In this document: in pieces, positions 1-64,000 of the stretch | How positions within the stretch are numbered: the stretch's first letter is position 1 | Layout: each line of letters starts with the position of its first letter | NCBI GenBank assembly: GCA_028753945.1 | Contig: JAPNXP010000014.1 | Location: 4,464,001-4,528,000, forward strand | Length of the DNA stretch: 64,000 bases | Direction of reading: 5' to 3' | Source: Hexactinellida sp. DTS-2022 | Lineage: Eukaryota; Porifera; Hexactinellida | The notes under the pieces: model-generated | Databases searched by the model: none | What the model was told of the DNA's origin: nothing | Seen by the model: only the letters and a program-made list of their open reading frames with translations | Made by a program: the position numbers and the translations under genes

Positions 1-958
1 GCGGGCCCATATCTGTCAGTTCTTGCGAGAAAATATATTTATATTTTATTTACCATCTATTTCAAAAACAAATTAGGAAGGCCATTCTGTATTACGATTA
101 CTAACACGCTGGCCCTATAGTGTTTGAATAGGTCTTCAGGCCCTAGAATTTGTCTCGCGGAACACGGGTTGCCCTCCACTGCTCCTATACACAATAATAT
201 TTCAACTAGTAGGTAAATTAAATATTCTTTATTGGTCTGTTAACAGGCATTAACCTTGGTTATTTCGAGACATACTTCCCTGCAATAGTCAGGTAGACGC
301 AAGCTATATTTGTCTGCTTCGGCTTGGTTGAGAATTCAGGCCCTTTGAGACATCTAACATATATATTTAGATTATAGATTTTGTGTACAGTAAATTCCTG
401 ATACGTATATCGTATATGTATAATGCCTTGTGTGTAAATAATTTATGAATGTGACAATTTGTATACTACAGTAAAACCTCCAAAAGTGAACACCTTCAAG
501 AAATGAACAACTCCTAAATATGAACACATTTTATCGGTCTCAAAATTTTCCCATTGCATTAGACACATGTTATGATAAATCATGAAAAGTGAACATTTTG
601 GCTGGTCCCCAGGGTGTTCACTTTCTGAAGGTTTTACTGTACAAGAACATTCATTCAATCATGCCTGGTAATCAGATATTTTTATAAGAGTGTAAACAAA
701 TTTTAACTTTAGAATACCGCAATATTTGTTAACTGATAAATATAAGATAGTAACCAGTGTATCTTAATAATGTAATCAGTAAGTTCCTCCTTAAAACAGC
801 CCACTTACTGCATGCGGCAGAATTAGTATCGATAAGTAGGTGTGCATTACTTTATCGTTATGGTTAATTCTCCAACAGATATTTCTGTATCCCCCGATCT
901 CAACTTAAATTTAAATGTGTACTCAACTAAGGTATAATTAGAACAAAATTAATCAATA
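1..958. other. Intergenic, no gene seen
   Basis: AT-rich DNA with no coding region that I can support. It contains one short TA-target inverted-repeat element (469-639). The rest has no recognisable structure beyond scattered AT runs. Confidence 0.6.
469..639. repeat. Short TA-target inverted-repeat element (AAGTGAACACC family)
   Basis: It begins CAGTAAAACCTCCAAAAGTG and ends with the inverse, with the dinucleotide TA on both sides. A second copy lies at 28492-28680 and a fragment near 40590-40640. The CAGT start, AT-rich termini and TA target fit non-autonomous pogo/Tc1-type elements; this assignment is an inference, as no transposase for the family is in the window. Confidence 0.75.
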
Positions 959-1582
959 TTATTTGACAAATTTAACTTTAGCTACTTTTCTAAATTCTTT
1001 ATTGCCAGTCTTCGGACATTGCATTTCTTCCCAACTAAATGGTACCAGTGGGAATCCAGCTTCTCCTTTCCCGAATATAACTCCCAACTCATTTTCTGCG
1101 GTTGTCAACACATAGTGAAGTGCCTCGCCTAATGATAAGACTCGTGCGCGAATAATATCACACGGCCGATAACACTTATCCATTTCAACTTGATCTTTCT
1201 GAAACGCACGGACATCCTCTTTCCTAACAATTCCGCGAAATGTGTGCTTCAGATATGTATCCTCAACTGCGATTATTGACACCTTACAGGAGCGGGGGTT
1301 AATACTAATAACTCGTGCGTTAACTAAGGACCCACTTTTCGGTATGCATTCTTTCTCCAGCTCATTGAGGGCCACATGTATCTGAGGCAACTGAATCTCT
1401 TCCTCTGCGTTGGATGTGACTTTATCTGTTCGTATGAACCCAGTGAGAGATGCGTATATACTCTCCCCCCTGATGTAGGTGCCAGGCCCGGGGTTGGATT
1501 CTGTCAGGGAGCCTATCTTGTCGCCGGGGACAGCGACGGAGTTGGAGTGCTGGGGACTGGTGGGAGTTCCGTTTGTAGCCAT
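959..1582 (-). CDS. EXOSC1: Exosome complex component CSL4
   Basis: CSL4 is an RNA-binding cap subunit of the RNA exosome, which degrades and trims RNA 3'-to-5' in nucleus and cytoplasm. The single exon encodes 207 residues, close to the roughly 195 of animal CSL4. The N-terminal domain carries the family motif VPGDKIG followed by GPGTYIRG (about residues 18-40). A central S1-like RNA-binding region spans about 80-150. The C-terminus has the conserved EMQCPKTGNKEFRKVAKV stretch. The ATG at 1582 gives a short disordered leader before the first conserved residue, as in other animals. Nucleobindin lies 675 bp upstream on the same strand. No frameshift or stop is present, so the gene looks functional. 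Confidence 0.93.
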   Translation of the reverse strand: MATNGTPTSPQHSNSVAVPGDKIGSLTESNPGPGTYIRGESIYASLTGFIRTDKVTSNAEEEIQLPQIHVALNELEKECIPKSGSLVNARVISINPRSCKVSIIAVEDTYLKHTFRGIVRKEDVRAFQKDQVEMDKCYRPCDIIRARVLSLGEALHYVLTTAENELGVIFGKGEAGFPLVPFSWEEMQCPKTGNKEFRKVAKVKFVK

Positions 1583-2256
1583 TCTTACATAAATAGTTTT
1601 GAGTATTATTACAAATATGATTTGTATAATTAAATTTCATTGGCGTAGGCTCCTGTAGGAAAGGCACTACCAAACATTTGCTGAGTAATATTATTTTATA
1701 TTAATACCATGCCAATCCCTATCTCGAGTCTACGCCCCTTATTAATTATATTATTCTATTTAAGAGCCCTTTAGTCTCGGTCTCTTCATGACGGATCACT
1801 CCCTCACAAAGACTTTGCTCTATTCTTTCGTGTAAGTTACAAGCGAGTCGCGACATTACTCTCTGCAGATAAATATTCATTAGAACAAGTTAGCTTGTGC
1901 TAATGTTTGACGGGGGAATATAGGGCCCTTCAAAGGATTTCAATACAAATGACACAGGTTAATATTATTATGAATTTTGGATAAGGCGAACAAATTTGTC
2001 GGTCCCGTGGTGTTCGTACTAACGAGGTTCTATTGTATGTATTTCTAACAGTAACTGTGGCTGGCTATAAATAATACAACTTAATTTATTTCTGTTTAAA
2101 TTGAGGAAGCGAGACCGCGGAGGGATGAGTGATTAATAGCGAAGCGACCGATACCAAAGGGCTCATTCTATTCTATACTTTTTACACAACTGAAAATACT
2201 GTAAACAAACAAATCATAGAAGCAGAGAGAACAGCAAGCAAACAAACAAACAATCG
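1583..2256. other. Intergenic with a fragment of a TA-target element
   Basis: No gene is seen. The stretch 1915-2035 matches the right part of the CTCGTTAG-type short elements: it contains CAATACAAATGA, CCGTGGTGTTCG and a terminal ACGAGGTTCTA. Its left terminus is not recognisable. Confidence 0.55.
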
Positions 2257-3366
2257 TTAAATTGAATATTCTTCATAATCAGAATTATCATTGGGTTCCA
2301 GATACTCATCGTAATCATACAAAGCGTCTCCTCTCTCGCGTCTCTCCTCCGCGAACTCCATCAGCTCTTCCTGAGAATACTGGTCGAACTGATCTAAAGT
2401 CTGCCAACCCTCGTTATTATTGAATCTCTCACTATTATGAGTGTAAGACAGAAACTCCTCTAGCGAGACTAGCTCGTCGCGATTCAGATCCATCTCAGGC
2501 ATCAGATGCTCCCGCATTAGAGCAAGCTCCTCCCTGGCTTCATAGTTGAGTTTCTCTGACCCGTACACCTTCCTTATTTCGGGGATAAAGAAAGCCTCGA
2601 TTTCCAGGATATCCAAGTAGCCGTCCCCGTTCTTATCATGCATCCCGAAGAAGGCCGCTGGCGTGAATGTGCCTTTATCGAACCCGTCACTATCTGTCCA
2701 CACAGACTCCAAGTGATCCCTGCTTCCCGGATGGTTTAGCTTAGCGGACTCCTTCTTCTGGTGTGCCTCTTCTAAGCGCATCTCTTCTTTCAAACGCTCT
2801 GTCTCGGCCATCAGTCGTAACTTATCTTTCTCGCTTAACTTCTGTCGTTTTTCCATGCGTAGGAACTTCCGTCTTCTCTCAGCATCGAACTCCTTCAGCT
2901 GGTCCCTGAACTCCTGATCAGTGCCGCCCTTAGCCAGCTTCTTTCCCACCCCCTTGATGGACTCTCCCAAATGCTCAAGTTCGTCCAGTCGGAAGTCCTT
3001 CGCATTTCCTATTCGCCCGAGCTTATCTAGCCTGCGCTCTACCCTCTGGGACTCCACCATCTGCCGCTTCAACTCGTCCATCTTGCTCCTGTGTCCGGCG
3101 CCAGGCGACCCCTCTCCCCCATCCGGGTTCGCGTCAGGGTAGTCCTTGAGTTCCTCAGCGTACCTATTGTACTCGTTAGCCAGCTTATGCTTGTTGATGC
3201 GAGGGAAGTGCTCTTCTGCAGGGATTAACTTCTGGACAGGAACTCTGTCAGGATCGGCGCGTTTCTCCTCTGCACTGCCGTTGTCTCCTCGCATAGGGGC
3301 ACAGGAGCAACTCAATACACAGTGCGATATGATTAACACACTTAGTATCAGCCTTGAACTTACCAT
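2257..3366 (-). CDS. Nucleobindin (NUCB1/NUCB2 type)
   Basis: Nucleobindins are Ca2+-binding proteins of the Golgi lumen and secretory pathway. The single exon encodes 369 residues, shorter than the 420-460 of vertebrate forms. A hydrophobic signal peptide covers about residues 1-22. Residues 95-205 are basic/acidic and helical (coiled-coil-like). Two EF-hands follow: loop D244-E255 (DKNGDGYLDILE) and loop D293-E304 (DLNRDELVSLEE), with the family-typical REHLMPEMD just before the second. The WQTLDQ.....EELMEF motif after EF2 is also typical of nucleobindins. The C-terminal leucine-zipper/Gln-rich tail of vertebrate proteins is missing and replaced by a short acidic end (residues 341-369). 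One ancestral-type gene seems likely, so I do not choose between NUCB1 and NUCB2. Confidence 0.9.
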   Translation of the reverse strand: MVSSRLILSVLIISHCVLSCSCAPMRGDNGSAEEKRADPDRVPVQKLIPAEEHFPRINKHKLANEYNRYAEELKDYPDANPDGGEGSPGAGHRSKMDELKRQMVESQRVERRLDKLGRIGNAKDFRLDELEHLGESIKGVGKKLAKGGTDQEFRDQLKEFDAERRRKFLRMEKRQKLSEKDKLRLMAETERLKEEMRLEEAHQKKESAKLNHPGSRDHLESVWTDSDGFDKGTFTPAAFFGMHDKNGDGYLDILEIEAFFIPEIRKVYGSEKLNYEAREELALMREHLMPEMDLNRDELVSLEEFLSYTHNSERFNNNEGWQTLDQFDQYSQEELMEFAEERRERGDALYDYDEYLEPNDNSDYEEYSI

Positions 3367-3384
3367 TTGCTATAATAGATTATA

Positions 3385-3748
3385 CAGTAGATACCGGTTA
3401 TAAGAACATCATTAGTAAATAGAAATATTTTATTATAGCCGATATTTTTCAATTGTAATAAATAGAATCGTTTTCCAGAGTATGGTTCTTATAACTGGTA
3501 TCCACTCATAGGTGCCGGAATCAGGTTGTGCCTGTGGGTTAATTTTTTATTGCCTACAAAAACCTGGTCCCGGATGCCGACAATTTCATCGGTATTCGAG
3601 GACAGAAATTTGCAAATAACAAATAATTTTACTCCAATCCTTTTTGGCGGGGTCTATGGAGTTAAATAAGTTTAAATTTACTTTTACTTCCCAGTACCCT
3701 ACTTGCCAGGCCCCCCGACTACCACCATCGGCGCCTATGTATCCACTG
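3385..3748. repeat. TA-target element (ACCGGTTATAAG family) with nested insertion
   Basis: The ends CAGTAGATACCGGTTATAAG and its inverse (ending TATCCACTG) are flanked by TA. The element is split by the hAT-type insertion at 3507-3739; without it about 123 bp remain. Other copies lie at 12748-12921, 40019-40158 and 43877-44050. Confidence 0.8.
3507..3739. mobile_element. Non-autonomous hAT-type element, CATAGGCGCCGAT family
   Basis: The 233-bp element has terminal inverted repeats CATAGGTGCCGG and CATCGGCGCCTATG. It is flanked by a perfect 8-bp duplication, TATCCACT, at 3499-3506 and 3740-3747. An 8-bp TSD is the hAT signature. It sits inside an older TA-target element. A 607-bp relative with the same ends lies at 18436-19042. 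Confidence 0.88.
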
Positions 3749-3836
3749 TAATAACTTGGTTTTGTTTGTTAATTACAAGTTTGTATTCTAAACTGATATA
3801 TTCGAAATTATTAAGAATCGAGACCTACACCACAGC

Positions 3837-6800
3837 CTACAGAGTTTGTATTAGTAGCTTCCTCTTGTGATCAAATACAAACTTGTTGGATCTGAAAACA
3901 GGAGAGTCGTAGAAAGAAGCTAGCTCGTGGATGTTCAGCTGTTTCGTCCGCAGGATAAAGTCTTCCTCCGGTATCTCGACAAAATCTAGGTCAGAACCGA
4001 ATCTGTTCCTATTGAAGCTCAGTATCTCATGCACTAACTGCTTTAAAACAAACAACAACAAGTCGTTGTTGTCCTTCTTATAACTGAGATAGTGCGAGAA
4101 TGCTTTTCGCATATTTCGCATGACAGAGAATTTCTGTGTGTCAATAAAGCTCTCCAGCATTATGCGTATAGCCATGTTGACGTCATCATCTATGACATAC
4201 TCACGTAGATGCATGCGTGCGTGTGCCTCTGCAATTCTTATTATAGACTCGATGTGTCTGACAGTGATCGGGATGCTGCCAGTGCGCATTGACTCTTTGC
4301 GAAGCTCTGCGTAGAGTTTGGCTACCTTGTCTTGATCCATCTGGTGCAGCTTAGGACGTATCTTCTCTTTGGAGTAAATTATGTACTTCTTTAGGAGATC
4401 CTGTGGAGTGAGAGAATATTAATTTAAATTAATTCATATATTTTTATTTCTGAAACAGCTCTGAACATGCAGTAAGATCTAATTCCAGATTTTCCGTTCC
4501 AAATTTTGAATCTTCCATAAGATTAGTATCATGGTCCCTAAAGAGCATAATAATCAACTTTAGATCCAAATCTGTATTCAAAATTCAAAATTTCAAGAGA
4601 AAATATAGTATATTTAAAACCTGTAAATATTAATTAACACCATAAGTAACACAATACTTCTATAGAGTGTAGCTAGTAAATAGACCTATCCCATTAGTCC
4701 CTCCTAGAATAGAGAGAATAAGGAATGGAGCTACACAAGAAGGAGGTAGAGAAGGAGGATACCCAGGAGCCTGTGAAGCAGATAAGAGAGATCCTGCAAG
4801 CCTCTCTCTCGCAGAGCCCGCCGGACAGTCTAGACGTTCTCATTCACAGAGGCGAGATCGCGACGCAGCTGCTCTCGAGCATTCCTGTCTCCAGGAGCGC
4901 AGCTCTGGAGACCATAGCCAGCTGCTACCTGGCGATGCTAAGAGATAAGTCCAAGGAGCAGGACGGGATGAAGCGGTTCCTCTCGACTACATCCGAGGTA
5001 ATACAGTCTCTGCTAGACCACAACAGAGCCGCGTGGTCTCCCGTCATATTCCACTGGGGACTGGGCCTCCTTGTGAAGATGAGCAGTCAGCACTCCCGCC
5101 GTAGCTCCACACAGGAACAGATAAAGTACTGGATCAGCAGTCAGGTGGCGAGGCCTGTCCTGAACCTAACTTTCAGCTGTTTGCACCATTTCTACCTCGA
5201 GGATCCTGACAAGTGTATACGACTGTTGCTGGAGCAGACAAAGGATTCTAATAAGAACTGCAATTGGATATGTTGCCACCTCTGCATGTCATACATCGAC
5301 ACATCAATCCCAATCGTATTTAAGCTGATCGAGAACAACAAAAGCAACGAGTACCTGAGTCCACTGCTACAGAGTCTGGAGTATGTGAGCACGCAGGCAT
5401 CCGACAGTGTCAAACAGACTATACTCAATGCGTTCAGCTTAGTGTTAACGGATATGGAGGGGGAGACACAGAGAGAGTATCTATCGTTCTACCTCGAGCT
5501 AGCGGCTCTCAGCACTGTGCTGTGGAACCTGGTAGCGTTTGACGTTATAAAACTGTTGACTGGCAACAGACTGCGTTCGCTGCTGAGTCAGGATAAGTGT
5601 GGAGACAGCGAGCAGCTGACCAGACTGCTGCAGGAGGTGCTGCTGCTGCTGCGCGGAGAGGCGGTGCCTGCGCTGGTGGAGTGTCTGCTGCAGACCAGCT
5701 ACCCCGAGCGCGGCGAGACGCAGCGGGAGAGCCAGGAGGGGGCGGAGGAGGGGATGGAGGAGGGCGAGCTGCGAGAAGAGTCCCCGCAGGCGGGACGCGT
5801 GGCGGAGCGACTGCTGGAGTACTTGCTCATTGAGATGGAGAACTGCGCCAGGCGACATGTGCTGAATCGCGACAAGAGGAGCAGGCACAGCGAGAAGCAT
5901 AACACGTATCTATTCGCAGTAGACCTGTCTCTGCACACAGACAAGCTCCTGCAGAAGTACTGCAGACAGCGCAGCGACAACAAGCTAGCACGAGCTCTCT
6001 CCCGCATCCTTACAGTTATCGGGCTATTCTGCTCCGACTCCGTAGCAGTTAGCATTCTCTCCCACTGCATTCTCCAGGCGCCGTCTGATAGTGTTATAAC
6101 GCAGATACCGCAGCTGCAGGAGAAGCTGAGTCTAATGCATCCACAGGTTATGACGGAGAGCGTGAAGAGGTGTCTGGCTAGCCAGCTAGAGATGTCGGAA
6201 GCAGATAAGAAGGAGACTAACTTTTTCAAGAATATCTCTATTCTACTGAAGATGGAGGCTGGAGCTGTGTGGGCGAGTGTTGTAGCTCAGATTCACGATG
6301 AGCTACGCACCTCAGTTATATCTGTCTGTGGACAGCTTTCCCATAGCGATTACACTAACACGTACAATATTCTTGACTTCATTGAGAAGTACCAGCTGCT
6401 GCCTCTGAAAGCTCGCTTGGTTAAGAAAGTGAATGTGTGTACGCGACTCATAACACTGTTCCTGAGTCTGTTGGATAAATCAGTGCAGGCGTGTTCTGAG
6501 GGAGAGCTCGACGCGCAGTGCGAGCTCTGCTTAGCTAAGGCTAGAGACATTCTCGGGGACTACTGCTCTAACGACAGACAGTGTCTCGTGTTCTCACTGA
6601 GGAAGCTAGTCTTCCTGTGTGCTGCGGAGGATTCTCCTTACTACCATATTCTGACTGGGAAACCACAAACAGATACGAAGACGGTTATTAATACTAACGA
6701 TACGAGTATCCTAGAGCGAATGATGGACGAGTTCTCAGTACAGAATGAGACTAATAGCAAGGCAGGCAACACACGGACTGAAGGCAGAGAGTTTGCACAC

Positions 6801-9800
6801 AAGATGAAGACTCCTATTGTACCCAGTGCATCCAGCACACATAGACAGCGCGCCACTAACCACGCGATAGAGCAGCTGGTAGCGCTGCTGTCCCAGTGCT
6901 GCCTAGTGGAGTCCCGCCTGCGGGTTCCTCACAGCACGAGCAGCTACGAGACAGAGAGCATGCAGCAGCTGGCCCAGATAGCCCTCGACCTGATTGCGCC
7001 CAGCGAGGTGCCCGCCTGCAGGGAGTGGTTCGATGAGGAGACGCTCAAGTACAATGTGGAGAGACACCTGAAGATACGAGCCACGCTAGAAGACACGCAG
7101 TTCAACACCCAGCTGCTGCTGCTAGTGGCGAATGACGGCGTAGCATTCATCACCTGTTTCCCTGTTGTAAGAGCGCTGATCTACGTGCTGGTTAACTTCT
7201 GGAGCGTCTCCAAGGCTGAGAAGGGGACAGAGAGTCCGAGCGAGCTGCACCTGTCCATGTCCCTGGTCCGAATTCTCTGTCGCGCACAGTGGCTCCCTAC
7301 ACAGATGCTGTGCCTAATGGAAATGTTCGAGGTTCTACCGGCTAGCGACATCAGACAGCTGATAGAGGAGATACAGGATATGCTGAGGCGGAGCCCGCCT
7401 GACAAAGAGGAGTACAAACTGAGAGAGAACGCGATTGTACGGGAAGCGAGTAATGCGGGTATGCAGCAGTTGTACGAGCTGGTGAATGTAATGGTGATTA
7501 GGAATGTAGAGACTATAGGGCATCTGGTAGGGACATTGAAGCTTTTTAATGCGGCTACTAGCGAACAATAAATAGTAATTTGGTAATTAATTAATTAAAT
7601 TTCATTTTCAGAAGATTAACCAGATTAACTAATGGACCTTTATAACTCTTAATTAACTGCAGTTAACTGTATATACTATACATTTCCCTGAGCAAACCTC
7701 TACTATAGCATTCCATTAGCCACATACTGTTACTAGGTTAAATGCTCGGCGGAAGAGACACAGAGAGTTACCATAGAGAGATGGTAACAATAGAAGTGAA
7801 GTGCTTAGATAAACTGACGTCACAACTGGACGCCAATAGCGCTAATCACTCGATACCAGAGAGCGTGTATGAATCTCTATCGACGGATATAAACAGGAGT
7901 CTCGATAGGCTAAATCAGCTGCTGTCACAGGTGTCTCTGCTGGCTATCTCGCAGCCTAGAGTTAAGCAGGAGGGAACACTTGCCAAGGTAGAATGGCATG
8001 AGCAGCAGATACAGCATATACGCGCCACGATGAGAAGATTGACTATAAATAGAGGCGAGGCGAAGCGAAGTAGCGAAGAGGTTTCGTTCTTACGGAGGAG
8101 GAAAAAGAAAACGTTGACCGAAGAGAGTGAGCTTATCCATGGTTTGGAGGAGACTAGGAGAATGCTAGCTGCTCAGCTGAGACATTCGGAAGACACGTTT
8201 GAAGCTCTCGTCCAGTCCTCTGGCACCCTAGAGGGGGCCGGCACGGAGATGGAGGGGATAGGGGCGTCCGTTGATGCCGGTAGGTACCTGGTTAATATGC
8301 TCAGAGACCAGAGATTCAAAGCCAGAGTTAAAGTCTCGCTAGCTGTAATTGTGTTTGTATTGACTTGTATTAATATCGTTGTTAAACGGTTGTTCCCTTT
8401 TCTATACCCTTTCTAGTTTTTGTTCTTCTCTGCAGATTAAATATATATAACAACAAGTGTACATCAGTGGTTCGCTACACACTGCGAGAATTATGTTCCA
8501 GCCATCCGGATTTTTCAGTGTACACGTGTGGACCGCGATCTTCCCAAGTGAAACCTTTTGCCAATGTGTGTAATTAATATAATTGTGTTTACTAGGGGTA
8601 CGCCACCTACTCTCCTATACAACTTAGTAAGTATACAATAAACAAAATTGAGATTATAACTACAGTATAATCTCGTTAGTACGAACACCAGGGGATCGTC
8701 ATAATGCGATCGCCTTATCCGGAATTCGTATTAACCAATATCATTTGTATTGAAAAGGCTTTGAAGGCAACTGAATGGTGTTCGTACTAACGAGGTTCTA
8801 CTGTACATAGCAAACGCCGTGCTGTCCTCGCTAACCTGTGGAATAAGAACAATGCTCGGGTCATGTTGAGCCGTCATTTCTCCATTGTCAATATGCTCCC
8901 CGCTCTGCGCGTTAGGGTGATGACGTACATGACTCCCAACCACGAACTTAGCTAACATCTCGTCCTGTACAGGGTCAACCACGTCTCTCACAACACACAG
9001 AATATCAAACCGAGATAGGATAGGCTCTGTTAGGTCTACGTTCTCTGTGAAGGTAAGGGACGGGTCGTATCTACCGCCTATGGGGTTGGAAGCCGCGATT
9101 ATGGAGCAGCGAGCTTGCAGGGAAGTAACTATGCCAGCCTTTGATATGGATATACTCTGTTGCTCCATAGCCTCGTGAATTGACGTACGGTCCTGATCGT
9201 TCATCTTGTCAAACTCGTCAATAAGACAAACACCTAGCAGTGTGTAAGAGTAAATTAACCAAATTCAATATTGCAGAAGTAAATCTTTCAATACTAAATG
9301 GCAATGGTAGATGGTTAGCGATATTCCCATTACACTACACTCTCGTATCACCAACACGGTTAAGAAGTACAAGGTCCGTATTTACTCAAACAGTAGATTA
9401 GACAATTATGAATTTTTAGCCTCCATTAGGAGAGATACTATTTGAGGAAATACGTTAGATACCATTAACTTGTTAACCAACTCCCTTAATAGGGACAAAC
9501 AGGGTGGAACCAAAATGTCCTATTAAGGAGAATTTCACAGATACTTGAATATTTAAAAAAATAAAATGCATAAGATACTTTTCCCAAAAGCAGCAGAATA
9601 ACAAGTAATATTACAGAAACAATACATATACACCAAGCATTAAGTGTTACCTTTGTCAGCTAGCACAAGAGCACCGGCTTCGAGGGTCCACTCCTTAGTT
9701 ACGGGACTGCGCTGCACGTATGCAGTCAATCCCACTGCGCTGGCCCCCTGTCCCGTGGTGAATACGGGTCTCGGGGCTGTCTTCTCGATGTACTTCAGGA

Positions 9801-12800
9801 ACTGGGACTTAGCGGTCCCCGGGTCTCCACAGAGCAACATATTCAGGTCTCCACGCACTCGGTGCTTCTGTCCGGGATTCTTAGCTTCTCCTAGAGGAAT
9901 ATACTAACTAACAAGATCTGTTTAGCTAGTATGGAGTTTGTGTACAGAGTAGTAGTATAAACACCAGGAGTTCTCTTTATTCGAAATTCGCAATTTAACA
10001 GGTGTCAGTGTCACTAAATATAAAAATAACATTTCTTTTGGGTTTTCAATCAAATTTTTATTACTGAATTATATTGTAAATGATCTTGAATAACAAAACA
10101 TATAGGTGTAAAATCACAAAATAGCGAATTCATTTTAATTATAAACTTCTTCCCCGTAAGTAAATCAGTTATAAAATTTATAAAATCGCTCCCTGGAACA
10201 GAACTCACTGAGCTTTAAAGGTTTATTACTTGTATAATCATTGCATGGGCGTAAACTTCATCAAAACCGAGGGTGCTATGACAAAAACTGTTTTGCTTTC
10301 CCCCCCCCCAGTCATGATTTTCAAATAAATGTTTTAATTTGAAGTTTGTTTTAAAATACATGTTTTTGGAAAGTCTCGTTAATTTGGACTTCGTCATAGC
10401 ATGGCTTTCATTATAGTTCTGATTTAGTAATTATTATTATTCTCTGAATTTGATGAATTCGTAGGGGAGGAATGAGCAGCGTCAGGTAAGGCTTGCTCTT
10501 AGGGTGACAACAGACACAATCCGGATACCTTTCAGATTTGTTAATATAACATTTTGCTCACCCTCTGTTCAACTAAGTTTGTGGGCTTAGTTTCGGTGTG
10601 AAAATGCCAGGCCGCACCCCCCAAGTTTACGCCCCTGAACCATTATATTACGTGTTTAATTAACCTCCGAATAGTGCTAATGCGATTCCTCTCTTAATAT
10701 TTTCATGCCCAAATATGGAAGGAGCAATACTAGCCATGATTCTCTCAGATATTTTATCATCTTTTGAGAGTGCATTCATTTGCTTGATATCTTCATCCGT
10801 CAGGTCTGCTATTATCATCTTATTATCCTTCTTGTATATGTGGTTAGCTAGGATTATAGTGGCAAATACAGGGAATCCATTTGCTGTGTTGAGAGAGCCA
10901 TCGTAGTTATTAGTGTATATTCCAGTCAGTTCAATCTCATCTCCCGGCTTACAGGAGTCAACAAGATCTGCTAGCAGAATAGCGTCCTTAGACCGAGGGA
11001 GTCGTCCAGCGGACACCTTTCCTATACAAACAGTGAATAACATATAGTGATGGCAGATAGAGTATTTGTATAATTCGTAACTTCTCTTTAACAAATGGCA
11101 TATGAAATTAAATACAAGTTAGGGGCTGTTCAAACTTTACTAATGCTAAATTGCAGGAACCCCCATCTCTGTAGTCACGCTTTTCAAACAGTTTGTAGGA
11201 TAAAAGGACGGTCTGTCAATGTCACACATTGGTTGGCCCCCTCGAGGCCCTCCTCCCTGGAAGCGTTACGTAACGTTTGAACGAACCATTATCAATTCGG
11301 TAAATACTAGTATTACAATAACAGTGGTTAAGAGTTGGAGGAAAGTATAAAACTCAATTAAATCCCTGAACTTCTCCATAAATAACTGTTAAAGCGTTAT
11401 AGTGGCTTGTTCATAACTTCATACAGAACACTTGTTACAGGAAAATGCCGGTATAAGAACCATATTAATATTATAATAGGTAGAGGTTCTATTTATTAGT
11501 ATTGAAAAGGTTTAAATAACATATTTCTCTACTCTCAACCAATAACCGAGTTACTTGTTATTAAATAAGCAAAATGAAGCTCGACATTAAACTATTCAAA
11601 ACCTATTCATATTATTTGACAATATGAAATCGGTAACTCGTCTATTAACTGATAGCCTGCTGTAGAACGGAGTTATGCGCTATCTACAAATGTACTGAAA
11701 ATGACATTTCTATATACTACAGTATAGTCAATAATGCTTAATTGGATTACTTGGTCCGCCGAGGGTTGGTTGTTTGACCAAATAAACCGATAATATTGCA
11801 AGCCAAACTGTAATTCCGTCTCGTAAATTCTGTAAAATGTAACCCAGTTTAAGCGTAGCATACTGTTTTTGTAAACAATAACAAATATAATAGCATTACA
11901 CCTCCCTTTGGAATTTAATCACTACAGACCTGGGCTTTCTTGTACTGTAATCTTTTGGTAGTTTTGATACAAAGTCTCTTCCATATTGACTTCAAAGGGT
12001 CCGTTGGACTGACAATCGGGACAAATCGAGGGTCGTACCTCCTGGAATTGGTTCTGCGTGAAAGGCCCGACTAGACAGCCGCACTTCATACAGTCATACT
12101 TGACCAGACTCAGCTGTGGGAGTATGCTGGTGCTGGTGGTCACCACGCCAGCTGTGCGGATCAGCTGATTCAGGTGCAGCTGTCGGAGAGAGCGTATCTC
12201 CTCCATCAATGGGAGGTTGCTGATACGGACATGGATTGCACGGGATATCTGGTCGTACTTAGGGAACATGCTGAGCACCACCTCGTGTGCCGCCTCGTCT
12301 AGGATAAGCAGCATCTCGTGAGGCGCCTCCGGGAGGAAGTACGCGATCACCTGTAGAGATATACAGTGTGTCCGTATAATAGCAATTGATAACAGTACTG
12401 CTCTATTAGCAAGTTGTTTTCAGTCCCCAAGCGAGCATTTAATGTTAATTTTGTTCCTCTAATAACAAGTTCACCTATTAGCAAGCAAACTTCAAGCAAA
12501 ATGAGACTTGATATTAAGCGAACACCACTGTAGCACTGTCGTACAGTAGATTTGCATAATAGCAAAGAAATAAGACAAGAGTATGTACACTCATTTGTAG
12601 CGTCATAACTGTGTACATCTCTTCCTTCAATTAACTAACTCGCTATAATTACCGCAGACTCTGTTACGAGGTCTTAAGGCAGATGATCTAGCATTACCGG
12701 AAATCGCCAACCAATACAGCCTAGTTTGAATTAATTGTACTATAATACAGTGGATGCCGGTTATAAGTACATCGTCGGGAACTGCACTCAAGGTGCTTAT

Positions 12801-14984
12801 AACCGGCATGTTCTTACAACCGACATAAATTATACAGGGTATATGGCAACCGTTTTCCAACATAGTGTGCTTATATCCGATATGTTCTTATAACCGGTGT
12901 GCTTATATCCGACATCTACTGTATTATCAAGAACGGAAATCGTGGAATTGGGATAGCGAACAAAAATCTGTTTTATAATTTGTAACAGTTATTCATAATA
13001 AGAATCGTAAAAGTCAATAACCTACGTGAGGCCTCAAATTATCTTATTAATTACAGTTGAAATCGGGGGTTTTGTCTATTTGATTACACTGCCTAGGCGA
13101 CAAAAAAACCGATATAGAAAAAATCCGAATATTGTATAATGAAATTGTACGAATACTAAACAATTTATACAAGGATTGAAGACAAAAAACGATTTCCACT
13201 GTACGCGCAATTGACTGATTAATAATACGTATAAACACATAGTAGATTATTACCTGTTCTTGTGCCGCTAGTATATTGTAGTTTACTATTAAACTTTGTT
13301 TATTCAGCTCGCACATCTGTTTAATCTTCTCTCTGAATACATTCACTCCACTGTCGTCAATAAATGTTCTCAAAAACTGTTTGAATCTATTCTTTATCTC
13401 CTGTCTCGGTCCCTGCATACTAACCCACTCCCTCACAGAATGTCCTCGCATATCTTCGATATTCTCCACCTGCTCAACCATTCCCTCTTCCATTGCCAGC
13501 TCCTCTCGGCTCATTCTATACAATTAATATTAATTTAATAGTGTCGATAATCCCATTGGATAAGAATCAAGGTATTATCTAGGGATTTATATTGTGTACG
13601 CTTTTTATATTAGGTACTTTTATAGGGAATGTATAAATTTTATGCTCCTAGATATAATAAGTTCTAAAAATTACGCCTGGGTCAAATCCTGCAAGAATAT
13701 TGCTCAATTTTAATATTTCACCTTTATCTAAGGCAGCGATTCTCAACTTTTTCAACCGTTGACCTACTATTGCAAATGTTAGATATTCTATGGACTCCTT
13801 CCAATTGACAGTATAATACAAATTTTGAGAATTTGTGGACCACAGGTTGGGAACCACTGATCTAAGGTAAAACCAAATTAAGATTCAACCTAAGTTTGCC
13901 TCCAAAAGTTTTCTTCAAAGATACATGAATCTATTCCATAATTATTAATTAACTATTAATGCTTTCTCTCACGTAAATATAGATCTCTCTATCTCTAGAA
14001 CATATACTTTTTGTTCATATTTGAGACCTTCTCAATAAATCAATCATTATGATGTGCTAATAACTTTGGTTGCGAAATTGTCATAACAAGTCAAGCTGTA
14101 ATTACTAACGTACAATTATAATGATTAAATTAAGCGGAGTCGACTCAGTTAATCAGGGCAACCATTGAAATAGTCAAGCTAGTGCTAATCGCTTGTACAT
14201 ACCGTATTTACTCGAATAGTAGCCCCTAGGGGTATAAATAATAATAGCGATTAAATGCTAAACGTACCCACACCTGCCTGGGTAACTAAATCCGGGAATA
14301 AAGTATCATACACCACACAACACGTGAGGGGTTGCCGAATAGTTAGTTTTATGTGTTTCCTCAAGTAGCAAATAGTAGCAACTATTATTCAAACTCTAGC
14401 TCAACAATTATTATTCAGCTAGGCTACTATTCGAGTAAATACGGTACTCCTAGAAGGACGTGAGCCCGTACATAATTCAATTGGTTAACTAATGGGCTGT
14501 ACCCTTATTACAGCCCTAGGCTGACTACATGCGCTCACCTATCAGATTTTCTTCTCCTGCTCCTCTCTCCCACATCCAACTCGTCCTCTTCGTCGTCCGT
14601 ATCGTACAAGAGGCCCCGCCTCATGCCTCCCTTCTTCACTCCCAGCAGTCTGTCCCTCCGTCGCATATCGGCGTCCGCCTCTGCGCGAGTCCCGGGAGAG
14701 AGCTCTCCGAAGGACCCGGTCTCGTCCAGCATGCTGCTCTCCCCATACACGTCCAGCTGCGGGATGGGCCTGTAGTCCCGCTCCATCTCGTCCCCGAACA
14801 GCTCCTCTCCGTCCTCCGGCTCCAGCGCCGCCGCCGGCTCCTGCAGCTCCTCCGTCTCGTCCGCAAACGCAGCAAAGCTGGACGCGTCCAGCACTGCGCT
14901 CGTGGTAGGGGGCGGGCTGCCCGGGGAGCCGATGTTGAGACTGTGGGAGTCCGAGTCAGGGGAACTGATCCGCGGAGAGCTCAT
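3837..14984 (-). CDS. MCM2: DNA replication licensing factor MCM2 (7 exons)
   Basis: MCM2 is a subunit of the MCM2-7 replicative helicase. Exons, in coding order: 14984-14539, 13515-13254, 12350-11930, 11021-10665, 9890-9651, 9233-8836, 4400-3837. All junctions are GT-AG and keep frame, giving 895 residues (human about 904). Exon 1 is the acidic Ser-rich N-tail with the [12 protein letters not shown] motif. Exon 2 carries [10 protein letters not shown]. The zinc finger is CMKCG...CPDC in exon 3. Walker A is GDPGTAKSQ in exon 5, Walker [10 protein letters not shown] starts exon 6, and the arginine finger SRFD is in exon 6. Exon 7 is the winged-helix C-terminus ending ...[11 protein letters not shown]. 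Intron 6 (8835-4401) hosts two plus-strand genes; the other introns hold short transposon remnants. The start ATG at 14984 is followed by [13 protein letters not shown], typical of the family. Confidence 0.95.
4725..7571 (+). CDS. INTS5: Integrator complex subunit 5
   Basis: INTS5 is a helical-repeat scaffold subunit of the Integrator complex, which processes snRNA 3' ends and terminates promoter-proximal RNA polymerase II. The intronless ORF encodes 948 residues (human about 1019, also almost intronless). Landmarks shared with animal INTS5 are AWSPVIFHW (103-111), a NWICCH segment near 180, [14 protein letters not shown] in the C-terminal third, and a final block [14 protein letters not shown] Glu-rich linker (about residues 328-350) is low-complexity and GC-rich in its DNA. 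The gene lies wholly inside MCM2 intron 6 on the opposite strand. BNIP1 follows 170 bp downstream in the same direction. The family assignment rests on recalled motif similarity, not on a search. Confidence 0.85.
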   Translation: MELHKKEVEKEDTQEPVKQIREILQASLSQSPPDSLDVLIHRGEIATQLLSSIPVSRSAALETIASCYLAMLRDKSKEQDGMKRFLSTTSEVIQSLLDHNRAAWSPVIFHWGLGLLVKMSSQHSRRSSTQEQIKYWISSQVARPVLNLTFSCLHHFYLEDPDKCIRLLLEQTKDSNKNCNWICCHLCMSYIDTSIPIVFKLIENNKSNEYLSPLLQSLEYVSTQASDSVKQTILNAFSLVLTDMEGETQREYLSFYLELAALSTVLWNLVAFDVIKLLTGNRLRSLLSQDKCGDSEQLTRLLQEVLLLLRGEAVPALVECLLQTSYPERGETQRESQEGAEEGMEEGELREESPQAGRVAERLLEYLLIEMENCARRHVLNRDKRSRHSEKHNTYLFAVDLSLHTDKLLQKYCRQRSDNKLARALSRILTVIGLFCSDSVAVSILSHCILQAPSDSVITQIPQLQEKLSLMHPQVMTESVKRCLASQLEMSEADKKETNFFKNISILLKMEAGAVWASVVAQIHDELRTSVISVCGQLSHSDYTNTYNILDFIEKYQLLPLKARLVKKVNVCTRLITLFLSLLDKSVQACSEGELDAQCELCLAKARDILGDYCSNDRQCLVFSLRKLVFLCAAEDSPYYHILTGKPQTDTKTVINTNDTSILERMMDEFSVQNETNSKAGNTRTEGREFAHKMKTPIVPSASSTHRQRATNHAIEQLVALLSQCCLVESRLRVPHSTSSYETESMQQLAQIALDLIAPSEVPACREWFDEETLKYNVERHLKIRATLEDTQFNTQLLLLVANDGVAFITCFPVVRALIYVLVNFWSVSKAEKGTESPSELHLSMSLVRILCRAQWLPTQMLCLMEMFEVLPASDIRQLIEEIQDMLRRSPPDKEEYKLRENAIVREASNAGMQQLYELVNVMVIRNVETIGHLVGTLKLFNAATSEQ
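7742..8416 (+). CDS. BNIP1: Vesicle transport SNARE BNIP1 / Sec20
   Basis: Sec20/BNIP1 is an ER SNARE that works with syntaxin 18 in Golgi-to-ER retrograde traffic. The intronless ORF has 224 residues (human 228). The N-terminal half is helical; residues about 130-190 form the SNARE helix region. A single C-terminal membrane anchor (about 197-214) is followed by [10 protein letters not shown], matching the conserved KRLFPF end of animal BNIP1. No signal peptide is present, as expected for a tail-anchored protein. The gene follows INTS5 in tandem inside MCM2 intron 6, antisense to MCM2. Its stop lies 420 bp from the MCM2 exon 6 donor, with one short TA-target element between. Confidence 0.88.
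   Translation: MLGGRDTESYHREMVTIEVKCLDKLTSQLDANSANHSIPESVYESLSTDINRSLDRLNQLLSQVSLLAISQPRVKQEGTLAKVEWHEQQIQHIRATMRRLTINRGEAKRSSEEVSFLRRRKKKTLTEESELIHGLEETRRMLAAQLRHSEDTFEALVQSSGTLEGAGTEMEGIGASVDAGRYLVNMLRDQRFKARVKVSLAVIVFVLTCINIVVKRLFPFLYPF
8663..8803. repeat. TA-target element (CTCGTTAGTACGAACAC family)
   Basis: The 141-bp element has ends CAGTATAATCTCGTTAGTAC and TACTAACGAGGTTCTACTG, flanked by TA. It lies 32 bp inside MCM2 intron 6 from the exon 6 donor. Related copies: 27726-27872, about 27887-28059, 41661-41832, 43795-44155. Pogo-like by terminus; no transposase for it is in this window. Confidence 0.8.
10244..10637. mobile_element. Probable old hAT-type element in MCM2 intron 4
   Basis: The ends are CATGGGCGTAAACTT and AAGTTTACGCCCCTG (inverse CAGGGGCGTAAACTT). 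Flanking 8-mers AATCATTG and AACCATTA agree at 6 of 8 positions, suggesting a decayed TSD. The 394-bp interior is AT-rich and has no coding region. Confidence 0.6.
11110..11285. repeat. Inverted-repeat fragment in MCM2 intron 3
   Basis: It begins GGGGCTGTTCAAACTTTA and ends near GTTTGAACGAACC, an imperfect inverted pair. A partly similar stretch, with shared wording around a GTCAATGT..GTGACAGACC motif, occurs near 28695-28740. No clear TSD. Confidence 0.4.
12748..12921. repeat. TA-target element (ACCGGTTATAAG family), 174 bp
   Basis: The ends CAGTGGATGCCGGTTATAAG and GACATCTACTG are flanked by TA. Its length equals that of the copy at 43877-44050, which is in the opposite orientation, so 174 bp may be the full-length unit. 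Located in MCM2 intron 2. Confidence 0.8.
14200..14446. repeat. Inverted-repeat element, ACCGTATTTACTCGAATA family
   Basis: Near-perfect termini TACCGTATTTACTCGAATAG and its inverse enclose about 200 bp of non-coding DNA in MCM2 intron 1. Degraded relatives occur near 9370-9400 and 49855. The target-site duplication is not clear. Confidence 0.7.
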
Positions 14985-15520
14985 TAGCAGCTAGGGTTAG
15001 TTCAGATGGGAAGGTTCTAACTTCTAAAGCTCAACTAAGTATCGGTACTCATTGAAGAATTCGTTTGTTGCTTGTTTGTGTTTATAAAAGCAAAAAAGCA
15101 ATCTCATGGACTAGAACCACTTTATATGATAGCCAATTCGGTCAACTAGAATTAAAAATTATTTAATATTTAACAAGCTGCTCGTCCGTGCTACGCGCGT
15201 TCTCAGGGCTGGCGGGAGCAGTCATGAAGTGGTAAGGCCATGGCCTGACCGGCCTAACTAGTGACGTAAGAGTGGTAAGGCTATTGGCCGGACCGCTTCC
15301 GCCGGCCCTGGTTCTTACAACTTGCACTCGGGAATGCGGCCCTCGGTGGTATTTAAAGCAAAAACCTTTTCAAATGTATGCCAGTAGTATTCAAATACTG
15401 TGAAATGTAACGAAAAATTACTAAAATTATATATTCTCTTTCCTTACGTCACTTTTTGCCATTTTGTAATAAAAAGCCCGGTCTGCCACATTCGTAATCC
15501 TTCTGCCCCTTAAGAGAGTT
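14985..15520. other. Region upstream of MCM2, one small inverted-repeat element
   Basis: It contains the expected MCM2 promoter, but I recognise no specific core element. A compact element at 15204-15310 has ends CAGGGCTGGCGG and CCGCCGGCCCTG, hAT-like, without a convincing TSD. Confidence 0.5.
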
Positions 15521-15523
15521 ACG

Positions 15524-15690
15524 TAGGGATGCCAACCTCTAGAAACAAAAAAGCGGGAGGATTTGCCATTTTGGCGGGAATTTTTACAAAAGATCGGGAG
15601 GCCGAAGATGAAAAAGCGGGAGACTCAAAATATATGCTATTTTTTTAATCTATCATGAATTAATAGAACGATACAATATGATTATAATAA
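15524..15690. repeat. Fragment of the GGGTTGCCAACC hAT-type family
   Basis: Starting near GATGCCAACCTCTAGAAAC, it contains GCGGGAGGATTTGCCATTTT and AAAGCGGGAGACTC, then CAAAATATATGC. This mirrors the right end of the element at 61314-62183 in reverse orientation. The other end is lost. Confidence 0.65.
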
Positions 15691-15763
15691 ACTGTGCCGA
15701 CTATACTATAGTAGACCAGTTCTAATCTTACTGCCTTGGTTTTTACTGTGGGTGTCACGAAAA

Positions 15764-16460
15764 AATTGGTCCGGGCCAAAACTGGTCCGGTCGGACCAAT
15801 TTTGGCTCGGCCAAAAATGGTCCGGGACCAATTTTGGCCTGCCATAAATGGTCCTAGCTTGCTAAAATAGGTCCGGCCTAAACTTTTTGCTAGATCGCAC
15901 TAAAGTTGCTATAACAAACCTCCCACTAGTGCGAAATTGTATAGGACGATCAATTATTAAATTGAAAATGTATCTTTTTCTAATTGTCTACTATGGATCA
16001 GGGGAAAAAGGAGTCACTTGTAAGTATGTATGAAGGCATGAATAATAGTGAAAAGAATTGGTTTTGTAATTGTGATATATGGAGACATGGAGTTACGGTG
16101 TAAAGAATCAACTTTGTAATTGTGTATTATTGACTATTGTGAAAACATTTGCATCTCTATGTATTCTTGTATTGATGAATGATAAAAAGCTCTATGATTA
16201 TTGTCTTGGAATGGCTGCCAAAAACTGGTCCGGCGGGGACCACCTTTGGCCAATGGGGACCGCCTTTGGCCAATGGGGACCGCCTTTGGCCAATGGGGAC
16301 CGCCTTTGGCGACCAAAACTGGTCCGGCCGGACCATTTTTGGCGACCAAAGCTAGTCCGACCGGACCATTTATGGCCGGCCAAAATTGGTCCCGGACCAG
16401 TTTTGGCAGTCAAAAGTGGTCCGGCCGGACCACTTTTTACCCGGACCAATTTTGGCGTGA
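15764..16460. repeat. GGTCCGGCCGGACC repeat block with 18-bp tandem array
   Basis: Two clusters (15764-15870 and 16216-16460) are built from variants of TGGTCCGGCCGGACCAATTTTGGC, a palindromic unit. At 16236-16310 an 18-bp unit (GGGGACCGCCTTTGGCCA) repeats about four times. The block is bordered by another repeat with GCCGACTATACTATAGTAT (15700-15750, 16464-16573), also seen at 39935-39965 and 57859-57997. ORFs here are artefacts of the repeats. Confidence 0.75.
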
Positions 16461-16740
16461 CATGCCGACTATACTATAGTATCGTGGCCCAGTTCTAATC
16501 TTACTGCCTTGGTTTTTACTGTGCCGACTATACTAGTATCGTGGCCCAGTTCTAATCTTACTACCTTGGTTTGTTTTTAGTCCGTATCCGCTCAACAGGC
16601 TAGAGTTAGATTGCCCCGGAGCTCAAATTATTAGCATCGGTGTCCCATATGTTACAGATGTGCATCTCGAAACAAATTTTTGATAAACCATTTTTTAATA
16701 CCACTTTGACACCTTTGAAAATTTATCTGGTCCATAACTC

Positions 16741-17262
16741 AAAAATCCAAATTTGCAGCTGTGCCGACGCATGTTCCTTTGGTGGCACTATATTTTGGTG
16801 GTGGTTTATTGATAGTGGCTCCAAAGGAACATGCTGTCGGCACAGCTGCAATTTTGGATTTTTTCCAACATGTCATCAAGGCCTCATGGTGTCAAGAACC
16901 ATTTGTTAATTGGTCCGAGCCACAAGGAAAGGTAGATGAATTTGAAGTTTGTTTCTATCATAAACCATCTTGAGTTTAATGCCATTCATTCATTTATGTA
17001 TTAATAATAAATTATATTATTAGTTATTTATAGTAGAAACAAACTTCAAATTTATCTACCGCTCCTTGTGACTCGGACCAATTAACAATTGGTTCTTGAC
17101 ACCTTGGGCGTTGTTGACTTGGCGAAAAAAAATCCCAAATTGCAGCTGTGCCGACAGCATGTTCCTTTGGAGGCACTATCAATAAACCACTTCCAAAATA
17201 TAGTGCCACCAAAGGAGCATGTGTCGGCACAGCTGCAATTTGGGATTTTTTTAATATTTTTT
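16741..17262. repeat. Long inverted repeat with a hairpin nested in each arm
   Basis: Left arm 16741-16965 and right arm about 17035-17262 are inverted copies around an AT-rich centre near 17000. Each arm itself contains a smaller hairpin built on GCAGCTGTGCCGACAGCATG and CCTTTGGAGGCACTATA. The same inner unit recurs three times in tandem at 37301-37597. A transcript through it would fold into extensive double-stranded RNA. Confidence 0.85.
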
Positions 17263-17269
17263 TATTTAT

Positions 17270-17860
17270 AGAATTATCATTTCGTTAAAGCTCCTCTCAA
17301 TAGCTTTCAAATCCACCATGATGGTAGCTTACATTGGAATTGCTCAAGCATTGATAGCAAAGGAAATATCAATTTATACGACTCGATATTTCATGGTCAA
17401 ACCAGCGAGCAAATAGACATTCAACTCGCTCTTTTATATTCTAAAGAAAAAGCGATTTGAAAGTTACCGTGCAACCAATGCAAAAGCAAAGAGGTGTTTC
17501 CGATTGCGGTGTGTTTGCACTTGCCGTTTGCATCGCACTGGCAAACGGACAAATTCCGAGCAGCCTAAGGTGGCGACAATCATCTCTAAGGAAAAATCTA
17601 AGAGATTTTGTTGTATCAGAAAAAATCTCGTCATTACCTACGTACGATCCACCCCAACAGCCAGCATGATGTAGTAGCTATTTTACCAACGGAGTGTACA
17701 ATCAAATTGTGGTGCATATGTCGTTTTCCAGTATGCGTTTCAAAATATGGTACTGTGTGACTGCTGTAAGTCGTGGTTTCACAATACACGTGTCGGACTC
17801 CCTGATGTTCTAAAGAAAATAGACGCATCACCTGTCTGATTCGCCAAAGTAAAGAAATAG
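17270..17860 (+). pseudogene. Decayed transposon gene: Ulp1-type protease plus PHD-like finger
   Basis: Conceptual translation gives a partial C48 (Ulp1/SENP) cysteine-protease region: HWNCSSIDSKGNINLYDS, then after a frameshift near 17456 VQPMQKQRGVSDCGVFALAV, which holds the Gln and Asp-Cys-Gly of the active site. Further on, LWCICRFPVC and, after another frameshift, LCDCCKSWFH look like a PHD-type zinc finger. Proteins with an Ulp1 domain followed by a PHD finger are common cargo of large DNA transposons in invertebrates. Several breaks make this a non-functional remnant. It faces the KDZ-like fragment on the opposite strand and may come from the same element. Confidence 0.6.
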
Positions 17861-17989
17861 AAACTAATAGACTTTTAGAGACAAAATTCTTAACAAGAAA
17901 ACAAATAATCTATACTATTTATATCTTTTATATATTTCTTTTCTTTTTTAGTTTATTATTAGAACAAAATAGAAACTATCGTACATTGA

Positions 17990-19110
17990 AAAAAACATTC
18001 TCAATTCGCATGTAGGCAACTTGTGTTGAAACTCTTCTTAGTGTTGAAAAAAGTTGCTCACATACCTGAGAATTTATCCTCTTAATTTCACCAGTGTTAA
18101 TCGACTTCAAGAATAAGATTGATTGCAGACATGGATTTTCCAATGAAAACGATCGACCAAGAATGATATATTTTTGAAAAGCGCCGGATCCCTAAAATTA
18201 AATATTAAATTCAATATAAGTTACAGGAAACTAACAAAAAGTTTAGCAAGTGTAAATATATCCATACCTGATTACGCATGTGTTATGCAAGTTACAAGCA
18301 TTATCATAAATAATGATCTCTGGTGGTACTTTGAATAAAGTAAGCAATAAGTTGAAAAAACTGAGTGTAGATTCCTTGTTTCTGAGTATTTGAAATCCGT
18401 AGCAAATCTTGTGTCTACAAACAAATACTAAGAGCCATAGGCGCCGATCTTTGTAGGAGTGAGGTATTTCCTGGGGGGGGGACAAATTTGGGACCAATTT
18501 TTTATACCTTGGCAGCCAAAGGTCGAAGGTTGATTAGAAAGGTCAATTCGTTCCAAGTCGAGCGACTTGAGCATTCGGAGGCTAATGATGCTAGTACTAC
18601 TAATGGTTTAAACAAATATAGTACATTAAATTTACAAACTTACCTGGCATGGCTAATCCTTCACTCAACAGGAGCATATCAACGACCTGGGGGATCCTGA
18701 CTTCCCAGAGCCCACCATGATAGGTACATTTACGCGTATGGTAGTATATATAATCTTATATACAATCTTAATTTTCAAATTGAAAATAGAAGCTAGTATT
18801 CGATGTCACTTTGTGAAATCGAATAGCTACTATTATAAATTTCATAACAATTACAGATGATATTAATATATTTTCTTTTGCACGAACATAATTGCACAAT
18901 TTATATACTGAGCGCATTAAATTTTAATAAATTTAGTCTACATTCCCCCAGTGGACCCCCCCAGTACCCCCCCAGACCCCCCCAGCCTTCCGACCTGGGG
19001 GGGGTCCAGACCCCCCCCAGAACCCCAACATCGGCGCCTATGCTAAGAGCCCTGGTGATATTCTCTGATGTTTTTGGGGTATATTTTTGTACAACCTTTC
19101 ATACTTTTAT
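17990..19110 (-). pseudogene. KDZ-like / 'HMGXB3-like' transposon protein fragment
   Basis: Read on the minus strand around an insertion, the segment PGLLVFVCRHKICYGFQIL, then VPPEIIIYDNACNLHNTCV, resembles proteins widely predicted in cnidarians, molluscs and sponges as HMG domain-containing protein 3-like (Cys-His SWIM-like plus KDZ-type transposase core). A further piece near 18010-18150 reads SINTGEIKRINSQVCEQ, which fits the next conserved block after a possible intron at about 18270-18200. The gene is interrupted by a 607-bp hAT-type element. Identification rests on motif memory, so the family name is tentative. Confidence 0.5.
18436..19042. mobile_element. Non-autonomous hAT-type element, CATAGGCGCCGAT family
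   Basis: The 607-bp element has termini CATAGGCGCCGATCTTTG and CATCGGCGCCTATG, with a perfect 8-bp duplication CTAAGAGC at 18428-18435 and 19043-19050. Near its right end are runs of C separated by short spacers (18948-19020). Its removal restores the reading frame of the KDZ-like fragment on the minus strand. The same family occurs at 3507-3739. Confidence 0.88.
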
Positions 19111-19908
19111 CTTCATGCTGATCTTCGTAAATCGGTAGTCTAGAGAATTATTTAAAATATAATACTAAACTTCATCAATTTATTTGAAATGCAAAAAGTA
19201 GTAAAATAAAAATCCTTACTTGTAGTACGTTGAAATAGCTGGGAAATACTTCATGAAATCATTGTTCAATGCTGACTTACCTAGAAAAGTTTCCTTCCAA
19301 ATGTACTCGCCTCCAGGCGCACACAGGCCTGATTGAATACATACGTTTACGTATGTTGTTATGTATGTTGTTATGTATGGCCGTAAGTGACAACTTTTAA
19401 GGCTCGACAAAAAAGTTGGGGTGGGGGTCCTAATTTGGAATTTCAAAAACTAAGTCTCAAACCTCAAAACCTTAATTAATTTACATCATAGATAATTCGC
19501 TTTGTAACTATTTTAAATTGTAAGGGCTTTTTGATAAAATTTGCAATCTCTGAGTATTATGCTTGTCCCAATTTCTATTTGTGTTAAGAAAATCACTAAT
19601 TCAAATTATGGCTATTTTAACGAGAGTTTATGTTGCATTATGTATACAAGTTGATCCCCTGTTAGAAATTAATGTAATAACGAATAAGGAGTAAATACAG
19701 AATATCATTGAGGTAAACAAATATAATGATTAAACAAATACTCAAGTTATTACGATACATACTATGTTATTGATAAAGTTATAATGTTTCTTGGGGTATT
19801 GGAAAAGCTTGAAATTAGGACAATATTCACATTATTTAACACAAACACTTACAACTAACAAACACAGAATAATTAGTCCTCTATTGGGGCTGTTTCATGT
19901 AACCTCAA
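19111..19908. other. Intergenic, nothing recognised
   Basis: No coding region or clear repeat is seen. A short direct repeat ACGTATGTTGTTATGTATG occurs near 19345-19380. Confidence 0.5.
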
Positions 19909-21843
19909 CTAAATACGGTGGATGCAGTAGAGTAGCGAAACTTGGATTAATAGAGTAACAAAGAACACAGCTATGCAGAACAAAATAGGCCACATCGGAT
20001 TGTAGTTGCAAACTATCGTGAATTGACAAAAATTAGTAGCATTATTATTTGGTTCATATATGATGGCATCGAAATCAGCTAAGTTTTTATGTGTGAAGTG
20101 GGAAAATGGAACTTTGTCTCTTATCAGGTCGATGCTTCTAGTTACGTTCATAGTACATAAATTAGTATCATTTGCTAATGCCGAAACTAAATACAGGCCA
20201 GAAGTTTGTATCTCATAGGTACCTTGGGAAGAGTTTAGTACTAATGTATTTGAGGATAAGTGACAAGTATTCGTATGATATGGAGTTTCAGAAGGTAAAA
20301 GCAGTTCTACAGCTAATTCTATTTCAACAATAGATCCATTGTGAGAAGAGTAACAGTAACTAGAAACAGTTGAATTTTTCGGAATCCAGGTTATCAAATC
20401 CAGTAATGTATATTGTGTTGTAAGGGATTGCTTGAGTGGTTTATGGAACATTAAACCTTTGAAGTTTGTGGAACAAGATTGATCACTATTATCTAACGCA
20501 CATTCATTTAGATTGACATTATCGAACATGTAGTAATCACCTGCTGTAAGACCGACAGTCTGTTTCGAATGCTGAATCATAATTGGAGTCAGAAATAACG
20601 AAAAGCAAACGCTAGCGGAAATAATTAGTATCATATAGGATGCCAGGTGTATTTTGTTTTTGTTCTTATAATATGTTTGGTGCAAATGGTCCGGATTGGT
20701 GAATACAGGTTTATCGGGCAATAACTGCTCTCTTGTGACGTCACTAGTTCGGAACCCGGAGTATCTGACCTTAGTTCTGTCTCGGAATACCAACCAAGCA
20801 GCGACTAGGAATATCGAGTATAGGATGGTGGGAAGAATGGATAGGATCAATGTGAAGATGAGAATAGCAAGTGTAAGATACAACGTAATATTAATTGATT
20901 CATGAATACGAGTAAAGGAGACGCTATGCCATTCGATGAGACAATAAATTACAACACCAGACAGACTCACGATAGCATCTAAAAGAGTCAACAAGTAAGT
21001 TCCCCAGGCAGCTACCTTCATCAGCTTATAGGCTCGTATCTTATCTGCGTATCTCTCCCATTCTAGAAATTCGGTATGCAAATGTGTTTTGAACTCATTC
21101 ATGCTTTGGTGTACGATAATTATACACATTCTCATAAATGCACATACCGTGAATACCCGGGTGAATATGTCAATTCCGTAGACAATAGTAACAATGAAAT
21201 AGTTGTTATAATTTGTATCATAAGACAGAAATGGGAATGTCTGGAATAATCGTGTTAAGTCAACAAACTTTGTAAGATACAGGCTAAATTCCAAACAGAA
21301 TACATACCCCATTCTTGCTATTATTAATGCAACTAATACCTTAAGCTGTACTTTCTCACCTTTAAAGTAATTAGCTATATGTAGCAATAGAGTCACTCCG
21401 AATAATACGATTCCTTCCTGAAAGGACTGAGCGATAGCGCCTGCGAGATAACCCATTGGATTATCATTTCCCCATTCCTGACTAATGACATAGACAGACG
21501 TGTAGATTAGGGAAATAGGATAGAAGACACAGAAACCAAACATGCACAGGATGATTCCAACGAAAATTTGGAAATGTTGGTAGTAGGCAGTAATGACTCT
21601 GTTTTCATCATGTTCACACCCCCTTATACAGTTATTAACAATGTATCTGTACTTAAATACCTGACCTATCAGCTGGCCTGCTAGTCGGATAGTGACTGGT
21701 ATAAGCAGTATGCATAGCAGGGAGTTTAGTAGTGCGCTAATTACAAATATCGGAATGTATTCCTTAGAAATACAACCATCAGGTACAAATACTAGAATTA
21801 GATTGACAAGGTTATAAATCATTTTACAATTATTCACAAGCAA
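19909..21843 (-). CDS. Multi-pass membrane protein of unknown family
   Basis: The intact single-exon ORF of 644 residues has no family that I recognise. Hydrophobic segments lie at about residues 29-52, 88-118, 130-160, 165-190, 210-240, 270-298, 312-350, 403-428 and 616-640, suggesting eight or nine membrane spans. Between the last two spans is a ~185-residue domain rich in Asn-X-Ser/Thr sites and cysteines (CALDNSDQSC, CYSSHNGS, CHLSSNTL, CTMNVT, CQFTIVC), so probably extracellular or luminal. A cytoplasmic-looking loop (about 350-400) is basic and includes a DREQLLPDKP-like acidic-dileucine stretch (TREQLLPDKP). The layout is receptor- or transporter-like, but I assign no function. A minisatellite starts about 100 bp upstream of the start codon. 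Confidence 0.75.
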   Translation of the reverse strand: MLVNNCKMIYNLVNLILVFVPDGCISKEYIPIFVISALLNSLLCILLIPVTIRLAGQLIGQVFKYRYIVNNCIRGCEHDENRVITAYYQHFQIFVGIILCMFGFCVFYPISLIYTSVYVISQEWGNDNPMGYLAGAIAQSFQEGIVLFGVTLLLHIANYFKGEKVQLKVLVALIIARMGYVFCLEFSLYLTKFVDLTRLFQTFPFLSYDTNYNNYFIVTIVYGIDIFTRVFTVCAFMRMCIIIVHQSMNEFKTHLHTEFLEWERYADKIRAYKLMKVAAWGTYLLTLLDAIVSLSGVVIYCLIEWHSVSFTRIHESINITLYLTLAILIFTLILSILPTILYSIFLVAAWLVFRDRTKVRYSGFRTSDVTREQLLPDKPVFTNPDHLHQTYYKNKNKIHLASYMILIISASVCFSLFLTPIMIQHSKQTVGLTAGDYYMFDNVNLNECALDNSDQSCSTNFKGLMFHKPLKQSLTTQYTLLDLITWIPKNSTVSSYCYSSHNGSIVEIELAVELLLPSETPYHTNTCHLSSNTLVLNSSQGTYEIQTSGLYLVSALANDTNLCTMNVTRSIDLIRDKVPFSHFTHKNLADFDAIIYEPNNNATNFCQFTIVCNYNPMWPILFCIAVFFVTLLIQVSLLYCIHRI

Positions 21844-21949
21844 TTAAATTGAATGTTATCACTACATTAATGCAGCTTTATACTGTAAGAAGAATGTTGA
21901 AAGTTGATACTGTAGTTTATATCTTACGTGAGGTATTTAATTAAAAGTA

Positions 21950-22235
21950 CATACAACGTGTAATATAAGTACATACAACATGTAATATAAAAGTACATAC
22001 AACATGTAAGATAAAGTACATACAAGTGTAAGATAAAAGTACATACAATATGTAAGATAAAAGTACATACAACATGTAAGATAAAAGTACATATAACATG
22101 TAAGATAAAAGTACATACAACGTGTAAGATAAAAGTACATACAAACATGTAATATAAGTACATACAACATGTATAGAAAGTACATACAACATGTAAGATA
22201 AAAGTACATACAGCATGTAATATAAAAGTAATACA
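21950..22235. repeat. Minisatellite, about 23-bp unit
   Basis: About 12 copies of AAAAGTACATACAACATGTAAGAT with small length changes. ORFs through it in three frames (for example repeated YFYLTCCMY on the minus strand) are products of the repeat, not genes. Confidence 0.9.
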
Positions 22236-22245
22236 ACCAGGGAAC

Positions 22246-23560
22246 AGTGGCGTAGCCAGACCTTGAGGCCAACCTGGGCACACTTGGGGCATTCACCCAC
22301 GGCGTAGCCAGAAGAAAATCTAAGGGGGTCAAAGGTAAATTCAGCGAGCGTAGAGAGCGATCTAAAGGGGGCTTGGGGGTGTAACCCCACAGATTTTTCA
22401 CATACTTTTCACAGAGTGTATGTGAAAAACCAGGGCATTATTGTTCTTGCTGGAACTAGTAATACAATAATTCATAATAATAATAATAATAATAATAGGG
22501 GATAGGGCATCCCATACAACTATGTAATTTTGGCTATAATATTATATAATACTAAAGTACTACGCTTTCTCGGTCGCTTCGACACCTGTAAGATCCACAG
22601 AACAACCGCTTCGCAGTTGTTGTGTGGTACTAATCTCAACAACTCTCGTAATTTGTGTGCAGTTATTACAGATACAATAATTACCTTCCATTATTAAGCA
22701 CAATCTCTTACAGGCTCGTAGCAAGCCTATTCATATTGGTAAGGCGAAGTGACGTAGATATTTTGAATCTCAGTGTGAATTAAATGGTACCCGAATATTG
22801 ATGCAGCTAGCTAAAATATTGTTGCAGTCAAGGCCGCACCTGCTCTTGCGGGCCTGTCATATATACTATGTGAATATTTTGACATTTACTAATATTTATG
22901 TCTAAGATTACCAAAACAAATTTAACCTTCTCTTCCATGTGTTTTTCTTTATACCCTATCCTACCAAACTAGTCGTACACTTAACTTCTGCATTGAAATT
23001 AATGGACAATAATATAATCAATAACCCTGGTGAGTGAGTCAATGAATAGTAATATTGTATAATTTGTATTACAACTATTTATATTACAATAATAGGAAAA
23101 GTTATTAAGATTTCTATCCGCTCTCTATCTCTCCACTGTATTTTTGTGAAAGATAGAGTACTTATTCATAATCATTCCATAGTGCGCAGCTTTTAGTTAA
23201 TTGCACGAGTTAATTCGACAACAAATCTATTTTGCATGAATTTAGACATCATTCATCATTGCGAATAATTAATTTAAAAATATAATTTTTCGGCGGCGTA
23301 CGCGTTCGAATACTTTTGGTAGGGCTGTTGCATGAGAAATTGAATACAACCATGGATCTAGGGGTCTCAATCCCGGAGCATTTTTCCAATCCCGGGATTC
23401 CGGGTTTGGAATCATGTTCAATCCCGGGTTTGAACAAATAATCTATTGACACTTGACTAATCATGCAAATATGTTGAATTAATGTAATTGTGTATTGATT
23501 GATGAGTCAATGATCACTCCAGTACATAATAAATAGACATAAGAAGGTAGTATAGTAAAT
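22246..23560. other. Intergenic with a hAT-like terminus
   Basis: A sequence starting CAGTGGCGTAGCCAG (22246) and again GGCGTAGCCAG (22300) looks like element termini, but no partner end or TSD is clear. An (AAT)n microsatellite lies at 22470-22497. No gene is seen. Confidence 0.45.
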
Positions 23561-24116
23561 AATAATATTTTAATTAAGATTTTTCAGATTATTCCTGATA
23601 AAACAAAGTGTATCTATACTTGTATCATTAAGTCTGGTCCGTAGCTTGTTACAGAGGTATGCAGCTGAAGAAAACACTCGTTCGGCCTCCACAGAAGTGG
23701 GTGGAACAATATACTACATTTGGTATATATCCTCCAATAAGGCACCTCTTTTCCCTGTCTGCTCTGAGAGAGTTAATTCATATTTTAAAGATTTTGATAG
23801 CGAAGATTTGCATTGAGGTATTTCATGCGGTTTTCTAAGAGATGCATCAATGACTACTTGAAGTTTATGTGCGATTGAAATATTTTCTGATTCGATACCT
23901 CCCGAAAGATTATCTGTAACGTTCGTAGGTTCAATTTGGTCCAACGTAATTTCTTCTTCTCGATATCCACGGTTGCCGTGGGAATGGAATTTCAGTTCCC
24001 ATTCCCATAGGAATCCTGTGGGAATCCCCATAAGGAATCCCATAGGGGAGTATAATATACGTATACATAAAAACCAATTAATTACTAAAGCAGATTCGTA
24101 TCAATAGTAAAGCCTA

Positions 24117-24511
24117 CAGGGTTTTATCCAGGAGCGCGCCATACGCCTAGAGGCGTATAAATTGGGCTATGATTGCGTTTAGGAGCGCGAAAACTGCCGA
24201 AACTCCCCATAGAGTAACAGGGGCGCCCGCAGGTTAAAAATTAATGTACGCACAATATGTTTTTTCAGGAAGTTTCTGTATCCAATTTCCAAACTCATGA
24301 GTCTTGTGACTAATTTCAAAAAATCTTAGCACAAAAGAGTGTTAAAATTAATTAACAGATAAAATTTACTATACGCACGTGCGTATAGTGCGTATGCCGC
24401 GGGCGCCCCTGTAGAGTAATACAAAACTAACCTTTTAGGCGTATATAATTCATACTTTAGTGACCTTAGGGCAATTAGGAGCGTTCAATTTGAGTCCTGT
24501 ATAATACCCTG
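24117..24511. mobile_element. hAT-type element, CAGGGTTTCATCCAGG family, nested
   Basis: Ends CAGGGTTTTATCCAGG and the inverse of CAGGGTATTATACAGG, with a perfect 8-bp duplication AAAGCCTA at 24109-24116 and 24512-24519. It lies inside the GTTGCCGTGGG-family copy a and itself hosts 24218-24411. The same family occurs at 62368-62550, at the ends of 28898-32241 and from 63481. Confidence 0.87.
24218..24411. mobile_element. hAT-type element, CAGGGGCGCCCGC family, innermost
   Basis: The 194-bp element has ends CAGGGGCGCCCGC and GCGGGCGCCCCTG and a perfect 8-bp duplication TAGAGTAA at 24210-24217 and 24412-24419. It is the fourth layer of nesting here, counting the dead hAT transposase gene as the first. 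Confidence 0.88.
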
Positions 24512-25498
24512 AAAGCCTATATTAATTAAGGATGACCTAATGAAACCATATTCGAATATCCCAATGGGAATTCCCTTTGGGATTCCCATGGGGTAAATCT
24601 GATTCCCATTCCCATGGGTATGGGGATCCCCATGGGAATTCCCATACCCACGGCAACCCTGTCGATATCCACCCATTCTCGATAATATCTCAGAACAAAA
24701 CTTGTTAACTGCTCCTTTTCTCTCAAGTTGGGCCTGAGGATTATGTAGATACTGAATGATAACAGAAGCATCTGTATAGCGCTCTTGAATTATACGCTGA
24801 TCAATTGCTTCCAAGACACGAGTACTATACTAATATGAAGGAGAGATATTGAGCTCATCTAGCAAAATTTTTATTGTCGCTTCTGCTGTTATCAGATTAG
24901 AATCTCGTCTACACAGAGCCTCCACAGCTATCTTGATTGGACTTAGGGTTTTAGTAAGAAATTCAATCTGGGTGAATTCTAAATCACTGAGGTCGATTTG
25001 TATACCAAGATCTAACAGAGCCTTTTGCACAGGTAACTTGATTTTAATTATTCTCTCAAGCATGTCTAACAGCGTACTCCATCGGGTCTTGCAATCGAGT
25101 ATCAAGTTTAACCCATTAGGGTAAATCTCTTTAACATATTTTTGTCAAGTTTCATTTTTTAGAGGAGAACGCTTAAAAAGTTTCACAATTTGACGTACTC
25201 TGGCCACTATGTCACTGATATCATAACTTAATCCGATACGGTTTTCCTGTCATTCTAGCGAACACTGTGGAAAGACTTGAATCAGTCATAAAATAGTCTA
25301 ATTTATTAGCTGTAGTAAGTTCGGCTTGGTTGTATTGTTTAATAAATCACTCTCGCCAAATTTACGTTTTATTAAATCAATTTTGTGAATTGACTTTAAG
25401 TGAACGTGTAAACCTTTTGTTGATCCTCCATCACATCTCAGAATCTTACTACAGATTTTACATTCTGCTAGTTTACCACATCTAGATCGTTTATAATG

Positions 25499-25920
25499 CA
25501 GGGGCGGATCCAGGGGGGGGGGGGGGTTTAGGGGGTTGCAACCCCCCCTTTTGTGTTGAGTGGTAACTTTATCGCTTTACTTTGTGAGTTTCCATTCTAC
25601 CACAGATACTTGTGCTGCACCTCATGATAAGAAACACACTCTTACAAAGTCCACCGATTAGCTATAGGATGTATGTTTATATTGTGTATGATCTTGTGCT
25701 ATTAATTTTAACCAAACATTAGATTCATATTCATATAACTAACTAGTATTTGGATAAGATAACTAACTTTCGCAATAACGCTGTGATAGTAGTAAAAGAA
25801 TCAATTGAACAACGTAATAAAATTGGATAATAATAGTATGTTTGCTAGTCATAAATGGCATCTAAAATCATCTCCAGATGTATAAGGCTCGATTTTTTTC
25901 TGGGGGGCACGCCCCCCAGA
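25499..25920. repeat. CAGGGGCGGATCCAGG-type element or fragment
   Basis: It begins CAGGGGCGGATCCAGG followed by a run of G and then GGGTTGCAACCCCCCC. A GGGGGGCACGCCCCCC hairpin lies at 25903-25918. The partner terminus and TSD are not resolved; the end coordinate is approximate. Confidence 0.4.
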
Positions 25921-25972
25921 CCCACCTTGGAAATGTAATCATTTAAATATTACGTACTACTTTTCTTAAAAT

Positions 25973-27073
25973 ATGGAGTATAACACCGAGGAATATCAAC
26001 GCGGAGGAGGCAAACCCATTACAACTTCAGATGGATATAAATATTTTTCCAATAGGAAAAAGTCTGATTGCGTTTACTTAAAATGTGTTCTTTTCAGGAA
26101 TGGTTGCAAAGGCAGCGCTAAATTAAATACTCAAATTAATTTAGTTTATCCAAAGTCATTGCATAATCATGAATATGATGCATATAATTCGGAAGTGTTT
26201 GCATTAAAATCTAGATGCAGGACAAGAGCAAAGAATTCTCGCGACAACCTTCGCGACTTATTTAATGATACTACTAGAGCCGACCCTTCAGCTCACAAAG
26301 TCACTTAATAGGAGCGCGAATCTCTAATGTTTAGAGCAAGAAGAACCTCACAACCGATAATTCCTAAATCTGCGATCGAATTTTGTGATCTATTACCAAC
26401 AACGAATTTCGCATTGAATTTGAAGGCAACAATCACTTTAGGTGACAGAATAGCCGTGATATTTTTCTCAGAGAAAATTCATATCATTATTGGAGATATT
26501 TCTGATATCCAATTTGATGGTACGTTTTATGTAGTACCCAGAATATTTTATCAACTGTTTACCATTTTTATTTCAATTGGCACGCACACTCTCCCAGCGA
26601 TTCATTGTTTGATGACTCATAAACATGTGGAATTGTACACCGAAGTTATCTTGAAAATAAAAGATCTTTTCCCTCAGTTCCAACCAACTAACATAATGTC
26701 CGATTGGGAAAGAGGATCTCGAAACTCATTTAAACATGTTTATCCAGGAACTAGGATAAATGGATGTTGGTTTCATTACACGCAAGCTATTTGGCGTAAG
26801 ATACAAAAATATGGATTAACCTCTTGTTATCGAAATAACCCAGAGCTAACTATATTTGTAAAGAAAATCATGGCAATTCCACACCTACCTTGCGATTTAA
26901 TACACTCCACTTACTCTCTTCTCCAGCCCCCAGCTTTGCAACAAATAGATCAAACGAAACTTGATGGATTTCTTAGGTATTTTAAAAGGTATTGGTTAAC
27001 ACAAGTTACCCCAAGTGGGTTATCAGTATTCGAGTTGGAAAATGTAACAAATAATGGCGCTGAGTCTTATCAT
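25973..27073 (+). pseudogene. FLYWCH-MULE-RING transposase, copy 1, 5' part
   Basis: The reading frame starts at ATG 25973. Residues about 10-65 form a FLYWCH-type zinc finger (TTSDGYKYFSNRKKSDCVYLKC, with the closing LHNHEY). The MULE transposase domain follows: IQFDGTFYVVP, then MSDWERGSRNSF and GCWFHYTQAIWRK, supplying the expected catalytic Asp residues and the CxxH pair. Two adjacent in-frame stop codons (26306-26311) break the protein between finger and transposase; the second copy (55074) has IFK-coding sense codons there. The frame then runs open to the 24.8-kb insertion at 27074, within AESYH, and resumes at 51885. Confidence 0.88.
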
Positions 27074-27481
27074 CAGAGTTGCCGTGGGTATGGGAATCCC
27101 CATACCCATGGGAATGGGATGGGAATGGGAATCAGATTTTCTCCTGTGGGGATCCCCATAGGAATCCTGTGGGAATCCCCATAGGAATCCTGTGGGAATC
27201 CCCATGGGATATTCGAATATGGTTTCATTAGGTCATCCTTAATTAATATAGGCATTACTATTGATACGAATCTCCTCTAGTAATTAAATTCGTTCTTATG
27301 TATATATTATACTCCCCTATTCAGTTTGAATAACCCATGAGGATTCCTATGGGGATTCCCACAGGATTCCTATGGGGATTCCCACAGGATTCCTATGGGG
27401 ATTCCCACAGGATTCCTATGGGGATTCCCACAGGATTCCTATGGGAATGGGAACGGAAATTCCATTCCCACGGCAACCCTG
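27074..27481. mobile_element. hAT-type element, GTTGCCGTGGG family (copy b)
   Basis: The 408-bp element has ends CAGAGTTGCCGTGGGTATGG and CCACGGCAACCCTG. Direct repeats of GGAATCCCCATAGGAATCCTGTGG-type units fill both subterminal regions. It forms the left boundary of the composite. Its right neighbour (from 27482) is the middle of an ACCGGTTATAAG-family TA-target element, so its own original left flank is missing here. Confidence 0.85.
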
Positions 27482-28491
27482 CGGTTATAAGAACATTATA
27501 TGCAGTTCGCGACGATGTGCTTATAACCGGCATCCACTGTATATCGGTCAACACCTTTCTACTGTAATTTCAGGCACTGGCAAGGCCATCACCTTTGCGA
27601 AGCCTGATTATATATTGAAAGGATATACTCTAAAGTATTTGAATCCAAATTTGTGCCACAAGTGGCTCATGACACATACCACTTCAAATATATCGACATA
27701 CGTGAAACCACTATGTTTATATGCACAGTATAACCTCGTTAGTAGAACACGGAACACTATTCAGTCCCCTTCAAAGCCTTTTCAATACAAATGATATTGG
27801 TTAATACGAATCCCGGATAAGGCGAACACATTTTAACGGTCCCCTGGTGTTCCTACTGACGAGGTTCTACTGTATTAATTCCTTATAGATTATACCTCGT
27901 TAGTAGGAATATCATAAGACCGTCAAAATACGTTCGCCTTATCCGGAATTCTTATTTACCAATATCATTTGTATTGAAAAGGCTTTGAAGGGGACTGAAT
28001 AGTGTTCGTGTTAACCGAAATTTCGTATAACCGTGTTCCTACTAACGAGGTTCTACTGTAGTATAATATGTGGTCCTAATCATATGCCACTTGTGGCACA
28101 AAATTTCTGGTTGTTCAATACTTTTAGCGATAGAGTATAAGTAAGTGCATTAAATTGGCTAAATCAGAATAAGAATGATTCTACCGTTTTATAAGAGTTA
28201 CAAGTATTAAATCATTTCTGTAAAGAAGCCGTTAGTTATAAAAATAATAAATCTTTAATTATTGAATAAACATAACACATTACACGGCAACATATATGGT
28301 ACTTTGGAATGTGGCCCATCAATTAACCGATTATAAATAATTTATATGTAGACCGTCTATTTCTAGGCAGGTTTTCTTGATTTAAATGGAATTACCCATA
28401 GACGGCAGGGGATTTTGGTCTACAAATTTTAGCCTAATTTGTATGGGCTTTTATAGGCTTTTATAGTATACAATATAAGGTAGCTCATATA
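27482..28491. repeat. Cluster of TA-target elements, no gene
   Basis: 27482-27541 is a fragment of the ACCGGTTATAAG family ending CATCCACTG. 27726-27872 and about 27887-28059 are two CTCGTTAG-family copies with ends such as CAGTATAACCTCGTTAGTAG and ACGAGGTTCTACTG. The rest (28060-28491) is AT-rich without recognisable content. Confidence 0.7.
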
Positions 28492-28680
28492 AAGTAAAAC
28501 CTCCAAAAGTGAACACCTTCAAGAAATGAACAAAACTCCAAATATGAACACTTTTTCTTAGTCCCAAATTTCCCCATTGCTTTATACACACGTTATGATA
28601 AATCATGAAAAGTGAACACCTCTCAAAAGTGAACATTTTGGCTGGTCTCCAGGGTGTTCACTTTCTGAAAAGTTTTACTG
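28492..28680. repeat. Short TA-target element (AAGTGAACACC family), second copy
   Basis: It matches 469-639 over most of its length, with the left end mutated to AAAGTAAAACCTCC. It is followed by TA. Confidence 0.75.
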
Positions 28681-29010
28681 TATTATAAAAGGTAATGGGG
28701 GGGGGGGGTCAATCAATGTGTGACAGACCATCCTTTTAGTATAACAAATGGTCAAAGAATATACAATAAGGTAGCTCACATATTACCCTAGTTAGAATGG
28801 AACAGAGCTATAATATATAGATATATGAATATAACTAGTTAGTCATTGTGTCTCAGCATATTATAATATTAGCAGTGAAAGCATATATGTTATAGCCCAG
28901 GCTTTCATACAGGCAAATTATCTGCGCGCTTAGATTAAGTTAGAGCTCACACGCGCCTAAATACTCAATTTGTATTACGTCATGTCTTACTATATATACG
29001 GCTGTGTATG

Positions 29011-29160
29011 CAGGGCCGGATTAAGGTCTTCGTAGGCCCTAGGCACTTTGAGGATACCAGGCAGCATGCAGCAATTAGGCCCCAAATTTTTCGTAGGCCC
29101 CAAATTTTTCGTAGGCCCTAGGCACAGTGCCTACTGTGCCTATTGGATAATCCGGCCCTG
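29011..29160. mobile_element. hAT-type element, CAGGGCCGGATTAAGG family
   Basis: The 150-bp element has ends CAGGGCCGGATTAAGG and TAATCCGGCCCTG and a perfect 8-bp duplication TGTGTATG at 29003-29010 and 29161-29168. The interior holds repeated CGTAGGCCCTAGGCAC units. It is inserted in the left arm of the foldback element. Confidence 0.9.
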
Positions 29161-29576
29161 TGTGTATGTTCCCGACTTGGCCTTCAAACAAGAAGGCCAG
29201 TTTTAAATTTCATTCAAAGCTAAACCATGCCTCCTATTGAGGTTTATTTGGATTGTATATGGGGTAATCAACCATTGTGAATCCATTAGAACCACTTTTG
29301 AGAATCTCAGATTTGTGGTTAAGCTATTTAGGCGCCATTTAATGATGACACCACAAATATACAAAAATATACAAATACATGTGGTTGCTTTATAATTTTT
29401 TAAAAATTTAGAATGTCGCCATTTTGTGATTTATTAGCCTTTGGGGTATGAAATATATCCCTATTTTAGTATTCCTATTATAAAATTATTAGATAGAAGT
29501 AACTGAAATTTAAGATATTTGAAAAAAAATTCATTTACCAAAAAATGTTACCGTAATCATTAAATGGCGCCTAAAT

Positions 29577-31970
29577 CAGGGTTGGCAGGTTTCGTCCGGG
29601 TGGTTAAAACCTGGTTTAAACCGTCCTGGACAAAACCTCATGAGTGGACGAAACTGGACAAAACCTAATTAGTGAACGAAAAATATGTTATTTAATCAAA
29701 AATCTCTAAATTACTAATGAAATATTAAGTATATATCTGTAACTACCACTCTAGTTCTTGGCATCCCCTCAGTGCTCTATAACAAGCTACAAGCTTTGCT
29801 GTTTTCTCCAGTCCGAGTCTATTTCTTATTTTAGTTTGGATGATTCCAAAATTTGAAAATATTCTTTCAATTGATGCCGAACTTGATGGTAAGCTAAGTA
29901 ATTTAATGGCCAAGTTACAGAGATCATCCGAGACAAAAATTTTAGATGCCTGGACTGTTCTCCACCACGTTGTGGGCTTTAAACTATGAGTGCATGTAAA
30001 TAATGATGCCGGAAATGGTGCAGTCTTTGCTTGAAATTGGTAGAGTTGTGGTGATAGAGACGCATTTTGTTCAACAAGTATGCTCCTAGCTTCTTCTTGT
30101 TGCTCACATGTCAATCTCTGTCCCATGTATTTTGGATGTAGAATATTAGCTAGATAGTGAATTGGTGTGATAGCTTGATGAAAACGTTGTTGAATCTTGG
30201 TGTGATGATTGGTAAGTTGCACTAACTCTAGTAAATTTAACCACTCTTCACATGAATCTGCAATATTGGATTCGTCACCCTGCAATTTATCCAGAGATAG
30301 TGCAATTGGTTGAAGCTGATCATGAAGATATTTCGCTTCATGATAGAGACCTATATTGTTAATGAGGTTAGCAATAGGAGTTTCGATTACATCTTCATTC
30401 TGTGCCAAAATAATTAGTAGGAAAGTTCTATTTGTTAAATACGTTTGGATACACTCTAGCTGACTGTTCCAGCGTGTAACAACAGGTAATTGTGGTTTAA
30501 TTGATCCTTTCTGATTAGCCAGAAGGGCTCCTGGTCCATGATGATTGCGAAAATATTTGTTTATTTCTGTCACACGGACTATTACTTGTGAAGGCGTTAC
30601 GTCCTTACCAAGCAAGTTTAAGAAATGAGAAGCACAACCATAAACAGTAAGGGAATTATCACTTGATTTCAACTTAGACCGCATGGACTGCATTTTATTC
30701 TCATTATCAGTTACAACTGCGACAACCTTGCAGCCAAACTTTTGAGTTGCTTCTAACGATGCTTCAATTGCCAATGAGGCACAATATGTAGCTGTTTTTT
30801 TATTTGAACCAGTGTCTATAGATTTAACAAAGTAAGATTTTTCACCTGTGTGCACACTGTGTGCAATAACAGGAGTATTATGTATATCGCTCCATCCATC
30901 TTGGACTAAAGTAACATTTTTCCCCTCTAATTGTGAGGCTGCAGTTTTCGTTACCTCTTCGTAAATCTTTTCAAGAAGTGGACCGGCTAAATCTTTTCTA
31001 GAAGGAGGAACATAACCTGGTCGAAGCATTGAGATAGTCTGCTTGAATATTACATGTTCAGCAAGGTTAAAAGGTAAATTACAAGCATAAAACAAACGAC
31101 CAATTTGATCATCAAGTGCAACTTTTTCTTGAGAACTTGTTTTAATAGTGAAGCTATTCATTTTGGGTTGAATATTCGTATTGCATGGACGTTTTGCTGG
31201 TGGAATAAAATAATCTTTACTTGTAATTACTGCATCTGTAATTTGTGATACAGAAAGAATTTCATCAGAATTCTTTGAACTACATTTCGCAAGGTGAGCT
31301 CTAAGCCTACAAGGTTTTGCACTAACAAAACTATCGCATTTAATACATTTGGCTTTTGTTAGTTTCCCTCCTTCTTCGATCGTTATGAAAAATTTCCACA
31401 CTGAGTCATTGGGTCTTCCTCCTTGACTCATTGAAACAAATTCTGTGAAATTTAAATACGTAATAGTAAATATAGAATTTAGAGAATTTTTGAGCTTATT
31501 TTCCGAAATATTGTTAGTTAAATATACTAATGAGTATACGTATAATCGTATATAGTAAATTAAGATGAATAACACAAGGACGAATAACAAAGACGAATAC
31601 CTATAATACATGTGTGTGTGTGTGTGAACCCGTGTGGTGATTATTAATTAATCAAAAAGAAACAGCAGATCAAGTGTAGAAGTTAAACTGATATACTATA
31701 TCAAAATCACTTCACTGTTATTAGTGTGAAGAATATATACTTGCTTTGTATCCTATAAGTGATACATTTTCATAGAGAGATCAGACGAAAACGTTGTACT
31801 CTACCATAATAGCATAAGTAGATATTATGGTGCGGTTCGAGCCTTAACACTAACAATGAAAATAGTTTTGTGCAGTTTTGTCCGGTTTAAACCGGTTTTG
31901 TCCAGTTTAAACCGGGGTTTGTCCACTGTCCGTCCAAAACCAGTTTTCGACTGGACAAAACCCAACCCTG
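29577..31970 (-). mobile_element. Complete, apparently autonomous hAT transposon
   Basis: The 2,394-bp element has ends CAGGGTTGGCAGGTTT and AAAACCCAACCCTG and a perfect 8-bp duplication GCCTAAAT at 29569-29576 and 31971-31978. It encloses one intact transposase gene. Subterminal regions carry many copies of a TTTGTCCGGTTTAAACCGG-like motif, probable transposase binding sites. Removing it and one TSD restores a perfect arm of the foldback element, so the insertion is relatively recent. Confidence 0.92.
29743..31431 (-). CDS. hAT transposase (BED zinc finger, DUF659-like, intact)
   Basis: It cuts and reinserts the transposon. Starting at the ATG of MSQGGRPND (31431), the protein has 562 residues; the frame is open a further 180 bp upstream but that part is hydrophobic low-complexity sequence and an unlikely start. 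Residues about 10-52 are a BED-type finger (CIKC...HLAKC). The hAT core follows: VTLVQDGWSDIH with a catalytic Asp, VVTDNENKMQ, YGCASHFLNLL, and TRWNSQLECI. The C-terminal dimerisation block is LLSLPSSSASIERIFSNFG plus KIRNRLGLEKTAKLV. No stop or frameshift is present. It sits inside its own TIRs and TSD. Confidence 0.93.
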   Translation of the reverse strand: MSQGGRPNDSVWKFFITIEEGGKLTKAKCIKCDSFVSAKPCRLRAHLAKCSSKNSDEILSVSQITDAVITSKDYFIPPAKRPCNTNIQPKMNSFTIKTSSQEKVALDDQIGRLFYACNLPFNLAEHVIFKQTISMLRPGYVPPSRKDLAGPLLEKIYEEVTKTAASQLEGKNVTLVQDGWSDIHNTPVIAHSVHTGEKSYFVKSIDTGSNKKTATYCASLAIEASLEATQKFGCKVVAVVTDNENKMQSMRSKLKSSDNSLTVYGCASHFLNLLGKDVTPSQVIVRVTEINKYFRNHHGPGALLANQKGSIKPQLPVVTRWNSQLECIQTYLTNRTFLLIILAQNEDVIETPIANLINNIGLYHEAKYLHDQLQPIALSLDKLQGDESNIADSCEEWLNLLELVQLTNHHTKIQQRFHQAITPIHYLANILHPKYMGQRLTCEQQEEARSILVEQNASLSPQLYQFQAKTAPFPASLFTCTHSLKPTTWWRTVQASKIFVSDDLCNLAIKLLSLPSSSASIERIFSNFGIIQTKIRNRLGLEKTAKLVACYRALRGCQELEW

Positions 31971-32241
31971 GCCTAAATAGCTTAACCACAAATCTGAGAT
32001 TCTCAAAAGTGGTTCTAATGGACTCGCAATGGTTGGTTACCCCATATACAATCCAATAAACAACAATAGAAGGCATGGTTTAGCTTTGAATGAAATTTAA
32101 AACTGGCCTTCTTGTTTGAAGGCCAAGTCGGGAACATACAGCCGTATATATAGTAAGCCATGATTACGTCTATGCGAGTATCTCTCGATTTTAGCGCCTA
32201 GACAAGTTTCCTATAAAATTACGCGCCTGGATGAAACCATG

Positions 32242-33102
32242 ATTGTACTGTGGTGTTTGTCTAATAGCAATATTGCTCTATTAGCAAAGGTATTTTCAGT
32301 CCACAAGCGAGCATTTAATGCAAGAGAATTTCGTGCAAAATGCGACTTGCTATTACGCGAACAAAACTGTGCGATGTTTATACGATATAAGGGCTGCCAG
32401 TTATCATATAAACTGGTCTATTTATTAGTAAGCAACCAGTTTGAGAGAGAAATATCTATAATGCCACGACATTAATATAAGGTACAGTTGAAACCAGTTT
32501 TTTCTAAATAGCACCGGGTTTTCTAACTTATCAGATATTTGAAAACTTTTTCCAACTAACTATTTATTCTAAATGTGTAATTAATTCAAATTTTGTTTTA
32601 TTTTCAATCGGGTTATTCTAACTATCGGATTTTTCTGACTTTATTTACATGCAAAGAAATTGTTAGAAAAACCGGTTTCGACTGTAATAGATCCTCCCAT
32701 AAAAATGGCTTAATTAAAAGGCACTTGTTTGAATGGTCACAAATTTACGAACAGGATTTTCCTGTTGAAATGGAATAATAGTACAGAACAAAAATCAAAA
32801 GGTACAGTGAATTTGAATAATTAAATGACTATTTGGAACTGAAACTAAGCATAACTAGCTACATATGTTGTTGCTATGTATAGATTATGGAATGTGGTTA
32901 GTAGCCATATGGTTGCCAGGCTGTGTAGCGAGCAGAGAGCTCTGGGATTGCCTGATAGAGTTGTGTGGTTAGTGGTGTAACGGGATAGCTAGCAGAGAAG
33001 TGGCGTGTTGCGTGGTGCGAGCTGTGTGAGTATAAGAAGAGCAGCCAGCAGAGATAGGACAATGCAACTGTGTTAAAGGAACTGAAACTAATCGAGAGTA
33101 GA
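32242..33102. other. Non-coding with a TA-target element
   Basis: 32485-32694 has ends CAGTTGAAACCAG and CCGGTTTCGACTG, flanked by TA; a relative is at 51109-51291. 32244-32380 resembles MCM2 intron 2 sequence near 12400-12560 (TAATAGCA, CAAGCGAGCATTTAATG), a further degraded family. The last ~100 bp is the likely 5' leader of the NHL gene at 33103. Confidence 0.6.
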
Positions 33103-34336
33103 ATGGCAACTGAGTTTGTAGCGGACATGCGAGAAGAGACAGCCAGAGAGCTGGAACGAATTCGAGGGGAAGTGGTGATAGCGAAAGAGGAGTTACGAGT
33201 CCGATTCGAGTACTATTTCCAAGTGCTACGTGGCAGACACATCGAACTGGTGGCACAGCTGGATGAAGTGGTCCGTGTGGCAGACACAAGTGGAGGACAG
33301 ACAGGTGAAGCTGAATCAGTTGAAAGTAACCAAAGCTGATGCGTCACACAATCTCCAACACAATGAGCTCAATGAGACTCTAGTAAATGTGTCCCGAGAG
33401 TTGGACGAGAAGATACGGGGACTAGAGGCGACTGTGGATCGGATTCCATCTGTGTGGCTCGAGTGGCATGACGGGTGGTTGGAAGGTGGCATGGCTGGAT
33501 TGTGTCGCTTGTGTGAGGGTGTATCCTACGTGAACAGACACAACCCAGTGTGGTCTGGTGTCAATCAAGGAAAGGGACAGACGGAAATATGTGTTCCTTA
33601 TGGTCTATCAATAGACAGAGACAATGGGGATATATTTGTGTGTGATCATTTGGCTCATAGGATTCAGGTGTTTCGCAAAGAAGGCAATTATTCGAGAACA
33701 ATTAAGCCACAAGGAATGACTTTTCCTGATTCCATAACTGTCTCACTCCATCATCTGTTTGTCATCTGTCATTATCCACATAATATCTACAAGCTAGATA
33801 AAGTGTCTGGGGACATTCTGTGTCGTGTTAAAACAAAGTATAACATGTGTGGTCTGTCAGTTGACACAGACACACTGTATGCAGGAATGTGTGGAACTAA
33901 TATCATATCTCATTTCAGTGTTGAGGATTTGCGGTCTATCGATAGGACTCCACTTAACTCTCCACACATAACAAAGCACACTAGTCTATGCGACCTAAAA
34001 TTAGCTCCCTCTCTATTTATAGTCCTGTTTGATGAGTGTCCCTATTCTATCCAATCATTTACCAGAGATGGGAACCTAATGCATTCGATTGTGTCACAGG
34101 AACAGCTGATTGGAGCTTATTCTTTCTGTCTGGACAGACACATGAATATTATAGTTAGTGACCATGGAGCTCATAATGTTAAAGTGTTCAACAGAGAGGG
34201 ACAGCTTGTCGGTACCATGGGACACGAAGGGACAGGACCTGGAGAGTTCATATTACCTCAAGGCATAGACATCAACAAGGAGGGACTTGTTGTTGTTGTT
34301 GATTGTAAGCAGTCTCATATGTTGCAATTCTTCTAA
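33103..34336 (+). pseudogene. Coiled-coil/NHL-repeat protein with one frameshift
   Basis: The frame from ATG 33103 encodes a helical coiled-coil (MATEFVADMREETARELERI...), then shifts near 33280-33290. The second frame continues VEDRQVKLNQLKVTK and runs to 34336. The C-terminal part has NHL-type beta-propeller repeats: VPYGLSIDRDNGDIFVCDHL with HRIQVF, and the last one LPQGIDINKEGLVVVVDCKQ. The layout matches the 411-residue NHL proteins at 37790 and 59905 but the sequence is far diverged. It resembles TRIM2/3/71 proteins without RING and B-box. The single shift could be a real lesion, a missed splice or an assembly error; apart from it the gene looks coding. Confidence 0.65.
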
Positions 34337-34642
34337 TCTCCTATTTATTTGTGTTTGTTTATTCATTAAAATAATAGAATAAATGAAATCTTGACTTAAG
34401 TCAATAGTCCTTATTTTAACTTGGGGGAGTAGTAGTAAACATTTTATGTAAATGTTTTCTTATTAATTTTGTTCCACCAGTTCTCCAATCAGTAATCACT
34501 AAACAAACAAACAAACAAACAAACAAACAAACAAACAAACAAATAAACAAACAAACAACAGTCATCCCTCTAAGCCAATTAACTTTACTGTATTCAATTT
34601 AATAAATAAAACTAAAATAAATAAAAAACAAACAACAACAAT
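34337..34642. other. Short intergenic stretch with AAAC microsatellite
   Basis: The NHL gene at 33103 and the cadherin are convergent. Between their stops lies an (AAAC)n run at 34500-34560 and AT-rich sequence that should hold both polyadenylation sites (AATAAA-like sites near 34600-34625 for the minus strand are not clear-cut). Confidence 0.5.
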
Positions 34643-37300
34643 TTATATTATTGAAATCCCAGATCCATCTTCGCTTCCAAAATCCACCAAAACCTTTGAC
34701 ACCTCATCATCAGAAAAATCCACCATAGAATTAACTGCGACACTAACACCTCCACTTTTGTCATCAAACAAATCAACAACAGATCGCAAACCGCCTAAAC
34801 TATCAAAATCTTCAGAAAATAATTCCATAGTTAGTTCCTGTGATTCATAACGCAAAGAGGCTGGCTTTTCAAAAAAAGATGAATTCGGGTAAGGACTTAT
34901 ATAAAGTGGATTTGTAAGTGAATGTAATTCGGTTGGTGACGAAATATTGCTCTGAGATGGGAAATAAGTTGAAAGACTAGCGTATGATTTGGCATATTGT
35001 TGTTTACGTTGACGCAGCCTATAAATGCGTACCATTAACATACACAGAACACAACTACAACAAGCTATAAATATAACTAGGATAGTTGATAGGATTATTA
35101 AAGCTAATTCAGTTGAAATTAAAGTTGTGTCTTTTGGAATAATTGGTTCGGCTAATTGAATGCCGGCTGTAAATAAAAGATCGTTTATAAGTGCTTCATT
35201 TTCATCAATACCTCGTAATAAATCTAGACCTTCAATCAAGGTGTTATTGGTTAAATGTGTCGCATGTATGTTTACAGTGGTTTTCGAAGGATCAACTAAA
35301 TTTAAAGTGTCGTAAAAAGGCGATATTTGGTCAATAATAACATTAACTTTTATAGCCACTGTAAATATATCTTCTATTTGATGTTGGTTTGTTATCACAA
35401 ATTCAGGTGATCGATTCAATACCATTTCAATGACAAAATTGGGAGAAATTATTACAATATGCACGTTTTCAGTGTCAAAAAGTGTCGGAGTAACACCTTT
35501 ATTATCAAAGGCACGAATTTGGAAATCAAAAGTACGTCCAACTTGTCCGGTAAATAAACCAGTTGAGGACATTATCCCGTTTTCTAAATCAACCACAAAA
35601 CCGGAGGAAATTCCCATTAGCTTGAATTGTATTTCTCCAAATAATCCGGAATCAATATCGGTTGCATTGAATATAAATACCGTAGCCCCAGTGTTAAAAT
35701 CTTCTAGCAAACCTTTGTTATACTTTGTATCTGTGAGAAAAGATGAATTGTCATTAATATCAAATATTAAGACTCGGACACTATTTTGAGTTGTCAAAGG
35801 TGTTATTCCATTGTCTGTAACAATAATTGTGAATGTGTATATTGATGCCACTTCATAATCAAAGGTGTTAAGTGTAGATAACACACCAGTTATCGCGTTA
35901 ATAGAGAAATTAGCAGAATCTCCATTTTGAATCGAAAAATAAAATTCTTTATTAACACCTATATCACTATCAGTAGCATAAAATCTAAAAATAGAACTCA
36001 AAACAGAAGTTGATTCGCTGATGGAAATTTCATAAGTGTCAAGTGTCAAAATAGGAGGATTGTCGTTAAAATCTGTGATTGTTATTGAAATTGTTAAATT
36101 AGTTTTTAAGGAAGGAATTCCATTATCAAGTGCTTCTATTTTAAGTGTATAATGATCAAAAGTTTCCCTATCAATATTTGCAATGGCTATTGTCAATTCA
36201 GCCGTTTGTTCATTCATTGCAAATGTTGTTAATCCAGTGATTGGGTTACTGTCTACTAGTCTATAAGTTAGTTCCATATTGGTGTTGATATCCGCATCTG
36301 TGGCAGGGGTATTGACTATCACCTGACCGACAAATGTGTCCTCGCGAATGAAAAGTGTCGTTTGAATAGAGACATCAAAAATAGGTTGATTATCATTAGA
36401 ATCAGTTATGTAAATATTTAAGTTTATTTGATTGGAAAGGCTAGGGGATCCATTGTCATTTATTATTATTGTTAGTTGGACGAAATCTAAATTTTCTCGG
36501 TCGAGAATTTGTGACACCTCTAATAACCCAGTTACGGAACCTATCTTGAACAAATTGGAACCAGTAAGTGTGAAAGTTATAGTTCCATTTTCACCGAAAT
36601 CAGGATCACTCGCCAAATACTGCACAACTGAAGTAGCAACCAATGTGTTCTCTGGAATGCTAATATTAGTAGCAATAGGTGTGAGAAATTGTGGCGTGTT
36701 ATCGTTAATATCTAGAATACCAATTTGGACAATAAGTGGATCAGAATCCAATTGGGGAACCCCTTGATCCACACCCTTAATAGCGACACTATAAGAAGAG
36801 ATTAATTCCCTGTCCAACTCTCTAGCTACCTTAAGTTCTCCGGTATTAAAGTCTATCAGGAAATCAGCTGATCCAGATATCTTCACAAATCTACAAAGTA
36901 TAATATTACGTAATAGGAACTATAGAGTATAGTAATAGTAAAGTATAGTAATAGTATAATACAGTCAGGTTCTTTTATTATGAACATTCAAGGGACCAAA
37001 AATTGTGTTCATAATAGAGAGACTTCATAATAAGCGAACTCAACTTAATACAAACCCTATGTAAGTTGTTAAATTGGGACCATAGGGCTTGTTCATAATA
37101 AAAAATCTTCATATTAAGCAGACGAAATCTTGTTCATAATAAGCAGACACCTGACTGTATTACGTAATAGGAACTATAAAGTATAGTAATAGTAAAGTTT
37201 AGTAATAGTAAAATACAGTAGAACCTCGTTAGTACGAACACGATTAATACGAACACTATTTCAGTCCCATTCAAAGCCATTTCAATCATTTCAATTCTAA

Positions 37301-37597
37301 AAATCTAAAATTACAGCTGTGCCGACAGCATGTCCTTTGGAGGCACTATATTCTGTTCGTTGGTTGATCAATAGTGCCTCCAAAAGTAAATAACTGATTG
37401 AAGAAATCTAAAATTACAGCTGTGCCGACAGCATGTCCTTTGGAGGCACTATATTTTGGTCGTTGGTTGATCAATAGTGCCTCCAAAAGTAAATAACTGA
37501 TTGAAGAAATCTAAAATTACAGCTGTGCCGACAGCATGTCCTTCGGAGGCACTATATTTTGGTCGTTGGTTGATCAATAGTGCCTCCAAAAGTAAAC
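37301..37597. repeat. Three tandem copies of a 103-bp hairpin unit
   Basis: Each unit holds CAGCTGTGCCGACAGCATGT and the inverted pair GGAGGCACTAT / ATAGTGCCTCC. The same motif forms the nested hairpins of 16741-17262. It lies about 190-490 bp upstream of the NHL gene at 37790, within the last cadherin intron. Confidence 0.85.
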
Positions 37598-37789
37598 GCT
37601 GTAAACAATTCAGATCTTTATTATTGTATCACAGTAGACACAATTAACCAATAAAATTTCCCTACTTTCCAGATATCACCATAGCAACCATTGACGTACA
37701 TTGGTATTCTCAAGTTACACAAGTATAAGATAGATCTGTATTATATTAATTATATTATTTGAATAAACTCAATTCGTAACTAAAACTAA

Positions 37790-39025
37790 ATGGCCACTAA
37801 TATGCCTACAAATGTTATTTTCGATAAAATGCCGCATTTCGACAATGTCGCCACTATCATCCACCGAACATTCGATCCCCTAATCGATCAGCTGATCGCG
37901 AGGAGGGACGCTCTCCTCCAGAGGGTCCGTGAGCTGCGAGAGGACCACAGGAACAAAGAGGCCACTCGTATCGCTGCCATAGAAGAACTCGAAAGGGTAC
38001 AACAACAAATGATGGAAATGAGCATAAAGGTTAACCCAAACCTTAAGTTCCATGAACAGGCCAAACAAGCCTACCAAGAGGGCATTAAGGAACTGGGATC
38101 ATCTGCCACATTCCTATGTCCCGTCTCCAGGTGTCAAAATAAGGACACAATCCGACAGCTGATATCCGAGCTAGGAGAGATAGTCCCGTGTGAGATACCG
38201 GACTATTCTCTCAAGCGAGAACCGGTATTAACAGCTGGGAAGTTAGGTGCAGGTGCTAATGAGTTGAGAGCCATAGGAATAGCATTCGATGAATCCACTG
38301 AGCTAATGTACGTAGCAGATAATGGGAACAGTCGTGTGCAAATAGTGTCCTTAAAGGGAGAGTTTGTGCGACAATTCAGGAATGATAAGCTCGAGAGTCC
38401 ATATGGAATAGCTGTTAACAATGAGTGCATATTCGTAACCGATGCATATCACCATGCATTGTTACAGTTCCGAAAGAAAGATTGCAAACTCATTAACAGA
38501 ACTGGAACTAAAGGCAACAAGGAAGGAGAGTTGAGATATCCCTATGGACTCTGTATCGACACTAACGGAGATGTGTTAGTTGCAGATTGCCACAACAACA
38601 GAGTGTGTGTATACTCGAAACTCCTGAAATTCAAGTCCTGCATCGGAAAAGGACAGCTGAATATTCCTAAAGACGTTAAGCTGCCAGCTGATCGAATCGT
38701 GGTGCTAGACATGAGTCCCAAATGTGTTCATTTCTTCTCTCGAGAAGGACACCACCTCAGTTCCTGTGTCTCTAGAGGGACAGAGGACAGTTCGGTCGCT
38801 ATGCCTTCCTTCTTCTGTTTGGACTCAGCTGGCAATATCATTATTAGCGACCATGAGAGTCATGCCATCAAGGTGTATACTGAATCGGGACAGCATATTC
38901 TCACCTTGGGTAGGGAAGGGGAGGGAATGGGAGAGTTTATAACCCCCTATGGAGTTTGTATTTCCAACTTGGGAACTATTTGTGTTTTATCTCATAATCC
39001 TAACTATTCTTTGCAATGGTTCTAG
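37790..39025 (+). CDS. Coiled-coil/NHL-repeat protein, 411 residues (intact)
   Basis: Residues about 25-110 are a coiled coil (LIARRDALLQRVRELREDHRNKEATR). The rest is a propeller of NHL-like repeats: ELRAIGIAFDESTELMYVAD, YGIAVNNECIFVTD, YPYGLCIDTNGDVLVADCHN, a divergent one, FFCLDSAGNIIISDHESHAIKV, and YGVCISNLGTICVLSHNP. NHL propellers bind protein or RNA; this resembles the C-terminal half of TRIM2/3/71 without RING or B-box, so ligase activity is not expected. The gene lies inside the last intron of the cadherin, on the opposite strand. The copy at 59905 is about 80% identical by eye and shares upstream DNA (GTATAAGATAGATCTGTATTA), so promoter and gene were duplicated together. Confidence 0.85.
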   Translation: MATNMPTNVIFDKMPHFDNVATIIHRTFDPLIDQLIARRDALLQRVRELREDHRNKEATRIAAIEELERVQQQMMEMSIKVNPNLKFHEQAKQAYQEGIKELGSSATFLCPVSRCQNKDTIRQLISELGEIVPCEIPDYSLKREPVLTAGKLGAGANELRAIGIAFDESTELMYVADNGNSRVQIVSLKGEFVRQFRNDKLESPYGIAVNNECIFVTDAYHHALLQFRKKDCKLINRTGTKGNKEGELRYPYGLCIDTNGDVLVADCHNNRVCVYSKLLKFKSCIGKGQLNIPKDVKLPADRIVVLDMSPKCVHFFSREGHHLSSCVSRGTEDSSVAMPSFFCLDSAGNIIISDHESHAIKVYTESGQHILTLGREGEGMGEFITPYGVCISNLGTICVLSHNPNYSLQWF

Positions 39026-40018
39026 TTTGTTTATTTGTTGATTATAAAAGGTATGAACTGAAAATTTGTCAAATGAAACTGTTTTTTGGTTATAAATAGT
39101 TATTAAAAACATACATAAGTAGTACCATTCAAATTATACGTAAAGTTTCCAAGGGGCTAAGGGGGTAGCCAAAACATGTTCTTAGTATCAGAAGATTAGG
39201 CCACATAAAATAAATTACTTGTTTATCATCCATATTTTTCGAGAAAATTGGGACGGCGGACGGGATTTTATTTTTATTTTTTATTTCCATTAATATGCAA
39301 ATAACATTATCCTATGCCAAAAAATAAATATACATATTTTTTTAAATCAGAAAATAAATGACATTGCCCAAATAATTACAGTAATGCTCTAACATATAGG
39401 ACTTATTAAAAATTCAGGCATAGTAGGTACTTTACACAAGTTTATAGCTTATATTTTGTACGATTATGTTCATAAGATAATAATAAAATAGATCCGGACG
39501 GATAGTAAAAATTGGGGCGGGCGGGGATGATAAACAAGTTATTTATTTTATACGGCCTTATGTGTATAATAATCAAATATACCGTATTTGTATATTACAA
39601 AAGCGAACTTATTTTTAGAGTTATTTCCCCTCGAATTTAATTGGCTAAAAGTTTTGCCATCTTTTGGGATGGAAATGTGAATTATCTAAAATCGTGACCC
39701 CAGGCACATCTGTAACCCATGAGACATTTATCCTGAAAATTTCAGTTCTTAGTTAATAAAACTCTGTTCTATGGAGGATACGGTAATCTTATATAATTAA
39801 AAAAAAACAATGATTTTTTTGTTCGGAATTGATTGAGGAACTGTTAAGATCTACAGACTTGAAATTTGGCAGGGGTGTAGGGAATAATGTTTCTGGTAAT
39901 AATAATATACCAAGGCAGTCATTTCAATACTGGGCCACTATACTACAGTATAGTCGGCACAGTAATAATAGTTATAGTTTTCCAGTTAAAATAGAAAGAT
40001 ACTCTCCCATATAGATTA
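39026..40018. other. Intronic repeat-derived sequence
   Basis: There is no gene. 39635-39860 shares blocks with 52790-52930 (GATTGAGGAACTG, CTACAGACYTRAAATTTGGCAG, CGAATTTAATTGGCTAAAAG-type), so a dispersed repeat of unknown class is present. 39935-39965 is a copy of the CTATACTATAGTATAGTCGGC palindromic repeat. Confidence 0.5.
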
Positions 40019-40158
40019 CAGTAGATACCGGTTATAAGAACATGCCGGTTATAAGAACATTCTACTGGGAAACGGTTGCTATATACCCTATATAATTATG
40101 CCGGTTAAAGAACACTATATGCAGTTCCCTACGATGTTCTTATAACCGGCATCCACTG
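40019..40158. repeat. TA-target element (ACCGGTTATAAG family)
   Basis: Ends CAGTAGATACCGGTTATAAG and ACCGGCATCCACTG, TA on both sides, 140 bp. It is followed at 40165-40245 by the right half of a CTCGTTAG-family copy. Both lie in the last cadherin intron. Confidence 0.78.
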
Positions 40159-41660
40159 TACAAATGACACCGGTTAATAGTAATCCCGGATAATACGAAT
40201 AAATATCGACGGTCCCCTGGTGTTCCTACTAACGAGGTTCTACCATACACTCCGTATAAGCTCACTTAACAACCGCATTAGTAGTGATATCCCCATCAGT
40301 AGCCGACACGAGTAGCACAACAACACCAACAACAACATCTTCAGACAGCTCAGTTGAATATGAAACTGGAACTAACTCTGGATGGTTATCATTAACATCG
40401 GAAAATGCTGACTCGTATATCAGCTGTTCCCTGTCTACTCGCGTTACCGGCGTCAACCGCTGTAACAGTAAACGTGTAGAGAGCCTTAGTCTCAAAGTCA
40501 AACGTGTCTGTTGTAGAAACCTGACCTAAATAGTAAGTGTTAATTGGAACTGGAACTAAAGTATCAATCAACTAAAGTAAAAGCTAGAGAAAGTGAACAC
40601 CCTGGGGACCAGCCATAATGTTCACTTTTGAGCGGTTTGAACTAAAGTATATTACAGTTGATCAGCTTATAAATAATAGAGCCACCAGTTAATAGATTTC
40701 TCCGCTTAATGGGGACAAAGTTTCACAGGATTTATAGGACGGAATTACAGTTTGGCTTAAAATATTTTCGGTTAATAGATTTCTCCGCTTAATCGGGTCA
40801 AAGTAACCTGGTCCCGAGGTGACTCTATTAAGCGGAGTAGACTGTATTGACAGAATTATTTATTTAACAACCAACACCTTTTCTAATATAATTGTATGCA
40901 CTGGTATGGCAATGTCATTTTTTTATATAAAAAAATTGTATATAAAAAATTTGATGTGAAAAATTTGTATGTTAACCTACCTATTTGTGGTTCAATAACA
41001 AACTTGACAGCTTCAGGCCCATTTATAGAATAAGTCAGCATACTATTCAGTCCCTCGTCTCCATCAATAGCAAACACACTCAGAACAACTGTACCGACCG
41101 CTCTACTCTCTAACAGTGTGGCTGTATAAACAGTCTGTGAGAAAGTAGGGTTCTCATCATTAACATCCACTATAATAATATCCAAACTGGTACTAGAACT
41201 AAGTTGGGGTGTCCCCTGATCCATAACAAGAATTGTAATTAAATAACTGTTGATATTCTCTCTATCAATATCTGCTGTTTTAACTGTAATTTGCCCGGTA
41301 TTCTCATCAATACGAAATGTGTTCAAACCAGAACTAGGTTGGGAACTATAAATAGAATATTTAAGGACCTTATTGGAACCAATATCGGCATCAGTTGCAG
41401 TTATAGTAGCTACTGCCTGACCGATACCTAGGTTCTCTTTAATGTCAACACTTGTGGGTGTGTCAGGTGTGAAAATAGGAGCGTTGTCGTTTATATCTGA
41501 GATACTTATACTCACAGTAGCCAATGAACTGAGAGGAATGGAGCCACCATCTATAGCGAATATCTATAAATAGAACAGTTAGTGATATTGGGAGTAAGTT
41601 TGTTAAGGGACATTTTAATGTCCCATGTTACCTTGTTACATTTAGATTTATATGTATGTA

Positions 41661-41832
41661 CAGTAGAACCTCGTTTGTAGGAACACGGTTATTAGGAAAT
41701 TCCGGTTAATACGAATACTATTTCAGTCCCTTCAAAGCCTTTTCAATACAAATGATATTGGCAATACGAATTCCGGGTAAGGCGAACGCATTTTGACGGT
41801 CCCTTGGTGTTCGTATTAACGAGATTCTACTG
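41661..41832. repeat. TA-target element (CTCGTTAG family)
   Basis: The 172-bp element has ends CAGTAGAACCTCGTTTGTAG and ACGAGATTCTACTG, flanked by TA, in the cadherin intron between exons 42311-42686 and 40981-41563. Confidence 0.78.
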
Positions 41833-42711
41833 TAATTTAATTGGTTAATAGAATAGATGAATAAAGCTGAAAGTATAACTTAGAAATAGCGGTTAAATTT
41901 TAAGCGCCAATAATTTAAAACCAAGAATTTATTCGGATCGTAAATTTCAAAATTAAGCGCCAGAATTCATGTTTTAAAATTCTGGTTTGAATTATTGGCG
42001 CTTAAAATTTAGCCGCACTTTTATAGGATTTATACTTTCACCATTATTTATCTATTATATTGTCTACTGTAGAGTATTATTTATCTATTCTATAATTTAT
42101 ATTGTATACTGTAGACGTGTAGAGCAATAATTTATTTGTCTATTCTATACTATACTATACTATATTGTAACCTTGAGTATATTTATATATTGTATACTAT
42201 AGAGTAACATTATCTATTCTATTGTATACTATACTGTACTATATTGTAAGTTGTAACCTTGAGTATATTTATCTATTGTATACTATATACTATACTATAC
42301 TATACTGTACCTTTAGTGTGTATTCGTCCTGCGTTTCCCTGTCCAGCTGTGCGACTATTTTTAGCTTCCCGAGATGCGATCTATCTCGAACCCCCCTTCC
42401 CCCCCTGACAACGAGAATGTGACAATGGCATTCGCACCAATATCGCTATCGGTAGTGGCATAGGTGTCGACCACAAAACCGACACTTTCTCCCTCACTCA
42501 CTGCCACAGGTGAGGCAGGTGTTGGTGCGAATAGTGGCACGTTGTCGTTTACGTCTGTGACAGATATAGTTAGAATGGCATTTGTGTCGGAGGTAAGTGG
42601 CAGAGTGGCTTGATCCACTGCCTCGACCTCAACGATGTGTCGGTCTAGAGATTCTCTGTCGAGACTAGACACCAAGCTAACTTCTCCTATCGGATATTAG
42701 GCACTGTAGAA

Positions 42712-42910
42712 CTCGGTTATAAGAACACCGGTTATAAGAACAGACCGGTTATAAGAACACCGGTTATAAGAACACACCGGTTATAAGAACACCGGTTATA
42801 ACTTATAAGAACACCGGTTATAAGAACACTATGTTGGAAAACGGTTTCCATATACAGTAGATATCGGTTATAAGAATATCGGTTATAAGAACACCGGATA
42901 TAAGAACATT
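42712..42910. repeat. Tandem array of ACCGGTTATAAGAAC units
   Basis: About eight near-identical copies of a 16-17 bp unit derived from the end of the ACCGGTTATAAG TA-target family. It lies directly beside a cadherin exon (its acceptor is at 42687-42688). Confidence 0.8.
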
Positions 42911-43002
42911 ATTTGAAATTCCCGACGATGCAAGGCAAAAATTATACAATTAATGTTGCATGTATTTTGTATGTGTTGTTCTAAATATAATAATATATGT
43001 AC

Positions 43003-43160
43003 AGTGAACTCTCGTTAAAACGAAGTGCTTGGGACCTGTAAATTCCTTCGTTATATCCGGATATTCGTTATAAGCGGATAATAATTAATGCATTTAGTGC
43101 TCTGGGGGAAAATCTCCATTTCGTTATAAGCAATTATTTCGTTATAACGGGAGTTCACTG
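43003..43160. repeat. Short element with ends CAGTGAACTCTCGTTA
   Basis: Inverted ends CAGTGAACTCTCGTTAAAAC and GTTATAACGGGAGTTCACTG enclose repeated TTCGTTATA motifs. Left-flanked by TA; pogo-like by terminus. Confidence 0.7.
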
Positions 43161-43794
43161 TGTTTAAATTCCAACACCACTTGAAAATTTGCCTAACTCA
43201 TATAACAAATCATTTTGTTTGTGTTGTTCTAATAATATGTATACCGGTATTTACCTGAAACTGAGTCTACTGCGAAGAAGGAAGTTGCAGACACCATATT
43301 GAACCTAACACTTCCACTTAGTTCCAGATCTCTATCACTAGCAGATAGTTTCACTACAACAGAGCTAGTGCTCGTATTCTCACTAAGTTCTATAAAGAAA
43401 GCGGTCTTAACAAACACAGGTTTATTATCATTTGTGTCGTTAATAATCATTCTGAGTTGTGAAGTGGTTTGTCGAGCGGGTGTTCCTGTGTCGCTTGCGG
43501 TTAGAGTTAGTTCGAATTCCGATGTGCTCTCTCTGTCGGTAGGCAGGGAAGTGGTCGTAACTGCGCCACTTGTGACACCCATGGAGAAGTGACCGCCAAG
43601 ATTCCCTCCTATATAGGTAGGGGATATAGTATAAATATATGTATGTATATTGTAAATGATTGTTGGTTTGTTTGTTTGTTGGTTTGTTTGGCTAGTTGAA
43701 TGTTTGTTTGTTTGTTGGTTTGTTTGTTTGTTTGTTTGTTTAAATATAAATATATGTATGTATATTGTTTGTTGGTAGTTTGTTTGTTTGCTAG

Positions 43795-44155
43795 AGTAGA
43801 ACCTCGTTAATAGGAACACCAACGGACGATAAAAATATGTTCGCTTTATCCGGAGTTCGTATTAACCGGAGTAATACAGTAGATATCGGATATAAGCACA
43901 CCGGTTATAAGAACATATCGGATATAAGCACACTATGTTGGAAAACGGTTGCCATATACCCTGTATAATTTATGTTGGTTATAAGAACATGCCGGTTATA
44001 AGCACCTTAAGTGCAGTTCCCGACGATGTGCTTATAACCGGCATCCACTGTAATACCCATTGAATAGCCACTGTAGATACCTGATTTTGTGGAACTGTTT
44101 GTTCGTCTTATCCGGAAATTCGTATTAACCGTGTTCGTACTAACGAGGTTATACT
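43795..44155. repeat. CTCGTTAG-family element with an ACCGGTTATAAG copy inside
   Basis: The outer element starts GAGTAGAACCTCGTTAATAG (first base mutated) and ends ACGAGGTTATACTG. A 174-bp inner element at 43877-44050 (CAGTAGATATCGG to GGCATCCACTG) is flanked by TA. This shows the ACCGGTTATAAG family was active after the CTCGTTAG family at this site. Confidence 0.78.
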
Positions 44156-44229
44156 GTAGTTTGTTTGTTTGGCTGGTAGTTAGTTAGTTAGTTAGTTTGT
44201 ATGTTAGTATGTTAGTTAGTTAGGTAAAC

Positions 44230-46256
44230 GGACACTTCGTCGACGGACATTTCGTCGAAGGACATTTCGTCGAGGACATTTCGTCGAACGGACATTTCGT
44301 CGAACGGACATTTCGTCGAACGGACATTTCGTCGACGTATTATTTAGAATATGAATTTAACTATAAGCATTTAATCAATTAATCAATGATTAAGTAAGTA
44401 ATAATAGAAAAAGCAATTAATTACTGAAATGAATAAATAAGTATAATAACAACGGTAAAGCAATTATTGAAACAAAATAATTAAAAGTTAAAATTATGAG
44501 CAATTCCTTTGAGATAAGTTATAATATCCCTATTTGGAAAATCTGTAACAATCGCTACGATGCGCTTGCTCCTGGCTATAGAATCTTTAGATTGAGATAT
44601 AATATCACCAGACTCCCATTTTGCTAACTTCGCTTCTTGCAAAGATTGCTCAAGCTGTAAAAAATGCAAAAGCTTGGAAAAACTTGGGTGAGCACAACTA
44701 ATGCCAGATTGAAAACCATTATGCCACCCTTCTACAGAATTATTGGTTCGAGCGACGTGCAAATTAACCCGAGTATATTGGTTCCATATTCTTATTGGAA
44801 ACGGTGGAATTTTTCTGGTATTGTTTGGCAATATTCTTCCAATATAAGTGTCTTCAAAGTATTCTGCAATTTCTATAGCAGTTGTTGGAAATTCTACCAT
44901 AAGTGCTGTAAAAGATTGAATAACTTTGTCTTCTGGAACAAATGCTAAACTGGGTAACATTTTTATTTGGAGAGCGAAATTTGTATCTTCAATATATTGG
45001 TTAGTAAGCCCAGCTGATTGTATCTTGCGATAAATATTTTGTGACAGGTGGAAAAAACATCCTGACACTACGCTAAGAAATTTCTCTTCAAATGCATTAA
45101 TGGAGGCCTTCTCAAAATCCACCATAATTAGAAAAGGGTTTAATTCAGGATTTATTTCAAGAATTTTTGTGAATAGTTTCTTATAGGTGGCTTGAGTTTT
45201 GTTAGTCAGTAGTGCATATATGCATGGAATTATAGTACTACCTTTTTCGGCATGAATAGTGTAAAGTTGGAAGAATTGCTCAGGTACAACTTTGAAGGTG
45301 CCATCTGCATACCAACTTTGAGATTCTTGCAGTAATGAAAGCATTTTAGGTGCACTGAAAATTAGCATACGGTTTGAATCTCCGATTCCAGAATCATACA
45401 CTAAGAATAATTCACCCTTTAGAGTAATCCTGTATTTGTCAGGTATAATCATCTCTGCAGCTGATGCTTGGTTAATACTAGTGTCTTCATCTAAACACTT
45501 ATGTCTGCGTAGCGTTCGTTTAACTGAATCGAGTCTAGGTAGCGCTATTATACTAGTTTCATCGAGTTTGGTAATGCCTTTTGATAAGATCAATCGAGGT
45601 TTCTCTCCCGAGTTTGATGCACACTCTTTCATTGACTGATAAGCTTTCAACATTTGGGAACGTCCTGGATCAGGTCCATGTGAATGACTGGAAACTATTT
45701 CACTAACTTCAGTTGGTTTAATAACTATACCCCCTTGGGTTGTATTAATTCGAGCATTACATAGTCCACGCTTTTCACATACCCAGTATTGGGTACCTGC
45801 CGCGCTAACTCTATTAAGAGTGTATAAAAAACCTTGTAGGTACGCCTTATTTTTCGCTTTCGTAGTTTTGACAATTTCTATGCTAAGTGATTCGGCCATT
45901 CGTAAATTTTCATATTCATAAACAAATGTACATTTATACAGATCTTCGTTTTATGCAACCATAAAAATATAACACGCTATTGATAACATAAACCATACCA
46001 ATTATGAGTGTCATTGTATGTTAAGCTGTTAAGTCAATCAATGAAGTGTCCGATTACTTGTGAAAGTATAACACACAATTGAATGAACCAAAACAATTAA
46101 AGGTGCTAATATATAACTGACAAAAATGTCCTTTATACCCAAAGTCCGTTCGACGAAATGTCCGTTCGACGAAATGTCCATTCGACGAAATGTCCGTTCG
46201 ACGAAATGTCCTCGACGAAATGTCCGTCGACGAAATGTCCGTCGACGAAGTGTCCG
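44230..46256 (-). mobile_element. Complete MULE transposon with tandem-repeat termini
   Basis: Both ends consist of about seven copies of a 16-bp unit, GGACATTTCGTCGAAC, in inverted orientation: left 44230-44338, right 46142-46256. The outermost unit on both sides is GGACACTTCGTCGACGGAC, so the ends correspond in detail. It encloses one intact FLYWCH-MULE transposase. A 9-bp TSD is not evident; the left flank is a GTTA microsatellite that may obscure it. It lies in a cadherin intron (between the exons at 46719-47397 and 43255-43608). Confidence 0.9.
44481..45899 (-). CDS. MULE transposase with FLYWCH finger (intact)
   Basis: The 472-residue ORF from ATG 45899 has no lesion. Residues about 18-75 form a FLYWCH-type finger (FLYTLNR...YWVCEKRGLCNARI...HSHGPDP). 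The MULE domain spans about 190-290: WYADGTFKVVP with the first catalytic Asp, IMVDFEKASINAF with the second, and GCFFHLSQNIYRKIQ with the CxxH pair; the final catalytic Glu is probably in NNSVEGWHNGF (about 400). Unlike the MULE genes at 25973 and 55074 it has no RING finger. It probably mobilises its own tandem-repeat ends. Confidence 0.92.
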   Translation of the reverse strand: MAESLSIEIVKTTKAKNKAYLQGFLYTLNRVSAAGTQYWVCEKRGLCNARINTTQGGIVIKPTEVSEIVSSHSHGPDPGRSQMLKAYQSMKECASNSGEKPRLILSKGITKLDETSIIALPRLDSVKRTLRRHKCLDEDTSINQASAAEMIIPDKYRITLKGELFLVYDSGIGDSNRMLIFSAPKMLSLLQESQSWYADGTFKVVPEQFFQLYTIHAEKGSTIIPCIYALLTNKTQATYKKLFTKILEINPELNPFLIMVDFEKASINAFEEKFLSVVSGCFFHLSQNIYRKIQSAGLTNQYIEDTNFALQIKMLPSLAFVPEDKVIQSFTALMVEFPTTAIEIAEYFEDTYIGRILPNNTRKIPPFPIRIWNQYTRVNLHVARTNNSVEGWHNGFQSGISCAHPSFSKLLHFLQLEQSLQEAKLAKWESGDIISQSKDSIARSKRIVAIVTDFPNRDIITYLKGIAHNFNF

Positions 46257-47519
46257 CCATTCCCACCTAGGATAGGACACAATGAGACACAATTAAGCAA
46301 ATATATGTTAGTCTTTGGAATAAAATTTGAAATATTATTCCATAAAAATTTCTGACACAATTAAAATTTAAGATTTTTCACACTTTATATTCATACACTA
46401 AATATATGTGTTATTAATAACTAGGTTTATCGTGGGAATAAAATTTCAATTATTATTTCCATATAATTTCCATCTAATATTCCATTCCATTTCAAGGTAT
46501 ATAGTAGAAGACCCTAACTAATCCGAACAGTAAGACACAATCAAATTTTAAGATTTTTCACATTTCTTAGTTGAGAAAAGTTTTTATTTGAAAAATATTT
46601 TTTGAATTTTTTTGAAATTCCGCTTCGGATTAGCAAGGGTGTGAATGTACAATTCCAATAGGAAAATTCCCATACTAACTAACCCACGGCAACCTGGTAA
46701 TAATTTATTAACACCTACCAATTAAAGAGAATCTCAGCTGTGAATTAAGTGTATTAGGCTCATCTGCATCAGTTCCTAACTTAGTTCCAATTACGTCATT
46801 CTCCAGATAATCGAACGTATACGTAGCCTGTATTATAGGTGAGTTGTCGTTAATATCTGTAACAATAATTTGTAGTGTAACAGTGTCGCTTAAACCACCT
46901 ATATCAACACACTCTATAATTAGAGTATAGAAATCGGTCGTTTCTCTATCTAACTGGTTTCTGATTATAACAGTTCCAGTTAAAGGTAGAACTGTAAACT
47001 TGTTTTCATTAGGTGTCTCACTGATTATAGAATAAGTCAAGCGGTTATTTATAGGATTAATATCTCCATCAAAGGCTGCTAATACTCGAATTGTGGATGA
47101 AATTCCCATATTTTCAGGAATAAAGTCTATAAATAGATCAGGTGTGAAAATAGGAGAGTGGTCGTTTGAGTCTGTGACACTTATTTGGACCTGTGAAGTG
47201 GCAGATCGAGGTGGCACTCCGTTATCTTCGGCTAACACTTTAAAATCGTATAATAATTGTGTCTCAGCATCCAGAGAATTGGCTATATAAATGTGTCCCA
47301 ATTTGGAATCTATTTTGAAGTAGGAAGAATCTGGTGACTGGATAAGAGAGAATGTTATTATAGCATTTGCGCCTATGTCATTGTCGCTTGCATTAACCTA
47401 TAAACAACATACAGTAGGAACACGGATAAGGTGTACAAGCATACAAAGGGTTTGTATTGGAACTAACACCTTTAGGATAACAATGTAATATGGAACTAAT
47501 AGAAAATACAGTATACTAT

Positions 47520-47875
47520 ACTAACTATATAGTAGACTCTGTTAATAGGAACACGGATAAGGGAAATATCGGTTAAGGAGTACAAAGTTAATTCCCCTAG
47601 CCTATACAAATGCATGTAATTGACTCCGGTTAATATGAATTCCGGATAATACGAACATATTAAGACGGTCCCCTGGTGTTCCTATTAACAGAGTTTACTG
47701 TACTAATACGGTCCCCTGGTGTTCCTATTAACAGAGTCTACTGTATTAATACGGTCCCCTGGTGTTCCTATTAACAGAGTCTACTGTATTAATACGGTCC
47801 CCTGGTGTTCCTATTAACAGAGTCTACTGTATTAATACGGTCCCCTGGTGTTCCTATTAACAGAGTCTACTGAAT
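47520..47875. repeat. TA-target element whose right end is tandemly amplified
   Basis: It begins GTAGACTCTGTTAATAGGAAC. From 47670 the right terminus, about 48 bp containing TACGGTCCCCTGGTGTTCCT and AACAGAGTCTACTG, is repeated five times almost without change, up to the donor side of the cadherin exon at 47910. Confidence 0.85.
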
Positions 47876-48131
47876 ATGGAAGTTAGAATTGTTTCTTAAG
47901 TGTCACTACCTGTAAAACAGAGGTGTCAAGTGAGGTATTCTCAGACAGAGTTTCCTGATACAGACTTTTAGAGAACACGGGGTCCTGTGTGTTGGCATCT
48001 GTAACAGTAACCACTACAGTACCAGTTCCTGTTAGGGATCCTGAGTCGGTTGCGACTGTGAGGAGAGTAAAGACAGAGATAGTCTCTCTGTTGAGAGCAG
48101 CGGTGACAGATATGATACCTAGGTTAGAGGT

Positions 48132-48425
48132 TAGGTAAACAGGAGTAAGCAATGGTATACAGTAAGAGATGACATAACAACAAATAAACAAACAAACAAA
48201 CAAACACGAATAAAGACACAACACAACAAACAAATAAACAAACAATCAATCAATCAAACAGATAAATAAACAATTAAATATACAATCAATCAAAAAACAC
48301 ATAAACACACATAAACATATAGAAAACAAACAAACAATCAAATAAACACAAACAAATAAACAAACAATCACATAAATAAACAACCAAACTAAATAAAAAT
48401 AAAAAATAAAAACAAACAAATCACT
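48132..48425. repeat. CAAA/CAAT microsatellite filling a cadherin intron
   Basis: Low-complexity (AAAC)n, (AATC)n and (AAAT)n runs occupy most of this short intron between the exons at 48426-48756 and 47910-48118. Minus-strand ORFs extending through it are spurious. Confidence 0.75.
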
Positions 48426-49459
48426 AGTTATACTGAAATGGTTCCCTATATTAGAGCTTGAGAGAATACTGTAACTAATCACTGCATTAATTCCTGTATC
48501 ATTATCATTAGCAAACACAGTCAATAGGTTATGTGGCACTGTAACACTTTCTATAACATCAACAGATCGATTAATAGGTGTGAAAAATGGGATCTGATCA
48601 TTGGTATCCTCAACTGTTATAATTAATAAAGTTGTAGAATCTCGAGGGTCAATTGGATCCATATCGGATGCCACAAGGTTGATTTCGTAACTAGGGACTT
48701 CTTCCCTGTCTAGAGTAGATTGTGTTGTGATTACGCCACTTGAGTTCACTTGAAACCTGTTAAGTGGCATAGGTAATTGTATTCTAAAATTAGAAGGCTG
48801 AAATCACTTCAACCGAATACCATTTTTTCAACTTTTTCAACTTTTTTTAATTTTTTTTATTCAACCAAATAGTTAAACAAATAGGAATTTTATAGATTTC
48901 TGAAAATATAGAGATCGTTTTGAATAAATATTTGGTCAACCCAATATATTCGTCTTCAAAACAAATATCAAATACAGTCAACATTCGTTAATTTGAACAA
49001 CCAAATATATTTTTCCTTCGAATTAATTGACTACTGATATTCGGTAACCAACAATATATTAACTTTTGACAAGTAATATTTAATCAAACCGAATATTGAA
49101 CTATGCATTTAAATCTGGCTGGAACCTTGATATATATAATCACCTGTTGGCATATACACCAGTTAGGGAATATGTCACCATGCCACTAACACCTTCATCA
49201 ATATCAACAGCTGTTATAACACCTAGTGTCACACCTGGCATTTGTTCCTCTAGGACACACTACGTAAACCTGTCACTCGTGAATACTGGTGAGTTATCAT
49301 TTATATCCGTAACCGTTATAACTACAGTAGCAGTAGAGGAGAGAGTAGCTCCGAACTTGTCAAACACGACAACTCCAAATGTGTAGCTAGATTGTGTCTC
49401 GCGATCCAAAGCGCCACTAACAACCACCTCGCCACTAACCGCGTTTATAGTGAACACTC

Positions 49460-50670
49460 CTACATTAAGGGAATTACTTAAAAACAGTAGAAATCGGTTT
49501 ATTCTAACTATTAGTGATACAATCTTGTGAAGAAATTCCTACTTTACTAAGTACGTAGTATTTTTCATCGGTTTTTTATAATTAGTTATACAACACCTTT
49601 CTAATGTCAGTGAATACTAGTATATAGTGAATACTCCTAAAGTTAATGGAATTACTTAAATAATTAGTTATACACCTTTTCTGATATAATTTAAGGATAA
49701 AATATCATTTTTACATCAAAATTCACTTTTGCGAAGCCGGGGTTATGTATTAAAAAATACATTACAGTAGCAAATAAACTCGTTAATACGAACCGTCTTA
49801 ATATGTTCGTATTTTCCGGAATTCATATTAACCGGAGTCACTTGCATGCATTAGGGGTACTTATTATTTGAGTAAATATGGATATTTATGTAGGGTATTT
49901 CTTAGTTGACTTATTCATTGAATTATATCAATGGTTGATAAACTTGTAACGATATTATTTAATAATTTTATTTTTATTTTTCCAATTGTGATTCTTGATA
50001 GATAATGACAGATATTCTATAACATAATTTCAAGATACGTAACGTACGTATTTAGCTTGTAACTTTACTTGAAGATTCACTGATTAAAGATTAGCAATAA
50101 CCTGAATCATTCAATATTGGCTATTATTCAATGAATTAGTCAACTGAGGGTCATATGAATCCCTTCACTAAATACACTTATTTACTATTCACCCTAAGTC
50201 TCTCAGAGATACTGAGTTTGTAGAGTATTTTAGTGTCAGCGATTCCCTGAACACATGAATAGTTAGTTTATTTTCGCAAACTAAGTTGTATAATTGTAAA
50301 GTAGAAACATAGTAGATTTGCTTCATTTCAAAATACCTAAACAAAGTGTGAAATCCCTATACGGTTGGCATACATACAAATTGGAACAATGTTTTGTACA
50401 CGCGCATCATGTAAATTCAGACATTTACCGGTTTTGCAATTATCTACAGGTTTGCCTGTTCCCTAAGATTCATGTTATTTGTTGCCTCATTCATTGTTTC
50501 AGATAATTTGTGACAGATTAACAGTTGGCACTGTTCGATAAACCGTAATTAATATACTGACTTAGTGGATTAAATTAGTGGATTACTCCTTAAATCCCGA
50601 ATAAACAAATGAAAATGCCAGAGGTATAATTTCATGCAATAAGTCACTCGCCATTGAAGACAATAACTTG
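49460..50670. other. No gene seen upstream of the first cadherin exon
   Basis: I find no further cadherin exon, no signal-peptide exon and no promoter element. 49770-49850 holds a fragment of the CTCGTTAG family (CTCGTTAATACGAACC). The composite boundary element begins at 50671, so the cadherin lacks its 5' end here. Confidence 0.6.
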
Positions 50671-51876
50671 CAGAGTTGCCGTGGGTATGGGAATTCCCAT
50701 GGGGATCCCCATACCCATGGGAATGGGATGGGAATCAGATTTTCCCCTGTGGGGATCCCCATAGGAATCCTGTGGGAATTCCCATGGGATATTCGAATAT
50801 GGTTTCATTAGGCCATCCTTAATTAATATAGGCTTTACTATTGATACGAATCTGCTTTAGTAATTAAATTGTTTTTATGTATACGTATGTATGTTGCAGT
50901 GCATATGCACTTTTGGTGTACATGCATGTACACTGATAAGTTGGTGTACATGCATGTACACCGGTGTATATGCACTTTATGAACTATATTGGCTACAAGT
51001 GTATATACACCGGTGTATACGCACTTTTATCCATTTTTTATGCAAATGGGTGCTTATGAATTTAAACTAGTGTATTGTTAATTCCTGTGTATCTATCTAG
51101 TTATGATTCAGTCGAAACAGGTTTTTCTAATCCCAGTTTTTTGTAACTAATCGTTTTCTTTTCTATTTATTCTAAATGTGTAAGAAATTCCAATTTTGTT
51201 TTATCTTCAATCGGTTTATTCTATAAACTATCGGATTTTTCTTACTTTATTTCCATGAAATGAAATGTTTAGAATAAACCGGTTTCGACTGTATAACATT
51301 TGATTATATTGATAAGATACAATTATAATCATACTGTCAATGCATTTCAATAAACACAAATTCTTTGAAGTTAATTCTAATTATATTCCCAGCAATGCAT
51401 CCTACAATTGCATTTGTGAAAATCTAATCGATTGCAATTTTATCAAAGTAATTTACACGCGCCGTATGTCATAATATAGTACATGCGTATGTATAATACT
51501 AGCTATATAACATCGAGGGAATGTACAATTTCAGAATCAATGTTTTATCATAACTTAGATACACAGGAATTAACAATACACTAGTTTAAATTCATAAGCA
51601 CCCATTTGCATAAAAAATGGATAAAAGTGCGTATACACCGGTGTATATACACTTGTAGCCAATATAGTTCATAAAGTGCATATACACCGGTGTACATGCA
51701 TGTACACCAACTTATCAGTGTACATGCATGTACACCAAAAGTGCATATACACTGCAACATGTATATTATACTCCCCTATGGGATTCCTTATGGGGATCCC
51801 CATGGGAATTCCCACAGGATTCCTATGGGAATGGGATGGGAATGGGAATGGAAATTCCATTCCCACGGCAACCGTG
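50671..51876. mobile_element. hAT-type element, GTTGCCGTGGG family (copy c)
   Basis: It has the same orientation and interior as copy b (shared TATTCGAATATGGTTTCATT), but is enlarged to 1,206 bp by a nested foldback element (50898-51753). Its right end is the right boundary of the composite and carries the TSD CTTATCAT. Its left flank is ATAACTTG. Confidence 0.87.
50898..51753. mobile_element. Foldback element with ~210-bp arms
   Basis: Near-perfect inverted arms begin CAGTGCATATGCACTTTTGG and share GTACACCGGTGTATATGCAC, itself palindromic. The centre carries a TA-type element at 51109-51291 with ends CAGTCGAAACAGG and CCGGTTTCGACTG. It is inserted in copy c of the GTTGCCGTGGG family; the target duplication is not certain (GTAT on both sides is possible). 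Confidence 0.8.
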
Positions 51877-51884
51877 CTTATCAT

Positions 51885-52391
51885 GCAAGGTTGAAATGCT
51901 TATTCAAGACTGGTCATCCTCGCATTTGGAATTTTATGCACACTCTTAATGATTTAATTACGGATTATGATAATGATATCTCTCGATTAGTATTAGGAAG
52001 AGAAATTACTAGATCAAGGAAAAAACAAGTAAAGATTAATATTGAACATCGAAAAGAATGCAAAGAAAAACTTACAAGTGGTGTATATACTCCTTGGGAA
52101 TTTTTAGCCTCAATAACCCATTCGCTTACACAGACGATTACATTTAATGAATCTGTCGTATACATTTCTGATGATTCGGATGAAAGCGAGGGAGAAGAAC
52201 AGGGAAGTGCATTAGAAAATCAAAATTTATGCGCCGTTTGCCTAAATGTACGTGAGGTCACATGGTTGTTCTTACCATGCAAACACGCAAACTGTTGCAC
52301 CCAGTGTAGCAACACTATTAAAGAATTGGCACAAACCTGTCCAACCTGCAGAGCACCCATCCTAGACAAGTTCCAGATATATTTAAACTAA
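51885..52391 (+). pseudogene. FLYWCH-MULE-RING transposase, copy 1, 3' part
   Basis: It continues the frame of 25973-27073 directly after the duplicated CTTATCAT: ARLKCLFKTGHPRIWNF matches the second copy (56144 onward). The C-terminus is a C3HC4-type RING finger: CAVCLNVREVTWLFLPCKHANCC, then CSNTIKELAQTCPTCRAPIL, ending DKFQIYLN. The 5' and 3' parts together make about 535 codons. The gene's 3' tail is in turn split by the MULE-type element at 52437-53765. Confidence 0.88.
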
Positions 52392-52436
52392 TTAAATCGT
52401 TTATCCCAGTATTAATATTACATTCATTTTATTTAT

Positions 52437-53765
52437 GGGAAAATTCCAAAAATACTCAAGTTTTTTAAAAATTTCCAAATATACTCAACTTTTTACTGAT
52501 ACTCAAATATAAAACTAGATCTTTCCGAATCTACTCAAGTTTTTCAAAATAATTCCAAATCTACTCAAGTTTTTCAAAATAATTCCAAATCTACTCAAGT
52601 TTTTCAGAATAATTCCAATTCTGCTCAAGTTTTTTCAATAAATTCCAAATCTACTCAACTTTTCAGTAAATTCACAGATCTACTCAAGTTTAGAAAGGCT
52701 ATATTTAGTCTATCTTATATATTAAATTTAAATTTAAATCACAATGTTTTTGTGTTTGTTTGTTTGTGTGTTTGTTCAGAATTGATTGAGGAACTGGTAA
52801 AAGCTACAGACCTAAAATTTGGCAGTGGGGTGGGGAATACTAGTATTGTATGTACAACCAAATTCAATATCTAAAAAGATATTCAAATCTTCCATCACAA
52901 AAGGTGTCAAAACCTTTAGCCAATTAAATTCGAGGGGTGTTCCAGTATGGATTAGCAGCTAGCATTTCAATTAGTATAATCGAATGCTTTAGTGTCTGTC
53001 AAATGTTAAGTATGCATTATGGAATACTGAGAAAGTAATCTAATTGATCGAGAGGAAGTTCAGGCATTTAATCAGTTATTTGTGTTCTGTCTGTCTAGCC
53101 ATACATTTATAACATTCCATTGTGTTATTTGTTATCAAATTATTATCAATCAATACAATAACTTCTCCACGTCCCAAAGTTAGGGGTCCACTGGTACAGT
53201 TTCTTAGTGATATTTAATTTTATATTTGGAATTGGTATATTATTATACATGGACAAGCTCATATATCTAGAAAATTATCTGTTCAAATTTGCATAAATAT
53301 CCAAATTATTTAATCTGTCCTTATAGAAACCTGTAGCTAGGATGAACGGATATAAATAGACAGCTAGCGGCCAACCATCAAGAACGACATTTAATTTGAA
53401 AAGGAGATGCTTTAAATACAAGCGAGGGCCGTAGGCCCGAGTACAAGTTGTAAGGACGCGCGTAGAGCAGACGAGCAGATTGTACTAATAAATATTTTTT
53501 GTGGTTGGGATCTCCATACTAGTTTCAATAATCCAATAAAACTTGAGTATATTCGGAATAACCCAATAAAACTTGAGTATATTTGGAATAATACAATAAA
53601 ACTTGAGTATATTTGGAATAATCCAATTAAACTTGAGTATATTTGGAATAATCCGGTAAAACTTGAGTATATTTGGAAAAACTTGATTATATTTACAAAT
53701 TAGTTGAGTATTGTTGAGTATATTTGGAAATTTTTAAAAAACTTGAGTATTTTTGGAATTTTCCC
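52437..53765. mobile_element. Non-autonomous MULE-type element with tandem-repeat ends
   Basis: Inverted ends start GGGAAAATTCCAAAAATACT. Each end is a series of ~29-bp repeats around TCCAAATCTACTCAAGTTTTT. A perfect 10-bp duplication TTTTATTTAT lies at 52427-52436 and 53766-53775; 9-10 bp TSDs are typical of MULEs. The 1,329-bp interior has no transposase. It interrupts the 3' tail of the MULE-RING copy, whose AAAATAAACGAATGTAATAA resumes at about 53829. Confidence 0.85.
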
Positions 53766-53856
53766 TTTTATTTATTATTCTCGTCAATTAAAACTTTCCA
53801 TTTGAAATTTTCATTCAAAATCATGGGCAAAATAAACGAATGTAATAAAATTTTAA

Positions 53857-54780
53857 GAGTAGGAGTATTGACATTTATGAGAGTAGGACTAATGCCTACA
53901 CTTCAAATTAGTAGGACTAACGCCTACACTTCAAATTAGTAGGACTAACGCCAGTATTAAGAGTAGGACTAACGCCTACACTTCACATTAGTAGGACTAA
54001 CACCAGTATTAAGAGTAGGACTAATGCCTACACTGAGAGTTGGACTAACGCCTACACATGCAGTAGGACTAAAGCATGCGACCCAAGCTTTAGACTTGAT
54101 GAAAGAATTAGGGGTGCGCGTCGTTAGTCCTACTCCACATGTAGACGTTAGTCCTAATTCTGATATGTAGATGTTAGTCCTACTCTTGTCAATTGTAGGC
54201 GTTAGTCCTACTCTAGATACTGTCGTTAGTCCTACTCTTGATACTGTCATTAGTCCTACTCTTGATACTGTCATTAGTCCTACTCTAGATACTGTCGTTA
54301 GTCCTACTCTTGTCAAGTGTAGGCGTTAGTCCTACTCTAGATACTGTCGTTAGTCCTACTCTTGTCAAGTGTAGGCGTTAGTCCTACTCTTGATACTGTC
54401 GTTAGTCCTACTCTTGTCAAGTGTAGGCGTTAGTCCTACTCTAGATACTGTCGTTAGTCCTACTCTTGATACTGTCGTTAGTCCTACTCTAGATACTGTC
54501 GTTAGTCCTACTCTTGTCAAGTGTAGGCGTTAGTCCTACTCTAGATACTGTCGGTAGTCCTACTCTTGTCAATTGTAGGCGTTAGTCCTACTCTAGATAC
54601 TGTCGTTAGTCCTACTCTAGATACTGTCGTTAGTCCTACTCTTGATACTGTCGTTAGTCCTACTCTAGATACTGTCGTTAGTCCTACTCTAGATACTGTC
54701 GTTAGTCCTACTCTTGTCAAGAGTATGCGTTAGTCCTACTCTCAATCTCGTTAATGGCTTAGTCCTACTATTTTCAAGAT
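53857..54780. repeat. Inverted minisatellite block (GTAGGACTAACGCCTACAC)
   Basis: At 53857-54085 the unit reads AGTAGGACTAACGCCTACAC in plus orientation. From 54117 to 54780 it reads in the opposite sense, as about 25 copies of GTTAGTCCTACTCTWGATACTGTC and the TGTCAAGTGTAGGC variant. The two arrays face each other across a short unique spacer, so the block can fold back. It resembles tandem-repeat-ended MULE-type elements, but no TSD was found. Confidence 0.85.
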
Positions 54781-55073
54781 TAGATGGCTTTAGTCTTACT
54801 CTTTTCACAGTTATACAGAATAAAACTTAGTGTAGTGTGAATTTTGAATTTTCATTGTAGCCTGGATATTCAATGACAATTGAAAATTCCAATTTCACAC
54901 CACAATTGGACCTTATTACGTATATATGTCTTCGCATTTGTTAACGCATCAAATGTCACTTCTGACTAATTGAGTATATGTGTGTGGCAATAACAATATT
55001 ACCCAGCACTAGTTAATTGTATAAGCATGACTAATGTAAGCATTTTAACATTACGTACTACTTTTCTTAAAAT

Positions 55074-56635
55074 ATGGAATATAACACCGAAGAATATCAA
55101 CGCGGAGGAGGCAAACCCATTACAACTTCAGATGGATATAAATATTTTTCCAATAGGAAAAAGTCTGATTGCGTTTACTTAAAATGTGTCCTTTTCAGGA
55201 ATGGTTGCAAAGGCAGCGCTAAATTGAATACTCAGGTTAATTAATTTGGTTTATCCAAAGTCATTGCATAATCATGAATATGATGCATATAATTCGGAAG
55301 TGTGCATTAAAATCTACATGTAGGACAAGGGCATATAATTCTCGCGACAACCTTCGCGACTTATTTAATGATGTTACTAGAACCGACCCTTCAACTCATA
55401 AAGTCATTTTCAAGGAGTGCGAGTCTCTAATGTTTAGAGCAAGAAGAACCTCACAACCGATAATTCCAAAGTCTGCGATTGAATTTTGTACTCTATTACC
55501 AACAACGAATTTTGCAATGAATTTTAAGGCAACAGTCACTTTAGATGAGAGAATAGCAGTGATATTTTTCTCAGAAAAAATTCACAACATAATTGGAGAT
55601 ATTTTTGATATCCAATTTATGTGGTACCAAAGATATTTTATCAATTGTTTACTATTTTTATTTCAATTGGCACGCACACTATCCCAGCTATTCATTGTTT
55701 GATGACTCATAAAGATGAGGAATTGTATACCGAAGTTATCCTGAAAATAAAAGATCTTTTCCCGCAATTCCAACCAACAAACATGATGTCTGATTGGGAA
55801 AGAGGATCTCGAAACGCATTTAAACATGCTTATCCAGGAACTAGAATCTATGGATGTTGGTTCCATTACACGCAAGCTATTTGGCGTAAAATAAAAAAGT
55901 ATGGATTAACCTCATGTTATCGAAATAACCCAGAGTTAGCTTTATTTGTAAAGAAAATAATGTCAATTCCACACCTACCATGCGATTTAATACACTCTAC
56001 TTACTCTGTTCTCCAACCTCCAGCTTTACAACAAATAGATAAGTCGAAACTTGATGGTTTTCTTAGATATTTTTAAAAGATATTGGCTATCATCAGTTTT
56101 CGATTTAGAAAATGTAACAGATAATGGCGCTGAGTCTTATCATGCAAAGTTGAAATGTGTATTCAAGACTATTCATCCATGCATTTGGAATTTTTTGCAT
56201 ACTTTTAATGATTTAATTACGGATTATGATAATTATATCTCTCGATTAGCATTAGGAAGAGAAATCACTCAAAAATAACATTGCACATCGAAAAGAGCGC
56301 AGAGAAAGACTTACAAGTGGTGTATATACTCCATGGGAATTTTTAGCCTCTATAACCCATTCGCTTACAAACAAAATTACATTAGATGAATCTACTAGTA
56401 TCGTAAACATTTCTGATGATTCGGATGAAAGCAATAGAGAAGAACAGGGAAATGGATTAGATAATCAAAATTTTTGCGTCGTTTGCCTAAATGTACGGCA
56501 GGCCACATGGTTGTTCTTACCGTGCAAACATGCAACTGTTGCACCCAGTGTACCAACACTATTACAGAATTAGCACAGACCTGTCCCACCTGCAGAACTC
56601 CAATCCTAGACAAGTTCCTGATATATTTAAACTAA
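55074..56635 (+). pseudogene. FLYWCH-MULE-RING transposase, copy 2
   Basis: This is a close copy of 25973-27073 plus 51885-52391 over its whole length, without the large insertion. Open pieces lie at 55274-55702, 55621-56076 and 56051-56278, interrupted by frameshifts near 55240, 55300, 55615 and 56075 and by small deletions near 56270 and 56535. FLYWCH, MULE and RING parts are all recognisable (CVVCLNVRQATWLFLPCKHA read across one shift). The target site of the composite is intact at 56136-56143. It shares the 3' tail ending AAAATAAACGAATGTAATAA. Confidence 0.88.
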
Positions 56636-57069
56636 TTCGATCTTTTATCTCATTCCTCAGCTGAAATTAATATTTTTGCTTACATTTTCTTTATTGTTTT
56701 TGTCAATTAAATCTCTCCATCTGAATTTTCTTTCAAAATATTTGGCAAAATAAACGAATGTAATAAATTTTCAGGATATGACTAAGGCGAGGCGCCTGCA
56801 ACTGTTAGAATTTCGATGTTGTCACTTGTCAGAATTTGTTGAGTTGCCATTTGTTAGATTATGAAGTTGTCATTTGTTAGAATTTATCAAGTTGTCATCT
56901 TAACATATAATTGGCGCTGGTATGTAGAGGTGTTGTATAAGGAGTATGGTTTTCATTTGTAGATAATTGTAAGTATAAAAAAAGATAGGTAAGAAATAGA
57001 AAATATGAAGAACAACAGAAACACAATTTAAATAGAATTTGGAGAAATTCAAGTAAATTAATTTGTTAA

Positions 57070-57500
57070 TTAATATCTGAAAAGTATTTTCGATGGGAGA
57101 ACGACAGACAGGGATGTTTGACCAAGTTGTTCGATTTTGTCGCTACAATTTCCGCAACAATTCGCATGTTTGAACAGCATAAATAGCCATGTAGTATCGC
57201 GTGACATTAAACAAACCAAGCACATGTTTGTAGTAGTGATATTATGTCGCAATGTACTTACAGAGGAATCATCATTGTCATCTGAACAGGAGCCGCTTTT
57301 ATTTGTTTCTGTAAAAGAACCCACTGTATGGCTGATTGCCTTAACACATTCCAATGCGGAATATTTACCTTCAACAATATATTCTTTATATTTCTGTCGC
57401 CGCTGGTCGTTTAGCACATTTTTCTTCTTCCTTTCCCTTGTATTCCGTAAACCTTCATTAATATTGCAATTTCGTTGTTTGTGTTCACTATAATTTCATT
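57070..57500 (-). pseudogene. C-terminal fragment of a third, divergent MULE-RING gene
   Basis: The minus strand reads RNTRERKKK, then after one shift VLNDQRRQKYKEYIVEGKYS, ECVKAISHTVGSF and a RING-like end CLVCLMSRDTTWLFMLFKHANCCGNC. This aligns part by part with the C-terminus of the copies at 51885 and 55074 but differs at most positions. A last frameshift separates the final PVCRSPIENTF. It is transcribed in the opposite direction and no MULE core is seen upstream. Confidence 0.7.
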
Positions 57501-57594
57501 CAGTGTATCCAGAAATTTCCATAATCTTGGCTTGCTACACTTTTTAAGGACTTTAGTCTTCCGTGATAATTTTCTGCTCCATTATTTGCATAGA

Positions 57595-57997
57595 TGCATT
57601 ATACGATTATACCTTATACGTTCGGGGAGCTTATAATGGACCTTATATACGTTAAAATCGTTATACGTTATACGTCGTATGATGATTATATGTTACGTAT
57701 GATGGCATTATACGTTCACCTATCGTATAATGGTACCATATATACGTTATACGTTACGTATAACGCAACTATGATTATTTGTGGCCATTTTATGGTGCCA
57801 AACAGATAATTCTTCAGGTGGAACTTGGCAATCTAACTCTGGCCTGTAGAGCGGATACGGACTAAAATAAAACCAAGGCAGTAAGATTAGAACTGGGCCA
57901 CTATACTATAGTATAGTCGGCACAGTAATAACTATCCAAGGCAGTCATTTCAATACTGGGCCAGTGGGCCACTATACTATAGTATAGTCGGCACAGT
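57595..57997. repeat. TATACGTTA-rich tract and CTATACTATAGTATAGTCGGC repeats
   Basis: 57595-57770 is a quasi-palindromic low-complexity tract of TTATACGTTATACGT variants. 57859-57997 has two copies of a repeat with CCACTATACTATAGTATAGTC and CCAAGGCAGT, related to 15700-15750, 16464-16573 and 39935-39965. Confidence 0.7.
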
Positions 57998-58019
57998 ATA
58001 TCTATACTATTAAAACACA

Positions 58020-59904
58020 AGCCTGGGTATATATATATATATATATATATTTGTTTGTATGTTCCGAGTTGATTGAAGAAAGTGGACTGTAAAAAGAAAG
58101 CTAATAGATTGTCAAGTTAATACCATAACAACCAATGAAGTACTTTGATACTTTAAAGTTAGACAATTGCACAAGTTTAGATAGTCTGTAATAAATTAAA
58201 TTAATCAACTAAATAAATATTTCCTAAATTTCCATATCACCATAGCAACCATTGACGTACTCATGGCCTACTTAATATACGGCTATATATGTCGCCGAGA
58301 AGGCCATAAAACAAAGAGGCCAGTTTCTAATTTTCAAAATGGAGAATTGATCTTTATTCGAATAATTAGCAATGATAGAGCTGAAAAGTGTATTATAACT
58401 ATATAGGAATATGGTATCCAGGTATACATAGCACCCTCCCGAATTGTGATATGTCATCATCTGATGACGTTATGGTTATTTTGGTTTCGAATTATCTTGT
58501 TTTTCTAGCACACTTTTAACATAGTTAAACGCAAGATAATTCGACTTGGTGTTAGAATATAAAACACAATTAACGGACGCTTCGCGACCTTACCAACCTC
58601 AAGAAATCACTCATAATAAATAAGTTAAGCCTGTGAATTGTTAATTACACGTATATTATTTTATTCAGATTAGTTTGTCACAATTTGGGAGTCAAGGCAA
58701 TTCAACTTATCAATTAAAATGCTATTTAATACCAAGATTTTCCTCCAGGCAATAAATTGTTGGATCAATATGTCATTTACAATGCAGAAGATATATGCGG
58801 GTAAATCGTTGAACATCTTTGATAGTAATATCATGCATAATTATGTGATTGACGTAGCAAAAATAAATCACCAATAGAAGTAATTGATGTAAGCCAAACT
58901 GGATTAATCAAAGTATGCAATCTCGGAAAAATGTAGGGGAAGATTAAATCTACAAAACACAATTTGAGCCATGAGGAAGAAGTTGGAGGTGCGTTTTTGA
59001 TAATATCTGCGCAGATCAAAAGTGAAAATTGTTAAATTTTGAAGAGAAATACAATACAATATATATTATAATGTGACAAATTTGTGTCGTCTGAATCAAA
59101 ATACTAGGAGTCAATCCAAATTAGTTCCTACGTGAGGCAATAATCCCATAAATCGTACGTGTGCTTCATTTTATCCTGCCTTGTCATCTAAAATTGTGGC
59201 GATTCGGACAAAAACTAATTAGTTATTCCTAAATACACTAAACTTCCTATATCCGGGCACTTTTAACGAAGGGTGCCCGTAACTGGGAATTTACCCGCAT
59301 CTCAGAAAGTGTCTTGTCCATATTTTTATCATTAAACGTGATTATAGTAATAAGTACTTGTTTAGTTTGAGTATCATCAATAAGGGTGCCCGTTTGGAAG
59401 GTTGATGTTATGCGCTTTTAAGACTTCAGAATGCCGATATTTTGTTTGGAAGACGTTAAGACCAATTCATCGTTGTGAACGTCTAAAATTACCCTTGCAT
59501 GCCAATTTGTATTTTCTAGAGCATATTGTCTTCCCTAACAATTCTAGACTAACACACACAAAAGCAGACAACAATTGTGCCTTTAATATATGGATAGATA
59601 ACTTTTATTGCTAAAAATGTCACGAAGTACTTATTTACCTGGTGTTGCTAAAATTTTATTGAAACATCGGGTTTAGCTCATGCAAACTATTCATTATATT
59701 TTGAAATTTTTTCGGCGGAAACTAGTTTCTACTCCCAAATCAATCCCATTTCCTGGCCAAGTTGACCTAAACTGGGCCTAAGAATGAAGTGGGCCTAGGG
59801 CTTTAGCCCGAGCAGCCCTATTGTAAATCCGCTACTGAGTATAAGATAGATCTGTATTAGATTAATTATATTATTGAAAAAGTCAATTCGTAACTGAAAC
59901 TAAA
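58020..59904. other. Upstream region of the NHL gene split by inserted DNA
   Basis: 58190-58262 (with CATAGCAACCATTGACGTAC) matches DNA upstream of the NHL gene at 37790. The match then stops and resumes at about 59830 (GTATAAGATAGATCTGTATTA). The 1.57 kb between is therefore inserted: its right end reads AAATCCGCTACTG, hAT-like, and its left part resembles the foldback arms (TATACGGCTATATATG). I find no gene in it. A (TA)n run lies at 58030-58050. Confidence 0.6.
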
Positions 59905-61140
59905 ATGGCCACTAATATGCCTATAAATGTTATTTCAGATAAAATGGCCCATTTCAACAATGTCGCCACATTCGTCCACCAAACATTTGATCCCCTAATC
60001 GATCAGCTGATCGCGAGCAGGGACGCTCTCCTCCAGAGGGTCCGTGAGCTGCGAGAGGACCACAGGAACAAAGAGGCTACTCGTATCGCTGCCATAAAAG
60101 AACTGGAAAGGATACAACAACAAATGCAGGAAATGAGCATAAAGGTAAACCCAATCCTAAAGTACCATGAACAGGCCAAACAAGCCTACCAACAGGGCAT
60201 GAAGGACCTGGGCCCATCTGCCACATTCCTATGTCCCGTCTTCAGGTGTCAAAACACCCACACAATCCGACAGTTGATATCCGAGCTAGGAGAGATAGTC
60301 TCCTGTGAGATACCGGACTATTCTCTCAAGCGAGAACCGGTAATAACAGCTGGGAAGTTAGGTGCAGGTGCTAATGAGTTGAATGCCAGAGGAATAGCAT
60401 TCTATGAATCCACTGAGCTAATGTATGTAGCAGATATTGAGAACAGTCGTGTGCAAATAGTGTCGTTAAAGGGAGAGTTTGTGACACAATTCAGGAATGA
60501 TAAGCTAGGGAGGCCATGGGGAATAGCTATTAATAATGAGTCCATATTCGTAACTGATATAGGGAACCATGCATTGTTACAGTTGCGAAAGAAAGATTTC
60601 AAACTCATCAACAGAACTGGAACTAAAGGCAACAAGGAAGGAGAGTTTAACTATCCCTATGGTCTCTCTACCGACACCAACGGAGATGTGTTAGTTGCAG
60701 ACAGCTACAATCACAGACTGTGTGTTTACTCGAAACTCCTCAAATTCAAGTCCTGTATCGGAATAGGACAGCTGCATTACCCTACAGATGTTAAGCTGTC
60801 GTCTGATCGAATCGTAGTCGTAGACAGGAGTCCAAAATGTGTCCATTTCTTTTCTCGAGAAGGACAACCCTTCAGCTCCTGTGTCTCTCTAGGGACAGGG
60901 GGCAGTTTGGTCGCTACCCCTCTCTTCTTCTGTTTGGACTCAGCTGGTAATATTATAATTAGCGACTTTGAGAGTAATGCCATCAAGGTATATACGGAAT
61001 CTGGACAGAATATTCACACTTTGGGAAGGAGAGGAGAGGAAAGGGGAGAGTTTATCAGGCCTTATGGAGTTTGTATTTCCAAAGTTGGAACTATTTGTGT
61101 TGTATCTCGTAACCCCAACTATACTCTGCAATGTTTCTAA
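59905..61140 (+). CDS. Coiled-coil/NHL-repeat protein, 411 residues (intact)
   Basis: This paralogue of 37790-39025 has the same length and no lesion. Coiled coil about residues 25-110 (LIASRDALLQRVRELREDHR); NHL-like repeats include GIAFYESTELMYVAD, WGIAINNESIFVTD, YPYGLSTDTNGDVLVAD, FFCLDSAGNIIISDFESNAI and YGVCISKVGTICVVS. Most differences from the paralogue are substitutions on the exposed propeller loops, as often seen in proteins that bind variable partners; this is by eye only. Like it, there is no RING or B-box. It faces an inverted pseudogene copy starting 63 bp downstream. Confidence 0.85.
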   Translation: MATNMPINVISDKMAHFNNVATFVHQTFDPLIDQLIASRDALLQRVRELREDHRNKEATRIAAIKELERIQQQMQEMSIKVNPILKYHEQAKQAYQQGMKDLGPSATFLCPVFRCQNTHTIRQLISELGEIVSCEIPDYSLKREPVITAGKLGAGANELNARGIAFYESTELMYVADIENSRVQIVSLKGEFVTQFRNDKLGRPWGIAINNESIFVTDIGNHALLQLRKKDFKLINRTGTKGNKEGEFNYPYGLSTDTNGDVLVADSYNHRLCVYSKLLKFKSCIGIGQLHYPTDVKLSSDRIVVVDRSPKCVHFFSREGQPFSSCVSLGTGGSLVATPLFFCLDSAGNIIISDFESNAIKVYTESGQNIHTLGRRGEERGEFIRPYGVCISKVGTICVVSRNPNYTLQCF

Positions 61141-61313
61141 TTTGTTTGTTTTCATTATTTGGTTATTTTATTGCTTCTATAAAATGTCGCGGACCGAATA
61201 AGAGTCAAATGAAATTTTAGTTAAATCCTATCTGCTACTAACACAACTCCGTTCGTGTCGATACAGAGACCATAGGGATAGTTAAACTCTCCTTCCTTGT
61301 TGCCTTTAGACTT

Positions 61314-62183
61314 CAGGATTGCCAACCCTCCCGATTTGGCGGGAGTCTCCCGATTTTTGCCTTTTTTCCTCCCATCCTCCCGACCTCCCGCCAAACTTTT
61401 CAAACTCCCGCTTTTTTGGAAATTGTTTCTATATTATTATTTTATGATATATAAGTAAATAACTGGATTTTTTGCTAAAATTAGTCAAGATACGAGTACC
61501 AAGTTTTGTTCTACTCATGTATACTTGTTAGTAGATAAGATTATTTAGCCCCTTATTAGTACACTGTACTATTATGTTTTAATTCGAATTTGGAAGAAAT
61601 TCTTAATCTCGGATGGCCTTGCGCCTACATCCTCCAGAAAGTTGCGTTGATATACTAGATCCGATGCTGATTTTTTTCTCGTTTAGTTTATATGTCGATC
61701 TATGCAACCACGTGTGGATTAAGTTTACAACACAATTTACAAATCTGATGGCCTAATCGTCATGAAATTCCTTGAAATCTCAAGAAAAATGTTCATAAAT
61801 TACGAGAACTTTCGAAGATATTTATACTGCTGCTATGTATATCTGAAAAAAAACATAATATTTGTAAAAATATTATAATTCGTTAATCTAGCTATCTCGT
61901 TTTTGTTGTATTATTGCATATATTGGGTGAATATGAGATACGCGGCAAGAAATTTGATAGATAGAACTATCAAAATAAGCGTTTCCTAATTGTAGATATC
62001 CAAACATAAAAAATAATCATATTGTATCGTTCTATTCATGGTAGATTCAAAAGAAATGGCATATATTTTGAGTCTCCCGCTTTTCTCCCGTTTTTTCATC
62101 TTCGACCTCACGATTTTTTGGTAAACTCCCGCCAAAATTGGCAAAATCTCCCGCTTTTTGGTTTTCAGAGGTTGGCAACCCTG
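61314..62183. mobile_element. hAT-type element, GGGTTGCCAACC family
   Basis: The 870-bp element has ends CAGGATTGCCAACCCTCCCG and GAGGTTGGCAACCCTG. The target CTTTAGTT is duplicated; the left copy has two extra bases (CTTTAGACTT at 61304-61313), the right is 62184-62191. Subterminal parts repeat GGCGGGAGTCTCCCG-like motifs. It splits the NHL pseudogene at the codons for GTK|GNK. A fragment of the same family is at 15524-15690. Confidence 0.8.
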
Positions 62184-62367
62184 CTTTAGTTCCAGTTCTG
62201 TTGATGAGTTTGGAATCTTTCTTTCGGAACTGGAACAATGCATGGTGCCATATGTCAGTTACGAATATGGACTCATTCTTAACAGCTATTCCCCATGGAT
62301 GCCTGAGCTTATCATTCCTGAATTGTGTCACAAGCTCTCCCTTTAACGACACTTATTTGCACACAAG

Positions 62368-62550
62368 CAGGGTATCATCTAGGCGTGCGACGCGCCTCCA
62401 GGCGAGTAATTTTGGAAGGAAATTTCTATAGGCGCGCGAAAATCGAGAGATGCACCCATAGATGTAATACAAATTGTGTATTTTAGGCGCGTGTGAGCGA
62501 GCTCAAACTTAATCTAGTCGCGCAGAAAATTTTTCCTGGATGAAAGCCTG
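62368..62550. mobile_element. hAT-type element, CAGGGTTTCATCCAGG family
   Basis: The 183-bp element has ends CAGGGTATCATCTAGG and CCTGGATGAAAGCCTG, flanked by CACACAAG (62360-62367) and CACACGAG (62551-62558), an 8-bp TSD with one later change. It is inserted in the NHL pseudogene. Confidence 0.88.
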
Positions 62551-63480
62551 CACACGAGTGTTCCAATAATCTGCAATGTACATTAGTTCAGTGGATTCAT
62601 CGAGTGCTATTCCTGAGTTTTTCAACTCATTAGCACCTGCACCTAACTTCTCAGTTGTTAGTATCGGTTCTCTCTTGAGAGAATAGTCCGGTATCTCACT
62701 CGAGACTATCTCTCTTAACTCGGATATCAGCTGCCGGATTGTGTCCTTATTTTGACACCTGAAGACGGGACATAGGAATGTGGCAGATGGTCCTGCATTT
62801 GTTGTTGTAACCTTTTCAGTTCTTCTATGGCAGCGATACGAGTGGCCTCTTTGTTTTTGTGGTCCTCTCGCAGCTGGAGGACCCTCTGGAGGACAGTGTC
62901 CCTCCTCGCGATCAGCTGATCGATTAGGCGATCAAATGTTTGGAGGATGAAAGTGGCGACATTGTCGAAATGTGCTATTTTATCGGAATTAGTGGCCATT
63001 TAGTTTTAGTTACGAATTGAGTTAATCAAATAATATATAAATAGTCTATACAACTGATCGATTTTATACTCGATTAACTTGTTAATACCAAAGTACGTCA
63101 ATGAGTTGCTATGGTGATATTAGGGAATTTTTAATTACCAATGTGTCTACTGTGATTCAATTAAAAATTATCAGGAATCGTTTATCGGTTCAAAGTTGTA
63201 TTCTATAAGTTTTGGATTATTCCCTTTCTGCCACAAACAACAGTTTATTCTTATCCTATAGGCACAATATTTCGTTTGCCAAACTATAGTTTGATTCATG
63301 ATTATAATTATACGATCTAAATTTAATGCAAACAATACTTGTTTTTAGCATTTTATTCATTGTCGAGTTAGGCCTTAGTTAATTGAAAATTGTCCCAGGT
63401 CTACACGAAGGATGCGGGCGGCATCTCATTGTCATTATCTCCGTTATTGATGACGTCATAGCTAAGTATCTGCTTATAAA

Positions 63481-64000
63481 CAAGGTTTCATCCAGGTGTG
63501 TAAATTTATTTGGAAGCAATCAGACATGGGGTCAAGCCCTTTCAAAAGGGCTTAAGTCCAAGCCCATCCCTTATCAGAAGGGCTTAAGCCCAAGCCCTTT
63601 TTCTAAGCCCTTTTTCAAAAAGGGCTTAAGTCCAAGCTCAAGCCCTTAATATAGGGCTTAAGTCCGGACTTAAGTCTTTTACTCTAATTATTTAGAAATC
63701 CATACCGTATTTTATTGAATAAGTGCCTTGAAAAGAGCTTGAAAAAGGGCTTGAAAAGGGCTTGAAGCTCATCTATAAGGGGCTCAAGTCCAAGTCCGGA
63801 CTTAAGCCCTTTTGTTAAAGGAGGACTTAAGTCAGGATTTAAGCCCTCTCAAAAATGGGCTTAAGTCCAAAGGGCTTAAGCCCTTTGGGGCTTGACCCCA
63901 TGCCTGGAAGCAATTATAGGCGCGCGAAAATCGAGAGTATACTTAATTCATATAGTAGGGCAGCTTAAGCCCATATTTTGGATGGATGTGGACATCCCGG
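63481..64000. mobile_element. CAGGGTTTCATCCAGG-family copy, runs off the window or ends nearby
   Basis: It starts CAAGGTTTCATCCAGG and continues, across the insertion 63521-63906, with TATAGGCGCGCGAAAATCGA, matching 62368-62550. Its right end is not seen before 64000. Confidence 0.65.
63521..63906. mobile_element. hAT-type element built of GGGCTTAAGCCC units
   Basis: The 386-bp element has ends CAGACATGGGGTCAAGCCC and GGGCTTGACCCCATGCCTG and a perfect 8-bp duplication GAAGCAAT at 63513-63520 and 63907-63914. The interior is almost wholly made of AAAGGGCTTAAGTCCAAGCC variants in both orientations. It is nested in the CATCCAGG-family element. Confidence 0.9.

Follow-up and report, generated by a model that had tools for sequence, protein, structure and literature searches.

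A 24.8-kb segment of a glass sponge genome that appears to have moved as one unit between two hAT-type elements

In the window, a stretch of 64,000 nucleotides from a hexactinellid sponge, the MULE gene M1 is interrupted at the octamer CTTATCAT, and these 8 bp are repeated to the left of element A and to the right of element B. The two elements lie in the same orientation. The features of the insertion site, with their coordinates in the window, are:

25961..27073, + strand: left half of M1, a MULE transposase gene (Pfam MULE PF10551 in 26312-27073, E 2.5e-9)
27066..27073, + strand: left CTTATCAT octamer of the outer target-site duplication (TSD), read directly; single in M2 and in the C18 copy
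27074..27481, + strand: element A, a non-autonomous hAT element of subfamily 2, 408 bp, with the ends CAGAG...CCCTG
27482..27489, + strand: CGGTTATA, inner flank of A and presumed half of A's donor TSD, read directly
50663..50670, + strand: ATAACTTG, inner flank of B and presumed half of B's donor TSD, read directly
50671..51876, + strand: element B, a non-autonomous hAT element of subfamily 1, 1206 bp, with the ends CAGAG...CCGTG
50893..51758, strand not given: 866-bp palindromic element nested in B, with ATGTAT at either side (sequence reading)
51877..51884, + strand: right CTTATCAT octamer of the outer TSD, read directly
51885..52391, + strand: right half of M1, encoding a C3HC4 RING finger (Pfam zf-C3HC4_3, E 6.5e-11)
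55050..56640, + strand: M2, a second MULE copy with an unoccupied site at 56136-56143 (alignment to the M1 halves)

The outer duplication of CTTATCAT was exact and the junctions were precise at the terminal bases of A and B. Alignment of the left half of M1 (to 27073) and its right half (from 51885) with M2 gave no gap and no overlap across the site, and the reading frame was kept, with the left half ending in ...ESYH and the right half resuming with YHARLK. M2 holds only one CTTATCAT, at 56136-56143, and a second uncut MULE copy with a single CTTATCAT was found on contig C18 (site at C18:3994286). An earlier reading of the sequence alone had proposed that the halves of M1 are in frame and meet exactly at the duplicated octamer, and that a second MULE copy retains the empty site; both proposals held. 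The same sequence-only reading had named as an objection to itself that the halves might be separate copies with different substitutions. Beside the site, the left half was identical to the uncut C18 copy at 92/94 positions and the right half at 125/127 (221 bp compared), i.e. each was about 98% identical to it near the site. Since both halves match this one copy almost equally, they derive from one copy, and M1 was once one gene; an origin from different MULE copies is excluded. Scored on the TSD matrix of the A/B family, CTTATCAT was in the top 0.44% of the 8-mers of the window, which is consistent with the target preference of this family. The left half of M1 already carries an in-frame stop at about 26306.

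The terminus CAGAGTTGCCGTGGG occurred 6 times in the window with at most 2 mismatches, against 0.02 expected, and the outer termini can be regarded, as had been claimed, as inverted ends of one hAT-type family. CAGAGTTGCCGTGGG and near variants were found at both ends of the family copies, which have short terminal inverted repeats starting with CA. The family is abundant, with 507 exact CASRGTTGCCGTGGG termini in the assembly. Single copies act as hAT insertions, most of them with 8-bp TSDs: among the 33 copies with both flanks read, the flanks matched at 8/8 positions in 23 copies, at 7/8 in three, at 6/8 in one and at 4/8 or fewer in six. A relative of 3.9 kb, L088 (C1:3895498-3899385), has the ends CAGGGTTGCCGTGGG, the TSD CACATATT on both sides and a Dimer_Tnp_hAT match (E 2e-18). 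L088 encodes a hAT transposase, and the ends that it has in common with A and B suggest that its protein may have moved them. The family thus has the characters of the hAT superfamily, namely 8-bp TSDs, short terminal inverted repeats starting with CA and an autonomous relative with a hAT transposase. Several CAGGG terminus pairs on C1 were also without matching flanks. Unmatched flanks are not rare in the family (the six copies of 33), so other rearrangements touch it, which speaks against macrotransposition.

Between A and B lies the cargo, with the following features:

27482..50670, no strand: cargo, 23.2 kb, with diverged paralogues on C14 (378-410 kb) and C1 (10.442-10.452 Mb), in pieces of about 84-95% identity
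27482..27541, + strand: right portion of a common palindromic MITE, truncated at the inner edge of A; 98% to C14:409687-409746, and found at further loci
29577..31970, - strand: distinct hAT element that has a 634-aa ORF and is flanked by an 8-bp TSD of its own, GCCTAAAT (Pfam DUF659 and Dimer_Tnp_hAT)
33182..34336, + strand: NHL-repeat ORF, 384 aa (Pfam NHL)
34643..49470, - strand: cadherin gene, shortened at the 5' end in comparison with its C14 paralogue (Pfam Cadherin matches at 34646-36919 and at 46711-47397)
37790..39025, + strand: NHL-repeat ORF, open, 411 aa (Pfam NHL, E 6.8e-26)
44208..46261, - strand: MULE element with FLYWCH and a 489-aa ORF (Pfam); copies elsewhere at most 97% identical

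The ends and the TSD of the hAT element inside the cargo were read directly, and it has copies of 97-98% identity on C3 and C12. The block had been said to carry host-type genes. This holds only in part, since the cadherin gene in comparison with C14 is without its 5' exons: the four N-terminal ORFs of the C14 paralogue gave only 25-59% matches in the window, against 89% for a control ORF. At the left edge of the cargo, fuller copies of the palindromic MITE at other loci continue uncut through the point of A's inner edge, and the C14 and C1 paralogues have in common about 370-400 bp to the left of A's cut point. By these comparisons, the paralogous surroundings of the cargo are interrupted at the inner edge of A. 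In similarity searches for the left flank of the donor, only C14 and C1 had most of it among the best 40 of 3271 candidates. No paralogue spanning the right edge of the cargo, the insertion site of B, was found in the two relatives examined (44 matches to the right flank).

The inner flanks of the elements are unlike, with CGGTTATA to the right of A and ATAACTTG to the left of B. This difference had been taken to decide against insertion of the cargo from a circle. The unlike flanks are insufficient for this, because recombination between two elements gives a circle with one hybrid element that has the right flank of one and the left flank of the other, and unlike inner flanks are then expected as well. 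The models are separated by the internal uniformity of A and B, and subfamily identity is better evidence than the inner flanks. With subfamilies defined from copies having one exact left end, A belonged to subfamily 2 at 12/12 informative diagnostic sites and B to subfamily 1 at 13/13, and no subfamily switch was found within either element at any diagnostic site. A was 99.5% identical to the copy L076 over 374 columns, and the two have a common deletion near the left end. Counted from its left end, A had at most 24 bp in common with any subfamily-1 copy (18 compared); counted from its right end, B had only 2 bp in common with any subfamily-2 copy (15 compared). A left end of subfamily 2 together with a right end of subfamily 1 was seen in 0/33 other copies. 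A and B are whole elements and not recombinants, as in a macrotransposon; the two have their outer ends flanked by one TSD, with the uncut site seen in M2 and on C18.

We consider it highly probable that the 24.8-kb block moved as one unit, with two separate hAT elements each contributing its outer end, and the uniformity of A and B supports this earlier claim. At the donor locus the non-autonomous A and B, of different subfamilies, would have had the same orientation and a distance of about 23 kb between them. A hAT transposase acting in trans may have brought together A's left end and B's right end and treated them as the ends of one element. After cutting at these two ends, the 24.8-kb unit would have been inserted into M1, probably by cut-and-paste rather than as a copy, and the usual 8-bp staggered cut would have produced the CTTATCAT duplication, which is found on the outside only. 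On the family TSD matrix, the score of CGGTTATA was reached by 45% of the window octamers and that of ATAACTTG by 13.5%; such ordinary scores for presumed TSD halves would count against macrotransposition.

It is very unlikely, in our view, that an element X was resident at CTTATCAT in M1 beforehand and received the cargo by recombination with a circle or repair template. Both elements would then be hybrids, A of the left part of X and the right part of one element, and B of the left part of another and the right part of X. A circle that arose between two elements would likewise give an outer TSD with unlike inner flanks; the family is abundant, and copies with unmatched flanks exist, among them L034 on C18, with the left flank TGGTTATA, one letter from CGGTTATA, the right flank CCTAAGGT and no matching TSD. 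However, the left of A and the right of B should then both come from X and agree, but the former is of subfamily 2 and the latter of subfamily 1. With neither A nor B switching subfamily, the crossover would be confined to 24 bp at the left end of A or to 2 bp at the right end of B, or else X would be a chimera of a kind absent from the 33 copies. Nor was an element between CGGTTATA and ATAACTTG, which would be the reciprocal product at the donor, found at 0-1 mismatch to the searched patterns, and L034 is excluded as this product by its right flank.

These searches for the donor gave 0 matches at 0-1 mismatch to the pattern of an element flanked by the CGGTTATA or ATAACTTG octamer. With 2 mismatches allowed, flank octamers beside element ends had 2 matches on the left side and 5 on the right side, L034 being the nearest; the donor candidates L036 and L038 were excluded as ordinary copies with their own TSDs. 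The pattern of a donor scar had 10 matches, against 7 for the reversed control, which is near the level of chance, and none of the 5/10 contexts inspected had the expected left MITE half.

An assembly artefact, in which the cargo was joined to M1 through the repeated elements, has a minimal probability: the evidence is assembly sequence, but a misjoin via a repeat would give hybrid elements, as in the circle model, the joins coincide exactly with the terminal bases, and the assembly consists of 18 contigs for 112.4 Mb. We give just as little weight to a composite insertion, i.e. a reversed-end or re-replication-linked transposition that placed the block and retained the donor copy. Maize composite insertions can themselves behave as macrotransposons, according to PMC9910405. 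A near-identical retained donor is poorly excluded by the cargo-wide similarity searches, which gave the best 39 candidates each; the cargo itself was absent from the matches listed, so that their silence on a second copy says little. Against this, the next match to the last 818 bp of the cargo, after the cargo itself, was 91% over part of the length (best 40 of 44 candidates), and directly oriented outer ends require no such pathway. Independent insertions of A and B into the same octamer are excluded, as there is no CTTATCAT on the inner side of either element.

The mechanism of macrotransposition is known, and the A/B unit would be a new natural example of it. Ac/Ds macrotransposons of maize were reportedly described by Huang and Dooner in 2008. 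The A/B case preserves both elements, the cargo and the target, with the two subfamilies as built-in labels. In maize, a 28-kb Ac/Ds macrotransposon was excised, with a modified 8-bp TSD remaining as its footprint (PMC9910405), and there, as here, linked hAT termini were involved and outer 5' and 3' ends were used together. Unlike in maize, A and B are both non-autonomous and of two subfamilies, and the event is seen as a fossil in assembled sequence. In PMC1562414, a P-element MITE of Anopheles gambiae with ends of two P subfamilies is ascribed to en-bloc movement of neighbours followed by deletion. Macrotransposition was thus proposed there too with ends from two subfamilies, but the elements there are P and not hAT, and only the shrunken product is left, whereas here both elements and the cargo remain. 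For Galileo in Drosophila, the same reasoning tells ectopic recombination, marked by chimeric copies with exchanged TSDs, from aberrant transposition, but those cases are inversions, and the inversion 2z3 is ascribed to ectopic recombination (PMC2775673).

The literature examined describes hAT macrotransposition from maize Ac. A natural hAT macrotransposon of an animal, with the cargo still present, was not found in that literature, although one may have been published. The A/B case would show a pair of MITEs moving 25 kb and interrupting a gene in another eukaryote, and the distinction between whole and mosaic elements offers a simple test for finding more macrotransposons. There is some chance, which we rate as low, that the A/B unit is still mobile, that the family repeatedly moves multi-kilobase gene blocks and helps to spread NHL and cadherin paralogues among chromosomes, and that subfamily 2 on the left with subfamily 1 on the right is a working pair. 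Continued mobility may be considered because the outer ends of A and B appear undamaged and the genome contains a transposase ORF from an element with ends of this family. No second composite with a common outer flank was seen among the terminus clusters in 100 of the 507 termini (those on C1, with one or both flanks read). One inverted duplication was observed in the A/B family, at C1:4509012 and 4513594.

Two non-autonomous hAT elements, A and B, stand at the edges of the 24.8-kb unit, and the DNA between them (27482-50670) is referred to as the cargo. The window spans C6:4464001-4528000 of the assembly. The features outside the cargo were as follows (window coordinates).

23968-24661: element C, a family copy with its own TSD TCGATATC
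26312-27073: left part of M1, the MULE gene split by the unit; MULE transposase domain (Pfam)
27074-27481: element A, same orientation as B; begins CAGAGTTGCCGTGGG, inverted variants of CAGAGTTGCCGTGGG at the other end
50671-51876: element B, same orientation as A; begins CAGAGTTGCCGTGGG, inverted variants of CAGAGTTGCCGTGGG at the other end
50893-51758: palindromic element of 866 bp with long arms, lying inside B, ATGTAT on each side
51885-52391: right part of M1; C3HC4 RING finger (Pfam)
53900-54800: block of short GTTAGTCCTACTC-type repeats, some in each orientation, in the interval from M1 to M2
55050-56640: M2, a second MULE copy

M1 and M2 are of a MULE transposase gene type ending in a C3HC4 RING finger, and relatives of M2 (65-92% identity) are scattered across the genome.

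Reading the sequence directly gave CTTATCAT as the outer flank of both A and B, and unlike inner flanks (CGGTTATA at A, ATAACTTG at B). With CTTATCAT counted once, the halves of M1 met exactly and the reading frame was kept, which reproduced the join described in the sequence-only reading. The uncut CTTATCAT site that it placed in M2 was present, and was found also in one MULE copy on contig C18 of the same assembly (18 contigs, 112.4 Mb). The halves might have come from separate MULE copies, as that reading had allowed, but both fit the same C18 copy, sharing 92/94 positions with it just left of the site and 125/127 just right of it (66/73 and 113/127 for M2). The exact in-frame join, the uncut sites and this match show that the DNA outside A and B is a single MULE transposase gene, cut once, and that the 8-bp CTTATCAT repeat is a target-site duplication (TSD) around the entire 24.8 kb.

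The unlike inner flanks had been taken to rule out a recombining circle. This holds for a circle whose single element is flanked by its own TSD pair, but not for a circle from recombination between two elements, which also predicts unlike inner flanks. Since the models differ in their predictions for A and B themselves, the make-up of these elements served as the test. If such a circle had joined into an element X resident in M1, X would have supplied both the left end of A and the right end of B; transposition of the unit would instead leave A and B as whole elements. In a set of 33 further full-length copies (L041 being too diverged for classing and L046 having two foreign letters), two plain subfamilies were separated by 13 alignment columns, each letter occurring in at least 70% of its own group and the last column partly defining the groups. 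A had the subfamily-2 letter in 12/12 columns where it has a letter, and B the subfamily-1 letter in 13/13. Over 374 columns, A and the C14 copy L076 agreed at 99.5%, and a deletion near the left end is common to both. No copy with subfamily 2 on the left and subfamily 1 on the right was found among the 33 others. A and B are whole, uniform elements, as transposition predicts, and we consider it very probable that the unit moved by macrotransposition. Joining of a two-element circle into X appears improbable, as A and B are each of one subfamily throughout and any crossover would be confined to 24 bp at the left end of A or 2 bp at the right end of B. The leftover donor element expected from the circle, lying between CGGTTATA and ATAACTTG, was not found at 0-1 mismatch, although its locus could have been lost since; a candidate donor product on C18 had TGGTTATA on the left but CCTAAGGT on the right, and did not fit.

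The 24.8-kb unit is very probably a natural case of the macrotransposon kind known from maize Ac. Maize Ac macrotransposons have been described at sizes of 10.3 kb and 28 kb, and the larger left an altered 8-bp TSD as its footprint on excision (PMC9910405), whereas the ends of the present unit come from two subfamilies of non-autonomous elements. Movement en bloc has also been put forward for P MITEs of Anopheles (PMC1562414), and copies of Galileo were likewise judged as chimeric versus uniform (PMC2775673).

The CASRGTTGCCGTGGG pattern gave 507 termini genome-wide and 0 in a reversed-pattern control. The exact CAGAG form occurred 51 times in the assembly: two in A and B, one within the copy L029, and 48 retrieved with flanks. 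A right end was recognisable inside the retrieved stretch in 34/48, with both octamers readable in 33 of the 34; these matched at 8/8 in 23 copies, 7/8 in three, 6/8 in one and at most 4/8 in six. L029 also matched 8/8. L088, a 3.9-kb relative on C1 with TSD CACATATT, contains a 564-aa hAT transposase ORF; a nearly complete relative, split into two pieces, and two fragments were present at other places (94-98% identity). On a simple target-preference matrix from 28 TSDs, with CTTATCAT left out, CTTATCAT scored 4.18, attained by 0.44% of window octamers; the inner flanks were ordinary, the scores of CGGTTATA and ATAACTTG being attained by 45% and 13.5%, respectively.

Pieces of the cargo aligned colinearly at ~84-95% identity to C14:378-410 kb, and part of it also to C1:10.442-10.452 Mb. 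C14 and C1 remain homologous for ~370-400 bp leftward of the point where the inner edge of A cuts the cargo, and the cargo begins there within a common palindromic MITE, several other copies of which run on uncut. Both observations show that the left neighbourhood of the cargo was lost exactly at A. This MITE is probably the same insertion as in the paralogues, short of proof since 27542-27751 is unlike both. Colinear homology with C14 stops ~0.8 kb before B, so the right edge is not fixed by a paralogue. Matches to the donor scar pattern occurred at about chance level (context read for 5/10).

Cargo features were as follows.

29577-31970: separate hAT element with TSD GCCTAAAT, ends CAGGGTTGG and a 634-aa ORF
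open NHL ORF, 411 aa
further NHL ORF, 384 aa
second MULE element

Copies of the hAT element on C3 and C12 matched it at 97-98% identity. Among the matches listed, a many-copy cluster at C1:13.67-13.79 Mb was ~90-91% identical to the cargo part with the 411-aa NHL ORF. The C14 cadherin gene has additional N-terminal ORFs, one of which has, in our own reading, a signal-peptide-like start. Against the window these matched only other cadherin repeats (25-59% identity), while a control C14 ORF matched its counterpart at 89%, so the cadherin gene in the cargo is truncated at its 5' end.

A and B differ by ~0.5-2% from their nearest relatives among the copies retrieved and M1 by ~2% at most from the C18 copy near the site, as against ~5-16% between the cargo and its own paralogues. 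The gene block was likely duplicated first, A and B inserted next, and the unit moved last. No near-identical second copy of the final 818 bp of cargo was found in the assembly (best 40 of 44 candidates); for searches with the two cargo halves, 39 candidates were scored each and the cargo itself was missing among the matches listed. Cut-and-paste movement is thus inferred, the second-copy search bearing on these 818 bp; placement of the block by a composite-insertion-type reaction, on which the same 818 bp bear, is very unlikely.

Clearly unmatched flanking octamers were seen in copies L040, L041, L064, L068, L083, L085 and L034, and unmatched flanks also at the end pairs C1:7331143, 7339047, 7802644 and 6450403; ectopic recombination or other composites are possible sources. 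The termini L055 (C4:1756703) and L086 (C18:3717684) have the left flank GGCCGGGC in common and no right end inside the 500 bp retrieved, and are perhaps carried within a larger repeat. L092 (C1:4509012) and L093 (C1:4513594) have an identical element end and flank ATGAAATATTGG, inverted and 4.5 kb apart; this is an inverted duplication enclosing an element, and alternative transposition might also produce such a shape.
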